A stretch of DNA of 64,000 bases from Hanleya hanleyi (taxonomy: Eukaryota > Mollusca > Polyplacophora > Lepidopleurida > Hanleyidae). The notes under the pieces are model-generated. The model had not been told where the DNA came from. It saw only the letters and a program-made list of their open reading frames with translations, and made no database searches. This document shows, piece after piece, positions 1 through 64,000 of the stretch; position 1 is the stretch's first letter, and each line of letters begins with the position of its first letter. The stretch lies in contig JAVTVY010025317.1 of the NCBI GenBank assembly GCA_036873755.1, positions 36,127 through 100,126 of the forward strand. Direction: 5' to 3'. The position numbers and the translations under genes are program-made.

Positions 1-360
1 TCCTTTCATGCAAGAGTACACACCGGAAGCAGTAAAGCTTGAAACGTCACCAGCGTCGTCCGTACTCTTTGGTGATGTCGTAGCCGAAGTTAGACCAGAG
101 ATGTCACGCATTGAGCTTGACATATAGGTTGCTGTCAGTGCCTCGAGTAAGAGGTCGACAACCTGGACTTCCGGTCCTCTCCCGAAGAAGTCCAAGTCAA
201 ACCCGCTTTCAGATTCCAAGGCCACTAACGGTGCGCATGGAAAACGGCAGAATCTCTGTCTGGACAAACTGATAGAGAAGATGACTGTTATAGAACTTCC
301 GGTTTGCGACAAATCTCTCTGGTTCTATTCGCCGGTCTTTCTGGTCCCCAGGAAAACACG

Positions 361-879
361 TCCGAGATGCGCATGATAATAAACCTGAAGCACCTTACCA
401 AGGACTTTCTTACTCTGCCGCCACACTTCCGCATTGAGTCCTTCCGGTCCATCCAGTCGGTACTCAAACAGGAGAAGTGAATAACCTCCCTGGATTTAAG
501 GGATGCCTGTTTGCATATCCCGGAATTTCCAGCGGACAGGGAGTTCTTAAGATTCATGGTTGACAAACGACTCTTCCAAATACAAGTGTTTCCATTCGGT
601 CCCTCCACCTTCTCTTGGATGTACACGCGAGTGTTTACATCAGTGGTACTACTTTTGCACAGTCAAGGTATAAAGTACCACTTTTATGTTGACAACGCAC
701 TGCTAAGGAGTGCCTGTAAAGAGCAGTTGATCAGGGACACGCAGTTTGTCTTAAGAATGCTGACTTCTCTGGGTTATCTCCGACACGAAGAGAAGTCAGA
801 ACTGACACCGTCGGAAATGCGTAAATTTCTGGGGTGGACTACGATACGAGTCACCCAGAAGATCGTTGGCAAAAGATAA
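361..879 (+). pseudogene. DIRS reverse transcriptase fragment
   Basis: One frame reads from about 350 to 879 with a single TGA near 478, where the family usually has a tryptophan. Recognisable pieces are MIINLKHL, SLDLRDACLHIP, VFPFGPST and EEKSELTPS, all typical of DIRS-group reverse transcriptases. The catalytic box reads YVDN instead of YxDD, so the second aspartate is lost. A frameshift just upstream separates FLVPRK from the conserved MIINLK block. These changes show the enzyme is inactive. The family assignment is firm; the exact 5' limit is not. Confidence 0.8.
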
Positions 880-957
880 CGGAAAAGATAACACGGTTTC
901 TGGACCGACTCGCAGTAATGTCAGGTGTATCCCTCCTCCCGTTTTGTCATACAGATC

Positions 958-1670
958 ACCTGTTGACCGACGCATATATCGAAGGCTGGGGGAACAACAT
1001 CGAGTCCAAGTAGACATCCTGGTTTTGGACGATCGATTAAAGATCTTACCATATAAACGTGCTGGATTTTATGGCAGTGACACATGCTATCGCAAGTAGG
1101 TTGGCTTATGGACCGATCGACTGGACCCTGGGGCTTCCAGGGATTGACATGGGATGTCGTTGTGCGCACCGCAGATCCTGGTAAGAATAGGCCTCGGCCC
1201 TCAGAGATCTTGTCGTAAGAGGTGACTAACTGAGGCACGCGTGGGGCTCCGGGTGTGAAAAGGAATAGGATCCCGCCCGTGTGGTTCCCGGGTGTGAAGA
1301 GGAATAGGACCCAACGTCATGGTATGACTGAAATAAAGTTGAAAGCGACGTTAAATCAAATTCACTCACCCGATCTTCTGATAGCATCGGACATCAACAA
1401 GCAGGTGAAGGAAGGAGTGTGTGGGGGAGGGGCGAGATCTCTGCAACTAAAGAGCCAAGCAGAAATCTTTTTCAGTCTGTGTTGGGACAACACCATCACA
1501 ATGCTGCCCAGGCACATCCCGGAATATCTGACCGTTTGAGCGGATGCGCTATTGAAACACAAAGAAATTCTACGAAATTGTATATCTTTCCCGACGTCGT
1601 GAGACAAATAGCACAGGTCTGGGAGATGCCGCCCATAAATTTGTTTGCCACTCGGCAAAACAATCAAATG
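958..1670 (+). pseudogene. DIRS RNase H fragment
   Basis: Downstream of the reverse transcriptase the plus strand shows LTDAYIEGWG, the start of a DIRS-type RNase H with its first catalytic aspartate. After a stop and frame changes come INVLDFMAVTHA, then LPRHIPEY, and finally INLFATRQNNQMPLF in the frame covering 1575-1690. These are hallmark strings of the DIRS RNase H domain. At least two frameshifts and several stops separate the pieces. The fragment confirms the order RT then RNase H and supports the DIRS call. Confidence 0.7.
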
Positions 1671-1829
1671 CCCCTGTTCATGTCATGTCGGAGGATTTGG
1701 GGTGGGTGATTTGGCTTAATGTCACACTCAAGGTTGTTTCACTCATATAGTGACAGTCAGTTTGGTTGGTGGAGGAAGCCGGGGTACCAGGAGAGAACCA
1801 CCGCCCGTCGGCAAGTAAATGACAAACTT

Positions 1830-2110
1830 CCACACATGGACCACTCGCAGGATTGGACGTGCATGGTCGCGTATATGCATCCCCACTTCCGGCAATCTTT
1901 TCGAGGGTACACCGAGATCCACGAACAAACGTGTGCCGTATATCTCATTGTTCAATGGTGGCCAGCACGACCGTGGACCTCGGACCTGCAGGGTCTTTCA
2001 GTGGATGTTCCAAGACGATTTCCGCTTTGGCTCAACCTATTGCGTCAGCCCAAGTGGCCGATTCACCACGGCCAACCTGGCTGTTCCACTACCATATGTG
2101 CAAGTGCTCA
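1830..2110 (+). pseudogene. DIRS conserved block between RNase H and recombinase
   Basis: In the frame of the open stretch 1719-2270 the translation contains YMHPHFRQS, VQWWPARPW and RRFPLWLNLLRQPKWP. This matches the proline- and tryptophan-rich block that follows RNase H in DIRS elements. The family likeness stops near 2110, shortly before a 5S-like sequence. The call is by pattern memory only. Confidence 0.6.
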
Positions 2111-2180
2111 AGGGACATCTTGCTCAGGCGGGATATTCAACGGGAGTTGGTCGCAAAATTATACAATCAATCAGACCATC

Positions 2181-2291
2181 ATCTTCCGCTGTATCACGTT
2201 GTGCACACCGGTTCTCGTCCGATCACCGAAGATAAGTAACGTTGAACTCGGTCAATACTTGAATGGGTGACCGGGTGCTGTATAAAGGCTT
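2181..2291 (+). rRNA. 5S rRNA-like pseudogene or 5S-derived SINE head
   Basis: The plus strand follows eukaryotic 5S rRNA in order: TATCACGTTG, CACACCGGTTCTCGTCCGAT, CACCGAAG, CTTGAATGGGTGACCG, then GGGTGCTGTA and GGCTT. Relative to a normal 5S gene it lacks about ten bases (CCTGGGAATA-like) before GGGTGCTG and carries scattered substitutions. No T-run terminator follows. It lies inside the DIRS element, between the post-RNase-H block and the recombinase. It may be a 5S retrocopy, a 5S pseudogene, or the head of a 5S-derived (SINE3-type) retroposon. It is unlikely to make a working rRNA. Confidence 0.75.
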
Positions 2292-2477
2292 GGTATCGTC
2301 TACAATAATAGGCTACTGAGCAGCAATCACTTTGCCTATTCTTCTGGTATTAACTCCTCGACTAATTCGAATTTGATTGGACTCATTAAATCGTTTTAAA
2401 TTATAAATCAGTCAGTCCCTCCTAAGTTACCGAAGTTGGTTTAGCCCTGGTACTTGGTAAATAAGGAGAAGCACCTT

Positions 2478-2729
2478 TGAGCCGATCAATACTATTGATC
2501 TCAAGTAGCTTTCGTACAAAACCTCATTTTTGATGGCACTTGCTTCAGCAGCTCGTGTGTCAGGTCTCCATGCGCTCGATGTAAGGACAATTAGACCCTC
2601 TAGGAACTGAAAATACCTAGTACTAGCAACCGTTTCTATGTTTGTGGCGAAGAATCGAGTTATCTGCGACAATCTGTCTCGAGAGTTCAGTATTCCATCC
2701 TTATCTGATTTCCTTTCGTTCGGTCTAGA
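2478..2729 (+). pseudogene. DIRS tyrosine recombinase fragment
   Basis: One plus-strand frame reads FEPINTIDLK, stop, LSYKTSFLMALASAARVSGLHALDV, stop, then VSMFVAKNRVICDNLS to a stop near 2729. The ALASAARVSGLHAL string matches the region around the first catalytic arginine of DIRS-type tyrosine recombinases. Two in-frame stops and the missing C-terminal half show it is inactive. Its position after RNase H fits the DIRS gene order. Confidence 0.7.
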
Positions 2730-2740
2730 ATAAGACATGG

Positions 2741-4622
2741 TAATATGTCCGGTTCGTGCATTTGCGTGTTACATGCATCACACTAAAGATCGTAGGGGAG
2801 GCTGGAGCGATTGTTTACCCCTTTCGACCCAACAGCAAAACAAGAAATTAGCAAAAATACGACTCGACTAGCGTACTCGACGGCTAGGGGGAAGCAAGCC
2901 GCGCTTGTTAAAGACCCTGGTCACGTAATTAGTGCCCTCATTGCGCCATGGCCGCTGTGGACTAATAGATTAGTGACTCATGTGATGAGGGCGTGTTATT
3001 GGAGGTCAAATAGACCTTTGCCTCTTTCTACTTCCACCGGGGCATGACGCTGGCAGGAAACGATCTCTATTATATTGGCCCTGGTAACAGCACAAAGGGT
3101 TTCCATTGGTCCGGGGCCAGCAAGATAAGTTCCGAACGACATTAATGGTGAGTGTTCTTTTCTTCTATCTTCCTTTCGAAAAAAAGAGGGGGAAATTGCC
3201 ACTCATGATTGAAGTCAAAATAGCGGTATTGGTCCTTATAGACCATATCAATTTCCCTCATCTCTTGCACGGCCCATTTGGACCTAAGATGGTCCCTAGA
3301 TCACTCATACGCACCCCTTCGAATCTGTAAATGTTATTTCTATGCGCTTTCTGTACCACTGATGACGTCATCTTCAGTAAAAACCACCCCAGTCGTAGTC
3401 TACACCAGGAGCTCTCTTCACCCTCTCGCACATTGGGAACCAGGATGGCCCTTCTATCCGCAAAACATGCGGTAAAAAATACTCAATGGTAGTCTAAAAA
3501 CCGGGAGCTTCAGGACGAAACCCTGCACGATCCATGTGGGCCAGGTATGTCCCATCTAGACCCACTTCGCTGAGTATAGATTCTTTTTTTTTCAATTTTC
3601 TGTTTTTCTTGAATCCTATTTTTGCTTGCAGCAGGCAGTCACGTGACCCGAGGTTACTTCGACAAGCGCTTCAATACGAGACCCTGCACGGCCCATGTGG
3701 ACCAAATGTGGCCCTTATAGACCCATTTTACTGAGTGTAAAATTCCGCATTTTTTTATTTTTCCTGGGTCCTGTTTTTGCATCCACTCAACAGTTATGTA
3801 ACCGGAAGTTACATCGAACCAGAAGTGACCTTTAATCGAAAGTAACGCGGTTTGACATCAAGGTCAAAAGTCAACCCATCCCACATCCCCACCTCAAGTA
3901 ATAGGAGATTGGTGTTTGCAATACTACTGACATATGAAATATGGAGCTTCATCGGAAGACATATCCAGGTAAAAAAGCGGTCATCAGATTTCAAAGAATG
4001 TCCACGGGATGAAATTGATCTCAAATAATGCCCTCGTATGTTTCTCTCTGTCTTGTTCATTGTTCGCCAGGAAATTTCTTTTCAATTTTGCAGATGAAAT
4101 ACCTTCTACCACAGTCAAATTTGCTGTCTGTACAACCTCTATCGCCACAAGCTACAACTGGGATCTACGAATATGATCTGTCATGTCATTCACTGAAATA
4201 ATAGTCATTGTTGTATATGGAATATGCCTGCAAACGTAATTAGATTATCGATTACCGGTACTTAATTACGAATAAAACAAATACCGGTATATGGGAGTCT
4301 TTGGTACGAGGATGTTGGCAATGCACCAAGCCCTTCAGTATCGATCAACTGGTACCGTGCAGAATGTGTTAACTCCTGAACAGCCCTTCATTCAGGTGAT
4401 TAGCCAGTATGACAAATTACCTTATTGGGGAAAACTCCGTGAGACTGACGTTTGTATACCGTACCGGTACATAATAGGTCTTCAGGTTTAGAACACCATC
4501 GTACATGGGCTATATAAAACTTCCGATACCAACAAACCTAATTCGTTTCATAAAATGGTGTATATCACCTTAACGGCTTTAACACACATGTGAGTAGTAT
4601 ATAGCCGTGATTTAAGGCCAGG
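2741..4622. other. Intergenic repeat-rich stretch, no gene seen
   Basis: No coding sequence is recognisable. Between about 3262 and 3830 a motif with the core CCTGCACGRYCCATGTGG, followed by a run of T and a GAAGTTAC or GAAGTGACC segment, recurs two to three times with a spacing near 157 bp. The E-box CACGTGACC near 3636 and the GAAGTGACCTTTA string near 3820 resemble motifs in the palindrome spacer and near 30.5 kb. This stretch may be a remnant of the same element family. The rest is unremarkable. Confidence 0.4.
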
Positions 4623-4922
4623 TTGACCTACTTATTTGTTCCCCCGGGTAAAATTTAAGGTGGAACCCAGGTTAAAGTATAGGAAGCGGCCATTTACGGC
4701 CTTTGACCTCTGAGGCCGTGTAGAGGTCAAGGCCGCTATAGTTCCAACAGGTGGCGGTCATGGGCATGTATTCTTCCGCGGTGATGCGGTCTGGCGGTCA
4801 TGCGGTCGCTGGAAAAAGCTTCCGTGAAGAAAAAGTAGTCCCTAGACTTCAAATACGCTGCATGGTCCGATTGGGTCGAGTGAGGTATCAAAGTGAAGCA
4901 TTCGTGAAGGGGCATCTAGTCA
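4623..4922. repeat. Left terminal module of the palindrome
   Basis: This block mirrors 15520-15804. It contains CCCGGGTAAAATTTAA, CCAGGTTAAAG and a smaller nested hairpin in which GGCCTTTGACCTCT (4696-4709) pairs with AGAGGTCAAGGCC about ten bases later. The nested hairpin could act as a terminal recognition site, but that is only inference. Confidence 0.6.
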
Positions 4923-5790
4923 TGGGTGGGTGCATGTAAAATTAGGATTTTTCCCGAAACTATAAAAAGCGGAACACGGACTTTACCCCTAAAATAGGGG
5001 AAAACACCTATCAACCCTAGCCAAAAGGGCTAATATCGGTCCCTGGGCTTATTGGGACCTGCCTATCAAGTCAATGGGATGGGTGTATGTAAAATTAGGA
5101 TTTTTTCTCGAAACTATAAAAAGCGGAACACGGACTTTACCCCTAAAATAGGGGAAAACACCTATCAACCCTAGCCAAAAGGGCTAATATCGGTCCCCGG
5201 GCTTATTGGCACCTACCTATCAAGTCAATGGGTTGGGTGCATGTAAAATTAGGATTTTTTTCCGAAAATATAAAAAGGCGGAACACGGATTTTACCCTAA
5301 AATAGGGGGAAATCCCTATCAACCCTAGCCAAAAGGGCTAATATCGGTCCCCGGGCTTATCGGAGCCTGCCTATCAAGTCAATGGGGTGGGTACATTTAA
5401 AATTAGGATTTTTCCCCGAAAATATAAAAAGCGGAACACGGACTTCACCCCTAAAATAGGGGAAAACTCTTATCAACTCTAGCCAAAAGGGCTAATATCG
5501 GTCCCCGGGCTTATTGGGACCTGCCTATCAAGTCAATGGGATGGGTGCATGTAAAATTAGGATTTTTTCCCGAAACTATAAAAAGCGGAATACGGACTTT
5601 ACCCCTAAAATAAGGGAAAACACCTATCAACTCTAGCCAAAAGGGCTAATATCGGTCCCCGGGCTTATTGGGGCCTGCCTATCCAGTCAATGGGGTGGGT
5701 GCATGTAAAATTAGGATTGTTTTTCGATAATATAAAAAGCGGAACTCGGACTTTACCCCTACAATAGGGGTCTGTATTATACAATATAAG
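4923..5790. repeat. Left arm tandem array A, about 154 bp x 6
   Basis: Copies begin near 4925, 5080, 5232, 5386, 5540 and 5695, each with GGGTGCATGTAAAATTAGGA. Each copy also holds TATAAAAAGCGGAAC, a CCCCTAAAATAGGGG hairpin, AGCCAAAAGGGCT and CGGTCCCCGGGCTTATTGG. The right arm has about five copies, so the array has gained or lost at least one unit since the arms separated. Confidence 0.85.
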
Positions 5791-5869
5791 GGAAAATGCC
5801 TGTATGGGGGGAGGGGTGGTCAATTTTTTTGTGGGCTTTACTATGGGTTGTGGGGTCTCGTTTTTCTCG

Positions 5870-6475
5870 TGTCGCCGAGAAAAACACAATGGGAGGGGTC
5901 CCGGAGCGAAGCGGTGAAATTTTTGGAAAAAATCACCGAGGTCTGTATATAGCCCCATGTAGTCCTATACTGGATATATGGGGTATAGGTCCAACCTGGA
6001 AAATTCACACACGTTCATTGTGATATGGGTTGTTTGGTCTTGTTTTTCACGTCTCGTCATTTAGGACACGATGGGAAGGGTCCCGAAGCGAAACGGTGAA
6101 ATTTTTGGAAAAGTGCCATATAGCCCATATAGCTCCATACTGGCTATATAGGTTCAACCTGGGAAATTCACACACGTTCATTGTGATATGGGTTGCTTGG
6201 ATTTGTTTTTCACGTCTAGTCATTTAGAACACGATGGGAAGGGTCTCGGAGCGCAACGGTGAAATTTTTGGAAAAGTACCATATAGCCCATATAGTCCCG
6301 TACTGGCTATATGGGGGTATAGGTTCAACCTTGGAAATTCACACACGTTCATTGTGATATGGGCTGTTTGGATTTGTTTTTCACGTCTCGTCATTTAGAA
6401 CACGATGGGAAGGGTCCCGGAGCGAAACGGTGAAATTTTTGGAAAAGTTCACCGAGGCCTGGGTAGGCCCATAGG
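5870..6475. repeat. Left arm tandem array B, about 172 bp x 4
   Basis: The phrase CACGATGGGAAGGGTCCCG recurs near 5883 (variant), 6066, 6229 and 6402. Each copy is followed by ACGGTGAAATTTTTGGAAAA and TTCACACACGTTCATTGTGA. The mirrored array at 14290-14740 has about three copies. Confidence 0.8.
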
Positions 6476-6848
6476 CCTATACTGCATGGCTATGGGGGTA
6501 TAGGCCCATACGGGGTGGACGTTTTGGGGTCTAGGTGAGCCCCTAATGATCCTATGATGTCGTATGAGGTCTTATTTTGAAGCTCTCGTGGAGGAGCATC
6601 CGACTGGACTAATGGTTCGTCCGTTTTCAATAGTCTGCGCATGCGCAGTCTGGCCGTAGTATAGAAAGCGGGCATTTTGGGTGGTATGTGGGTGTGTGTT
6701 TGGGGTAGAGATGGACCGCTATGGGTCCGAATGGGTCGTGGAAGGTGTCAAAGTGAAGCTTGTGTGGGTTAGAGTCAGAATGGTGTGTTTTTAAGTGCAA
6801 GTCGCGTCAATCTGCGCATGCGCAGTTGGTTGTAGTAAGTAAAGTGGC

Positions 6849-7640
6849 CATTTTGGGGCAGTACAGGAAGGTATTTGGGGTCGAGATGGACCATCCTTGG
6901 TCCGAATGCGTCCTGGAAGGTGTCATCTTGTAGCTCTCGGGGTGTAGATACCGATTTGAGGGCTGCCCACGTCACCTGTGACGTCATCGGTGACGTCATC
7001 AGGACGAGTAGTAGCGAAAGTGGGCATTTTGGGGCAGTACAGGAAGGTATTTGGGGTAGAGAGGGACCATCTTTGGTCCGAATGTGTCTAGGGAAGTGTC
7101 ATGTTGTAGCTCTCGGGGTGTACATCCCGATTTGAGGGATGTCCGCGTCACCTGTGACGTCATCGGTGACGTCATCAGTACGAGTAGTAGCGAAAGTGGG
7201 CATTTTAAGGCAGTACAGGAAGGTATTTGGGGTAGAGAGGGACCATCTTTGGTCCGAATGTGTCTAGGGAAGTATCATGTTGTAGCTCTCGGGGTGTACA
7301 TCCCGATTTGAGGGATGTCCGCGTCATCTGTGACGTCATTGGTGACGTCATCAGTACGAGTAGTAGCGAAAGTGGGCATTTTGGGGCAGTGAAGGAAGGT
7401 ATTTGGGGTAGAGATGGACCATACTGGGTCCGAATGCGTCGTGGGAGGTGTCATGTTGTAGCTCTCGGGGTGTACACCCCGATTTGAGGCATGTCCGCAG
7501 CATCTGTGACGTCATTGGTGACGTCATCAGTACGAGTAGTAGCGAAAGCGGGTATTTTGGGGCAGTGAAGGAAGGTATTTGGTGTAGAGATGGACCATCC
7601 TTGGTCCGAATGCGTCGTGTGAGGTGTCATCTTGTAGCAA
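6849..7640. repeat. Left arm tandem array C, about 176 bp x 5, with paired CRE sites
   Basis: Copies begin near 6849, 7022, 7198, 7374 and 7550 at GCATTTTGGGGCAGT. The junction region of each unit carries two TGACGTCA palindromes about 13 bp apart, which is the CREB/ATF consensus. The stretch 6480-6848 before the array holds single-copy sequence with two GCGCATGCGCAGT motifs. Short open frames across the array follow the repeat period and are not genes. Confidence 0.8.
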
Positions 7641-7789
7641 CGCCCGCCAACACCAAGCTCAATGATTCAACGCCCTGGTGAAATAGCTCAGAAGCTCTGA
7701 TTTTCTAGATATTCCATGGAATTGTCACTCATTCTTCGAAATGCAGTGACGTCCGTCGTTACGCCTTAACAGACCGGAGAGATTACAAC

Positions 7790-8110
7790 AACAGCAACAA
7801 CAACAAGGATGGCACATGAGAGAACAACAACAACAAGAAGTTTTTTTCATATAGTTTATTCTCCCCAATGTTACATCATACCCACGCTGGGGGAGCCGCG
7901 TTGGGTATATTTACAATTCAAGAAGACTCTTGTCCAATCAGAGGCCACCATTTGCATTTGTCATATTCGTTCCTGTCCGTTAGATGTATTCTTGTCCAAT
8001 CAGAAGTCTCCATTTCAGAAAGTTCCATCTTCGGCCATGTTCGCTCTGAACCGTTTATTCTAATCATCGTCGGGCAGGCCAGGATACCGTTGAGGCCACA
8101 TATCCTCAGA
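7790..8110 (-). repeat. Left arm tail with (CAA)n and AATAAA, 3' flank of the zinc-finger gene
   Basis: On the minus strand this region follows the zinc-finger gene. It contains GATTGGACAAGA twice, a GCGGCTCC..CCAGCGTGGGTATGATGTAA block, GAATAAACTATATG and then a (GTT)n run. The same block occurs at 12870-13150 and, more diverged, at 32500-32758. AATAAA in this position could be a polyadenylation signal. Confidence 0.6.
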
Positions 8111-8165
8111 TAGTTGTTTGTGCATTCTGAGTATCTATCAGTGCATGGGTGAATACATTCATCCG

Positions 8166-8596
8166 ATGGGAAGATTCCGTAATTTTGTCACGAAGAACGT
8201 AACATTGGTGACCCTCTCTACGACCCACTTGGTGTTGGGGCGCTGTTGATAGGCCCATTCCAAGACATCCAATTGGTCCACTTGATCCAGCACGGGCTCT
8301 AGCGACGCCCGGTTAATGATGGTAAAGGGTTGGTCAAATACCTGGATGTTACTGCTCGGGTAAAAGTATCGGACTTGGGAAGTATGGGAAGATTCCGTAA
8401 TTTTGTCACGAAGAACGTAACATTGGTGACCCTCTCTACGACCCACTTGGTGTTGGGGCGCTGTTGATAGGCCCATTCCAAGACATCCAATTGGTCCACT
8501 TGGTCCAGCACGGGCTCTAGCGACGCCCGGTTAATGATGGTAAACGGTTGGTCAAATACCCGGATGTTACTGCTCGGGTAAAAGTATCGGACTTGG
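8166..8596. repeat. 213-bp tandem duplication in the left zinc-finger gene
   Basis: Bases 8166-8378 are repeated at 8384-8596 (offset 218) with only a few changes and a GAAGT linker. The duplicated segment encodes the C-terminal conserved domain of the zinc-finger protein. The right arm has a single copy, so the duplication arose after the palindrome formed. Confidence 0.9.
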
Positions 8597-9303
8597 TCTG
8601 TCTCCTTATGCTGCAGCACATAACCAAACGCCAGATTCAATTTGAAGGACGTAGCTTGGTCATTGAAGATGGCTTCCACGTAGTTGCGTAGACGGGTGAG
8701 GCCAGTCAGCCGGAAATTGTAGATATCTTGAATAGGGCGATGACGGAGGAAACAGTGCCGTATCATGGGCCAATGGCGCCGATAGATGTCACTCACTGGA
8801 TGGGCGTCCTGTAAGAGATCGCTGGGAACATCCACCGCATCTTCCAGAAAATGTTCGTTGTTGTCAGGCGTATGACTGGGAACAGTAATGCTAGGGACCG
8901 GCTGGATATCTAGGCTCTTCTGAACTGTGGGTATAGGCGGGCTCTCCGTGATCGCATCACCAGTGGCATTCGTCTCCCCGGGTTCATCTTCAGTGGGTCT
9001 GTCCCTCCTGGGTGCCTCTTTAGTGGAAAGTTGTCCTTCATGCCGTGGTGACGGACCATGAATCAAACGCTCATGCCGTCTTAACTGACTGGGTCGTTTG
9101 AAGAGTTGACCACATTCTTCGCATGGACGCTTGGGTGGCCCATGAATTGAACGTTCATGGCGCTGTAAATGATCCGGGCGCTGAAACGACAGTGTACATA
9201 TCGTACAGCTGTACCGGGCGGTTCCGGCGTGCTTGGTAGCCTCATGGCGGCGCAAGTCGTGCAGACGAGTGAATGATTTCGAGCACGTAGTACAAGTGAA
9301 CAT
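8299..9303 (-). CDS. C2H2 zinc-finger protein with conserved C-terminal domain (left arm copy)
   Basis: This 334-residue open frame starts with ATG 25 nt below an initiator-like TTTCAGCA and a TATAAAAG box. Three tandem C2H2 fingers fill residues 4-82: C4/C7/H20/H25, C33/C36/H49/H54 and C61/C64/H77/H82, all C-x2-C-x12-H-x4-H. A polar linker follows (about 83-165). Next is a conserved block with HRPIQDIYNFRLTGLTRLRNY, FKLNLAFGYVL, VFDQPFTIINR and WVVERVTNVTFFVTKLRNLP. From memory, that block also occurs in zinc-finger proteins of invertebrate virus-like elements, sometimes near or fused to type-B DNA polymerases; I cannot confirm this here. The last 27 residues are off-family because the 213-bp duplication replaces the normal LPIG-stop end. 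DNA binding is a safe inference; the wider role is unknown. Confidence 0.75.
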   Translation of the reverse strand: MFTCTTCSKSFTRLHDLRRHEATKHAGTARYSCTICTLSFQRPDHLQRHERSIHGPPKRPCEECGQLFKRPSQLRRHERLIHGPSPRHEGQLSTKEAPRRDRPTEDEPGETNATGDAITESPPIPTVQKSLDIQPVPSITVPSHTPDNNEHFLEDAVDVPSDLLQDAHPVSDIYRRHWPMIRHCFLRHRPIQDIYNFRLTGLTRLRNYVEAIFNDQATSFKLNLAFGYVLQHKETDQVRYFYPSSNIRVFDQPFTIINRASLEPVLDQVDQLDVLEWAYQQRPNTKWVVERVTNVTFFVTKLRNLPILPKSDTFTRAVTSRYLTNPLPSLTGRR

Positions 9304-9348
9304 CTTGGTGGTTGACAGAGTGTCTGATGAAACGGCCAGGCCGCTTCC

Positions 9349-9356
9349 CTTTTATA
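9349..9356 (-). promoter_or_regulatory. TATA box of left zinc-finger gene
   Basis: Minus strand TATAAAAG lies about 28 nt above a TTTCA initiator-like site and about 46 nt above the ATG, so the leader would be near 25 nt. It is kept in the mirrored position of the right arm. Confidence 0.7.
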
Positions 9357-9417
9357 GCAAGCTAGCTGGTGATCTATTTTTAGCACAATCAGTTCAACTT
9401 GGACATTCCGTGTGTTT

Positions 9418-9705
9418 TCGGTGACGTCCGTGACTATTCGGGCACCTCCGTGTCTCTTCGGTAACCTCCGTGTCTTTTCGGCAACCTCCGTGTCTCTTCG
9501 GTCACTTCCGTGTCTTTTCGGTGACGTCCGTGACTCTTCGGGCACCTCCGTGTCTCTTCGGTAACCTGCGTGACATCTTCGGTCACCTCCGTGTCTCTTC
9601 GGTGACCTCCGTGACATCTTCGGTAACCTCCGTGTCTCTTCGAGCACCTCCGTGACATCTTCGGTCACCTCCGTGTCTCTTCGGTCACCTCCGTAACTAT
9701 CCGGC
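9418..9705. repeat. Left promoter-proximal 20-21 bp minisatellite
   Basis: About 13 imperfect copies of CACGGAGGTGACCGAAGAGA (minus-strand sense) end about 60 bp upstream of the TATA box. The open frames across it encode a GDRRDTEVTE-type repeat and are a by-product of the period. Confidence 0.8.
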
Positions 9706-9764
9706 TGTTCAGGTGTAAACCCCGATGTACCCGTATGGAACACACAGCTAAAGGGCCCGGATAG

Positions 9765-9880
9765 AAGTACCCGGATGTAGGCGCGGACGTCATTCACAAG
9801 AGCCCGGATGTACAAGAACCCGGATGTACCCGGATGTAAAAGTCCCCGGATGTAAAAGTGCCTGGATGTTTACGAATGTT
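9765..9880. repeat. Left CCGGATGTA motif cluster
   Basis: CCCGGATGTA occurs at least five times in about 100 bp, with AAAAGTC or CAAGAAC spacers. The mirror cluster is at 11330-11430. Regular spacing upstream of a promoter suggests protein-binding sites, but no factor can be named. Confidence 0.6.
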
Positions 9881-9947
9881 CCACCATTCCGGACTTCTAT
9901 CAGGTCCATGTCCAGAAGCTCACATGGCCTGCATGTGAATAGTCATA

Positions 9948-10266
9948 TTGTGTGTGTATGCATGTGTGTATACGTCTGTGTGTGTGTGTGTGTGTGCGTG
10001 TGTGTGTGGGCGTGTGTGTGTGTGTGTGTGCTTGTGTGTGTAGGCGTGTGTGTGTGTGTGTGTGTACGTGCATGTGTGTGTGTATGTGTATGTGTATGTA
10101 TGCCTCTGTGTGTGTGTATGTGTGTGCTTGCGAGTGTGTTTACGCGTGTGTGTGTATGCGTGTGTGTGCGCGCGTGTGTATGAGTCTGTGTGTATGTGTG
10201 CATTGCGTCTGTGTGTATGCGTGTATGCGTGTATGCGTCTGGGTGTATGCGTGTGTGTGTGTATGC
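9948..10266. repeat. Left (TG)n-type microsatellite
   Basis: A 320-bp impure TG/TATG/CGTG tract. Long Cys-Val or His-Thr open frames on either strand follow from the dinucleotide repeat and are not genes. Confidence 0.95.
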
Positions 10267-10440
10267 AACCACCACCACCACCACCATCACCACTACCACC
10301 ACCACACACGACCACACACCACCACTACCACCACCACCACCGGGCGTTGACGACCGTCAACGCCACCACCACCACCACCACCACCACCACCACCACCACA
10401 CACCACCACACCACCACACCACCACCACGACCACCACCAC
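10267..10440. repeat. Left (CCA)n tract
   Basis: A CCA/ACC trinucleotide tract interrupted once by GGGCGTTGACGACCGTCAACGCC near 10340, itself a short inverted repeat. The same interruption is mirrored at 10737-10760. Confidence 0.9.
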
Positions 10441-10475
10441 TGGGCACACATACCTGGTGCACTCTGTACCCTATA

Positions 10476-10639
10476 GCCCGTAGGACATAGTGTACACCAG
10501 GGTGCGGGTGCGATCGGAGCTCTTGGAGCTCAAAGCGTGTGGAGCTCAGAGCTCGGAAGTGACATTTGCATATGACCTCTGTGAGGTCACTTCCGCTTCC
10601 GTTCACGTGACCCGAACTGACCTTTGACCCCTGCGCGCG
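10476..10639. other. Central spacer of the palindrome
   Basis: The arms stop at CTGTACCCTATA on the left and start again at AATAGGGTACAG on the right. The 164 bp between are unique to the centre. They hold CATAGTGTACACCAGGGTGCG, four GAGCTC sites, a TGACCTC-TGT-GAGGTCA inverted repeat within a GGAAGTGAC/GTCACTTCC hairpin, the E-box CACGTGACC, and TGACCTTTGACCCC. The first part matches 31800-31885 and the last part matches 30490-30535. This points to a functional control or replication region shared by the family. Confidence 0.75.
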
Positions 10640-10671
10640 CTAATAGGGTACAGAGTGCACCAGGTATGTAT

Positions 10672-10829
10672 GCCCAGTGGTGGTGGTCGTGGTGGTGGTG
10701 TGGTGGTGTGGTTGTGGTGGTGGTGGTGGTGGTGGTGGCGTTGACGGGCGTCAACGCCCGGTGGTGGTAGTGGTAGTGGTGGTGTGTGGTGGTGTGTGGT
10801 GGTGGTAGTGGTGATGGTGGTGGTGGTGG
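10672..10829. repeat. Right (TGG)n tract
   Basis: Mirror of the left CCA tract, with the GTTGACGGGCGTCAACGCC interruption. Confidence 0.9.
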
Positions 10830-11262
10830 TTGCATACACACACACACGCATACACACAGACGCATACACGCATACACACATACACTCAGACGCAATGCAC
10901 ACATACACACACTCATACACACGCGCACACACACATACACAGACACATACACACACATGCACACACACAGTCGCATACACACAGACGCAATGTACACATA
11001 CACACATGCATACATACATACAAACACACACAAACACAGACGCATACACACATTTGCATACACGCACACACGCTCGCATACACAGACGCATACACACACT
11101 TGCATACACGCACGCACGCATAAACACACACGCATACACGCATGCATACACACACACACACACACACGCGCACACACAGACGCATGCATACACAGACACA
11201 CACACGCACACACACACATACACACAGACACACATACACACATGCATACACACACAATATGA
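10828..11262. repeat. Right (CA)n-type microsatellite
   Basis: Impure CA/CATA/CGCA tract of about 430 bp, longer than its mirror (about 320 bp). No coding content. Confidence 0.95.
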
Positions 11263-11329
11263 CTATTCACATGCAGGACATGTGAGCTTCTGGACATGGA
11301 CCTGATAGAAGTCCGGAATGGTGGAACAT

Positions 11330-11430
11330 TCGTAAACATCCGGGCACTTTTACATCCGGGGACTTTTACATCCGGGTACATCCGGGTTCTTGTACATCCG
11401 GGCTCTTGTCAATGACGTCCGCGCCTACAT
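11330..11430. repeat. Right CATCCGGG motif cluster
   Basis: TACATCCGGG and close variants recur about six times. It mirrors 9765-9880. Confidence 0.6.
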
Positions 11431-11504
11431 CCGGGTACTTCTATCCGGGCCCTTTATCTGTGTGTTCCATACGGGTACATCGGGGTTTACACCTGAACAG
11501 CCGG

Positions 11505-11780
11505 ATAGTTACGGAGGTGACCGAAGAGACATGGAGGTGACCGAAGATGTCACGGAGATGCCCGAAGAGACACGGAGGTTACCGAAGATGTCACGGAGGT
11601 CACCGAAGAGACACGGCGGTGACCGAAGATGTCACGGAGGTTACCGAAGAGACACGGAGGTGCCCGAAGAGTCACGGACGTCACCGAAAAGACACGGAGG
11701 TGACCGAAGAGACACGGAGGTTACCGAAGAGACACGGAGGTGCCCGAATAGTCACGGACGTCACCGAAAAGACACGAAAT
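11505..11780. repeat. Right promoter-proximal 20-21 bp minisatellite
   Basis: About 13 copies of ACGGAGGTGACCGAAGAGAC with GATGTC and GCCC variants. It mirrors the left array but with a different order of variants. Confidence 0.8.
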
Positions 11781-11828
11781 GTCCAAGTTGAACTGATTGT
11801 GCTAAAAATAGATCACCAGCTAGCTTGC

Positions 11829-11836
11829 TATAAAAG
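11829..11836 (+). promoter_or_regulatory. TATA box of right zinc-finger gene
   Basis: TATAAAAG, with an initiator-like TTTCAGCA whose A is at 11857 (28 nt downstream) and the ATG at 11882. This is a textbook spacing for a Pol II core promoter with a 25-nt leader. Confidence 0.7.
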
Positions 11837-11881
11837 GGAAGCGGCCTGGCCGTTTCAGCAGACACTCTGTCAACCACCAAG

Positions 11882-12806
11882 ATGTTCACTTGTACTACGT
11901 GCTCGAAATCATTCACTCGTCTGCACGACTTGCGCCGCCATGAGGCTACCAAGCACGCCGGAACCGCCCGATATAGCTGTACGATATGTACACTGTCGTT
12001 TCAGCGCCCGGATCATTTACAGCGGCATGAACGTTCAATTCATGGGCCACCCAAGCGTCCATGCGAAGAATGTGGTCAACTCTTCAAACGACCCAGTCAG
12101 TTAAGACGCATGAGCGTTTGATTCATGGTCCGTCACCACGGCATGAGGGACAACTTTCCACTAAAGAGGCACTCAGGAGGGACAGACCCACTGAAGATGA
12201 ACCCGGGGAGACGAATGCCACTGGTGATGCGATCACGGAGAGCCCGCCTATACCCACAGTTCAGAAGAGCCTAGATATCCAGCCGGTCCCTAGCATTACT
12301 GTTCCCAGTCATACGCCTGACAACAACGACCATTTTCTGGAAGATGCGGTGGATGTTCCCAGCGATCTCTTACAGGACGCCCATCCAGTGAGTGACATAT
12401 ATCGGCGCCATTGGCCCATGATACGGCACTGTTTCCTCCGTCATCGCCCTATTCAAGATATCTACAATTTCCGGCTGACTGGCCTCACCCGTCTACGCAA
12501 CTACGTGGAAGCCATCTTCAATGACCAAGCTACGTCCTTCAAATTGAATCTGGCGTTTGGTTATGTGCTGCAGCATAAGGAGACAGACCAAGTCCGATAC
12601 TTTTACCCGAGCAGTAACATCCGGGTATTTGACCAACCGTTTACCATCATTAACCGGGCCTCGCTAGAGCCCGTGCTGGACCAATGGACCAATTGGATGT
12701 CTTGGAATGGGCCTATCAACAGCGCCCCAACACCAAGTGGGTCGTAGAGAGGGTCACCAATGTTACGTTCTTCGTGACAAAATTACGGAATCTTCCCATC
12801 GGATGA
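11882..12806 (+). pseudogene. C2H2 zinc-finger gene, right arm copy, two frameshifts
   Basis: This copy is nearly identical to the left-arm gene, including the three C2H2 fingers and the FTIINR and TFFVTKLRNLP blocks, and it keeps the ordinary LPIG-stop end at 12801-12806. Two single-base deletions break it. One lies near 12109 inside the third finger, so the first frame stops at 12119-12121. The other lies near 12685, so the second frame ends at 12747. The left copy is intact at both sites. The right arm therefore preserves the normal 3' end while the left arm preserves the frame. Confidence 0.85.
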
Positions 12807-12869
12807 ATGTATTAACCCATGCACTGATAGATACTCAGAATGCACAAACAACTATCTGAGGATATGTGG

Positions 12870-13150
12870 CCTCAACGGTATCCTGGCCTGCCCGACGATG
12901 ATTAGAATAAACGCGAACATGTTCAGAGCGAACATGGCCGAAGATGGAACTTTCTGAAATGGAGACTTCTGATTGGACAAGAATACATCTAACGGACAGG
13001 AACGAATATGACAAATGCAAATGGTGGCCTCTGATTGGACAAGAGTCTTCTTGAATTGTAAATATACCCAACGCGGCTCCCCCAGCGTGGGTATGATGTA
13101 ACATTGTGGAGAATAAACTATATGAAAAAAACTTCTTGTTGTTGTTGTTC
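12870..13150 (+). repeat. Right arm tail with AATAAA and (GTT)n
   Basis: Begins CCTCAACGGTATCCTGGCCTGCC, which matches the end of the coding region near 32500, and runs through two GATTGGACAAGA motifs to GAGAATAAACTATATG and (GTT)n. It looks like the 3' end of a second gene joined to the zinc-finger gene after an internal deletion. Confidence 0.6.
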
Positions 13151-13339
13151 TCTCATGTGTCATCCTTGTTGTTGTTGCTGTTGTTGTACTCTCTCCGGTC
13201 TGTTAAGGCGTAACGACGGACGTCACTGCATTTCGAAGAATGAGTGACAATTCCATGGAATATCTAGAAAATCAGAGCTTCTGAGCTATTTCACCAGGGC
13301 GTTGAATCATTGAGATTGGTGTTGGCGGCCGTTGCTACA

Positions 13340-13935
13340 AGATGACACCTCCCACGACGCATTCGGACCAAGTATGGTCCATCTCTACCCCAAATACCTT
13401 CCTTCACTGCCCCAAAATGCCCACTTTCGCTACTACTCGTGCTGATGACGCGGACATCCCGATTTGAGGGATGTACACCCCGAGAGCTACAACATGATAC
13501 TTCCCTAGACACATTCGGACCAAAGATGGTCCCTCTCTACCCCAAATACCTTCCTGTACTGCCCTAAAATGCCCACTTTCGCTACTACTCGTACTGATGA
13601 CGTCACCGATGACGTCACAGGTGACGCGGACATCCCTCAAATCGAGATGTACACCCCGAGAGCTACAACATGACACTTCGCTAGACACATTCGGACCAAT
13701 GATGGTCCCTCTCTACCCCAAATACCTTCCTTCACTGCCCCAAAATGGCCACTTTCGCTACTACTCGTACTGATGACGTCACCGATGACGTCACAGGTGA
13801 CGTGGGCAGCCCTCAAATCGGGGTCTACACCCCGAGAGCTACAAGATGACACTTTCCGGGACACATTCGGACCAAGGATGGTCCATCTCGACCCCAAATA
13901 CCTTCCTGTACTGCCCCAAAATGGCCACTTTACTT
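13340..13935. repeat. Right arm tandem array C, about 176 bp x 4
   Basis: Copies are marked by CAAAATGGCCAC or its variant near 13413, 13563, 13742 and 13918. One copy is shortened to about 150 bp and has lost its TGACGTCA pair. The mirrored left array has five copies. Confidence 0.8.
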
Positions 13936-14289
13936 ACTACAACCAACTACGCATGCGCAGATTGACCCGACTTGCACTTAAAAACACACCATTCTGACTC
14001 TAACCCACACAAGCTTCACTTTGACACCTTCCGCGACCCATAGCGGTCCATCTCTACCCCAAACACACACCCACATACCACCCAAAATGCCCGCTTTCTA
14101 TACTACGGCCAGACTGCGCATGCGCAGACTATTGAAAACGGACGAATCATTAGTCCAGTCGGATGCTCCTCCACGAGAGCTTCAAAATAAGATCTCATAC
14201 GACATCATAGGATCATTAGGGGCTCACCTAGACCCCAAAACGTCCACCGCGTATGGGCCTATACCCCCATAGCCATGCAGTATAGGCCT

Positions 14290-14740
14290 ATGGACCTACC
14301 CAGGCCTCGGTGAACTTTTCCAAAAATTTCACCGTTGGGCTCCGAGACCCTTCCCATCGTGTTCTAAATGACTAGACGTGAAAAACAAATCCAAACAGCC
14401 CATATCGCAATGAACGTGTGTGAATTTCCAAGGTTGAACCGATACCCCCATATAGCCAGTATGGAGCTATATGGGCTATATGGCACTTTTCCAAAAATTT
14501 CACCGTTTCGCTCCGGGACCCTTCCCATCGTGTTCTAAATGACGAGATGTGAAAAACGAGATCAAACAACCCATATCACAATGAACGTGTGTGAATTTTC
14601 CAGGTTGGACCTATACCCCCCATAGCCAGCCTATAGGCCTATATACAGACCTCGGTGACTTTTTCCAAAAATTTCACCGCTTCGCATCGGGACCCTTCCC
14701 ATTGTCATTTTCTTGGCGAGACGAGAAAAACGAGACCCCA
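14290..14740. repeat. Right arm tandem array B, about 172 bp x 3
   Basis: GACCCTTCCCATCGTGTTC or its variant recurs near 14346, 14518 and 14692. The left arm has four copies. Confidence 0.8.
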
Positions 14741-14869
14741 CAAGCCATAGTAAAGCCCACAAAAAAAATTGACCACCCCTCCCCCCATACAGCCATTTTC
14801 CCTTATATTGTATAATACAGACCCCTACTGTAGGGGTAAAGTCCGAGTTCCGCTTTTTATATTTTCGGA

Positions 14870-15520
14870 AAACAATCCTAATTTTACATGCACCCACCCC
14901 ATTGACTGGATAGGCAGGTCCCAATAAGCCCGGGGACCGATATTAGCCCTTTTGGCTAGAGTTGATAAGAGTTTTCCCCTATTTTAGGGGTGAAGTCCGT
15001 GTTCCGCTTTTTATATTTTCGGGGAAAAATCCTAATTTTAAATGTACCCACCCCATTGACTTGATAGGCAGGCTCCGATAAGCCCGGGGACCGATATTAG
15101 CCCTTTTGGCTAGAGTTGATAGGGGTTTTCCCCTATTTTAGGGGTGAAGTCCGTGTTCCGCTTTTTATAGTTTCGGGAAAAAATCCTAATTTTACATGCA
15201 CCCACCCCATTGACTTGATAGGTAGGTGCCAATAAGCCCGGGGACCGATATTAGCCCTTTTGGCTAGGGTTGATAGGTGTTTTCCCCTATTTTAGGGGTA
15301 AACTCCGTTTTCCGCTTTTTATATTTTCGGGAAAAAATCATAATTTTACATGCACCCACCCCATTGACTTGATAGGCAGGTCCCAATAAGCCCGGGGACC
15401 GATATTAGCCCTTTTGTCTAGGGTTGATAGGTGTTTTCCCCTATTTTAGGGTAAAGTCCGTGTTCCGCTTTTTATATTTTCGGAAAAAATCCTAATTTTA
15501 CATGCACCCACCCATGACTG
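14870..15520. repeat. Right arm tandem array A, about 154 bp x 5
   Basis: TTTTACATGCACCCACCCC or a variant recurs near 14888, 15045, 15198, 15352 and 15505. It mirrors 4923-5790, which has six. Confidence 0.85.
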
Positions 15521-16039
15521 GATGCCCCTTCACGAATGCTTCACTTTGATACCTCACTCGACCCAATCGGACCATGCAGCGTATTTGAAGTCTAGGGACT
15601 ACTTTTTCTCCGCGGAAGCTTTTTCCCGCGACCGTATCACCGCCAGACCGCGGAGGAATTCGAGGTGAAAGAGGGGGCGCCACCTGTTGGAACTATTGCG
15701 GCCTTGACCTCTACACGGCCTCAGAGGTCAAAGGCCGTAAATGGCCGCTTCCTACACTTTAACCTGGGTTCCCCCTTAAATTTTACCCGGGGGAAGTAGG
15801 TCAATGCGCGGGTAAATGCCGTCTACCTACTACTGAGCTTGTAGTAAACACATATTTACAATTTAATGTTTTCACAAACGTATCAGTTTTTATAACTGGC
15901 CATTTATCTGTTAGCAGCGAATTATTTGATGAACAATTATAGGGAAGCAAAACAAAAATGTGAGAAAAATCCTCTATCCTACGGAGCCGTAAAAGGGACA
16001 TGGAAATTATTTTTTTCAACCCCTGAAAATTTTTCTTTT

Positions 16040-16420
16040 CGTCTTATTAAGTCGTTATAACGACTTAATAAAAAAAAAAAAAAAAAAATGGGGGCTGAAA
16101 ATTTTTCTTTTCGTCTTATTAAGTCGTTATAACGACTTAATAAAAAAAAAAAAAAAAAAATGGGGGCTGAAAATTTTTCTTTTCGTCTTATTAAGTCGTT
16201 ATAACGACTTAATAAAAAAAAAAAAAAATCGGGGCTGAAAATTTTTCTTTTCGTCTTATTAAGTCGTTATAACGACTTAATAAAAAAAAAAAAAAAAAAA
16301 ATAGGGGCTATTTTTTTATTTTTTTTTTATTATGTCGTTATAACGACTTAATTGACCAATGAAATTGCAGCATTAAGTCGTTATAACGACTTATTAAGTC
16401 GTTATAACGACTTAATTGAC
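16040..16420. repeat. Left array of 18-bp palindromes
   Basis: Seven copies of AAGTCGTTATAACGACTT, a perfect 18-bp palindrome. Four are followed by poly-A and a GGGGCTGAAAATTTTTC spacer in 67-76 bp units; the last two lie 24 bp apart. Confidence 0.9.
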
Positions 16421-17694
16421 CAATGAAATTCCGTCTTACTTCTGCAGCTTTTATTTTGTTAACTGACACCTCCCCGGTGAAACAGCGTTTAGATAGGCAC
16501 TATCAAGGGCAGATCTACGGGGGGTGGGGTCAGGGGTCCCCCCAATTAGACCTGTAGAAAAAATGAGAGAGGGATCAGCGAACCCTGGAATTTCACGTAG
16601 AAATAATATCTTGAAATTATATCTAAAATAAACGAATGTGGATTATGTAATCAGAGTATCTATTGATATATTAAACAGACATCTATTTATGTGGTTTGTG
16701 AGCGTACTATATTTCGTTGTTGAATATGAAAACATTATGGCTACGAGCGCTCCACGTGTGAAGTGTTAGTCCTGATTTGTATGTGTTTTACCACAATGTC
16801 AAATGGGGGCATAAGGTCTGATACTTTTCAATATCGATGCGTGCTTATGCGAAACAAAAGTGAAAGTTAATCTACATACATTATGTTCGATTTATTTTGT
16901 TTTGGTGCATTTTGACGGTATATATTCTGTTTGTTTTGAATGAACATTAAACCGTTGCTCGATCTGGAGCTCAGTTCCCACTCTCATGTTTTTGATTGCA
17001 TGGGTCTCTCCATTTTTCCTAACTGGATGTAAAACTCCATAAGTTCAGTCTTGTTCAATCTATGAACGGCTCTCCCAGAAAGTGTCGAATTTACGCATGC
17101 AAACGCTGTGTTGTGGTGCATTATGATAGTAGGATTACGGCATTTGTATCACATGTGTTATTCTCTGCGAAAATTATCAAAACTATAATCCAGTGTTTAG
17201 CCTCTCAACCCATCCCACCCCTCGCCCCCGGCTCCGCCGTGCCTGAATAGGTGTTAGTAAAATCCGTCTGCATTTCACATTTTTTCGCTTGTCTGTTTAG
17301 GAGTGGACTACAGCTATACCTATACAATTATCAGCATGTCTGACCCATTTTTAATTCTTTGAAGTGAGCCGCCATACCGCTCGAGCCAACGCTACAAGCT
17401 CCTCAATTATCTGTAATGGTTGGTGCCGAGCAAAACAATTTTGGTGATATTATCGGACCAACACAGAGAATCCATGTGAATTGGCAGGTTTGGGCATAGA
17501 GTCATAGGGTTGCCTTTTAGTCGGCAGACGCCGTCAACTTTCCCCACCTCTATAGCCTACATATCTCTCCAATTTATCCAAAGTTTATTACTTCAATGGC
17601 ATTATCAGACTTCATACTGCATATCTAAACGCTGTTTCACCGGGGAGTTGTCAGTTAACAAAATAAAAGCTGCAGAAGTAAGACGGAATTTCAT

Positions 17695-17945
17695 TGGTCA
17701 ATTAAGTCGTTATAACGACTTAATAAGTCGTTATAACGATTTAATGCTGCAATTTCATTGGTCAATTAAGTCGTTATAACGACATAATAAAAAAAAAAAA
17801 AAAAAAAAAAAAATAGCCCCTATTTTTTTTTTTTTTTTTATTATTAAGTCGTTATAACGACTTAATAAGAAGAAAAAAAAAATTCAGCCCCCATTTTTTT
17901 TTTTTTTTTTTTTTAAGTCGTTATAACGACTTAATAAGAAGAAAA
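17695..17945. repeat. Right array of 18-bp palindromes
   Basis: Five copies of the same palindrome (two with one change), mirrored and with fewer units than on the left. Long A and T runs separate them. Confidence 0.9.
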
Positions 17946-18030
17946 AAAAAATTTCAGGGGTTGAAAAAAATTATTTCCATGTCCCTTTTACGGCTCCGTA
18001 TCTATCCCGTTCGTCATTACAGTTACTTGT

Positions 18031-18237
18031 TGTAGTGTTTCACTTTTACATGTCTAACATTGGAAGTGATACGGGCCATTGATAGTACATTGTACGCGCT
18101 CGTACAGAATGTTCTGGAAACCGGAAGTCGGGGTGTAACGACCGCATGTCATGGAATACAGTTATCGTTGATTTGATTCGATATGATTTGAGTTCAATCT
18201 GTTGTCATCGAGTGTCATCTGATATTCATATTCTACA
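18031..18237 (+). repeat. 5' LTR
   Basis: 207 bp, TGTAG...CTACA. It carries ten bases (GATTCGATAT-like) that are missing from the 3' copy. Confidence 0.95.
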
Positions 18238-18238
18238 T

Positions 18239-18250
18239 TGGCGACGAGGA
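18239..18250 (+). promoter_or_regulatory. Primer binding site, tRNA-Ser(GCU)-like
   Basis: TGGCGACGAGGA starts one base after the LTR. It is the complement of the 3' end of animal tRNA-Ser(GCU) including CCA, as recalled from known tRNA sequences. Confidence 0.7.
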
Positions 18251-18291
18251 AACTGAACTGAACGCTGGGGACATTAAATTAGAGCGGGAAA

Positions 18292-20112
18292 ATGGCGACA
18301 GATGTTGAAATTGGCGGAATCCCAAACTTCGACCCGACGGGTGATGCAACAACGTGCGCGACGAGATGGCGGCGATGGAAACGATCTTTCGAAGTTTTCG
18401 TGGTTGCCACAGGGGTTATAGATGATGTACAAAAACGGTGTTTGTTACTGCATTGTGCCGGAATGGACGTGCAGGACATTTTTGACACTTTCTCAGACAC
18501 GGGTACTGATTACAAAACTGCGCTCGAGAAATTGGATGAACACTTCACTCCACAAGTCAACATTCCTTACGAGAGACATTTATTTCGGCAAATTTGCCAG
18601 GAGGAAGGTGAGTCAGTAGATCATTTCGTCACTCGACTAAAGCAGAAAGCTGTTAGCTGCGATTTTGGTGACTCTGTCGACGAGCACATCAGCGATCAAG
18701 TGATTGACAAATGTAGGCAGCATCAGTTAAGAAGAAAATTTCTCGAAAAGAGCAAAGATTTGACTTTAACAAAATTGACTGAAATAGCTCGTGCATTCGA
18801 ATCTGTACAAGCTCAAGCTTATCAAATGGAAGCTGGAGCATCAGGATATTCAAGTCAAAATCTGACAAAAACACCCGTGAACAAACTAACTGAAAACAAA
18901 CACAAATCTAAGGAAAATGACAATACACGAAAAGATGTGAAATGTTTTCGATGTGGTCGAAATGGTCACATTTCGAAAGACAGAAACTGCCCCGCCATTG
19001 GTCAAAAATGCAACAAATGTGGTGGAGCGGACCATTTTTCAGTCGTTTGCAAAACGAAGCGTTCCGATAGGAAGCAGGCCAGTAACCATGGCAACCCGCG
19101 ATTCAAACAAAATTCACATGGTAAATCTTGGAACAAAAACAAATTGAATTTCATGGCTGACGACGATGATGAATTCGCGTTCAGAGTGGGAGATTTCGTA
19201 CGCAACGGTATGATATCAGTTTCTGTTGGGTCGGTGCCTGTGGAAATGTTGATAGACTCTGGCGCGAGCTGTAATGTCATTGACCGTGCGACGTGGGAAA
19301 ATCTGAAACGGCGAAAGCTTGATTGCAAGCACAACGAAAAATGTGACAAGAAACTCTACGCGTATGGTTCCGGAAAACCATTATCGGTGGCCGGAAAGTT
19401 CACGGCGGACATTGTGGCAAATGATAAAACCTTCGAAGCAGAATTTATCGTCGTAGAGGGCCAAGGCGAAGCATTATTAGGTCAGAAAACCGCAGTCCAG
19501 TTGGGTGTTCTAAAATTAGGACCAGAATTAAATTCAGTACGGACTGACATTGATTTCTTGGATGAATTCAAATCCTGTTTCGAGGGTGTAGGGAAACTCA
19601 AGGACTATGAAGCGAGGATTCACATCGACAAAGACGTTCCACCCGTGGCTCAACCAACACGTCGAATTCCATTCCATTTGCGTGACAAAGTGGATGAAAA
19701 ACTGAAGCAACTCGAGGATATGGACATTATCGAAAATGTGAACGGCCCAAGTCATTGGGTAAGTCCAGTCGTGATCGTGCCAAAACCTTCTGGTGATATT
19801 AGATTGTGCGTGGACATGCGCAGAGCCAACGAAGCTGTAATTCGGGCACGTCACCCCATTCCAACAGTGGAAGAAGTCCTTCACAACATGAATGGTAGCA
19901 AGGTTTTCACCAAACTCGACTTAAGATGGGGCTACCATCAAATCATGCTTGATGAAGAGTCACGTGATATCACCGTTTTGTCGACGCATCGCGGTTTGTA
20001 TCGTTACAAACGACTGATGTTTGGAATAAGTTCAGCCAGCGAACTGTATCAGAACCTGATCCAGCAGGTACTTCAAGGGTGCGAAGGCGCGGAAAATATA
20101 TCGATGATATAG
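18292..20112 (+). pseudogene. Gag-protease-reverse transcriptase part of gypsy polyprotein
   Basis: The 606-residue frame starts with ATG 41 nt after the primer site. Residues 1-210 are Gag. Two CCHC knuckles follow near 217-250 (CFRCGRNGHISKDRNC and CNKCGGADHFSVVC). A retropepsin with LIDSGAS lies near 318. Reverse transcriptase begins near 440 and includes VPKPSGDIRLCVDMR and KLDLRWGYHQI. The frame stops at 20110-20112, where the catalytic aspartate pair is expected. A one-base loss after 20103 explains this, because the family sequence resumes in the next frame. Gag and Pol are in one frame here, with no frameshift between them. Confidence 0.9.
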
Positions 20113-21632
20113 TAATCCATGGAAAGGATGTCCGCGAACATGACGAACGACTGCGTAAAGTCCTCGAGCGCTTGTCGGAGAAAGGCATCACGTTAAATCC
20201 AGAGAAATGCCAATTTCGGATGTCGGAGTTGACGTTCATGGGAAACGAACTGTCGGACAAAGGAGTCGGACCGACACGTGCCAAGGTGGAAGCTGTTGTG
20301 AACGCGAGACGTCCCGAAACGGCATCTGAAGTCCGTAGCTTCCTCGGTTTGGTTAATTTCAGTGCGCGGTTCATTCCGGATGTCGCGACAGTCTCCGAGC
20401 CATTGAGACGGTTGACCAAGAAGAATGTACCATTTTCCTGGAGCGAGAAAGAACAGAAATCATTCGACACTTTGAAACAGAGACTATCCGATGCGAAAAC
20501 ACTTGCCTACTTTGATCGTGACGCAAAAACATGCGTGATCGCTGATGCATCACCGGTAGGAATTGGAGCAATATTATTCCAGGTAGACAAAAACGGGGAG
20601 AGTCAAGTTGTGAGTTACGCAAGTCGGAGTCTAACGGACGTGGAAAAACGATACTCACAAACGGAACGGGAGGCCCTCAGTCTCGTTTGGGCGTGTGAGA
20701 GATTTCATCTCTACATATATGGGACGGCCTTCGACTTGATCACGGATCATCGCCCGTTAGAGTTCATATATTCGAAACACTCCAAACCGTCCGCGAGAAT
20801 CGAGCGCTGGGTCCTGCGATTGCAGCCATACTCGTTCACGGTTCGATACAAGCCTGGGAAGACGAATATCGCGAACGCGTTATCAAGATTGACACAGATC
20901 AGGGAAACGTCTGTACCGACATGTCAAAACGTCGCGGAGGAATATATCCGATTCGTGGCTGAAAGCTCGGTGCCAGCATCCATGAGTGCGACAGATGTGG
21001 AGCGTGAGTCTGCTGTGGATGAAGAACTTTTGGAAGTTCGTGCTAGCATCAAATCCCAGAATTGGAAATCGGAGAAGGTACAGGGATACAAAACTGTCCG
21101 AAATGAGCTGACCGTGATCGGTAAATTAGTGCTTCGGGGCACTCGAATCGTCATACCGCGACGCTTGCGCAAACAAGTTCTGAAACTTGCGCATGAAGGC
21201 CATCAAGGCATCGTGAAAACGAAAATGCGACTCCGAACAAAAGTTTGGTGGCCCGGCATGGATCACGAGGCGGAAAGTTTGTGTAGGAGTTGTCACCCCT
21301 GTCAGTTGGTGAGTCAGCCACCGCCTCCAGAACCGATGGAAAGGTCAACGTTTCCGACGGGACCGTGGGAAGATTTATCGTTGGATTTGCTCGGACCGCT
21401 GCCATCGGGAGATTACATCATGGTTCTCGTCGACTATTACAGTCGATACTATGATGTCGCTTTTATGAAGTCGACCACGTCATCAAATCTGATCGATCAT
21501 CTGGAGAAAATGTTTGCCATATATGGACTTCCATACTCAATCACAACAGACAATGGATCAAATCTGGTCTCTGAAGAATTTGAGGCTTACTTGAAGTCAC
21601 TCCACTGTGGCCCCAAGCCAATGGGGAAGTAG
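20079..21632 (+). pseudogene. RT C-terminus, RNase H and integrase N-terminal part
   Basis: This frame continues the reverse transcriptase from its catalytic DD. RNase H follows (VIADASPVGIGAIL, QTEREALSLVWACERFHLYI, LITDHRPLEF). The integrase zinc-binding region is HEGHQG...CRSCHPCQ, and the core provides its first two acidic residues in LSLDLLGP and TTDNGSN. The frame ends at 21632 because a short deletion near 21600 removes the region before PLWPQANGEVER and shifts the frame. The start shown is only the end of an upstream stop-free region. Confidence 0.9.
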
Positions 21633-22252
21633 AAAGGCAAAACCGGACAATGTTAAAAGCCTTACGGATCGCTCAAGTAGAACGTCGCGACTGGAAGAAG
21701 GAGTTAAACAAATTTCGTCTGGCGTATCGTACAACAGAGCATGTCACGACCGGTGTAAGTCCTGCGGAACTGATGTTTGGCCGCAAGCTTCGAACAAAGT
21801 TACCGGAAATGAAGACGGACAGCCATAAAAGTGACATTCAAATTCGCGACCGCGACGCGGAGAAGAAAATGGCTGGAAAAGACTACGCGGACCAGAGACG
21901 ACATGCAGCTGATCGTGATCTCGCAGTCGGTGACACAGTATTGTTACAACAGCGACGCGAGAATAAACTGTCGACTACGTACAGAAACGTACCATATACT
22001 GTGACGCGCAAGGAAGGGAACCAGGTTGTCGTTCAGGCTCCAGACGGCACAAGTTACTGTCGCAATTCGACATTCGTGCGCAAGTACCACAAAGAGGAAC
22101 CCGAAGATGACGCGACAATCGAAGAGAACGCTGACGTCGACCCATCAACACATGACGAGTCTGAGGACGAAGCAGATGAGCCGTCATCATCGAACCGGCC
22201 CACTCAAGCAAGAAATCTACCATCTAGATTCAAAGACTTCATTATGGAATAA
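21605..22252 (+). pseudogene. Integrase C-terminal part
   Basis: From PLWPQANGEVER, which carries the catalytic glutamate, the frame runs through the integrase C-terminal region with ELMFGRKLRTKLP and a DTVLLQQRRENKLSTTY SH3-like fold. It ends in an acidic, serine-rich tail at 22252. No chromodomain is present. Confidence 0.85.
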
Positions 22253-22631
22253 ATTTGATTTAATTTGACTTTTACATTTCACTATAGTCAATATGAACTT
22301 TAACGATAAACGCAATATGTCTGTAATGGTAATAGATGTCGAAACAAGTTCACTATTAATACGTCTAGTCAAGAAGTCTACTGAGTCGAGAAATGACTAT
22401 CTTACATTGATAATCGTTGGAACTGCTGAAATCGAAAACTTCACAGACTTACCAGATTCATTAATATTGACTGTGTGAGAACATTCATTTGAGTTATTCG
22501 CGAAAACCAGTTGGGTCAGTTTATTTAATGGAGTTTAACGTTCAGGGTTAATTGTTCGGAATATATATATATTACATGCACAAACAGAACACAAGACTAA
22601 GAGTAAATGTTAAAAGCATTATTTTTATTCT

Positions 22632-22645
22632 GAGAAAGAAAGGGA
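22632..22645 (+). promoter_or_regulatory. Polypurine tract
   Basis: GAGAAAGAAAGGGA abuts the 3' LTR start and would prime plus-strand synthesis. Confidence 0.8.
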
Positions 22646-22842
22646 TGTAGTGCTTCACTTTTACATGTCTAACATTGGAAGTGATACGGGCCATTGATAG
22701 TACATTGTACGCGCTCGTACAGAATGTTCTGGAAACCGGAAGTCGGGGTGTAACGACCGCATGTCATGGAATACAGTCATCGTTGATTTGATTTGAGTTC
22801 AATCTGTTGTCATCGAGTGTCATCTGATATTCATATTCTACA
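22646..22842 (+). repeat. 3' LTR
   Basis: 197 bp, identical to the 5' LTR apart from two substitutions and the 10-bp gap. Confidence 0.95.
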
Positions 22843-22847
22843 CTTGT

Positions 22848-24386
22848 GGAGATAAAATCTTGCGGCAAAATTATTTGGGGGGGGGTTTGTTTGGTGGGGT
22901 CTAGAGCCCTCCCTAGCTCCCTCGCCCCCTCCCCAAACATTCCGCCAGGCCTGCATATGATATTCGCTGTAAACTCCAGGACTCGATCATCACTGATAGC
23001 GCCGAAACTGCAGGGCTTTCTTTGCCATGGAGATCAGCTTGCGATGAAACGCCAGGCAAAACACATAAAATTAGACGAAATCCTTCAGGGGTAGTAGACT
23101 CAACGGAATATTCAATTCATTTAGATATATATTTTTATCTACTGGTAAGGGGGACTATATGTGAGCGCACAGGCTTCCTATAGTATGTGGGGTGTCACAC
23201 GTCCGACGGGTCACAGTTTACAGCATTTGCGTGCACTTCGCCATCCATAAGATGGCCTGTGTCTCAATTATCGCGGAGCGATATCCGATACTTTACCGTA
23301 TACTGTTCGGTCTTCATCCGGCGGAGAACAGACCCGAGAAATCTGATACATAACAGGCTTTTCATACCACTTCTGAAACATATATTGTCTGGGCTTACAA
23401 AAGATACAGATATGAATAACTTTCGAATCATCCAAGAGGTGTTGTAGATCTGTAATTTTGAAAACGTAGAACAGCACATGAGTCTGAATTGGCGGGTTAC
23501 GTTGGGGTTACATCGGTAGAGTTTAGCTGATTGGCTGACGACATCACCTGGTGTTGGTTTCAGGGGATTTCCCTTTATAATTGCCAAGAGTAGGCTGAAA
23601 ATGGATAGGCACGCTTCCAAGGTCTGTCTTACCGCGTACCCAGATGGTTACATGTTGGGTTTACAGCAGAATCTCTACACCGTTAAAGCGCGAGAGCAGC
23701 TGACTTCAATGAAATCAGTCGAGCGGTCGCCAATGAGGGTGCTCCAACCCTCGCGATCGTTGAAATTATTCGAAACACATCGACAATGCTCGCGTTTGCT
23801 CTAGGTGTTTTCCTGATACAAAGGGTCAGGATTATCTGACTCGTAAAAAATATGGAATAGGCAAAGCGACCAAAAGAAGCTACCTTTTTAATGAAGGGTG
23901 GGGGGGGGGAGAGGTGTGGAATGATCGGGAACCTGCATCCACGGAGATCCAGCTATGACTATGTTTCTGAAATGTTTAATCTTAAGAAAATCCTGCTGCT
24001 TTCTGAGAGGTGGTTTTGGATGAAAGTCCTATCAATACCTCACGCCTTCAATGAGTATGATGCATCTTCCAAGGTCATGCTCGATGAGTGAAATTGCTAC
24101 AGAGCTCAAAAGCGTAAAAACTCTTCTTGTATGACCTTGACGCGTGACCCAATGTGATTTGGTGACTAAGACGCGTCCTGCTTCTTTGGCTCGGATTTTC
24201 ACTGCATGCTTGTGGGATGGCGGCACGGCTGAACGCATCACCCATGGCTGCCAGTACCATCTCCGCTTCCCGGCAACCATGGCATATGTTAGCTCCTAAT
24301 TGCAGGACCCATCAAACGGCTTGTTGTGCCTTATCGACTGAAATACTCGTCGCTTCTTTAGCTTGGCGTTTGATAGCCTCTCGGGT
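22848..24386. other. Intergenic, no gene recognised
   Basis: Only short, unsupported open frames occur. A G-rich run is at 22876-22888 and another at 23896-23910. From about 24080 the minus strand has open stretches with KEAGRVLV and REAIKRQAKEA that lead into the block repeated below. They may be the decayed end of a structural gene of the virus-like element, but I do not recognise it securely. Confidence 0.4.
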
Positions 24387-25355
24387 GGGAACACCGCTGA
24401 ATGCATCAGCCGGGGCTTGGACCCACTTTGAACAGCTTGTTTTTCGACCTCTTTCACGCCACGCGTCACCAGTTTGTCGTCGCAGTGACGTGCTACGTGG
24501 TGCGCGGGAGGATATCATGACGGATGGGAACACCGCTGAATGCATCAGCCGGGGCTTGGACCCACTTTGAACAGCTTGGTTTTCGACTTCTTTCACGCAA
24601 CGCGTCACCAGTGGAAGGAACGTGGAAGCCTCCTGCCCTCGTTGAATACGCCACCTCCTTGACGGGTGTAAATAATACTATATAGCTATGTGCATCGTAC
24701 TGGTAAGGCACCTTCCGTGTCAGTATACAGAGTTAAAAGAGCGCGCCTCTCAAAATTGGAGTGTCACCAACAGTTTCTCAAGTTCGAATGCTATCGGTTA
24801 ACAGGTGTCGTTCCTTATATCGATGGATATGTTAATGATGTGGGTCTGTCGGACTGGCAGATAGAGCACGTGGTTAAAGTTTTGTATTTGACTTGACCTT
24901 CGTATTTGCCTTGCACCGGATCGAGTGAAGTTATAGGTGCTACACTCCTACACGATTTTTACCACATCGTGTCCTTTTTACACGCTGCACCATGTGTAAG
25001 TGTTCCGCATGTACACTAGGCCACATTTCCAGCGCCAAGGGAGATGTACAGCTAGGGAACGAGAGCTGCGTGCGTAGTGGGCTACGGTTTTGTTGGGAAA
25101 CACCTTGGGGGCAGTGTGATGTACAACACGATGACTGAGACTTCCTTCTTCTGCTGCTGTTATTATTATATGTCCCAATCCTGGGGGCTTGTTATCGGTT
25201 TCGTGGTCGTCGCAGTGACGTGCTACGTAGATACGGGGAAGGATATCATGACGTATGGGAACACCGCTGAATGCATCAGCCGGGGCTTGGACCCACTTTG
25301 AACAGCTTGTTTTTCGACCTCTTTCACGCCACGCGTCACCAGTGAAAGGAACGTG

Positions 25356-26774
25356 GAATTACAAGCATCTAGTCCGTCATTCATAATTCAGCCGTCGTCC
25401 TTTAGAGAATATCCGCGTCCATAATCCAAAGACCTATTCCATATAACAGTATTTGCACCAAATTCAAAAAGACAATCATAGTATACATAAACATAGGCTT
25501 GTTTCCTGCAAGAGAGAAGCGGTCAACAGTTTTCAATGATGCCGGCAAGACATCATGATGTTCCAAAAATATCAAATCCGTATCGCTGATCAGTATTCTT
25601 AATCCATAATATTCGTTGTAAGTCGTCATCTAAAGAATGATGTATCTCAGTCACGCTTTGATTGTGACTGTTCATATGAGTACCATGAGGATCTTGAAGT
25701 ACATGGGTTCATACGGCCCCTAGCCCCGGGTTAAGCGGAATTAGACACAAGTTACGAAACGTAGCGCCATAGATCTTGCACGCTACGTTCGTATTTTGCT
25801 ATCAGCATGCGATATGTATCGCCAAATTTGAGAAACTTTGAGTGGAGGCGCTTGGTGGTGTAGCCCTGTTTTATAAGTTTCTGCAACAATGTTTTGTGAC
25901 GTTGATTAAAATCGTCACATTTAACACAGGATCTAGCAAATGCTACTAGGCGTGATATGTATACGCCATATGCAGGTCCCACTGGAATATTACTGTCCAG
26001 AAAGGGATAGTTTACGATGTCGAAATTGTAGTCATCTCTTTTGTCATACAGTCGACGAGAGAGAAGGCCCGCTTCATTTTTATAGAGATATAGGTCCAAA
26101 TATGTTGTGCCTGTGGGGTTATCTGTAGTTTCCTTCAAATCCAGTGAAGGTGGATATATATCCTTCACTGCGTCATTTATATAGCGATTATCCACAGCGA
26201 GAAGATCGTCTATATAGCGTTTGGTGAATGAGAAGGAACGGGCTTTGAATGGATCGGTTTTTGAAAGCGCCTGCATATAGTCATATTCATAAGAGAACAG
26301 ATACAGGTCAGCCAACAGGGGTGCACAATTAGTACCCATTGGAATACCTATATGCTGCTGATATATTGTGTTGCCAAATTTCTCATAGATATTTTTAATG
26401 AGAAATTCAAGCAACTCTATAAACAAAGAAACATCCCGTGAATGATATCTCTTGTATGTAGTCGAGCTAAAGAATGCTTTATGGCTTCCGACATTAATAT
26501 ATCTACGATCAGTTTTCTTGAACACAGATACTATTAATGAACTTATACGGTCAATAAGGTCCTGATGAGGGATTGTAGTATAGAGAGTCGAGAAATCCCA
26601 TGGGGATACATGTCTGTACGGTATGTGACCTTTAGCATCAAGTTCTTTCGTAAGACATTTTGAGTTTTTCAATATCCACATACATTCAACGCCAGAGTTT
26701 TTAGAAACAGTGGCGCAATACCTTTCCCAAAATGCTTTTACCTCCTGAAGCGATGCATCGTATTTGAAGGCCCC
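25356..26774 (-). mobile_element. 5'-truncated Penelope-like retroelement
   Basis: The insertion lies between AACGTGGA at the end of X3 and CCCTGCCCTCG at the start of Y2; X and Y are directly joined at 24625/24626. It contains a C-terminal reverse transcriptase frame on the minus strand, then a 75-residue open frame (25629-25402) with a hydrophobic segment. No GIY-YIG endonuclease is visible. Part of its 3' region recurs, rearranged, at 28440-28735. Confidence 0.7.
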
Positions 26775-26795
26775 TGCCCTCGTTGAATACGCCAC
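25752..26795 (-). pseudogene. Penelope-like reverse transcriptase, N-terminally truncated
   Basis: The frame encodes about 340 residues of reverse transcriptase. Diagnostic strings are WDFSTLYTTIPHQDL (motif A with its aspartate), GIPMGTNCAPLLADLYL (motif B) and RYIDDLLAV (motif C with both aspartates), then TYLDLYLY. These are characteristic of Penelope-like elements. The first dozen residues are read from flanking Y2 sequence, and there is no natural start codon. The N-terminal motifs and the usual endonuclease are missing. Catalytic residues that are present are intact, so truncation rather than mutation inactivated it. Confidence 0.8.
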
Positions 26796-27039
26796 CTCCT
26801 TGACGGGTGTAATACTTTATATAGCTATGTGCATCTTCCGTGTCAGTATACAGAGTTAAAAGAGCGCGCCTGTCAAAATTGGAGTGTCACCAACAGTTTC
26901 TCAAGTTCGAATGCTATCGGTTAACATGTGTCGTCCCTTATATCGATGGATATGTTAATGATGTGGGTCTGTCTGACCGGCAGATAGAGCACGTGGTTAA
27001 AGTTTTGTATTTGACTTGACCTTCGTATTTGCCTTGCAC

Positions 27040-27345
27040 CGGACAGACACGTTGCAGGGCCGCGTCGATATCACCGAAAATGTGCCCGTCCACAACATAA
27101 GAATAGATATATAGGCCGTATAACACAGCCTTGAGATCCAGCATTGTCCTCCCTCGAAGACGTCTGTGCCGGCGCAGTCCTCCGAATCCAGTGCACACAC
27201 ACACCATCCGTCTTGCTGAAACGTATGGTTACAATGTGGTTGAGGATGACTCGGAATTGGCGGATCCACGCATCGTACGTTAGGTGGAAGTAATCTGTAA
27301 AAGGGTTACCCCCGGAAATACTGCCCTTGACCATATACATCAAAG
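27040..27345 (-). pseudogene. Unrecognised gene remnant in block Y2
   Basis: Minus-strand frames give FTDYFHLTYDAWIRQFRVI and, after one frame change, CTGFGGLRRHRRLRGRTMLDLKAVLY split over two frames, then GLYIYSYVVDGHIFGDIDAAL. The continuity of non-repetitive protein-like sequence suggests a real gene of the virus-like element. I cannot name it. Y1 lacks this part. Confidence 0.4.
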
Positions 27346-27689
27346 CATTAATGAATATTGTGGGTTCATGGAACTGACCTCCAGATCGAGTGAAGTTATA
27401 GGTGCTACCCTCTTACACGATTTTTACCACACCGTGTCCTTTTTATACGCTGCACCATGTGTGAGTGTTCCGCATGCTCACCAGGCCACATTTCCAGCGC
27501 CAAGGGAGATGTACAGCTAGGGCACGACAGCTGCGTACGTAGTGGGCTACGGTTTTGTTGGGAAAACCGATGACTGAGACTTCCTTCTCCCGCTGCTGTT
27601 ATTATTATATGTCCCAATCCCGGGGGCTTGTTATCGGTTTCGTGGTCGTCGCAGTGACGTGCTACGTGGTGCGGGGGAGGATATCATGA

Positions 27690-28140
27690 CCCATGGTGTC
27701 CGTGGGTGGTGACTCGCGTTTCCAGGTTACCAGCTGCTGCACCCAGGTCCAGTGCTGGGGCTTCACTTGCCAATTCTTGTTGCGCTTGCATGTATTTCAG
27801 TCCTCGAACGAACACCTCCATCATTGTGGGTGTGGTTGTGACTTGCGTTAAAGCATCATGTCATTCACCAAATCGGTCATGTGGGTGCCGGGGACCGCTT
27901 GGTTTCGTTCCCCTTTATTATTCCAGGTCATGTTAGGATTGTCTTTTACCCACCGTGAGACTAAGCCGGCCTTCTTCTTGAACGCTGTGGGACCACTGTT
28001 CAAGACATTTGTATTCGACCCCCGTTAAGGTAAGAGTGGTGGGCTGGTCTGATGAAGTTGAGCAGAGGGCGATGGTGTGGTTGGTGGTGGTGCTAGAGTA
28101 AAGAGGCCCTTATATTGACTCATAATCGTCATGTACCGTT
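27690..28140 (-). pseudogene. Remnant of a virus-like element gene (VPGTHMTDLVNDMM)
   Basis: The minus strand reads MSQYKGLFTLAPPP near 28112, then after a stop FKKKAGLVSRWVKDNPNMTW, VPGTHMTDLVNDMM and finally TMGHDILPRTT. From memory the PGT-x-x-x-DLVND phrase recurs in uncharacterised proteins of invertebrate virus-like elements that also carry a packaging ATPase. This is unverified. Stops and at least one frameshift show it is dead. Confidence 0.4.
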
Positions 28141-28439
28141 GAAGGGTCACATTGTCCTGTTTTACTTCCTCACTGTCGCTGCAAAATGTGACTCGTGTCC
28201 TCAACGAGCTTTTTTCGACGTTTCCACCGTAGGTGGAATAGAGTATGGCGTTTGGAGGCTGAGAAGCAGGCGTGTGTTAAACAGGGCTAAATTCTGTATC
28301 GTTCATTGTCGGCCGAAATAAACGCAACATTAAAACGAGGTACTGACAAGAAGTCATATGACCGCACAGATAAATATACTGACTGAATATTCCTAAAAAC
28401 ACCACAAGAACCAAAAGTGATCCCTGTGAATATTTGTCT

Positions 28440-28735
28440 CCCAGCCACGCTTTTACTGTAGCTGTTCATGTGGATATATTGAATGATATGACCACACGGC
28501 CACTAGCATCGGCTTGAGCGGTATTAGATACAAATATTTCCGATCGATGATCTAATAGCCCTATCAAGTCATCTGTTGGAAAAAAATGAACTATGTTGCA
28601 GCCAGATAGTAACAAAGCGGTCCAAATGAGTGAGTATACTATGATTGTCTTTTTGAATTTGGTGCTAATACTGTTATATGGAATATGGAATAGGTCTTTG
28701 GATTATGGACGCGGATATTCTCTAATGGACGACGG
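28440..28735. repeat. Rearranged copy of the Penelope-like 3' region
   Basis: Bases about 28636-28735 match the minus strand of 25388-25490 (CTATGATTGTCTTTTTGAAT through GACGCGGATATTCTCTAA). The first part, 28441-28530, matches plus-strand 25655-25750 in direct orientation. The two halves are therefore inverted with respect to each other, as often seen for Penelope-like insertions. Confidence 0.6.
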
Positions 28736-28739
28736 CTGA

Positions 28740-29289
28740 CCCACCCAATAGCGGACCTATCACGGACATGGCCAACGGGGCTAAAATGGCACCGAGGCAG
28801 CCACCATTCTATCACAGCTTTTTCTTAACTCTTGGACTAGGGTTTGGAGACCTGTCTTATGCATGTCCAACTTGGTCTCCTGAGCTGGAGTCACAGGATT
28901 TTTGCCCTTTAATATGTTCTATCCGATCTCAAACAGATAGTATACAAGGGCGGAAACTGCCTAGCACACAATAGCCAGGACAGAGTTGAATGGGGCTGTC
29001 TTGAATACCCGGAGCGCCGATGTGTGCTTCCGTATTCGAGAAGACATCATACACAACTGAGGCCGGAACCCACGACCTGCCCTCTTGTTGTTTGCATACT
29101 ACGTACTATGACTGCAGAAACAAACTCAACAAAGTTGGCGAGTTTTATTTTATTTGTTTTATTCTCTCCTCCATCGCACACACACCCCAGATTGGGGCGC
29201 TACTGTGTGTGTGTGTGTACATAACAATGAACGGTTTGTTTAGCTTTTTTGCATATGCACGTGGTGGATCACTCAGGAAAAATTCCGAT
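28740..29289. other. Intergenic, no gene recognised
   Basis: The open frames are short and unsupported. A (GT)n run is at 29203-29217. This may be part of the decayed virus-like element. Confidence 0.4.
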
Positions 29290-29757
29290 CCATAGTCGGA
29301 GATGATCGGAGGTGGCTTGCTTCAGGTGGAAGAGTATATAATCGAGCTGGGGGCCTGCCGCATCTTTAAAGGCTTCCATCGCAAACTGGGTGCGGCCGGG
29401 ATACATCTATCTGCAGCAGTTGAGTGATGTCCACCAACGGGTAGTGATCATCTAAATTGAGGTTTCGATGCTCTTTGTTTATACAAACAGATTCTGCACA
29501 ATGTATATGCAGCTGAGCTGCCGATGATGGCTGCCGTTGATAAAGAGCTGGGTTACCGGAGCGTCAGTTTCCACCACAAGATCATCCATGAAAACCAATG
29601 TGTCCGGTTCCAAATCAGTCGGGATGGGTAGGCCTTCCATGTTGGGTATCGTCTCGTACGACCCGAGCGATGGGTGGGGTAACCATGCTGTTGGCATATT
29701 GAAGGAGTATCCTTCTGGACGAAGTGCGTTTTGCTCGTCGGCCCCACAATGAGGCAG
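29290..29757 (-). pseudogene. DNA-packaging ATPase-like fragment (FtsK/HerA type)
   Basis: Minus-strand frames show, in order, GPTSKTHFVQK (a Walker A loop that appears to have lost residues), then DTLVFMDDLVVETD (a Walker B pattern with DD), LFINGSHHRQLSCIYIVQNLF (a conserved sensor-like block), and after a stop QFAMEAFKDA and YILFHLKQATSDHLRLW. The whole order matches, from memory, the packaging ATPase of Polinton/adintovirus-like elements, which would drive DNA into a capsid. There is one frameshift between Walker A and Walker B and at least one stop after QNLFV. The N-terminal part before Walker A is not seen. An ABC-type or other P-loop ATPase is less likely because of the SHHRQLS..QNLF block. 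Confidence 0.55.
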
Positions 29758-29901
29758 ATGAAGAGATGGTGCCCATGGTTGGATGTGTTTAAGCTGACGT
29801 CCTAGCTGACTATCCCGAATTTGGTACGCGTGAACCAGGATGGGTGGAGCACTGGTGTATATGCGGTGAGCCCTGGTACTGTTGTCGGGGTGTTAGTGCA
29901 T

Positions 29902-30410
29902 TCACTGTGGGTGGTCGTAATAGTTAGGTCTCCCGGCGTAGTGGTCACTAAGCGTAGCAATACCTGTTGTGGAACTTGACCAGGTTTGTATACTTGGGCT
30001 CGGTGAGGTGGTCACTGGGCTTGTTTCAATCACAGGGTTTATCGGCATCCAGGGTGTCTCTAAGATTCTAGACTTGCACACACGGCGCCCCAAGCGGGCC
30101 AAGCATAGACCACCGTGTACGTAGATGTCATTCTCCATGTGGATGAGTCTGTTTTCGAGCTCACCGTTCAACACCCGTTTAAATTTGGTCCACCCGTCAC
30201 GGTGTAGGGTAACCGTATTTGATGTAGTGTTAGAATCCGAGTCACTGGCATCACAACCTTCCACGATGGCGACTTTATTCTCAGAGACGTGTAATCCCAC
30301 ATCGGGTGTAAGGGAAAGGGTGGCTTGTAGTACTCGCGACGTGGTTGAGCAAATGACGCGTGATGAATGACGCACACTGTCATTGACCCTCGTATTTATA
30401 CTGGTCATCT
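29902..30410 (-). pseudogene. Virus-like element protein with a PC4-like segment
   Basis: The open frame covers about 165 residues from MTSINTRVNDS to a stop at 29902. The middle reads TLSLTPDVGLHVSENKVAIV, then SNTVTLHRDGWTKFKRVLNGE, which resembles the strand-helix unit of PC4/SUB1-type single-stranded-DNA-binding domains. A serine/threonine-rich tail follows. The open frame extends upstream to 30792 without a good start, and no in-frame ATG follows the nearby TATA box, so the 5' end is probably damaged. It lies 145 bp upstream of the packaging-ATPase fragment on the same strand, which suggests one element. The PC4 likeness is weak and from memory. Confidence 0.4.
30392..30401 (-). promoter_or_regulatory. 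TATA box candidate for the minus-strand gene
   Basis: Minus strand CAGTATAAATACGAGG lies just upstream of the PC4-like reading frame. A second candidate, TTTATATAAAC, is near 30560. TATA-driven promoters also head the palindrome genes. Confidence 0.45.
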
Positions 30411-30479
30411 CCCTTCTGACATATTTGCTTTGACTGTGCGCATGATGACAAGGGCTGATTGACTTACTTATGCAGTTAT

Positions 30480-30665
30480 CACCTCTTGACATACTTTCGG
30501 GAACGGCCACGTGACCGAAAGTGACCTTTGACCCTGAGCGCCAACTTGTCCTGACATGTTTATATAAAATGTGTAGTAAAACCTTCGTTGACCACCTTAA
30601 GGTGTTATCTCCTCCTGACCTACTTCCGGCTCCGGTCAAGTGAACGGAAGTGATCTTTAACACAC
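30480..30665. repeat. Two copies of a 40-bp motif shared with the palindrome spacer
   Basis: The motif TTCCGG..CGGTCACGTGACC..GGAAGTGACCTTTGACC occurs at about 30499-30536 and, more diverged, at 30629-30665. A third copy is in the palindrome spacer at 10587-10630. It combines an E-box, an ETS-like GGAA and a TGACCTTTGACC nuclear-receptor-like direct repeat. Confidence 0.6.
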
Positions 30666-30792
30666 TGTTTTTTTCCGGTACTGTTTGTAATATGACAAAT
30701 TTCAGCCAAGTTAAAGCAAGTTTCAATGGGCCAAAATCAGCAATCACACTAAGTACAGGTTGCGGGCCATTCTGGACATCCCAAAACTGCAA

Positions 30793-31358
30793 GTGGTTCC
30801 TGTTTGTAAGAACGGCACGGTGACATGATCATGAGTGGTTTGTCAGACTTTTCCCAAATGGTATGGGAGTCGTGGTCACTTTATATTGAAGGCTGCATAC
30901 TCCAGGTGCGATTAGAGCACATGTATGTGTATGTTATACCAGAAGTAAATCAGCTTGAAGTGTGTATCCTTAGACTATACTACCTAGAATACATTGACCA
31001 TCGCCTCCCTGCTTCTAAGCATTCAAGTGATGTATTTACGCAGTAAGATTGGGATGTGTCGTGTTCGCGCAGATTCGAAACAAAATTCGAGTGAGGTATC
31101 ATGAGAGATGAGCTGATGCTAGAATTTAAATACTCACCAATGATATCCCGCGTTACGGTGGCCCATAGAGGACGATTTTTTATAGTTTTTTTTGTACAGT
31201 TTTCAGTATTTTTTCTGAATTTCTTGTGGATTTTCTCCGTTTTTCGCCTATTTTTCTACAAACAAATTCACAGATTTCTTTAGATTTCTGTCATTACTTG
31301 TAACGTCGTCATAAATGCCTTTATCATTTTTTTTTACCGAAAACCGAACAAAACTCTT
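30793..31358. other. Intergenic, no gene recognised
   Basis: AT-rich, with a TTTTT-rich stretch at 31180-31260. Nothing coding is supported. Confidence 0.5.
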
Positions 31359-31632
31359 GGAAACGTTCACACCGCGGTGAAAACGTTTACACAGCGGCGA
31401 AAACGTTTACACCGCGGTAAAAACGTGTACACCGCGGTGGAAACGTTTACACTGCAGTGAAAACGTTCATACCACGGCGGAAAGGTTTACGCTGCGGTGG
31501 AACTGCTTACACCGTGGTGGAGACCTTCATACCGCGGTGGAAACGTTCACACAGCGGTGGAAACCTTTTGAACAGTGGTGGAGATCTTTACACTACGGTG
31601 GAACCGTTTACACTGCGGTGGAAACCTTTTAC
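31359..31632. repeat. 20-bp minisatellite, about 13 copies
   Basis: The unit GGAAACGTTTACACCGCGGT repeats with one or two changes per copy. A 67-residue open frame across it is a by-product of the period. Confidence 0.9.
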
Positions 31633-31659
31633 CTTTTACACTACCCACACGTTAGTATA

Positions 31660-31945
31660 ATATAGCATAATCTCGGCTGCTCTTGTCCAGTCAGAAGCCG
31701 CCATTTGAGCTCGGAGCTGTGGGATGGAGTGGTTAAGACCTCGAAGCTCTTGGAGATCGGAGCTCGGAGGTGACGTCATCGCACGCATGCGCACGCACCT
31801 GTTATGCACCCTGTAACCTATAACCCGTAAGGCATAGGGTACACGGGCATAGGGTACACCAGGGTGCGTGTGCACCACAGGCACGTGCGCATGCGTGCGT
31901 GCGATGACGTCACTTCTGAGCTTCAAGAGCTCCGAGCTCTATCAA
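31660..31945. repeat. Palindromic non-coding head of the 31.7-kb element
   Basis: GTGACGTCATCGCACGCATG (31770-31789) pairs with an inverted copy ending GCGATGACGTCAC at 31914, forming a hairpin of about 28-bp stems. Inside are GCACCCTGTAACCTATAACC and a duplicated GGCATAGGGTACAC, then CAGGGTGCGTGTGC. These match 10460-10515 in the centre of the giant palindrome. GAGCTC-rich flanks are shared too. Confidence 0.7.
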
Positions 31946-31966
31946 CATGGCTTATCAACCATCAAC

Positions 31967-32561
31967 ATGGCTTATACTTCCTCTGAGTGCGAACGCACGT
32001 TTACCAGACGTTACGATATGATGCTACACCAGAAGAATATACATGGGATTGAAGACACCGAAGCACAAGAAGCCAATGCAGATGCTGAGTCCGCCGACTA
32101 TTACCGAAACAAAGACTGTTGAAAGTCTATCTACTGATACGGAGAGCTTGATCTCTGATAGTCAGCCTACATCTCAGGGAAGTGAGGAAGAACCTACCTT
32201 TTGGGATTGTATTGTGCATGAAGCTATTAATACTTACGCTCCGGCGATCGAAGACGGCGGATAGGGTAACTTACAACAGGCGTACATCAAAATGCGCCCC
32301 TGCATCAGAAAAACAGCCATGGCGATCTATGTGCGGTATAGTGTGCTACCGTTTGAAATGAAAGGCGATCCCACGCACAGGTCCATCATGAAGACCAGGC
32401 GTCACTTGGAAGAGAATATGGGGCTACCACCCACCAAGGCCCTGCAAAATGCGATCAAACTGCGCAAACATCTGTTCCAGGAAACGTTGCCGTTACAGTA
32501 TCCTGGCCTGCCCGGCGACGATTGGAATAAACGTATCAGAGCGAACATTGGCGAAGATTGA
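31967..32561 (+). pseudogene. Zinc-finger gene of the virus-like element, broken
   Basis: ATG 31967 opens a C2H2-type finger (SSECERTFTRRYDMMLHQKNIH) in which the first cysteine is replaced by serine. A frameshift near 32040-32110 moves the frame to a Ser/Thr/Glu-rich linker and EEPTFWDCIVHEAINTYAP. One TAG at 32262-32264 then interrupts the same frame before YIKMRPCIRKTAMAIYVRYSV, DPTHRSIMKTRRHLEENMG and ALQNAIKLRKHLF. From memory the HR-x-IMKTRR..ALxxAIxxRKxLF pattern belongs to finger proteins of invertebrate virus-like elements. The end, QYPGLPGDDWNKR, matches degraded sequence in both palindrome arms. Confidence 0.6.
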
Positions 32562-32758
32562 ACTTTCTGAAATGGCGGTTTCTGATTGCACAAGAGCAGC
32601 CGAGAATACATCTAACGGACAAGAACGAATATGGGAGATGCAGAGCCAAATGGCGGCCTCTGATTGGACAAGAGCCTACGAGAATTGTAAACATACCCAA
32701 TGCGGCTCCTCCAGCTTGGGTATGATGTAATATTGGGGAGAATAAACTATGTGCAAAC
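32500..32758 (+). repeat. Tail shared with both palindrome arms
   Basis: TATCCTGGCCTGCCCG, CTTTCTGAAATGG, two GATTGGACAAGAG motifs, CGGCTCCTCCAGCTTGGGTATG and GGAGAATAAACTATGTG follow the order of 12875-13125 with roughly 85% identity by eye. It is the 3' end of the family's second gene and its probable polyadenylation region. Confidence 0.75.
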
Positions 32759-32759
32759 T

Positions 32760-33194
32760 TGTGAACGTGTTGACCTGTCTTTCTGTCATCTGCATCACTA
32801 TAGTGAACTTGACCTCTGTGACGTCATCGCCACGTCACGCCACGATATGCAAATATTTTAGGTCAATGCTCGGGAATTTGCTCTTTCTATACTACTGTTA
32901 TCCCCAAAATAATTTAGTCCACACTAAGTAAATATATGTTCAACATGAGAAATCCATTACGAAGCAAAAATCCATGATCTTTATACAGGAGGCTGGAGTA
33001 TTTGTCCAAGGGGAAGCAGATTATAAAATTATAATATTTATAATAATTATAAAATTTAACTATTCTGTAGTTAGTTTTATTTTGATAGATAAAAGCTAGG
33101 GTAACGACCAGTTTCATCGTAGAGTACACTGGCTGTTATTTAGTTAAATCTCAAGATGAATTTACAATACGGAAGTTGGGGTTGATCTTTAACT

Positions 33195-33253
<59 letters not shown>

Positions 33254-34132
33254 AAGGTTTAACGTCGCATTCAGCAATATTTATATTTCAAAAACTAGTA
33301 TGGGTAACTAACCAAGCCAGTGTATCGATCCTACACTGGCTCGCGAGGATGTGCTTTTCTGGCTTGATCAAATAAATACCGCCTGCACCGAAAATAGTTC
33401 CATTGTACATGTGTAGAAGAATATCAGTATTTGCTATTGTCGACCGTTTCAAAAACAACACAATTTATCCTGAATTGAAATTTCGTTTACCGGTACTAAA
33501 TATAAGTATCAGTATTTTCGATTTATGGAATTTGAACTCTGTGGTGATGACGGTACAGCGGATGCTTATCCTTGTTGAGCCGTGCGACGGTGGAAAGGTA
33601 CGAGTGCAAGAAAGCGCCTCACAATATGGAGGACAAAGTCTAAAACTTTTAAGGACACACCTCCATTTGCATGCATTTCAAGAACAGAGACGTAAGCTGG
33701 GTCTAATATTATAGCCTGTCGAATAAGCATTATCAAAAGTAAATTAAAAATTTAATTTGAGATCGCTTCTCATCCAATATTTGAGGCAGACACTGTCGGA
33801 ATGCTTACCATTCACCTGTGTGGTTGACTTATAACAACAACAACAACAAAACTATAAGCGTGTTTCAAGGAAGTAGATCGCAGGTGGACGGTACAGGATT
33901 TGTTCCGAATCGGGTGGCGTACGTATGTATGTGTACAGGACAGAATATCTGGGTGAAATTAATTGACAGTGGAATGAAAATAAACTTAATATTGTGGAGA
34001 ATTTTTTTAATCGGCATAATAAGTTGTATATATAAAAATACAAATATATCAAACTGACAAATCATGATGTAATACAAATAGTATAAATTAATAATAATTA
34101 AAAAGGATAACAAGAATAGTATAATTATTAAT
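32760..34132. other. Intergenic AT-rich stretch with a microsatellite
   Basis: No gene is supported. The stretch includes AT-rich runs at 33020-33060 and 33990-34130 and the GA tract annotated below. Confidence 0.5.
33198..33300 (-). repeat. (GA)n tract with SINE-like 3' end
   Basis: About 53 bp of (GA)n are followed by ATTAAGGTTTAACGTCGCATTCAGCAATATTT. On the minus strand this reads GCTGAATGCGACGTTAAACC then (CT)n, the form of a retroposon 3' end with a microsatellite tail. The same junction occurs at 59772-59810. Confidence 0.65.
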
Positions 34133-34444
34133 AAGCCCACTGTAATCCCAGAAGTACCGCATAATTTACCGCATATGCACGCCGGGCATGAGACTGAAGG
34201 GCATCATGCACATGCGTTTTTTTACGAGAGCCAACAAAGCCACCATCTTAGTAATATAAATGACAATTTTAGCGCGAGTAAACTGTAAGGAAAATATCGA
34301 TTGATGCGTTGCTACAATGAAATGTCCCAAAACGGTGGCATTGCTGGCTTCCGTGAAAAAAACGTGTGTGAACCTGCCCTGCAGTCCCATGATATATGAT
34401 ATGATATGTGAATATGCGGTACTTCTGGGATTACGATGGGGCTT
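34133..34444. mobile_element. Foldback MITE, copy 1
   Basis: Starts AAGCCCACTGTAATCCCAGA and ends TCTGGGATTACGATGGGGCTT. The inner parts are also inverted (GAGACTGAAGGGCA against TGCCCTGCAGTC), so the whole 312 bp is one hairpin. A related copy is at 63299-63620. The target-site duplication is not clear. Confidence 0.8.
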
Positions 34445-35543
34445 ATTGTTGTGGACACTTATTATAATTAATGTTGAACTGACTGTTGTTGTTACAGGGT
34501 ATTTTTTTAAATGTGGAAAAGTATATGTCTGAAGATAATGACATTGCATACATGTGCAGTGTAATTAGCAGCTCAGGAACAATAGTTCATTCAGGTTAGC
34601 CATGTAGCCCAAGTGGGATACAACAGGGTCATGTGATGATAAAATAATCTTTAATTTCAGGGTCATGTGATGATAAAATAATCTGTAATTTCCGAACACA
34701 TCTACAATTAATCACCATTTGTAAATATATGTAATATGTATGCAGGTTAAAGCATAAGATGGCACACTGAGAAAGCCAGAGACCTTTCAGAGTTTTCCAT
34801 GTATATGGTTGGCATTGGTATAAAGGTGGCTCACAGGTCAAGCATGTTGTCCTGTGACCTATCCTCATCGTTTCACTGTGAATACCTGTGGCATTTTTTA
34901 AATGAAAACGTGAAAAACATGGGTAGTTTTCATTTTAGATTTTTCTCTACATGCTCATCAATCAGAATCTCAGTAAGATAACTTAGGGTGATTTGTTCTG
35001 TACAATTTTGCCGATTCACTGGGCTTTAAAATCACTACACCTTTAATCCATGATAGTGTAATAAATGTTTAGAACACAAAGTTAAATTTACATTTCACAG
35101 TATTCATTTACATTTTCATGAAATACCTTTGTTTAGTTAAAGTTGGGCATTGTGGCTATTTATTTGCAGCCCTGGACTGTTCAGACTGGTTACTGCCCTT
35201 TCTTCCGATAAGATGGGTAAAGGACTGGGGTCCAGTCCACAATGAGGCTGTTGTTAGTTTAGCGTGACCTTCAGTTGAAATATGGACAGGCTGAGGGCAA
35301 TTATTATTTATCATTAAAATGAAATGAAAATTCACAACAACACAACACCATGTTTTCCATGACAACCGAAGCGGGTAAGTGGTAAACACAACACTGATGC
35401 CATTTTCAACATGACTCTTCCAAAATGACATTGTCATGCATGTTCGCTCCATGATCTACCTTAATTATCGTTTAACTAGCATGTGTATTCATAGGGGTAC
35501 CTATTTTTTATCATGTACATTTTATTTATTTTGATCTTTTCAG
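34445..35543. other. Upstream region of the LMTK gene, no coding exon seen
   Basis: A 36-bp direct duplication (GGGTCATGTGATGATAAAATAATCT) is at 34624-34692. No coding sequence is supported. Promoter and non-coding first exons of LMTK may lie here or further upstream. Confidence 0.4.
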
Positions 35544-35820
35544 GTTATAATTGCTATAAAATAGCTTTACCGTACACCGGTGTGGATATCTTCTGAAGAT
35601 CACAGATCATCTCTAACATGGAGAGCCAGCCATTCCTGTGACCTTGTGTCTACTGGTGATCAGGGTGCTATCCAATGAGCCAGGGATGCTCAAGCCTACA
35701 AGCTGACCAATCAGAATGATTGATGTGGTTGCCGTGGTGATTGGCCTGGCAGTGTTGGTGACTTTGTCTACGTTGTTGTTGGGATGTATTCAGTGGTTCC
35801 ATAGGCTCATCGGTGTGAAG
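35544..35820 (+). other. LMTK: LMTK first visible exon with 5' leader
   Basis: A TTTTCAG acceptor ends at 35543, and an in-frame TGA at 35704 precedes ATG 35716. This implies that 35544-35715 is leader and that at least one non-coding exon lies upstream. The exon ends at AAG before GTTTGT. Confidence 0.55.
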
Positions 35821-38800
35821 GTTTGTTATCCCGTTAATGTGATTGAGGGCCTTGCCCATGTCCCTTTCAAATCGTGTGTTTATTGTTGTTGTTTATTCAT
35901 GCCCGTAGATCAGTATCTCCATGTAAATGATGTCATGAATGTTATTGTTCCATATTTGTCTTTGAAAAACAGTTATATTCCTGTTTTGCAGTTTTGGAAA
36001 ATATGCAGTTCTAGTGGAGGATGATGCTGTCAGATGATGCAATTATATTATTAATCCATGAAAATGTGTACTTTATCCTATTCTGACTGATACCTATGTA
36101 ATTGTTTACATGATATAATAAGGTGATTGGAAGTTCCATGGATGAGTGATGATTGAGCCTACTGCATGGTGTTAGCCACAGACTCGTCCACCTGTCCATT
36201 GGACAGGCAATTTCAAATTTTGACATGTAAAATTTGGAAAATTTAATATGGGAGAGATAGGGAAAACAGGGAAGTAAGCTGTAATGTGATATTTGGACAG
36301 GCAGACTTTAAATCCTGGCTATCACCCTGACCAAGAACGAAGTCCTATTATATATCATAGAGGGATACTAATACTGAAAATGAATTATTGCTTGTCCTTG
36401 TTTCCAACAGAATGTTGAGTATCAACAGGATATTGAGTCTTCCCCTGGCTCATCACAGACCATCGTTCCTGACCAGGGACCAATGTTTCCACCTGCTGAG
36501 AGTGTGGACAATGATAGCGTGAAGGGAATTACCTTTGAACCGTTACCTGATATAGTTGGGAAGGCCCCTGTCCATGAGCCTGCTCTCAGACCAAGGGTAA
36601 CGAGTGTAGAGAGAGCCAGCGAGCAAGTCAGACTAGGGGGTATGTACATGTGTATTCATAGTTGGACTAAGTTTGATTACTTCTCCATCAGAGTGCAATA
36701 ATCCATAAAGAGTATCACATAATCGCTATGCCAAAACAAGTAGACTTGTGTAAGCCTGAAAATAGGGCACAGGACATGAACCTATCATACCCGTCAGAGG
36801 ATATGGTACATACCATTGCTGTTTAACCCATCATATCATGTGGATAGGGCCTAAATCATTCTCATTTGCAGTGGATTTATGAGAAATGTCCGTTGCTTAT
36901 TTTCAAGCTTATATGACGCTAAATAGCTAAATTAATTCCTTCTGAACCTTTCCTGAAGATTATTTAGTGTTGTTGCTGAATGGATAATGTTATTTGAAGA
37001 GAAGATCAGGTGGTATGCTAATCACCGCAAAATAAGCCAGTGATGGCTGTCCAGAATTGTGATGAGAGTTTGTCATGGTTTGAGAGTTGTTGGCACAGTA
37101 TACTAAATTTTGACAGTTAGACCAACACACTCAGCCCTCACCATTAGCCATAACATTCAGCATTTGTTCAATTGCTACGGTAAACAATGGTCAATGTCGG
37201 GGTTACCGCAAGGTTATTACAGAGGATCATTTCCTCCATTTAGAGGGTTACACACCGTTTTTTGTGTCCATGCCTGAGTGAGTATTAGCTATTACTATGA
37301 GATCTGTAACATACTCCTATTTATTGAATTTGTATCTTTCTTGGCAGGGGCTCGCTATGAAATCCCACGTGGTCAGCTGTTCTTTGTGAATGAGATCGGC
37401 TCAGGCTGGTTTGGACAGGTGAGAACCAATTCTCAGTTGATTTCAATCAAACATGCTGAATTTTATGTCAGGTTATCGTAACTATTGATTGACAGGTTAT
37501 CATAAAGAGAAATTCTGCTAATTCTGTCTATATTATTACATGGTGTTAGGTACTACAGGGGGATGCAGAGGGAATACAAGTTGGTCAGACACGGACAAAG
37601 GTGATTGTCAAGGTGCTCAAGGATGACGCCACTCCAAGAGAACAGTTACAGTTCTTAAAGGAAGTCCTTGTTTACAGGTAAACCCCATCTTCTTTCTCCA
37701 TGCTCACTTTGCACTGATACAACTTTACATATTCTTCATGCTGATAACATTAAACGGAATTATTAAACAGTTGACTGTTCTTTCCAATCTTCTGCATACA
37801 GATTTATTTTAAGACTGTCCATCGTAACTTGTTGGTACCTATATATGCTTCAGTCGTCATTCTTTGGTTGGAATGTGGAGGTCCTGTACAAGATGAAATG
37901 AGTATGTAAATTGTCCTAAATTCAGCATTACATCAGCTCAGTCTGTGCATAATGTCATGAATGTCTGATCTATTTTGATATTTCTAACAGAGATTTGGAC
38001 CATGCTAATATCCTGCGATTCTTGGGTCAGTGTACAGAGACTATTCCTTACCTTACAATACTGGAATATGTTACATTGGTAAGTAAACTCTTCCATGTTC
38101 CCTCCCAACTGCAATCATTTTTTAATCCCTCTGCCAAGGGGATTCTAGCATTGTAAACCTAATCTGTACATCTCTGTCTGTCAATCAATGATGTTCACAA
38201 TATCTGGTATTAAAGAGCCAGACTTTCCAAATTCATGCCTGTCATCTAAAAGCCCAATGAAAATAACTGATCTTGTCTTATTTTGTCAAAGTCTATGTAC
38301 ATGGCATAGGAGCTGAGACTAATACAATGTAGATTATTATTATGGACACAATCCTTAAAGAGGTAAAAGCGTCATTTAAAAAATATTCAGCAAATAACAT
38401 ATTTCAATAAAAGTTATTCAGTAGTTGAAAGCAACTATGGTGAACGTGTTTCTGTGACCTCATTTTTATACGCCCGCCCAAAAGGTGGACGTATTATGTG
38501 ATGGCGGTTTCCGTCCGTCTGTCCGTCTGTCCGGTTCTCGTGTCCGGTCTATATCTGGGACAGTTTCCTATCCACAGCTCCAATTTTTGGTGAGTGGATA
38601 CCCTACGGGGAGACGATGTGTCGCGTACCAAAATGAAGGTCGAGGTCACAGGTCAAAGGTCACGGGCCTAAAAAACAGGAAATCACTGAAGTGTTCGTGT
38701 CCGGTCTATATCTGTGAACGTTTTCTATCCACAGTTGCAATTTTTTGCGAGTGGATACGCCAGGTGGAGACGATGTGTCGCGTACCAAAATTGAGGTCGA

Positions 38801-41800
38801 GGTCAGAGGTCAAAGGTCACTGTTGCCAAAAATCAGGAAATCATTGATCGTTGACAGTTTTCTATCTACAGTTCTAATTTTTGGTGAGGGGATGCCCTAG
38901 GGGAGGGACGATGTGTTGCATATTAAATGTAGGTCAAGGTCAGAGGTCAAAGGTCAGTGTGATCGAAAAATCAGGAAATCATTAAAATTTCTAATCTGTT
39001 GCGAGTGGATTCAATAGGCGGAAATGAAGTGATGCATACCAAAAATTAGGTCAAGGTCAAAGGTCACTGACCCTAAAATTAGGAAATTTTTAAACATAAC
39101 ATTTTTTGTGTCAGTAGATACATTAGGGGGACACAATGTGTCACATACCAAAATGGGAGACGGTTTGTCATGTACCAAAATTTAGGTCAAGGTCAAAGGT
39201 CAAGGTCACTGTGACCCCAAAATCAGGAAATCATTAAAAATCATGATTTTTTGTGTGCATTGATAGATTGAGGGAAGACGACGTGTTGTGTACCAAAATT
39301 GAGGTCAAGGTCAAAGGTCAAGGTCACTGTGACCCCAAAGTCAGGAAATCATTAAAAATCATGATTTTTTGTGTGCATTGATAGATTGAGGGAAGACGAT
39401 GTGTTGTGTACCAAAATTGAGGTCAAGGTCAAGGTCACTGTGACCCCAAAATCAAGAAATCATTAAAAGTCACATTTTCATATGCCTGTCGAAGACGAGG
39501 TCGTGTAATGCGATGTTGCGTTCTGTCCATTCATCCATTAACATTTGTTGTCCATGCGATAGCTCTAGTTTCAAGGTATGGATTGGTACCCCATACATTT
39601 ACTAATTTAACGGGGAGAGGAGTCCTTTATGAACTTCACATCTGTTTATTAACTCAAGAACAAAGGTTTACTTCATCACTTTCTTCTTCCTTCATGAAAA
39701 ATTCTCTCGTCTGAAAGGAATCCATTTGCAGGAAAACTACTATTTTCTTGTGTTTGACTATTGTCGATTTCAGTGTGGGATATGTGAGCTCTCATCTCTT
39801 GCTTCAAGGTTAACTAGTTACCAAGAGTTAAGCTCATTTTAGTTTATCATTCAATATAAAATGTGATATATGTTACATTCTCATAAGCAAAAAATTGTAG
39901 ACCGTTCTCTGGATTGCTAGATCAATTGGAATCAAGGCTATTAAACAACCTTGAAATTTGAACCAATGTAATTCCAGATACATGTATACGGGCGTATATT
40001 GAAGCCCCTTGGGCTCTTGTTTAATATCACGGGCATTGAAATCACACTTCTGACATTCTCTGAAAAACGTAACAGCACCTGCACTTGGCTCCAGTGCCTG
40101 AGATGACGTCAGAAAACGCGCACTGGCATTCCGAGCGTGATGCTTTGCAACGTCATACTCGATCTTAGAACTTTTATCGCACTGTGACGGCTTCTAATGT
40201 GACGTCATGGATACCTGATCATGTTATCCGACATCATCTCAGTCATTTCCCATTTTCATGTTGTTCACTAGACCGAATTGAAGAATCTGACAATATTGAT
40301 CCCTATATGAAATACGAGATTTCAATACTTGAAAATCTTTTGGCAAATATTGCAAGTGATCATGCTGTTCAGTTTACCCAAACAACTAAAATCACGCTAC
40401 TACCTCTTTAATGGCTTAACCAGTGTTAACAGAGTTATGATATGGACATTCTGGTCACAAAAACTATATTTATATCAAATTATTTGGAATATGAAGGAGA
40501 AAGCTGTCATTGTTTTCTTACCAATCTGCTGAATCATTTATCTGAGAATACTGTAAGCTCTTCATCCTCGTCATATATATTACTCCAGGTTAAACACAAC
40601 TCTGAATAAACCAACAATGTCAGGATATGGCTGATATACAGTAGTTGCAATTTATTATAAACCACAGAGAATAGCATATGTTGTTATTATGCATGTAAAT
40701 GAGGATGGCGTGGCTCAAACTCAAGTCTGGTGAGAGATAGATGAATGGTCAAGGTCAATATACGATATAATATACGAAGCACTTCCACTGTTAACCTCCA
40801 ATGCCATGGTAATCCATCTGTGTGTATAGCATAACTTTGTATAGGCTGGGACTACCTATATACACTCCAGTGAAATCCTCCATTGCCCAGGTATAAATCC
40901 ATAGATGTAAGTAAATCCTAATATAGGCGGGGGCTACCTATACATGATCCAGTGTAATCCCTTGTTGTATGCACTTCCATCCCTGGCAGTATCTGCCACT
41001 GCCGGCAGGCATCCATCTAATGTTGTGGACTACATCTTGTATTAGCTGAGCTAGTATACGTCAGCCACCGGCTGAACTGTGTGTGTGTGTCAAACTTGAC
41101 GTCTGCGCTTCTATTTATAACCATTGAATTGTACCATGTGACGTAACTGACCAATGACCATGGCGTATTCTCTCCAGACTTGATTCAGACCGGCACTACG
41201 TAATGACGAAATATCTAATTTACTCCAATTATTTCGATGCGGTCAGGTTTGATCATTCGGATATGGTGCTCCTTTATATCAAAGTTCTTAGTTCTGCATT
41301 CGGATCAAAACGGAACAACTATAGATAAAATGTCATTCACGGAAATACATTCCGGACCGCCAGTCGCCAATGTGTTGTACGAATACAGAACTCTCATAGT
41401 GATGGTCGGTCGCTTCAATAATGAATTTCTTCGTTTCTGGGGTTTGTAACAATAAACAGTAATTGTCAATAAATTCTCTGGTAATTAAAGTTGATAAAAC
41501 AGTCAATTCACATACGTTTGGCACTCGGGCCATCCTTAAAAATAAGTTTGTTGCGCGTAACCCGACCGACTGTCCAAAAATCCGCCGACTGGAAACTTTT
41601 TTCGCCGATTTTCCGACCGGTCATCTTTTTATTTTATTTTGCAATGTCAGAATTATCTCCCCTATCTCCTCGCTCGTGTAAACGTATGTAAAACGTTCGC
41701 CTAGCAAAAGCAAGCAGGATTTCACTCTCCAGTAGTCGCGATGTGAGCTTGTGTCGCACGTTTTGAAGGCATATCCTCCATGGCCCAGTCCGTAGGGGAA

Positions 41801-44800
41801 TGCAGTTTTCGTCGACCACGTGTATATGGCGGGAAGTTCCCCCTTCTGTTTTGTGTTTGGGTTTGGACGAGAGGACAATAAACACATCGAGAGGCAACAG
41901 CAACACAGGATGGGAAAAATATTTCAAAACGGTTGGTTATTAAAACCTGCCATAAAGAGCTCTGTCGCGAATCGACTTGGAACGTAGACATGTTTAGGAC
42001 TGTCACCATGCACCACGTGGGTCCGTACACCGACAGATTCTGAGACTGACGATGTTACAACAACAACGATGTTTGGATTTCTACTTTTATCCGAGAAGAC
42101 TTCAGTGTGCCTAAATGCAGAAAATCTATACTGCTTTGTTGTTTAACGGAAACTTTATAACCCTCTATGTCGATAAAGCCATGGATATAGTGTCGGTGGC
42201 TTCGGCGGTCTTGACAAATTAGATGGTGCCGTCAGCTTAATTTTGACGTTCCGATGTCGGCATCAAATACGCTTGTCAGAATTCCACCTCGGACTAAATT
42301 CCACGAAAAGACACAGGTTATAAACTTAGTATTTGCCTCATTGTTGTCAGTAAATTAAATTACGATGTATTTCTAATCTGAATAAAGGAAGTACCTATTA
42401 AAGTATTCAATAAAAGCACACCATAAATTTGCGACAAGGAAGGGCAGTAATGATGTTAATGATTAATTTGAGGTAATTTTCTCAACTCCAAATGGTATAA
42501 TGAACAACCTTCTGTATAACACTGAGAGGATTTTTTTCTTTCCTGTCACAATTTTGGCAAAAGTTTGTCTGGTAGTAGTATATATTTTGTCTGGTAGTGG
42601 TATATATATAGCTAGTCACTAGTCATTGTCAAGTCATTGTCAAGAATGTGTTCAAGGATGTCGATGTCTTCTAAGAAATAAAACAGGTACACAAGCCTGA
42701 ATTTAAGAATATCTTGCTTTATACCTTGAAGCTAACTAGTTTTCTATACTGAAATAATTTTGCTGCCAGACAAAAAGAATATTTCAAATGACCTGCTTAG
42801 TATCTGAACTAAATCACACTAACCTCTTCCAGCCTCCCCAAAAGGAAAACCTGATCTAAAAAAAAAAAAAAAAATTACCTACCTACCGACCCAACTTCCT
42901 GAGGTAGGGTCGGGTTACAGCCAACAAACATATTTTTAAGGATGGCCTCGGTAATCCAAATAAGAGAGTGGAATGTACTGCCTTCACTTGAGTCACGCAC
43001 TGACTTGACATGGAGCCTCATCACAGTGATCATCCGGGCCTCCGATGTACGAAACAGTTCACACTCCTTACGACCAGTTCAAAGTCTATATGCCACAATA
43101 TCATGTCAAATAAACTATATCTATGTTAATCAGATGAGAACAAGTAATTATTTACTGTGAAATAACAAGAATACTTCAGATTCAAGCAGAACTACCTTAT
43201 AGGTCACGTGACCTTTCACTTCGCCAAATGTAAACAACATGGCGCTAGAAGAACATGTATAGCGGGAAACATGACACGTTCTCTGTCAGATTGAATATAC
43301 GATCACTTTCATTTTGGGTGGCACAACAAAATAAGCTTGTAGAAACACACATAAAGTATCGAGGGGTGATGGTGTGACATTGTCAACGATATGCTGGTGG
43401 TGAGTCAATAAACACATAATTTGGCAGGCATGTAAAAGTAAATCTGACCCCCTTATGGCCCTTACAATACGTACATATTACTTGCCATGTGACACAGTTG
43501 ATTAAAAGGTGGTCTTTCATGTAAGTATCAATTGTTTCAGGCCTTTGTATTACTGCTTCTTCTTTGCTTTGTGACTTTTACACTAAAGATACACCTGATT
43601 CAGTTAATATTGGTCGGGTAATTATTGTTTGTACAGGGAGACCTGAAGACTTACCTGCTAACTAACAGGGGTGATCGGGAGACAGTCATACAGAGAGGCA
43701 GTCTGCTCAAATTTGCCTGTGAGATGGCAGCTGGTCTAGCTTGTATGCATCAACATGACTTCATTCACAGGTATGTTTGTCTGTGTTTAGGTGTTGCTTA
43801 TGGTTGCTTATGGTAAGCATTGTGTCAGTTAAAAATGTTAGCAATTAATCAATCTTTTCCTGAGATCTGAAACCGGAGACAAAACTGCTTCAAATTTGCT
43901 CTCTATTAATAAAAGCAAAGGCAGGAAGTTCAAAACCATAATGAAAATTTACAGAAACTCCCAAGCACCATAGGACTACTTCCAGTTATATTTTGCGTCT
44001 CCACAAATGATACATTATCATATGCCTACATGTATCATAGATGAGGGGCATATAATACGATAGTGATTTCCATTTGTCAGTTAACTTTTGCTTGTCCCTG
44101 TGATATCTGCAGTCCCATGTCCTGGATTGGTACCAAACTTATGCATGGGTCAAAGAGGAACCGTATTCGATTTGAGGTCAAAGGGCACTGTGGTACAGTA
44201 AATGATTGAAAATTGTTATTGATGCTATAAATAAAGTTCAATATTGATGTTGATTGTGATGGCAAAGGAGAAGCCTATTGATTGTTATCCCTCAACCAAG
44301 TTTGACCTGACATAAACCTATTCAAGTTGACTGACCTTGACCTATTTCATCAAGGTCAAATTCTAGTTTAAAGGATGTTGAGGCATAGGCAGGTGTGTAT
44401 GAAGCTCATAACGCGCTTGTAATTGTAGCCCCTATTTTGATGTCATGGTGATAATGTTATTTCCATTGTTGACATCACGCGAATACATTGCTTCCAGGCT
44501 CCAGCAAGTGTATATGAATGAACCAATCAATCCTCTCTTTCTGGAAAAGTTCCTTGATCCTTGAATAATGCTGACAATTGTTTTGCCTACGTAATATGTA
44601 GAGCAGAATAATCACTTGTAATATAATCACAAACAATTGCACATCTCATTTGGTTTAGTTGTCTTTACATTCGCCCCCAAAAAGCAAAGTGATTTTGGTT
44701 GCCTTTGACATTTCTTTTGCCAGGTATAGTAGCACTAAGTTAATTTAGTCAACAGGTCGGGGAAATGAGGGCTCTCCAATTTTGGAGGTAAAAAAAGTCA

Positions 44801-47800
44801 TTTTTCTTGAATAACTAATAGAAAATATGAACAAATTAGCATTTTTTCCAAAATAGCACATAAATTGATATATAGTTACATGACATATGTTAACACATTT
44901 TGCCATTGATAGGATTTCTAGTTAACTTGTTTGGACATGTTGAAATGGCAATCTGAAAAAAACAATAGACAGCTTTTCATCTCCTGAGGTAGCTAGCCAA
45001 CAATTTCTTCAAAGCATGTAAATCAATGTGAAAATATATGAATTTATAAGCAATTGGCAAAAAAAAGAAAATTTGTTCATATTTTTAAAGTTATTCAAGA
45101 AAAATTACTTTTTACCTCCAAAATTGGAGAGCTCTCATTTCCCCAAACTGGTCAATTAAAGCGAATTGTGAAATCAAACACCCATGTTATTGTTTTCCTG
45201 AAAACATCACAAATCTCTGCATCTCTATAGCTATTTCAGAATCAGTGTTCACAGGTGAAAATTAGGATAGTTTTCAGTTAATTCCAGAAATAAAATTCTT
45301 CATCATGTGAACCAGCATAGGATGTATTGAAACGAAGATGTATGTGCTTGACTGATGTAGCTTTATTGGTTATTCTAATGTGAAATTTGTGAAAACAGAG
45401 CAACGGTACATCAGCCTCATACAACTACGTGCATATGAACAACGACAACTTGATATAACATTGATAGTTCACTCCCATTCCATTGAAATTAACATTATTA
45501 GAGCCTGTGGCCTTTGCCAGACCTTTGCAACAGAACTAACAATATTGTGCTTGATGCAGTATCTCACCCCAGATTATCCTGTCTTCAATGTAAATTTGAT
45601 ATTTTCCAGAGATTTTGCGACAAGGAATTGTCTGGTGACCCATGATCTGTGTGTCAAAGTGGGAGATTATGGTGTATCTGAAGACATTTACAAGGTAATG
45701 GTTGGTCATTAGGAACCTGGTCATCTGCTAATGATTACTAAATTTTATTCTTTTTTTTCCGCTTCACAAAAGATGACCAAATTTAAGCAAATTACACAGC
45801 ATTTTATACTAATCCAGAGTAAAAATAGCTGATATTTATAATCAACTAGATTAGTACCATGCAGATATACATTACCAGATTTGACATTTGATAACAATTT
45901 TAATTTAAAATAAATTTGTTTCTACAGATGTTCCATTTCTGAACAGTTGGGAATTCTGCCTAGACCAGAATTTTGTATATTCAGTTTGTGAAATTTGTAG
46001 GTTGACCTAAACTATGCTTTTGTCATTTGGCTGTTTTTATTGTACAATAGGATGATTACATGGATATAGGAGATGATTTAATACCTGTGCGTTGGATGGC
46101 TCCAGAAACTGTTACAGTCCATCAGGGGGAAGTCGTCGTCACAGAAATCACACAGGTTTCTAACATTTGGTAAGCCATATTGGCACCTTGTCACAAGATC
46201 TTGCCTCAGATTACATTTCAGTCACAACACTCAGGTTGGGATTACATTTCTAGTGGCCTGTTAGAAGTTATAACCCAGGTGCTCATAATTCTGATGACAT
46301 GAAATGAAACCCTGGCTAACTTACTGTTAGGAGAAGGTCTAGTAAGTTGTAATAACTTGTACCTAATATTATTGCATTATTTGCAATAAATATGTTTATA
46401 ACAATCCTGGCTAGAAGAAAATGGTCTGACAAAAAGTAAAGAAATTTGGAATGATGAAAAACAAGATTTCTTTTGTTGTTGGCAGGTGTCCTCTGTAATT
46501 TTCAGTGTTCCAGCCAACACAACAAAATTAAGTTTTTCGTGAGAAAATTTTCCAAAACTCTAAAATTTGTATTTGCAAACAAATTTGTAATGTTTATGAA
46601 AGGTAATTGAAGATAAGTTCTCGGTAGGATCCAACGCATAGCAATTCCATTGGAATTACAACGGTAGATTGAACTGTCATTTATCAGATATTGAAAGGGG
46701 AAGACAACTCTTCCGATGTGTATCAGTAGCCTCGTTTTCTAGTCACCTGGTACAAGAGTTACTTTCCCTGTCAAAACTTTAAAATTAATTATTGGGACAT
46801 ATCTAGCTATTGGACAGCCAACATTCATGTAATATGTTTCATTTTCTCAAATATGAATCTCTATTTATCTAATAGGGACATTTGTGTACATAGCCTCTGG
46901 TTTTGTCTTGCGTATCCATGTTGTAAGTTTATTGTAACCTGATTGTCTCCGCTTGACCAGGTCATTTGGTGTGGCTCTGTGGGAGCTGTGTGAGTTTGGA
47001 GGACAGCCATATAGTTCACTTACCAATGAGGAGGTTGTCACACAGGTTATGGTGGAGAGGTTCCTACAGTTACCTGAGCCATCCGTCCTCGCCCCATGGA
47101 AAAATAAAATGTAAGCAGGACAGTGTTAAGGATACGGATCTCATGTAAATGTATAATTAAAACCCTTGGTGATACTGGACATGCTATGATCATATTCTAG
47201 TTTGATCACAAACAAAAGTATTTCTTTTTCTGACTGCTTATTTATTAGATTTTCCATGAGAAGAATATTGGATCTCTGTCAATAATATAGTATAGTATAT
47301 GGAAATATTTATCTGTGATAAAATGTGGAATTTACCTTGGAATTAAGCAAAAAAAAGGTTTGTCTCAAGATGTTGTTGTAGGTAGTGATGTATACTTTGT
47401 GTCTATATTCAGGTATGATGTGTTGAAGTATTGTTGGATGGAGAATAGGCCATCTATAGATGCCGTCCATAAGGCTCTCCAACAACTACAGACTGGGGTT
47501 CTCAATGATAACACTGCTGAATTTGATGCCAAATGGGACCAGATTGTCCCAAAGAAAGCCAGAGTGGTCAACGTCTCAGAGATCCAGTCTTCCAATGAAA
47601 GACCTCCACTGGAGATAGTGGGTAATGGGACGGTTCCGCTCGGTGGCAAAACCGAGTTAATCGTCACGGCAGATGTGATGATGGAAGACAATATGATGTC
47701 AGATTTACCCGTCCCCAAGGCCTTGAAGAATGCAAAGTCGGAGCCAGATACTATGACGCCTTCCAAGAATGGCATCATGGAGGGATTCCAAATGACAAGT

Positions 47801-50800
47801 ACACCAGTAACTAAGGCCGACACTCCATCCACTTACACGACGGCGCCAACTACCCCTGCCACGCCCAGCAATAATGTCACTTCGACGTCCATGATGAGTG
47901 ATGCAGTCAAACTGCCCGCTGAGTCCAACATTGATAACCTATCCCGGATTGAACCCGATCCTGATGCCATTATTGTCAACGTTCCTGCGATTGACACTCC
48001 GGGTCAACTGGAGATAGAGCCTGACATACACGTTGACCCCAATACTAATGAAACGAACGAAGCTCCCTCGGGGCAGATTCAACTGCTGGATACACACACG
48101 AAAGAAACTGTAAAAACAAATTTACTTGAAGCGACCACCGTTCAGGAAGCTGAGACCATTGACAAAATTAAGGACTTGACCGGTGAAAAGGAATACATTA
48201 GTGCTAGTATTGATGTATTGTCTCCTAGCGTACCTGACATCATTTTGGCTGACATCGATGAGAATTTAAACATGGAATCCAAAACAGTCGAGCCCCTCGT
48301 TGAAGGGAATCTAGAGGGTGGGGGTTTGTTGATTGATGTTAGTTTAGAATCTCCTCTGGAGGAGACCAGTGCTAAAGAAGATGGTGCTAATAGTTCCGGG
48401 AATACTGAAGGGGAGGTAACTAGCGTCATCCCTACAACCGAGCCCGCAGAGGTTGAGGATTCGACACCAGCAAAAGTAAGTGATAGTGGATTTGCCACCA
48501 GCGAATCTTTCTCTTTAGATTTGTTAGTGGGTTTGAGGCATGCAGACTTTCCCTCCTCATCGCGCCACCCTGTGGACCTTTTACAGGACGTCCCCTACAG
48601 GAGACGCTCGCATTTATCTCGAGAGGGTGGTACGCTGCCCCCTATACCAGAGGACCGTGTGCCATCAATCTCAGATGGCAGCATTAGTGATTTCAATTTT
48701 GATAGCTTTGATGATTCATCTGTGATACATGACAGTTTTGAGTGGGACGATGATATAGGCCGACAATTGATCGGCATTGTTCAAGAAGGGACGTGGGACT
48801 ATTCCCCGCGGGCAGGGATCGAGATGTCAGACTGGAGCCTCGATCAGTCGGACACGAGTAACATTAACCGGAGTAAACGAGGTAACAGCTTGGGTAGCAG
48901 CCTTGGGACCGCCGGTCAGCGCTCATCCTACCTGCCCAGTATTGAAAGTAGTGTGCACATCAGTGACGATTCAGACGAGGTAATTCATCACTCCCTGGGG
49001 TATCTGCATTACACTGGGTTATCTGTTCATGGTGACCCATGGTATTTATCATGGTCTTTCCTCGTTCTTCACTCCGGCTGGCAAACAAACAGCATGGCTT
49101 GCCGTTTGTACTAACTGCTAACTATCATTTTTGTATGTGTGAATCTAATTTGGGTGTTTAGTTCACTGTTGGGCTTGAATTGTGATCATTTGGTGGCTGG
49201 TTACTCATGCATGTACACATAACATTTCATGTGTTAGTGTTCAGTTTGTTTGAGCATGTGGTTGCTGGCTGCTTCACATATTCATATATCATTCTAATAT
49301 CCAAGGAATTCTGATATCAGAACTGATATGTTTGGGGAAATTTTAATTATTCTGTTTCCCCATCCCTCAACCATCCATTCACTTGTTATGGAAACAACTT
49401 GAGACACGTCATGGCATAGTGTAGACAAGATAGTTGGAAATTATTTACCATCTGTAAGAACAAGTAGTAGAGTAAGGGAGCTTGGAGAGCTTTTTTTAAT
49501 TATCTGAATGCATGTCATGGGATATCATTCATCGATACTACATGTACTTCAAAAAAAAAACAAAAAAAAACTAGAAAATTTCTTTGGCTGGTTGAAAAAG
49601 CTCTTCGATGGGAATGTTTCCACCTCAAAGTGGGTGACTGAATGAGTGCAAATATGAGAGCTGACATCATTCTTTAAACATTTAGTCAAGCTCACAGAAA
49701 GTCTCCCGGTTTCTGAAGAGGTGTGAGAGACAAGCCAGAATATGGACAGCATGGATGCATTCTCCCATTGTCAGAGTTTGTAACCTCCTAAACTTTCAGT
49801 GTAACACACTCTGATTGCATTGGGCTGGAAAATGTGACACTCATTTGCCATCAGTCTTCATCAAATTTGATAAACATGGAGATATTGTGGAAAATCCATC
49901 CACAAAAAAGAATGAACAAGCTATATGCTTGCTTATTTGATAAGAAAACATCTTCGTTTAAGCTGTGACATCCCAAGCCAACTCTGCTTTATTTAGTAAC
50001 GGAAAATGCTGATTGGCCAAGAGCCAGGTGCACAAATACTGTGTGCCATGTTTAACCGCAATTCCATCAGAGGGACCTGGGTATCTGACAGTAGGAAATA
50101 TACATGTACAATTGGATGCCATGAGAATAGGATATATGAAAGTATCCATAAATTATGTAATTCTCAAAATAAGGGGTTTTTTTGACACCCCCTTCCTGTA
50201 TGCCTTTTGTACATGTACATGCTGAGTCAGGATACCAAAATAAGGCTAAAGCTGATCATGACATCCCATAAATCCTTGTCTTCCATAGGTACATTTAATT
50301 TACAAACGAAAAAGTTTCATTACTTCGACAGTTTACACCCCCTCCCTCGTATGCTTTCCATGGATAGTATGCATAGATACGCTCTTCAACCCTATGGGTG
50401 TACATACTTTATGGATGCCCCCATGCAGCTTACCCTATTTCTTCTAATTTTTCGAACAGCATATTTACACTTAGAAGCAGAAAAAAAGCATCCTTATGTC
50501 AACTGAGGTTAAAAGCTGTGGCATGGATGTGTTATTTATCCCAAGGATTGAAAAAGATAGCTGGTTAGCAGAATTTCTCTCCACAGATGCCTGAAGTTAA
50601 GATTTGCCATTTGAGTAATTAGAAGATTTAGGGTAACATTTATCTCTTGTTGTCTGAGATTCTTGCATATGTAGGCCAAAATTTTCGCTGCTTGTAAGTT
50701 GTAGGCTTCACTTTATATTCTAGCGATGCTGTACTGTTCTCTATCGGCTAAGTACATGAAGTTGTACATGAACATGTTAGCAGTGTTACATCTTATGGGT

Positions 50801-52879
50801 ACATTATGGTCACCAACAAGAACCCACTATACATACTTTCCCGTTCATATACCGATACGAGGACCTCCCTCACCTCGAGTTCAGAGAATAACTTTCTGTT
50901 TGGACCATTTCCATACCATACACGAACAACCGTAGACCAATCTGTCAGACGATCATATATGGTTACAAGATGTATCGGATGGGTAATCATCCCCAGATCT
51001 CTCATGTACTTGAGGTTACATATAGGAGGATGGTTCAGGGATTGATGGTGGTAACTTAACTTGTTGGTCATACTGTACATGTACATGTATATGGGCGGCC
51101 ATTTATGTCAAAATTACCAGCTCGGGTTGTACAGCTTAACTCACAACAACAACGTTTCTAATAATATAAAGTGTTGGTTTAAACGCTTATTTCTTCTTTT
51201 TGCAAACAAAGAACCTAATTCTAAACGCATATTTCATCTCTCTCCCAATGAAGAATCTAACTGAACGAAAAGTGGAGATCTACGGAATACAAGCGAACTC
51301 AGAACGAACAGTATATTTTAGCACGTACAATGTATCAGAGAACGAATGACCTCTTTCAGAATGTACTTTATAATCGAGGTGGCGCTCAGCAGACGGGAGA
51401 CCACTTGAGCGCCTCTGTCTGCTCCTCCCCCACGTTTTGAGGGGGTGGCTCTCATTTACATCTGTGACACATAGTAAGGAGTCTCACAAGTCCCTGTGAA
51501 CTTTTTTTGTTTGATATCTGAAGTTCAAAACTTTTGGTACACTTTAACTCAGGTACAAAAAAAGAACCACATTCATTTTGAGGTCACGACCTGAAATAGC
51601 AGAACTTGGAATAGCAGCCGAGTTTCATGTCATAAATCTTTCTACCATCCAGAATAACCCGATTATTTCCGGAAATAATTTCCGAAGGAATGTTGTTCGT
51701 TGTGAAACAGCTCGTTCGTTCTGAGTTATACTCTTCATTTAGAAATAGGTCACTCTGTGTCAGACTGGCTATTCGTCCAGAACTAGGCTTTTCATTCTGA
51801 GTTTGCATTCGAACATCGTGCCGTTTGTTTTCGGTTTGAGTATACGTTCAGAGTTAAGGGTTTTTGACTTGCAGGAATATAAAATGCGTTCAAGACTACA
51901 GTGTACATTGTAAGATATGCTGTCTTTTCTGAGTTTGGCTTTACCTTTTGTAATTGCTAATTTTGACATAAATGGCTGCCCATACATGTACACGTACATG
52001 TAGGCTCTGTGGATTGTGGGCTTGTAAACGTCTCGTTTATTTGTGCCAAACTTATATTGAATAACAACTTTCTGGTACAAGTTATATCGTAGATTTACTA
52101 CAGATGTGGAACTTAACTATTCAAACAGAAGATAGTCTGTGTGCCAATTATGCATACCTCCTGCAATATTTTTCGGGGAGATTTGAGCTCTACAACCCTG
52201 CATGTTGGAGCAACATTTTGGCTTGAAAATACTATTTTTGATGAGAACATGTTGACTGTAGAGAATTCCTATGTCATTGGCTTCAGACAATATTAGGATA
52301 TCCTGAAACTGTTCAAGACTGCTTTATCTGAAGGAGATATGATGATTTGCTGTTCTGTCTGCTTTACTAAATGTTTTACATTCTTGCCTTTGAACATGTG
52401 GTTTTGGTTGTCTATAATTGACATAAACAAGATAAAGTATGGTTTTCCCACATATAAATTTTGTTGAACATGGGCTGCTTCACCTCGTTCTTCGTGTTCT
52501 TATACACAGAAGGTCAATTTGAGCTAGGCTATAAGTTACATACATGTACCTATAGATGCCAGAAGGTGGTGGTTGGTATATTGTCCTAGATATAACTTTA
52601 TGCTGTCAAAGGTGATTGCCTCAAGATCCCAATATCTGTTGGTTGGAATCATTTAATGAATGTGTGCCAGTGGTATTTGCTCAGTGGCTAATATTTCTGT
52701 AGGTCAGTAGCTAACAGTTCTGTTTGTTCTAGCATGTCTAATAGGTTACCTTTATTTTGCTGTCTGTGATATTTACTGCTCTTACTGACAAGGTCAATTC
52801 TGCCCCATCCAGTTCATCACAACAGGCATCTTCCGACCCTGCCAAGTGTTGTAGGACCAGTACTCCTGCAGATTTGTGA
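35716..52879 (+). CDS. LMTK: LMTK-family receptor-type protein kinase, 11 coding exons
   Basis: Exons: 35716-35820, 36411-36639, 37348-37418, 37550-37677, 37991-38078, 43637-43770, 45610-45694, 46051-46169, 46961-47110, 47413-48979 and, tentatively, 52793-52879. All introns are GT-AG and every junction keeps frame, giving about 920 residues. Residues 4-23 are a membrane segment near the N-terminus. The kinase domain (about 122-395) has GSGWFG at 129-134, Lys156, HRD 251-253 and APE 297-299. The DFG position reads DYG (271-273), which is typical of LMTK proteins, as is VVVTEITQVSNIWSFGV. The long tail (about 396-892) is acidic and Ser/Thr-rich. LMTKs are membrane-anchored kinases linked to endosomal trafficking and neurite biology in vertebrates, where they act mainly as Ser/Thr kinases. 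The tail is shorter than in vertebrate members. Upstream coding exons cannot be excluded. Confidence 0.9.
38467..39998. repeat. Intronic element with TATACGCCCG ends and AGGTCA-rich tandem units
   Basis: It starts TATACGCCCGCC and ends CGGGCGTATA, an inverted pair. Inside, from 38560 to 39480, about seven units of 120-160 bp each carry two to four AGGTCA half-sites, for example AGGTCACAGGTCAAAGGTCA at 38643-38662. It lies in the 5.6-kb intron between the exons ending at 38078 and starting at 43637. The ORF at 38485-38847 follows the repeat and is not a gene. Confidence 0.7.
41528..42947. mobile_element. Intronic DNA transposon with about 40-bp TIRs
   Basis: GGCCATCCTTAAAAATAAGT at the left is matched by the inverted ACATATTTTTAAGGATGGCC at the right, and the similarity continues through GTTTGTTG and GTAACCCGAC. 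The 1.4-kb interior has no recognised transposase. The flanking TCG on both sides could be a 3-bp duplication, but chance is not excluded. Confidence 0.7.
44741..45160. mobile_element. Intronic foldback MITE with TTAA flanks
   Basis: GGGGAAATGAGGGCTCTCCA near 44759 is inverted at TGGAGAGCTCTCATTTCCCC (45125-45144), and the pairing extends inward over about 90 bp. TTAA occurs at both ends (44740-44743 and 45156-45159), consistent with a TTAA target site. Confidence 0.7.
47413..48979 (+). CDS. LMTK: LMTK long tail exon
   Basis: This 1567-nt exon starts by completing the kinase domain (YDVLKYCWMENRPSIDAVHKAL) and then encodes the low-complexity cytoplasmic tail. A GTAATT donor follows at 48980 in phase 0. 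If the donor is skipped the frame runs on for 44 hydrophobic residues to a stop at 49112-49114, which could be an alternative end. Confidence 0.85.
49115..52792. other. Putative last LMTK intron
   Basis: No coding exon other than the candidate at 52793 is visible. It contains one inverted-repeat element (next entry) and poly-A runs near 49552. Confidence 0.4.
51075..52002. mobile_element. Inverted-repeat element, about 930 bp
   Basis: GTACATGTACATGTATATGG plus GCGGCCATTTATGTCAAAATTA on the left is matched in inverse at TAATTTTGACATAAATGGCTGCCC..CATGTA on the right, giving arms of about 45 bp. The interior is non-coding. Confidence 0.65.
52793..52879 (+). CDS. LMTK: Putative LMTK terminal exon
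   Basis: A pyrimidine-rich stretch ending in ACAAG precedes GTCAATTCTGCCCCATCC. In the required phase 0 this encodes 28 residues (VNSAPSSSSQQASSDPAK..., ending TPADL) and a TGA. Its Ser-rich make-up continues that of the tail. The acceptor lacks the usual CAG, so confidence is moderate. Confidence 0.4.
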   Translation, partial: VNSAPSSSSQQASSDPAKCCRTSTPADL

Positions 52880-53102
52880 ACAGCTGAATCTCAGCATTTC
52901 TTGGTTGAAGAAGAATTTTTGATATCAACATTACCATGTTATCCAAGGTTTTCAAATATATATATTAGCAAATTCCAGAGTTTGAGCTAATCCAGGCAGC
53001 CATGGTTTTTAATGCTAAGTTATATGGTAATGTTGAGAGTCCATGAAGACATACAGGCATATTCAGTTTATATGGAGGCCTGCTTGGGGATAGGGCACAG
53101 GG

Positions 53103-53867
53103 CTCGAAATGGCGCCCTGCTATTGGCGAAAAGCAGGCGAAAATTTGCCTGTCGCAGGCCAAGTGAAAATTGACCTGCTAAAATAAAAAAATCGTGAAAA
53201 AATAGCAGGCGATAAGTTTTTAAAAAATGTTAATGTGGATGAAACTTGTGATTTTATTGTAGCAAATAGATCCAGATTACTTGTTGTGACAGTAGTTTGC
53301 ATTTTCTAGTATACACCTGTCTGATAATTACAGGTGAAGTCAACCATATTTTTTCTCATTTTCTTATGACAAAACACACCTAAAGAGTTTGTGGACTCAT
53401 TTTTGCTAAGTTATGTTGGTTTTCGAGTGAAACTCCAAAATATCATTGGATAACACATTATCTTCCGTTTTCCATTTGAAATAAAATTTTAACGGTGCCA
53501 ACGACTAAAATTTACTGTCTAGCAGGTTGCGTAACACACGTAACACAAATTCATATAAAAGTTTACAGTAGAGAGCATAAATAACAGGAGCTTAATATTT
53601 TTTCATATGCAAAGGTACATTAACTATTCTGTTGTGATGCACATAAAATTTAATTGCTTATTGTCTTTATGTTTGATAATTAATTAGTTAATTGCACGTA
53701 ACACACGTAACGTTACGTGTGTTAAACATTAGGACCTTCTTTAGAATTTTCTGATGACCTGCTGTTTTTCCTTAACATATATAAAATGGGAGGCAAAATA
53801 TGGAAGATGGCCTGCTAAACCCAACTTTTGACCTAATTTTAGATATCAGCAGGCCCCCAAATCGAGC
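53103..53867. mobile_element. Inverted-repeat element with GGCTCGA termini
   Basis: It starts GGCTCGAAATGG and ends CCAAATCGAGCC, with 10 of 12 terminal bases inverted. Subterminal regions share AGCAGG and ACCTGCT motifs. It carries a 26-bp perfect palindrome at 53699-53724 and no gene. Confidence 0.5.
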
Positions 53868-54247
53868 CATAGTTACATGTACATGGAATGTTACGTGTGT
53901 TACATGGTTCTTGATTATAGACAGAAGGTCTATTTCAACAAGATTTATTTCCAGTGAAATGATTATTAGATTCAAAACGTTAGGTTCTGAATCATAAAAA
54001 ATATTGGAATAGTCATCTTTCACCAACCACATGATATCTACTAAGTGGTGAGATGCATTTTTTTAGCACACCTACTGTATACCACTGAAAAGTCCCATGT
54101 CACGTTACATGTGTTACAATTTGCATGATGCACCCTAACAATAAAATGTCTCTTAAGAAGTTTAGAGTATTTCACAAGTACAGTAAAGAGTATTCCTTGA
54201 CATGGACAGGGGGCAAACATTTGATTTCATCCCATGCTTTAATGTAT

Positions 54248-54977
54248 TATAACCAGGTTTAATCACTGGTTATCACATTAATAAGCAAGTCGTAGTCCAT
54301 GTTAAATATAACACAACCTAGCTTTATTTACCCTAATCTAATTATCTAACTTTGACATAATATTAATTCCAATCTACACAATTATACAGCACTTCCAGTT
54401 ATTACAGAAACTATATGTTAGTACATATAGCAATCTACATTTACAAGTGTTACCTATATAACCTACATCTATGAACTGCCTTGGCGCTGCAAAGTCGCAT
54501 GCCAAGATGAATTCTAAAAGCGAACTGACTTAATTTCATACTGACCAATATTTATATCATTGGAGTTTTAGCGAGATCTCCAGGTAGTGATTCCTAATAA
54601 TCACAAACACTGTTATATAAGTAATTCTAATGTCTTGACATGTCTATCGGTTATCCTGTTCATTCTATATGACATCTCCAATAACAGTAGGGAGTCTGAC
54701 CTAATAACAACAAAGGATTATCTTAGACTAAAATGACAGTCTGACTACAATTGACACCTGGCTCCTGTCTTTGCACCAGCTGGTCAGAAATGGTCTAACA
54801 ACACTAATTAAATGTCAACTGTTATCAAAACATCCTATTACAATCAATACTCAAACCCCTAAATCCTAATTCCAACATGTGTTACATAATAAACAAATAT
54901 TAAATAGTAATGAAATATAATTGAGGTACATGTTCATTTTACAAATTTACATGTACATGTCTCATGGCTCTGTTATA
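54248..54977 (-). repeat. 3' LTR of the minus-strand gypsy element
   Basis: Ends are TATAAC and GTTATA rather than TG and CA. It matches 61318-62053 over its full length. Confidence 0.95.
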
Positions 54978-54992
54978 GTTCCCTCCGTCCCG
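54978..54992 (-). promoter_or_regulatory. Polypurine tract
   Basis: On the minus strand CGGGACGGAGGGAAC abuts the 3' LTR. Confidence 0.7.
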
Positions 54993-55309
54993 AAACTGTA
55001 ATAAATTGTCTGTGGTGGTCATGGTAATTGATGTTAGGTGGAGTTTTTAGAAGTTCTTGTGTGATGTTGATTAAAGTTGAAGGTTCCTGTGCAATGTTGA
55101 GCTGTGGCTGAGGTTGCTGATACTTGTCTGGAATATGGGGAGCTTTTGCTCTTGGCTTTCTTGGGTCACTTCTGTGTGTGGACACCATACAGCTGAAACA
55201 CTCAGATGTGAAAATGCAGAGAGTTAGCAATGTTTAGGATATATCTGTACACATAGAGTAGGAACAAAGATATTCATTATCATTCAAGAGTGACTATCTA
55301 GTCAATCTT

Positions 55310-55346
<37 letters not shown>

Positions 55347-56144
55347 TGTTATATGTATCACTACATCATTTACACACTTACATACATGGGCTATATTGAG
55401 GACTATGTACATATATATTCTTGTTTAGATACAATATTCCAAATGCAAAACAAGGACACTGATCACTATGTAAAGAGAGATATAGGTTCTAGTCAAGTCA
55501 GTAATACTTATTCTGACACAGTGATCTATTGTAAAGAACATAAATGAATGAAATTGAGAAAGAAATCATGTTGGATAATTAATTCCTGAAAATCAAAAAT
55601 GAAAAATGTAATGTTGTGTTTCACTTGAAACCCCGGCTGAAAAAGTTTGATGGGAAGACTTGCTGCAGACAAGTCTGACCCTAGCACTTGATTTTCAACC
55701 GGTGTCTCAGTAAAAGAGCACAACAGAGAACTATACTTTTATATTTTGAAAATCCAGAAGTGTACATTAAGTCAACATGAATGACTCACATAAATTTTAA
55801 GTCATATTAAACAATTATTTTCTAGGAAGGAATAAACATACATGTAAGTAATATTCATGTATCCGTATACATACATGAGAGTATATAGTGCAAACCCTGC
55901 ATTCCCAAGATTCTTGTATTTTTCACAACATAATATAAGTTAGTCATGTTAGTGGGAATTATAACAAACTACATCAATACATCAACATATAATGCAACAA
56001 CTTGTAAGTAGAAACTAATTATTTACACATTCCCTTTTGATACTCGAATATGGTTTGTCAAGCCATATGTCGAAACCACCTTACAACTAATCAGGGATGA
56101 CAAGTCCCAGGCTAGCCCCAAGGCTTTCCTATCTTACATGATAA
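54993..56144 (-). other. Non-coding region between pol and 3' LTR
   Basis: About 1.15 kb follow the pol stop. One minus-strand open frame (55230-54973) has a Pro/Gln-rich stretch and no recognised domain. A T31 run is at 55312-55342. No envelope gene is seen. Confidence 0.5.
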
Positions 56145-58280
56145 TTATGGGTATAAAGATTTGTCCCATCGTGGACCAGCATTATGATGTCCCACATCTT
56201 GAATAAAGTTTAACACACTATTAGAATTTACATTCTGTTCATTGTACCAGATGACCTTCTTTGCAAACTCATTTTTGAAAAACAGTTTGTTTTTGGCACC
56301 TAGTTTTATATGAAATAGGTAAGGAAAATCCCATGAACGGCGGTGACCTGTGATATGGTAACCTGTTTTATCCCAAATTTCCTTCATGAAGTACTCTATT
56401 GCCAACCATGGGACTTGGTTTAGGGGGAACCAGCCTGTTTCTTTGACCACTTGATATGATCGCCAGTATTGTGCTTTGACATAGTACTTGTCTATCCTGT
56501 ACTCAATTTCTGTAATGTGTATAAAACTAACAAACCTGCCATCTGGCTGTTGGCTCCACTTGTCATTATTTTTCATGTTAATAAAAGCTACATTTCCCTG
56601 AGATTGTTTTGTAAAGAATTTGTTGTGGGCTAAAGGTTTACGCCTCTTCTTACCAGACAATGTTTTGTCAGCATGATATTGTCGACGCAGCTCATCTGGG
56701 AGACTTGTATCATGCTCCCAGGTGGAGCCTCTAGTCTTGTCTACCCATTTAATCCTGTAGCACATTCGTCCATTGTAACGTTTTGATGCTAGAATTTTGT
56801 CAATTTCAGTCACTAGGAATTTGTTTGGTGTTGTTACCAAATTGGGATCTTGATTTGTACTTGATCTTGGCATTGTACTGGTACCTTTAGGATGTTGAAT
56901 GGTTTTGGGTGTTACTTTTGTTTTTGCCTGTTCATTGTTTTTAAGTGCTGCTTTTGTTTTTGGCACATGATGGTCTTTTGTTTCCTTTGTTTCTTTTGTT
57001 ACATTGTTCCGTTTGTCATTGGTATTTTTCTCGTTTTCATCATTTTCTGATTCTATTTCTTCTGGATTGAGTTCATCATTTGTTTGTGGTAAATCTTCAG
57101 GCTCATAGTTTGGCCTGTCTGCTGGGTCATGAAACTTTTTGAGACGGTTTGCATGAATCATTGATTTCACTTCTTTATCGTCACTACATTTGCGCAATTT
57201 GTATGTGTAGTTTTGTCCAACCAATACGACATAATATGGTCCTTCCCACTTTTTTGTTAGTTTGGGAGATCGGCCTACAGTCTTTTTGGTGCAATATAAC
57301 CATACCTTTTGTGCTGGCTCGAATGTTGGTTCCTTTGTTCTTCTATCATAATAAGTTTTGTATTTTGTTTGGGCTTTTTTCAAATTTTCATCTGCAATTT
57401 TCCTATACTCTGCCAGATTGTCTAGAATTTTGGACAAGTATGTTCTATGGTCTTTTGACAGTGTTTCTTTTGGAATCAGAAATGTATCAATTGGTGTTCT
57501 CATCTGTCTACCAAACAACATTTGATAAGGGGATAAGCCAGTTGATTGAGTGGCTGGGGTCATGCGGTATGCCATCATAATACCTGGTATATGATCTGGC
57601 CAATCAGTTTGGTCTTCCTTGATGTAGGCTCTCAGACCCTGTTCAATGACGCGATTCATTCTTTCACATGTAGCATTGGTTGCAGGATGATATGAACTAG
57701 TTTTAGCGTGTTTGATGTTGAATAGTTCTGTCATGGCTGCTATGAGTTTGGACATGAACTGAGCACCGCGATCACTGACTAATTTGTCTGGTGACCCATA
57801 ACGTGTGAGAATCTCTCGGTATAAAATGGATGCAACTTCAGTGGCTTCCTGGGTTTTCATAGGAAAACATTCTGGCCATTTGCTGTAAGAATCCACTACA
57901 AGGAGTAGATATTTGGAACCATCCGGAGTTTTTGGAAGTGGGCCGAGTATGTCAATATGAAGCCGCGAGAAAGCACGTTCATAAGGCAAGGGTTTAAGTG
58001 GTGCAGGTTTATCATGAACATTTGTTTTGATCTGTTGACATGTCGTGCATGTACGTACATAGGTACACACATCTGTGTACATTTTATCCCAATGATATTT
58101 GGATCTTATAGCAGCATACATTCTTTCTTGACCTTGGTGGCAGCCTCCTAGCACTGAATCATGATAGGCTTGGAGTATATCTTTGCGATTACCTCTAGGA
58201 ACAGCTATCTGTTTGGTATAAGAATCGGCAGCCTTTTTATTTTTTTGTATTAAAGAAATGATACAGAATTCCGTCCTCAA
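56145..58280 (-). pseudogene. Integrase with chromodomain and long C-terminal extension
   Basis: The 711-residue frame begins inside the A-run shared with the RNase H frame. The integrase zinc region is HDSVLGGCHQG...CTTCQ (about 39-82). The core has DILGPL, SDRGAQF and a glutamate in ATCERMNR. A charged linker leads to a chromodomain at about 485-537 (FLVTEIDKIL, YRIKWVDK, STWEHDTSLPDEL), the module that in chromoviruses guides integration to modified histones. Residues 538-711 are an extension rich in aromatic residues that I do not recognise. Its frame is open, so the domain set looks intact, but it is cut off from the upstream pol frame. Confidence 0.85.
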
Positions 58281-59822
58281 TCACATAATGATATGCTTCC
58301 GCAACTAAGCGACGACTCTGTTTTGGATCATCCGGTAGATCACCATTTTTTTTGTAGGCAAAGATCGGGGCCAAGTCAGGACACTCACGTTGTATGCCCT
58401 CCAGAAATGGATTTGAAATTACAATTTCCGTATTGACTTGTGCAACAACAATTGTATCTTTTGGACATATAGTTGCTAAATGAGCATGTTTGGGTTCCCT
58501 GTATGTCAGAGTTGCCTCAATTGGCTCATTCTGATTCTCTGTATTGGATACATATGTGGTTTCTATACTACTCACAATGGTTTCTTCTGTACTTTCAGTT
58601 GTGGTTGCTTCATATTCTCTTCTAGACAACCCATCAGCATTTCCATTTTCAGCTCCTGGCTTGTACTGAATTGTGAAATTGTACTCTTGACGCTCGAGAG
58701 CCCACCTGCCTAGTCTACCTTTGTTAGCTTTTATGTTGTTTAACCAAGTGAGGGCAATGTGGTCAGTGAAAACACGAAAGTGAGCATTTGCGATGTATGG
58801 ACGAAAGGCACGAACTGACTCGACTAGTCCAAGACCTTCTTTCTCTGAGATATGCCATGTCTTTTCACTACCGCGCAGGGATCGTCCGCCAAAGGCTATA
58901 GCATGTTCATTGCCTTTTTCATCTTTTTGCCCTAAAACATATCCTATTGCACTATCAGACGCATCTGTTGAAATAATGAATTCTTTTTGGAAATCTGGAT
59001 ATGCTAATATAGGGGCTGTGACAAGTGCTTGTTTGAGTGCTTTGAATGAATTTTCAGTGTCATCGGTCCATTTGAATTTAACGTCTTTCTGAAGAAGTTG
59101 ATTCATGGGGGATGCTATTGAAGCATAATTTTGTACAAATTTGCGATAGTAATTGCATAAACCTAGGAAACTTCGAACCTCTTTCTGTGATTTTGGTCTG
59201 GGAAATGATTTAACAGCATGAACTTTGGCTTCATCCACATGAATACCTTGATCACTTAGCACGTGTCCTAGATATGGAACTTGCCGCTGTGCAAATGCAC
59301 ATTTTGGCGGTTGTAATTTAAAATTTGCTTCCCGTAAGCGAGAGAAAATTTGTCCAAGATGGACCATATGTTCATCCAATGTGTTTGAATGACATAAAAT
59401 ATCATCTATATAGCATAGGGTGTGAAGATAAGTAAGACCGGCAAGGACCTGTGACATCATGAGACTGAAGCTCGCGGGCGAATTTCTCATTCCGAACGGA
59501 AGAACTCGGAATTGGAACCTTCCCTGATCCGTCGTAAACGCGGTCTTTGGTTTTGTGTCATCATGTAGTGGAATTTGCCAAAAACCACTTGCCAGGTCAA
59601 GAACAGAAAATATTTTAGACTTTGCCTGTGCTACAGAGTCGATAGCATCTGATAACAATGGGAAGGGAAAAGAAATTGGTTCTGTGATCGCATTCAGCTT
59701 GCGATAGTCTACTGCAAATCTATATTTTCCATTTTTCTTTTTCACAAGCACTACAGGGGATGACCATTCAGGAGAGAGAGAGAGAATTAGGGTTTAACGT
59801 CGCATTCAGCATGACCATTCAG
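58237..59822 (-). pseudogene. Reverse transcriptase and RNase H
   Basis: From VVLVKKKNGKYRFAVDYRKLN the frame covers the reverse transcriptase with FSVLDLASGFWQIPL and CYIDDIL (catalytic YIDD intact), then RNase H with ISTDASDSAIGYVL, SEKEGLGLVESV and VFTDHIALTWL. The N-terminal boundary is the inserted retroposon tail, and the C-terminal end is a TAA created at the A7 run. All catalytic residues I can see are intact. Confidence 0.9.
59772..59810 (-). mobile_element. 39-bp retroposon tail inserted in pol, 12-bp TSD
   Basis: ATGACCATTCAG occurs at 59760-59771 and again at 59811-59822. Between them lies (GA)n plus ATTAGGGTTTAACGTCGC and ATTCAGC, the same sequence as the 3' end next to the GA tract at 33.2 kb. 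The added 51 nt keep the frame but bring in a TGA and a TAA. Confidence 0.85.
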
Positions 59823-60966
59823 ATAGTGATGGTTCAACTATGTTATTTTCCAGCATTTCTTTCACTAATTCATCACACCGCTGTTTTGTCTGGGGGCTTT
59901 GTCGATAAGGACGTGAATAAATTGGTTTTTCCGTTTTAGTGAAAATTCTGTGATAATGAGCACTAGCTTTGCCTAATTCACTCATATCTTTGGCAAAAAC
60001 GTCACGGTTACGACCAAGAAATACTAAAAATGATTCCTTTTGCTTGGGTGTAAGTATGGAATCGTCTAGTGTTATTCCTAGGTCTCGTGCTACGTTAGCA
60101 TAGTAAGCATCACTTTTCGTGTCTCCTTCCATGAAATTTACATCAACGGAGTTGTTTGATGTATTCTCTTGTTTCATTGTTGTAATAGAGTCTGGTGTAA
60201 CTACGTGAAATGTGGCAATTGTTGCATGCTTCTCGATATAGACAGGAAGGTTGGATGGGTTCATTACTTTGTAAATAGCCATTTTGTTTCTAACTTTTGC
60301 GACAGTGCGCGCACCTGCAATGCTATATTTTGCTGAAAGTGACTCTATTGGTTCCAATAAGATCAAATTTCCATCACCTGCTTCAGGTACATATACAGGA
60401 AAATTTATTTCACGCTTTGGTTTAACCAGAATAATGTCTGTTGTTTTGGCACTCCCAGATTCTTTATGTCCATATACTTTGTTGTTCGTTTCAGTCGCCA
60501 TGGAAATGTTAAACTGACCATTGCAAAGCAATAGTTTGTTCCTTTTAAAATCAATGTTTGCATCATATTTCCTTAGGAAATCCTCTCCTAAAATTACATC
60601 TTTGTGTAATGTTTTAAATACATAAAATTCTCCATTGAGCTCTTCAAGATCTTCAAATTGAATTGGTAGATTCACTACGCCTAACACGGAATGAACTTCA
60701 CCACAAACACCTGTAATGGCTCGTAAATTACATGTATTAGCGACTGCATTTGGGTAGGCTTTCTGCAAACACCGCTGTGAAATGCAAGAGATGCTTGCCC
60801 CTGTATCGACTAAAGCATGTGTTTTTAACTTGCCAACCTTGATATGCACTGAGCTTTTCTCAAGGGGTGTTGTGAGAGAAATGTTAGGTCTCACTTGACA
60901 ATGTATGCTATTGTAAGCTCTACCAACTTTTTGACAGTTGTGTTTGTTGCACTTCCAGCTGGCCAT
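59806..60966 (-). pseudogene. Protease and N-terminal RT linker
   Basis: The first ATG of the frame gives MASWKCNKHNC at 60966. A retropepsin follows with HALVDTGASISCIS, and its flap-side GEDFLRKYDANIDF is about 90 residues on. A long linker leads to the conserved run-up of the reverse transcriptase (KPIYSRPYRQSP, VEPSLSEWS). The frame ends at the TGA inside the 39-bp insertion. A CNKHNC start may be all that remains of a Gag zinc-binding region. Reading continues upstream without ATG to 61002. Confidence 0.85.
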
Positions 60967-61317
60967 TTTACTGTTTAAGGTTAAATCAGTTTGAATTTCC
61001 AAGACAAGATAGATAAAACAAGCTAGTTAGTAAATCATATGGCGATTATACTTACTCTTGGTGTTTGTCACTCTTTCTTGGTACTCAGGCTCTTTAGCTG
61101 GTTCTGTCAGTCATCAAAGGCGGCTTGAATTATTTCATCTTCGTCTAATCATTCATTTCTTCTGTTGTTTTTCCTTGGGTGTTCACCATTCGTTGCATAT
61201 TCCGATGTCATCATATATATTCCGATATGAAATCTCTTAGTTTGGGGAGCTAAGAGCAGTTTGTACTGGGAAAGTCTGTCAATCTTAGAAGATTACAGGC
61301 CGGGATTCTCCATCATC
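60967..61317 (-). other. Leader between 5' LTR and protease, gag missing
   Basis: Only 350 bp separate the LTR from the protease, too short for a gag. On the minus strand the first bases after the LTR, GATGATGGAGAATCCCGG, do not match a tRNA end I can name with confidence. Confidence 0.5.
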
Positions 61318-62053
61318 TATAACCAGGTTTAATCACTGGTTATCACATTAATAAGCAAGTCGTAGTCCATGTTAAATATAACACAACCTAGCTTTATTTA
61401 CCCTAATCTAATTATCTAACTTTGACATAATATTAATTCCAATCTACACAATTATACAGCACTTCCAGTTATTACAGAAACTATATGTTAGTACATATAG
61501 CAATCTACATTTACAAGTGTTACCTATATAACTTACAAACTAACTGCCTTGGCGCTGCAAACTCGCATGCCAAGATGAATTCTAAAAGTGAACTGACTTA
61601 ATTTCATACTGACCAATATTTATATCATTGGAGTTTTAGCGAGATCTCCAGGTAGTGATTCCTAACAATCACAAATACTGTTTGACTATAAGTTAAGTAA
61701 TTCTAATGTTTTGACATGTCTATCGGTTATCCTGTTCATTCTATATGACATCTCCAATAACAGTAGGGAGTCTGACCTAATAACAACAAAGGATTATCTT
61801 ATACTAAAATGACAGTCTGACTACAATTGACACCTGGCTCCTGTCTTTGCACCAGCTGGTCAGAAATGGTCTAACAACACTAATTAAATGTCAACTGTTA
61901 TCAAAACATCCTATTACAATCAATACTCAAACCCCTAAATCCTAATTCCAACATGTGTTACATAATAAACAAATATTAAATAGTAATGAAATATAATTGA
62001 GGTACATGTTCATTTTACAAATTTACATGTACATGTCTCATGGCTCTGTTATA
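61318..62053 (-). repeat. 5' LTR of the minus-strand gypsy element
   Basis: 736 bp, TATAAC to GTTATA, roughly 98% identical by eye to 54248-54977. Confidence 0.95.
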
Positions 62054-62057
62054 GTAT

Positions 62058-63298
62058 TATCTGTATCTCTGTTATGTATTTGTTTGACTGCACCGCACGG
62101 TATGGTGACCTAAAATAAAATAAAAAGGCATCTAAATGCCCATTGGGGGGGCCAAGTCTCATTTTTGGGTCAGAAAGTTAGTCAGAATAACTAGGTCTTG
62201 GACAGTCATTCCGAAACAAAAGAACCAAAGGGGCATTTAGCGCCCACTGGAAGATGCAAACAAGTACTTAACATTATGTTACTTATTAAAGGGGGAAGGG
62301 AGTGGGGGTCTTCCAGTAAAAAATGTAATATGGGAATAGTCGTTAATTAGAGAAAACGACTACAAACATGACAGATTAACTTCTTGATCAACTTAAAGAA
62401 GTTACAAAGAAATTATAATCACGTCAAGCTACATATAGCAATTGCTCTTACCAGTTATAAGTTGTGGTGGAAATGTCACAAAAAGTTGACCAGACGGAAG
62501 GAAACATGATCTTCCAATCAAACATGACAATACCCTCAGAAGATTGGATTTGGCCATAAATGTTACATTTAAACATTTCATCTGTTACTGTTAGAGTACT
62601 TTATAAGGTTGCACAGTGAACAAAACGAGTGCAGCTCTTAAAAATGAGTGTGGCTTTAAGTAATACCTCCTTCATCTAACTTAATGTCTTGGCTTTCCAT
62701 GAAAAATAGTTATACGTGAGGGAAAAATTCTGGGAGCCACGATTTTAGTTTTATGAATGTACGACATGCACTTGAAGGTATTCAGGTTGTTAAACATAGT
62801 AATGAGCTGTACTAAATGAATTAAGGAAGCTTATTACACTCAAAATACCATTATTTTGTGAACAGTGAAGATTTTGATATAATCACTTGTGGAGGTTACA
62901 ATTGATAACTTATGTAAGTTGCTTCCCAAACTGTTGTATAGATTGCTGAATCGGCACTCCTTGTACAACCATTGTATTATGGTTCTTAATGTATAGTGAT
63001 TGTTATAAAATGATTTTCAGTTCCTGAACTAATTACCTAGTACATGCTTACATTCTACAGTCCGTAAACTTACATTTGCTCTTTCCCCATCTGAAGGGTT
63101 TTAGCTACTTGTTATAAAATACTGATCTGAAGAGCTAATAGAATTTTCACATGAACATGATGGAGGAAATTCACAATCAACCTGATCAGAACAGTAGTGG
63201 AAAAGACAACCAGTATTGGTGGTGGAGTGATGGTATTATTCAGATGCATTCTATCCATTTGCCCAGTAATAGTATGGATATTGTGTGTGTACTAGTAT
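62058..63298. other. Intergenic, no gene recognised
   Basis: A short inverted pair (AAGGCATCTAAATGCCC near 62127 and GGGGCATTTAGCGCCC near 62231) is the only structure noted. Confidence 0.4.
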
Positions 63299-63620
63299 AA
63301 GCCGACGTTGTAATCCAAGAAGTACCGCATATTACCGTATATCATCATGCCAAGCATAAGACTGAAGGGCAGGTTCGTGCACATGCATTTTTGCACGAGA
63401 GCCAGCAACACCGCCATCTTGGTGATGTAACTGACAATTTTAGCACAAGTAAACTGTAAGGAAAACATGGATCGATGAGTTGCTACAATGAAGCGTCCCA
63501 AGATGGCGGCATTACTGGCTCTCATGAAACAAATTGCTTGTGCATGAATTTGCCCTTCAGTCTCGTGCCTGGTGTGAATTTGTGGTAATATGCGGAACTT
63601 CTGGGATTATGATGTGGCTT
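63299..63620. mobile_element. Foldback MITE, copy 2
   Basis: Starts AAGCCGACGTTGTAATCCAA and ends TTCTGGGATTATGATGTGGCTT. It is the same family as 34133-34444, with matching interior (GACTGAAGGGCA, GACAATTTTAGC, AGTAAACTGTAAGGAAAA). The open frame on its minus strand is a shadow of the hairpin. Confidence 0.8.
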
Positions 63621-64000
63621 ATTCACTGTATCATCATTTTGTGACCTGTTGAGTGTTCGTACATCTGAATGTTAAATGTACCGGTATGTCAATCATCAGT
63701 CAGTGTCTGTCCTGTTGCCTTGCCTGTGTGTAGAGCATCGTGTATTTGTTTTTGGAAGGAATTTGTGTGAACTCGTTTGTCAACTATAATTACACTGGCA
63801 TGCTTAATCAGAAACTTGAATGAATGCCATTTGTCATTGAATTGTTTCACTCGCCACTTGCATCTTGTGCGTTTATAATTTGTTCAAGTTTGACATGCAC
63901 CACACAATTGGTACATAGCGCAATTGATACATATTATTATTGTTCAGAAATTGCATCATTTTTTTTAGTATTTAAATCTCAAAATGCACTGGTTTAATGT
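63621..64000. other. Intergenic, no gene recognised
   Basis: No coding or repeat structure is evident up to the window end. Confidence 0.4.

What the first reader, a model, noticed from the sequence alone, without database searches (positions are those of the whole stretch)
10476..32758. Palindrome and the 27-33 kb block share non-coding cassettes: one undescribed element family
The palindrome spacer (TACCCTATAGCCCGTA..CATAGTGTACACCAGGGTGCG) matches 31800-31885. Its E-box/ETS/TGACCTTTGACC part matches 30499-30536. The tails of both arms match 32500-32758. In both places the shared head precedes a C2H2 finger gene and the shared tail follows it. A common head and tail with different coding content is what a modular mobile element or endogenous virus would show.
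Basis: partly seen in the sequence, partly recalled or inferred. Interest (0 to 1): 0.9.

Follow-up and report, generated by a model that had tools for sequence, protein, structure and literature searches.

The report
Palindromic zinc-finger elements with Maverick ends
Two stretches of this animal genome that looked oddly alike belong to a very numerous family of palindromic mobile elements that carry zinc-finger genes and have the ends and target-site duplications of virus-like Maverick/Polinton elements, while the copy studied here lacks the Maverick genes.

Summary
In detail: palindrome 4593-15834 and the 27-33 kb block share a hairpin head, promoter-like motifs and a 300-bp tail. Genome-wide the parts are linked: on 37 contigs, 49 of 51 neighbour relations fit one order, end-gene-centre-gene-end, genes pointing outwards. 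Patterns of centre and end occur 1,474 and 1,941 times. All 15 ends aligned run to ACTACT and then diverge. [quoted passage not shown] the window copy has none. Published Mavericks show (AGT)2//(ACT)2 ends and 6-bp duplications (PMC8097293, passages). Autonomous-looking Mavericks are in the same genome. In the window palindrome no Maverick protein match was found; the 24.4-29.7 kb block is a decayed Maverick. Three-finger and one-finger genes lie beside the same centre; the three-finger gene has been under purifying selection (dN/dS 0.27). Best reading: palindromic, C2H2-coding, non-autonomous elements mobilised by Mavericks. The two stretches are separate copies, not one 22-kb element. How palindromes form and what the protein does is inferred.

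The parts
4593..15834 (.). palindromic C2H2 element (about 11.2 kb), arms 4639-10474 and 10643-15795
   Evidence: self-BLAST; ends AGTAGT at 4593 and ACTACT to 15834, flanks unlike those of 12 other ends; no target-site duplication at this copy (CATGTG / GAGCTT)
4593..4598 (+). left terminus AGTAGT
15829..15834 (+). right terminus ACTACT
10475..10642 (.). palindrome centre (head): octamer-, ETS-, E-box- and TGACCTTTGACC-like motifs (motif names recalled); one half only, most other scored copies have both halves round an about 20-nt loop
10460..10497 (.). hairpin module TACCCTATAGCCCGTA..GTACAC shared with 31807-31844
8299..9303 (-). 3-finger C2H2 gene, left arm, 334 aa here (in most other scored copies the match ends at residue 307)
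11834..12747 (+). same gene in right arm, frame broken
7844..8130 (-). shared tail, left arm
12835..13128 (+). shared tail, right arm
6841..7638 (.). 176-bp tandem repeats of the arm (partner array 13470-13931)
5947..6448 (.). 163-bp tandem repeats of the arm (partner array 14301-14749)
4914..5770 (.). 154-bp tandem repeats of the arm (partner array 14822-15513)
24422..29685 (-). decayed Maverick/Polinton gene block: ATPase 29685-29368, 120-aa protein 29050-28829, 239-aa protein 28183-27818, 280-aa protein (minor-capsid-like, recalled) 27565-26849 and part copy 25118-24732; PX-like (recalled) hits 24623-24561 and 24472-24422 are no better than the control
   Evidence: tblastn with proteins of Maverick C27644 of the same genome, same gene order and strand; best hit in a 10-kb control stretch E 0.014, none for the ATPase set
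30508..30541 (+). E-box/TGACCTTTGACC motif shared with palindrome centre; second weaker copy 30622-30661
31736..31940 (.). hairpin head of the one-finger unit (self-inverted, 66%)
31967..32561 (+). broken one-finger C2H2 gene (relative of the intact 190-aa frames in L031 and L033)
32561..32797 (+). 3' tail with AATAAA at 32741-32746
32891..32896 (+). terminus ACTACT of the unit, followed by unrelated DNA

Best explanation
The shared head and tail belong to a family of non-autonomous mobile elements. A full copy is one long palindrome: two inverted arms of roughly 2-6 kb round a hairpin centre, each arm with a C2H2 gene pointing outwards (TATA-like box and AATAAA seen in the one-finger type), then tail, tandem repeats and a terminus AGTAGT...ACTACT. 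Shown: architecture, termini, 6-bp target-site duplications, copy number, no Maverick protein match in the window palindrome, past purifying selection on the 3-finger gene, and Mavericks with long open frames in the same genome. Inferred: the Maverick integrase inserts them and the protein-primed Maverick polymerase copies them in trans. Inferred: the palindrome arose when that polymerase switched strands and copied back, giving a self-complementary defective genome with the same replication end on both sides, as described for other protein-primed replicons (recalled). Inferred: the C2H2 protein binds head or end motifs and regulates element or helper transcription.
For: Order END-gene-HEAD-gene-END in 49 of 51 adjacencies, 37 contigs, hits from three separate searches. 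1,474 centres and 1,941 ends at <=3 mismatches, backward-read control 0 for both. 15 of 15 aligned ends stop at YACTACT: 12 fetched of the 40 scored, 3 in the window. 6-bp duplications perfect in 4 of 6 testable pairs: C2301, C4342, C28979, C30643. Of 16 neighbouring end pairs on one contig among the places listed, 13 are (-,+). Two Mavericks start to match each other one base before AGTAGTA; Maverick C27644 has DNA_pol_B_2, integrase with chromodomain and an Adeno_IVa2/Pox_A32-like ATPase. dN/dS 0.27 between two sublineages in the coding frame against 1.10-1.46 in four of five other frames. No Maverick frame matches the window palindrome better than E 0.028.
Against: No element was found that has both these arms and a Maverick polymerase or integrase; the helper's terminal sequence shares only AGTAGTA and short motifs with the palindromes. 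Two of 6 testable elements, and the window copy, lack the duplication. No homology of the C2H2 proteins to Maverick proteins was detected (tblastn best E 0.32). Replication and binding were not tested. Tandem arrays (C19769, period about 5.1 kb) show that some copies arose by local duplication. Among near-identical A' copies dN/dS is about 1 (few differences) and frame -1 also gives 0.35 (third-position mirror); for the one-finger gene stop-free copies give 0.55, hardly below the 0.62 of copies with stops.
Confidence: 0.78

Rival explanations
1. A foldback transposon of another superfamily (P/Galileo-like or Mutator-like), whose long internally repetitive inverted repeats resemble these arms; the AGTAGT ends are a coincidence.
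For: Arms are long inverted repeats built of 154-, 163- and 176-bp tandem repeats; Galileo and Tm1 are foldback families of other superfamilies (starts of abstracts in the listings).
Against: Termini (AGT)2//(ACT)2 with 6-bp duplications are the Maverick signature (PMC8097293) and were met; P and Mutator elements make 7-9 bp duplications (recalled).
Confidence: 0.1
2. Host C2H2 gene clusters amplified by segmental duplication and satellite-like tandem arrays; mobility is not involved.
For: Tandem arrays at C19769 (period about 5.1 kb) and C20708 (one-finger genes 6,569 bp apart); very high copy number.
Against: Flanks diverge at the terminus in 15 of 15 aligned ends and 4 of 6 testable elements have 6-bp duplications; duplication does not give that.
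Confidence: 0.05
3. The palindromes are ordinary Mavericks that lost their middle: the finger gene is a normal Maverick gene of the terminal region and the palindrome is only what is left of two inverted repeats.
For: In the window a finger unit and a Maverick-type terminus (31.7-32.9 kb) lie beside a decayed Maverick block (24.4-29.7 kb), and E-box motifs of the head occur at 30.5-30.7 kb. Four of four contigs with two polymerase genes in the (capped) listing have them divergent.
Against: No finger gene was detected in the sampled parts of Mavericks (ten polymerase loci and parts of two elements, both incomplete). The centre loop is one conserved 28-nt sequence in 1,474 places, so the palindrome seems to multiply as such.
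Confidence: 0.25

Closest known systems
Maverick/Polinton elements (polintoviruses)
   Same: [quoted passage not shown] members with long open frames in the same genome
   Different: the window palindrome has no match to polymerase, integrase, ATPase or capsid-region proteins, is self-complementary almost throughout and carries C2H2 genes; the type is present at over a thousand places
Foldback elements (Drosophila FB, Galileo; Mutator-like Tm1)
   Same: very long, internally repetitive inverted repeats with a short middle
   Different: ends and duplication length are those of Mavericks; the arms carry a gene
Palindromic defective genomes of protein-primed viruses (adenovirus, phi29; recalled)
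   Same: expected form: two copies of one genome end joined head to head round a short loop
   Different: here chromosomal, in more than a thousand copies, with a gene that was under selection; the mechanism was not tested
Virophages and satellite viruses (works like, not member)
   Same: a coding genome that would depend on another virus-like replicon
   Different: no evidence of particles or of effects on a helper

Membership tests
Maverick/Polinton | termini (AGT)2//(ACT)2 | tested here: met
   15 of 15 aligned ends (12 fetched of 40 scored, 3 in the window) end in ACTACT, then diverge; definition from PMC8097293 (passages)
Maverick/Polinton | 6-bp target-site duplication | tested here: met
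   4 of 6 testable elements perfect; C42670 and C4129 no; C1470 not testable (right terminus not in the fetched 77 bp); window palindrome no
Maverick/Polinton | protein-primed DNA polymerase B, integrase, ATPase, protease and capsid genes | tested here: not met
   46 frames of Maverick loci against the 100-kb contig: at E<=0.01 hits only in window 24.7-29.1 kb; these and the frames of L086 against the palindrome: best E 0.028. So the palindrome is filed as a non-autonomous element with Maverick ends, not as a Maverick. Other palindromes were not read through for such genes
Maverick/Polinton | same feature, for window block 24.4-29.7 kb | tested here: inconclusive
   ATPase, two further proteins and minor-capsid-like homologues, collinear, decayed; polymerase and integrase not found
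Maverick/Polinton | autonomous helper present in the genome | tested here: met
   PF03175: 164 matches from 84 scored of 1,723 candidates, frames over 1,300 aa; integrase and ATPase on C27644. Activity not tested, and the far end of C27644 was not read
Foldback element | long, internally repetitive inverted repeats with short middle | tested here: met
Foldback element of the P/Galileo or Mutator kind | P or Mutator transposase and 7-9 bp duplication | tested here: inconclusive
   duplication is 6 bp; transposase not searched
Satellite virus / virophage-like parasite | replication and packaging by a helper, effect on the helper | not testable with these tools
   no expression, replication or particle data

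The most novel reading that the evidence does not exclude
A coding satellite of Mavericks in an animal: a self-complementary linear genome of about 4-15 kb that is copied by the protein-primed polymerase and inserted by the integrase of Mavericks, that swaps its cargo between kinds of C2H2 gene while keeping centre and ends, and whose finger protein, kept by selection, controls its own or its helper's promoters. It has reached well over a thousand palindromes and, if the loose first-look numbers are near the truth, tens of thousands of gene copies: a virophage-like tier inside an animal genome.
Probability: 0.35. Interest if true: 0.88.

Novelty: new variant of a known kind. Interest (0 to 1): 0.66.

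Why it matters
Non-autonomous partners are well known for most transposon groups; for Mavericks six fixed phrases found no paper in the library searched. A palindromic, gene-bearing form at this copy number would show how protein-primed replicons make parasites of themselves. It would also explain a source of large palindromes, which are hard on assemblies and chromosomes, and of C2H2 gene expansion. The six-base duplications and the fixed centre make both claims testable in any long-read genome of the clade.

Tried and rejected
Chance or simple repeats: rejected by shuffles and by zero backward-read controls. One element spanning 10476-32758: rejected; two copies with other transposons between. 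Homologues of the 3-finger protein in the large protein set and in viral contigs: none. A link of the finger proteins to the polymerase's N-terminal part, suggested by recall: not found by tblastn; a profile comparison was not made. AGTAGT as a terminus by itself: unsafe, because the motif also occurs inside the 176-bp repeats and other arm repeats; only ends with diverging flanks were used. Partner end of the terminus at 32896: none found with duplication GTTATC in the contig. Fold prediction of the 3-finger protein: never started, machine busy. Count of tails by pattern: not answered. The host species was not identified.
Full report
WHERE. The window is contig C20674, bases 36127-100126, of a 2.48-Gb assembly in 52,793 contigs. 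GC and CpG are mostly high in window 1-32 kb and lower after about 33 kb.

OBSERVATION. Self-comparison gives a palindrome with arms 4639-10474 and 10643-15795 (pieces 91-94% identical) and a match of 32455-32757 to both arms (80.5% and 78.4%).

HEAD AND TAIL GENOME-WIDE. The tail query (32300-32760) has 8,826 first-look candidates; 40 were scored and gave 41 matches: the window itself, 39 others at 87-92% over most of the query, and one short one. Of 30 tail loci fetched, 29 were oriented (the window's own copy among them; L034 was dropped because its tail lay outside the position range I asked for). Each of six reference loci aligned with all 28 others over a core; homology on either side is shared by only some. 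The core is an intronless gene: TATA-like box, an open frame of 190 aa with one C2H2 finger (intact in L031 and L033), 3' part, AATAAA. The head query (10476-10652) has 1,026 candidates; 40 scored gave 76 matches, mostly inverted pairs about 18 bp apart, usually 94-98% identical. So the intact centre is two inverted heads round a loop GCTAACAATACCGGATAAAAATT; the window copy kept one half.

LINKAGE. I put together, by hand from the listings, places of the 3-finger gene, the end and the head that share a contig. On 37 contigs with two or more features there are 51 neighbour relations within 12 kb; 49 fit the order end(-), gene(-), head, gene(+), end(+). The two others are both in C19769, which holds a tandem array with a period of about 5.1 kb (L059). 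One relation on C33343 was over 12 kb and not counted. The scored hits are the best ones only, so this samples the better-preserved copies. The loop pattern occurs 718 + 756 times and the end pattern 959 + 982 times at up to 3 mismatches; the same patterns read backwards occur 0 times. The first-look numbers for the two proteins (52,406 and 46,394) are loose, not counts; of those scored, by my count of the listings, 98 of 120 and 134 of 150 have no stop inside.

DIFFERENT GENES, SAME FRAME. Three kinds of C2H2 gene were seen: 3-finger (A, and sublineage A'), multi-finger (B, L046) and one-finger (C). Of centres in the listing that share a contig with a listed gene, 9 of 9 A genes lie 0.6-1.9 kb away and point away; of 3 C genes, 2 lie 0.7-0.8 kb away and point away and one is 35 kb off. 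L045 and L046 are palindromes with C and B genes on both arms. The tail of the A arms matches the last codons plus 3' part of the C gene, which suggests that A elements arose by putting another gene into a C-type frame (inference).

ENDS. Twelve end flanks were fetched out of the 40 scored ends: ten whose match ran to the end of the query and the pair on C30643. Aligned with the three window ends, all 15 stop at YACTACT and then diverge. Of seven elements with both ends fetched, six are testable and four have perfect 6-bp duplications: C2301 TCCCAG, C4342 ACCCTC, C28979 CACACG, C30643 GGCGTT; C42670 and C4129 do not; C1470 could not be judged. The window palindrome has none (CATGTG and GAGCTT), its two ends are of different subtypes and its centre is halved, so it is probably a rearranged copy (inference). 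Distances between paired ends run from about 4.1 to 21.9 kb (13 pairs), with groups near 4.3 kb and 10-13 kb.

MAVERICKS. PMC8097293 (passages read) gives (AGT)2 and (ACT)2 as the commonest end motif of vertebrate Mavericks, with 6-bp duplications. In this genome DNA_pol_B_2 has 164 matches from 84 scored of 1,723 candidates, with frames over 1,300 aa. Two such elements, C27644 and C994, begin to match each other one base before AGTAGTA. C27644 has an integrase with chromodomain and an Adeno_IVa2/Pox_A32-like ATPase; frames that look like protease and capsid proteins were named by recall, since Pfam gave nothing for the four tested. The palindromes share the AGTAGTA end and short motifs such as GTAGGTCAA with these, not more. 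Against the window palindrome 46 Maverick frames give at best E 0.028, and the frames of L086 (integrase and ATPase among them) nothing at E 0.5.

THE 27-33 KB BLOCK. Proteins of Maverick C27644 match the window minus strand in the helper's order: ATPase 29685-29368 (E 1e-12), 120-aa 29050-28829 (3e-5), 239-aa 28183-27818 (5e-10), 280-aa 27565-26849 (2e-8) with a part copy at 25118-24732; PX-like hits follow but at E 0.012-0.09 they are no better than the control. A control stretch of the same length gave at best 0.014, and nothing for the ATPase set. The 120-aa, 239-aa, 280-aa and ATPase matches contain stops. A reverse-transcriptase frame (25752-26795) lies inside. The one-finger unit and an ACTACT terminus at 32896 follow at the right. 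Whether that unit was the end of this Maverick or a separate insertion cannot be told: an inverted piece of tail at 31668-31709 speaks for the remains of a small palindrome.

SELECTION. Between A and A' (5 x 5 copies chosen by hand, finger region; the broken right-arm copy of the window and further near-identical copies left out) dN/dS is 0.27 in the coding frame and 1.32, 1.10, 1.46 and 1.22 in four other frames; frame -1, whose third positions mirror those of the gene, gives 0.35. Within A 0.32, within A' 1.07, both from few differences. Over all stop-free pieces 0.35 (16 pieces, A and A' together) and 0.55 (7 pieces, C); C pieces with stops give 0.62, so for the one-finger gene selection is not shown. 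So the 3-finger protein mattered while sublineages parted; recent copies seem to drift.

MECHANISM. Shown: transposition with Maverick signatures of palindromes that carry finger genes. Inferred: copying and insertion in trans by Mavericks; palindrome formation by copy-back during protein-primed replication; a regulatory role of the finger protein. A hint for palindromes among Mavericks themselves: in the capped listing all four contigs with two polymerase genes (C28015, C41214, C17501, C4967) have them divergent.

NOVELTY. Six phrases for non-autonomous or defective Mavericks/Polintons found 0 papers; broader searches listed none whose title or shown abstract start is about such elements. Of PMC6431247 and PMC10045372 only passages were seen. 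These cover open-licence papers only, and Repbase reports were not searched.

Noticed in passing
window 18031-22842: Gypsy-type LTR element, LTRs 18031-18237 and 22646-22842 (94%), long gag-pol frames; AT-rich inverted repeats at 15980-16507 and 17610-18000 beside it.
   Followed up: partly
window 54248-62055: second LTR element on the minus strand, LTRs of about 740 bp 97% identical, reverse transcriptase, RNase H and integrase domains.
   Followed up: partly
window 25357-26795: reverse-transcriptase frame (weak RVT_1) whose end near 25357 recurs at 81-97% in a dozen fetched loci with varying lengths, with a 106-bp inverted piece at 28634-28739; looks like a Penelope-like element (recalled).
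   Followed up: partly
L059 (C19769:43600-53500): tandem array of palindrome halves, period about 5.1 kb; C20708 also has one-finger genes 6,569 bp apart.
   Followed up: partly
C28015, C41214, C17501, C4967 (listing): two polymerase-B genes per contig, divergent in all four, 9.5-28 kb apart: Mavericks themselves may form palindromes.
   Followed up: no
contig C20674 7041-7670 and 20013-20567; window 511-879: tyrosine-recombinase-like frames and a reverse-transcriptase piece, probably DIRS-like (recalled).
   Followed up: no
window 38538-39472: minisatellite of 118-157 bp units with AGGTCAAGGTCAA motifs.
   Followed up: no
window 47315-49114: 599-aa open frame without Pfam match, possibly a large host exon.
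   Followed up: no
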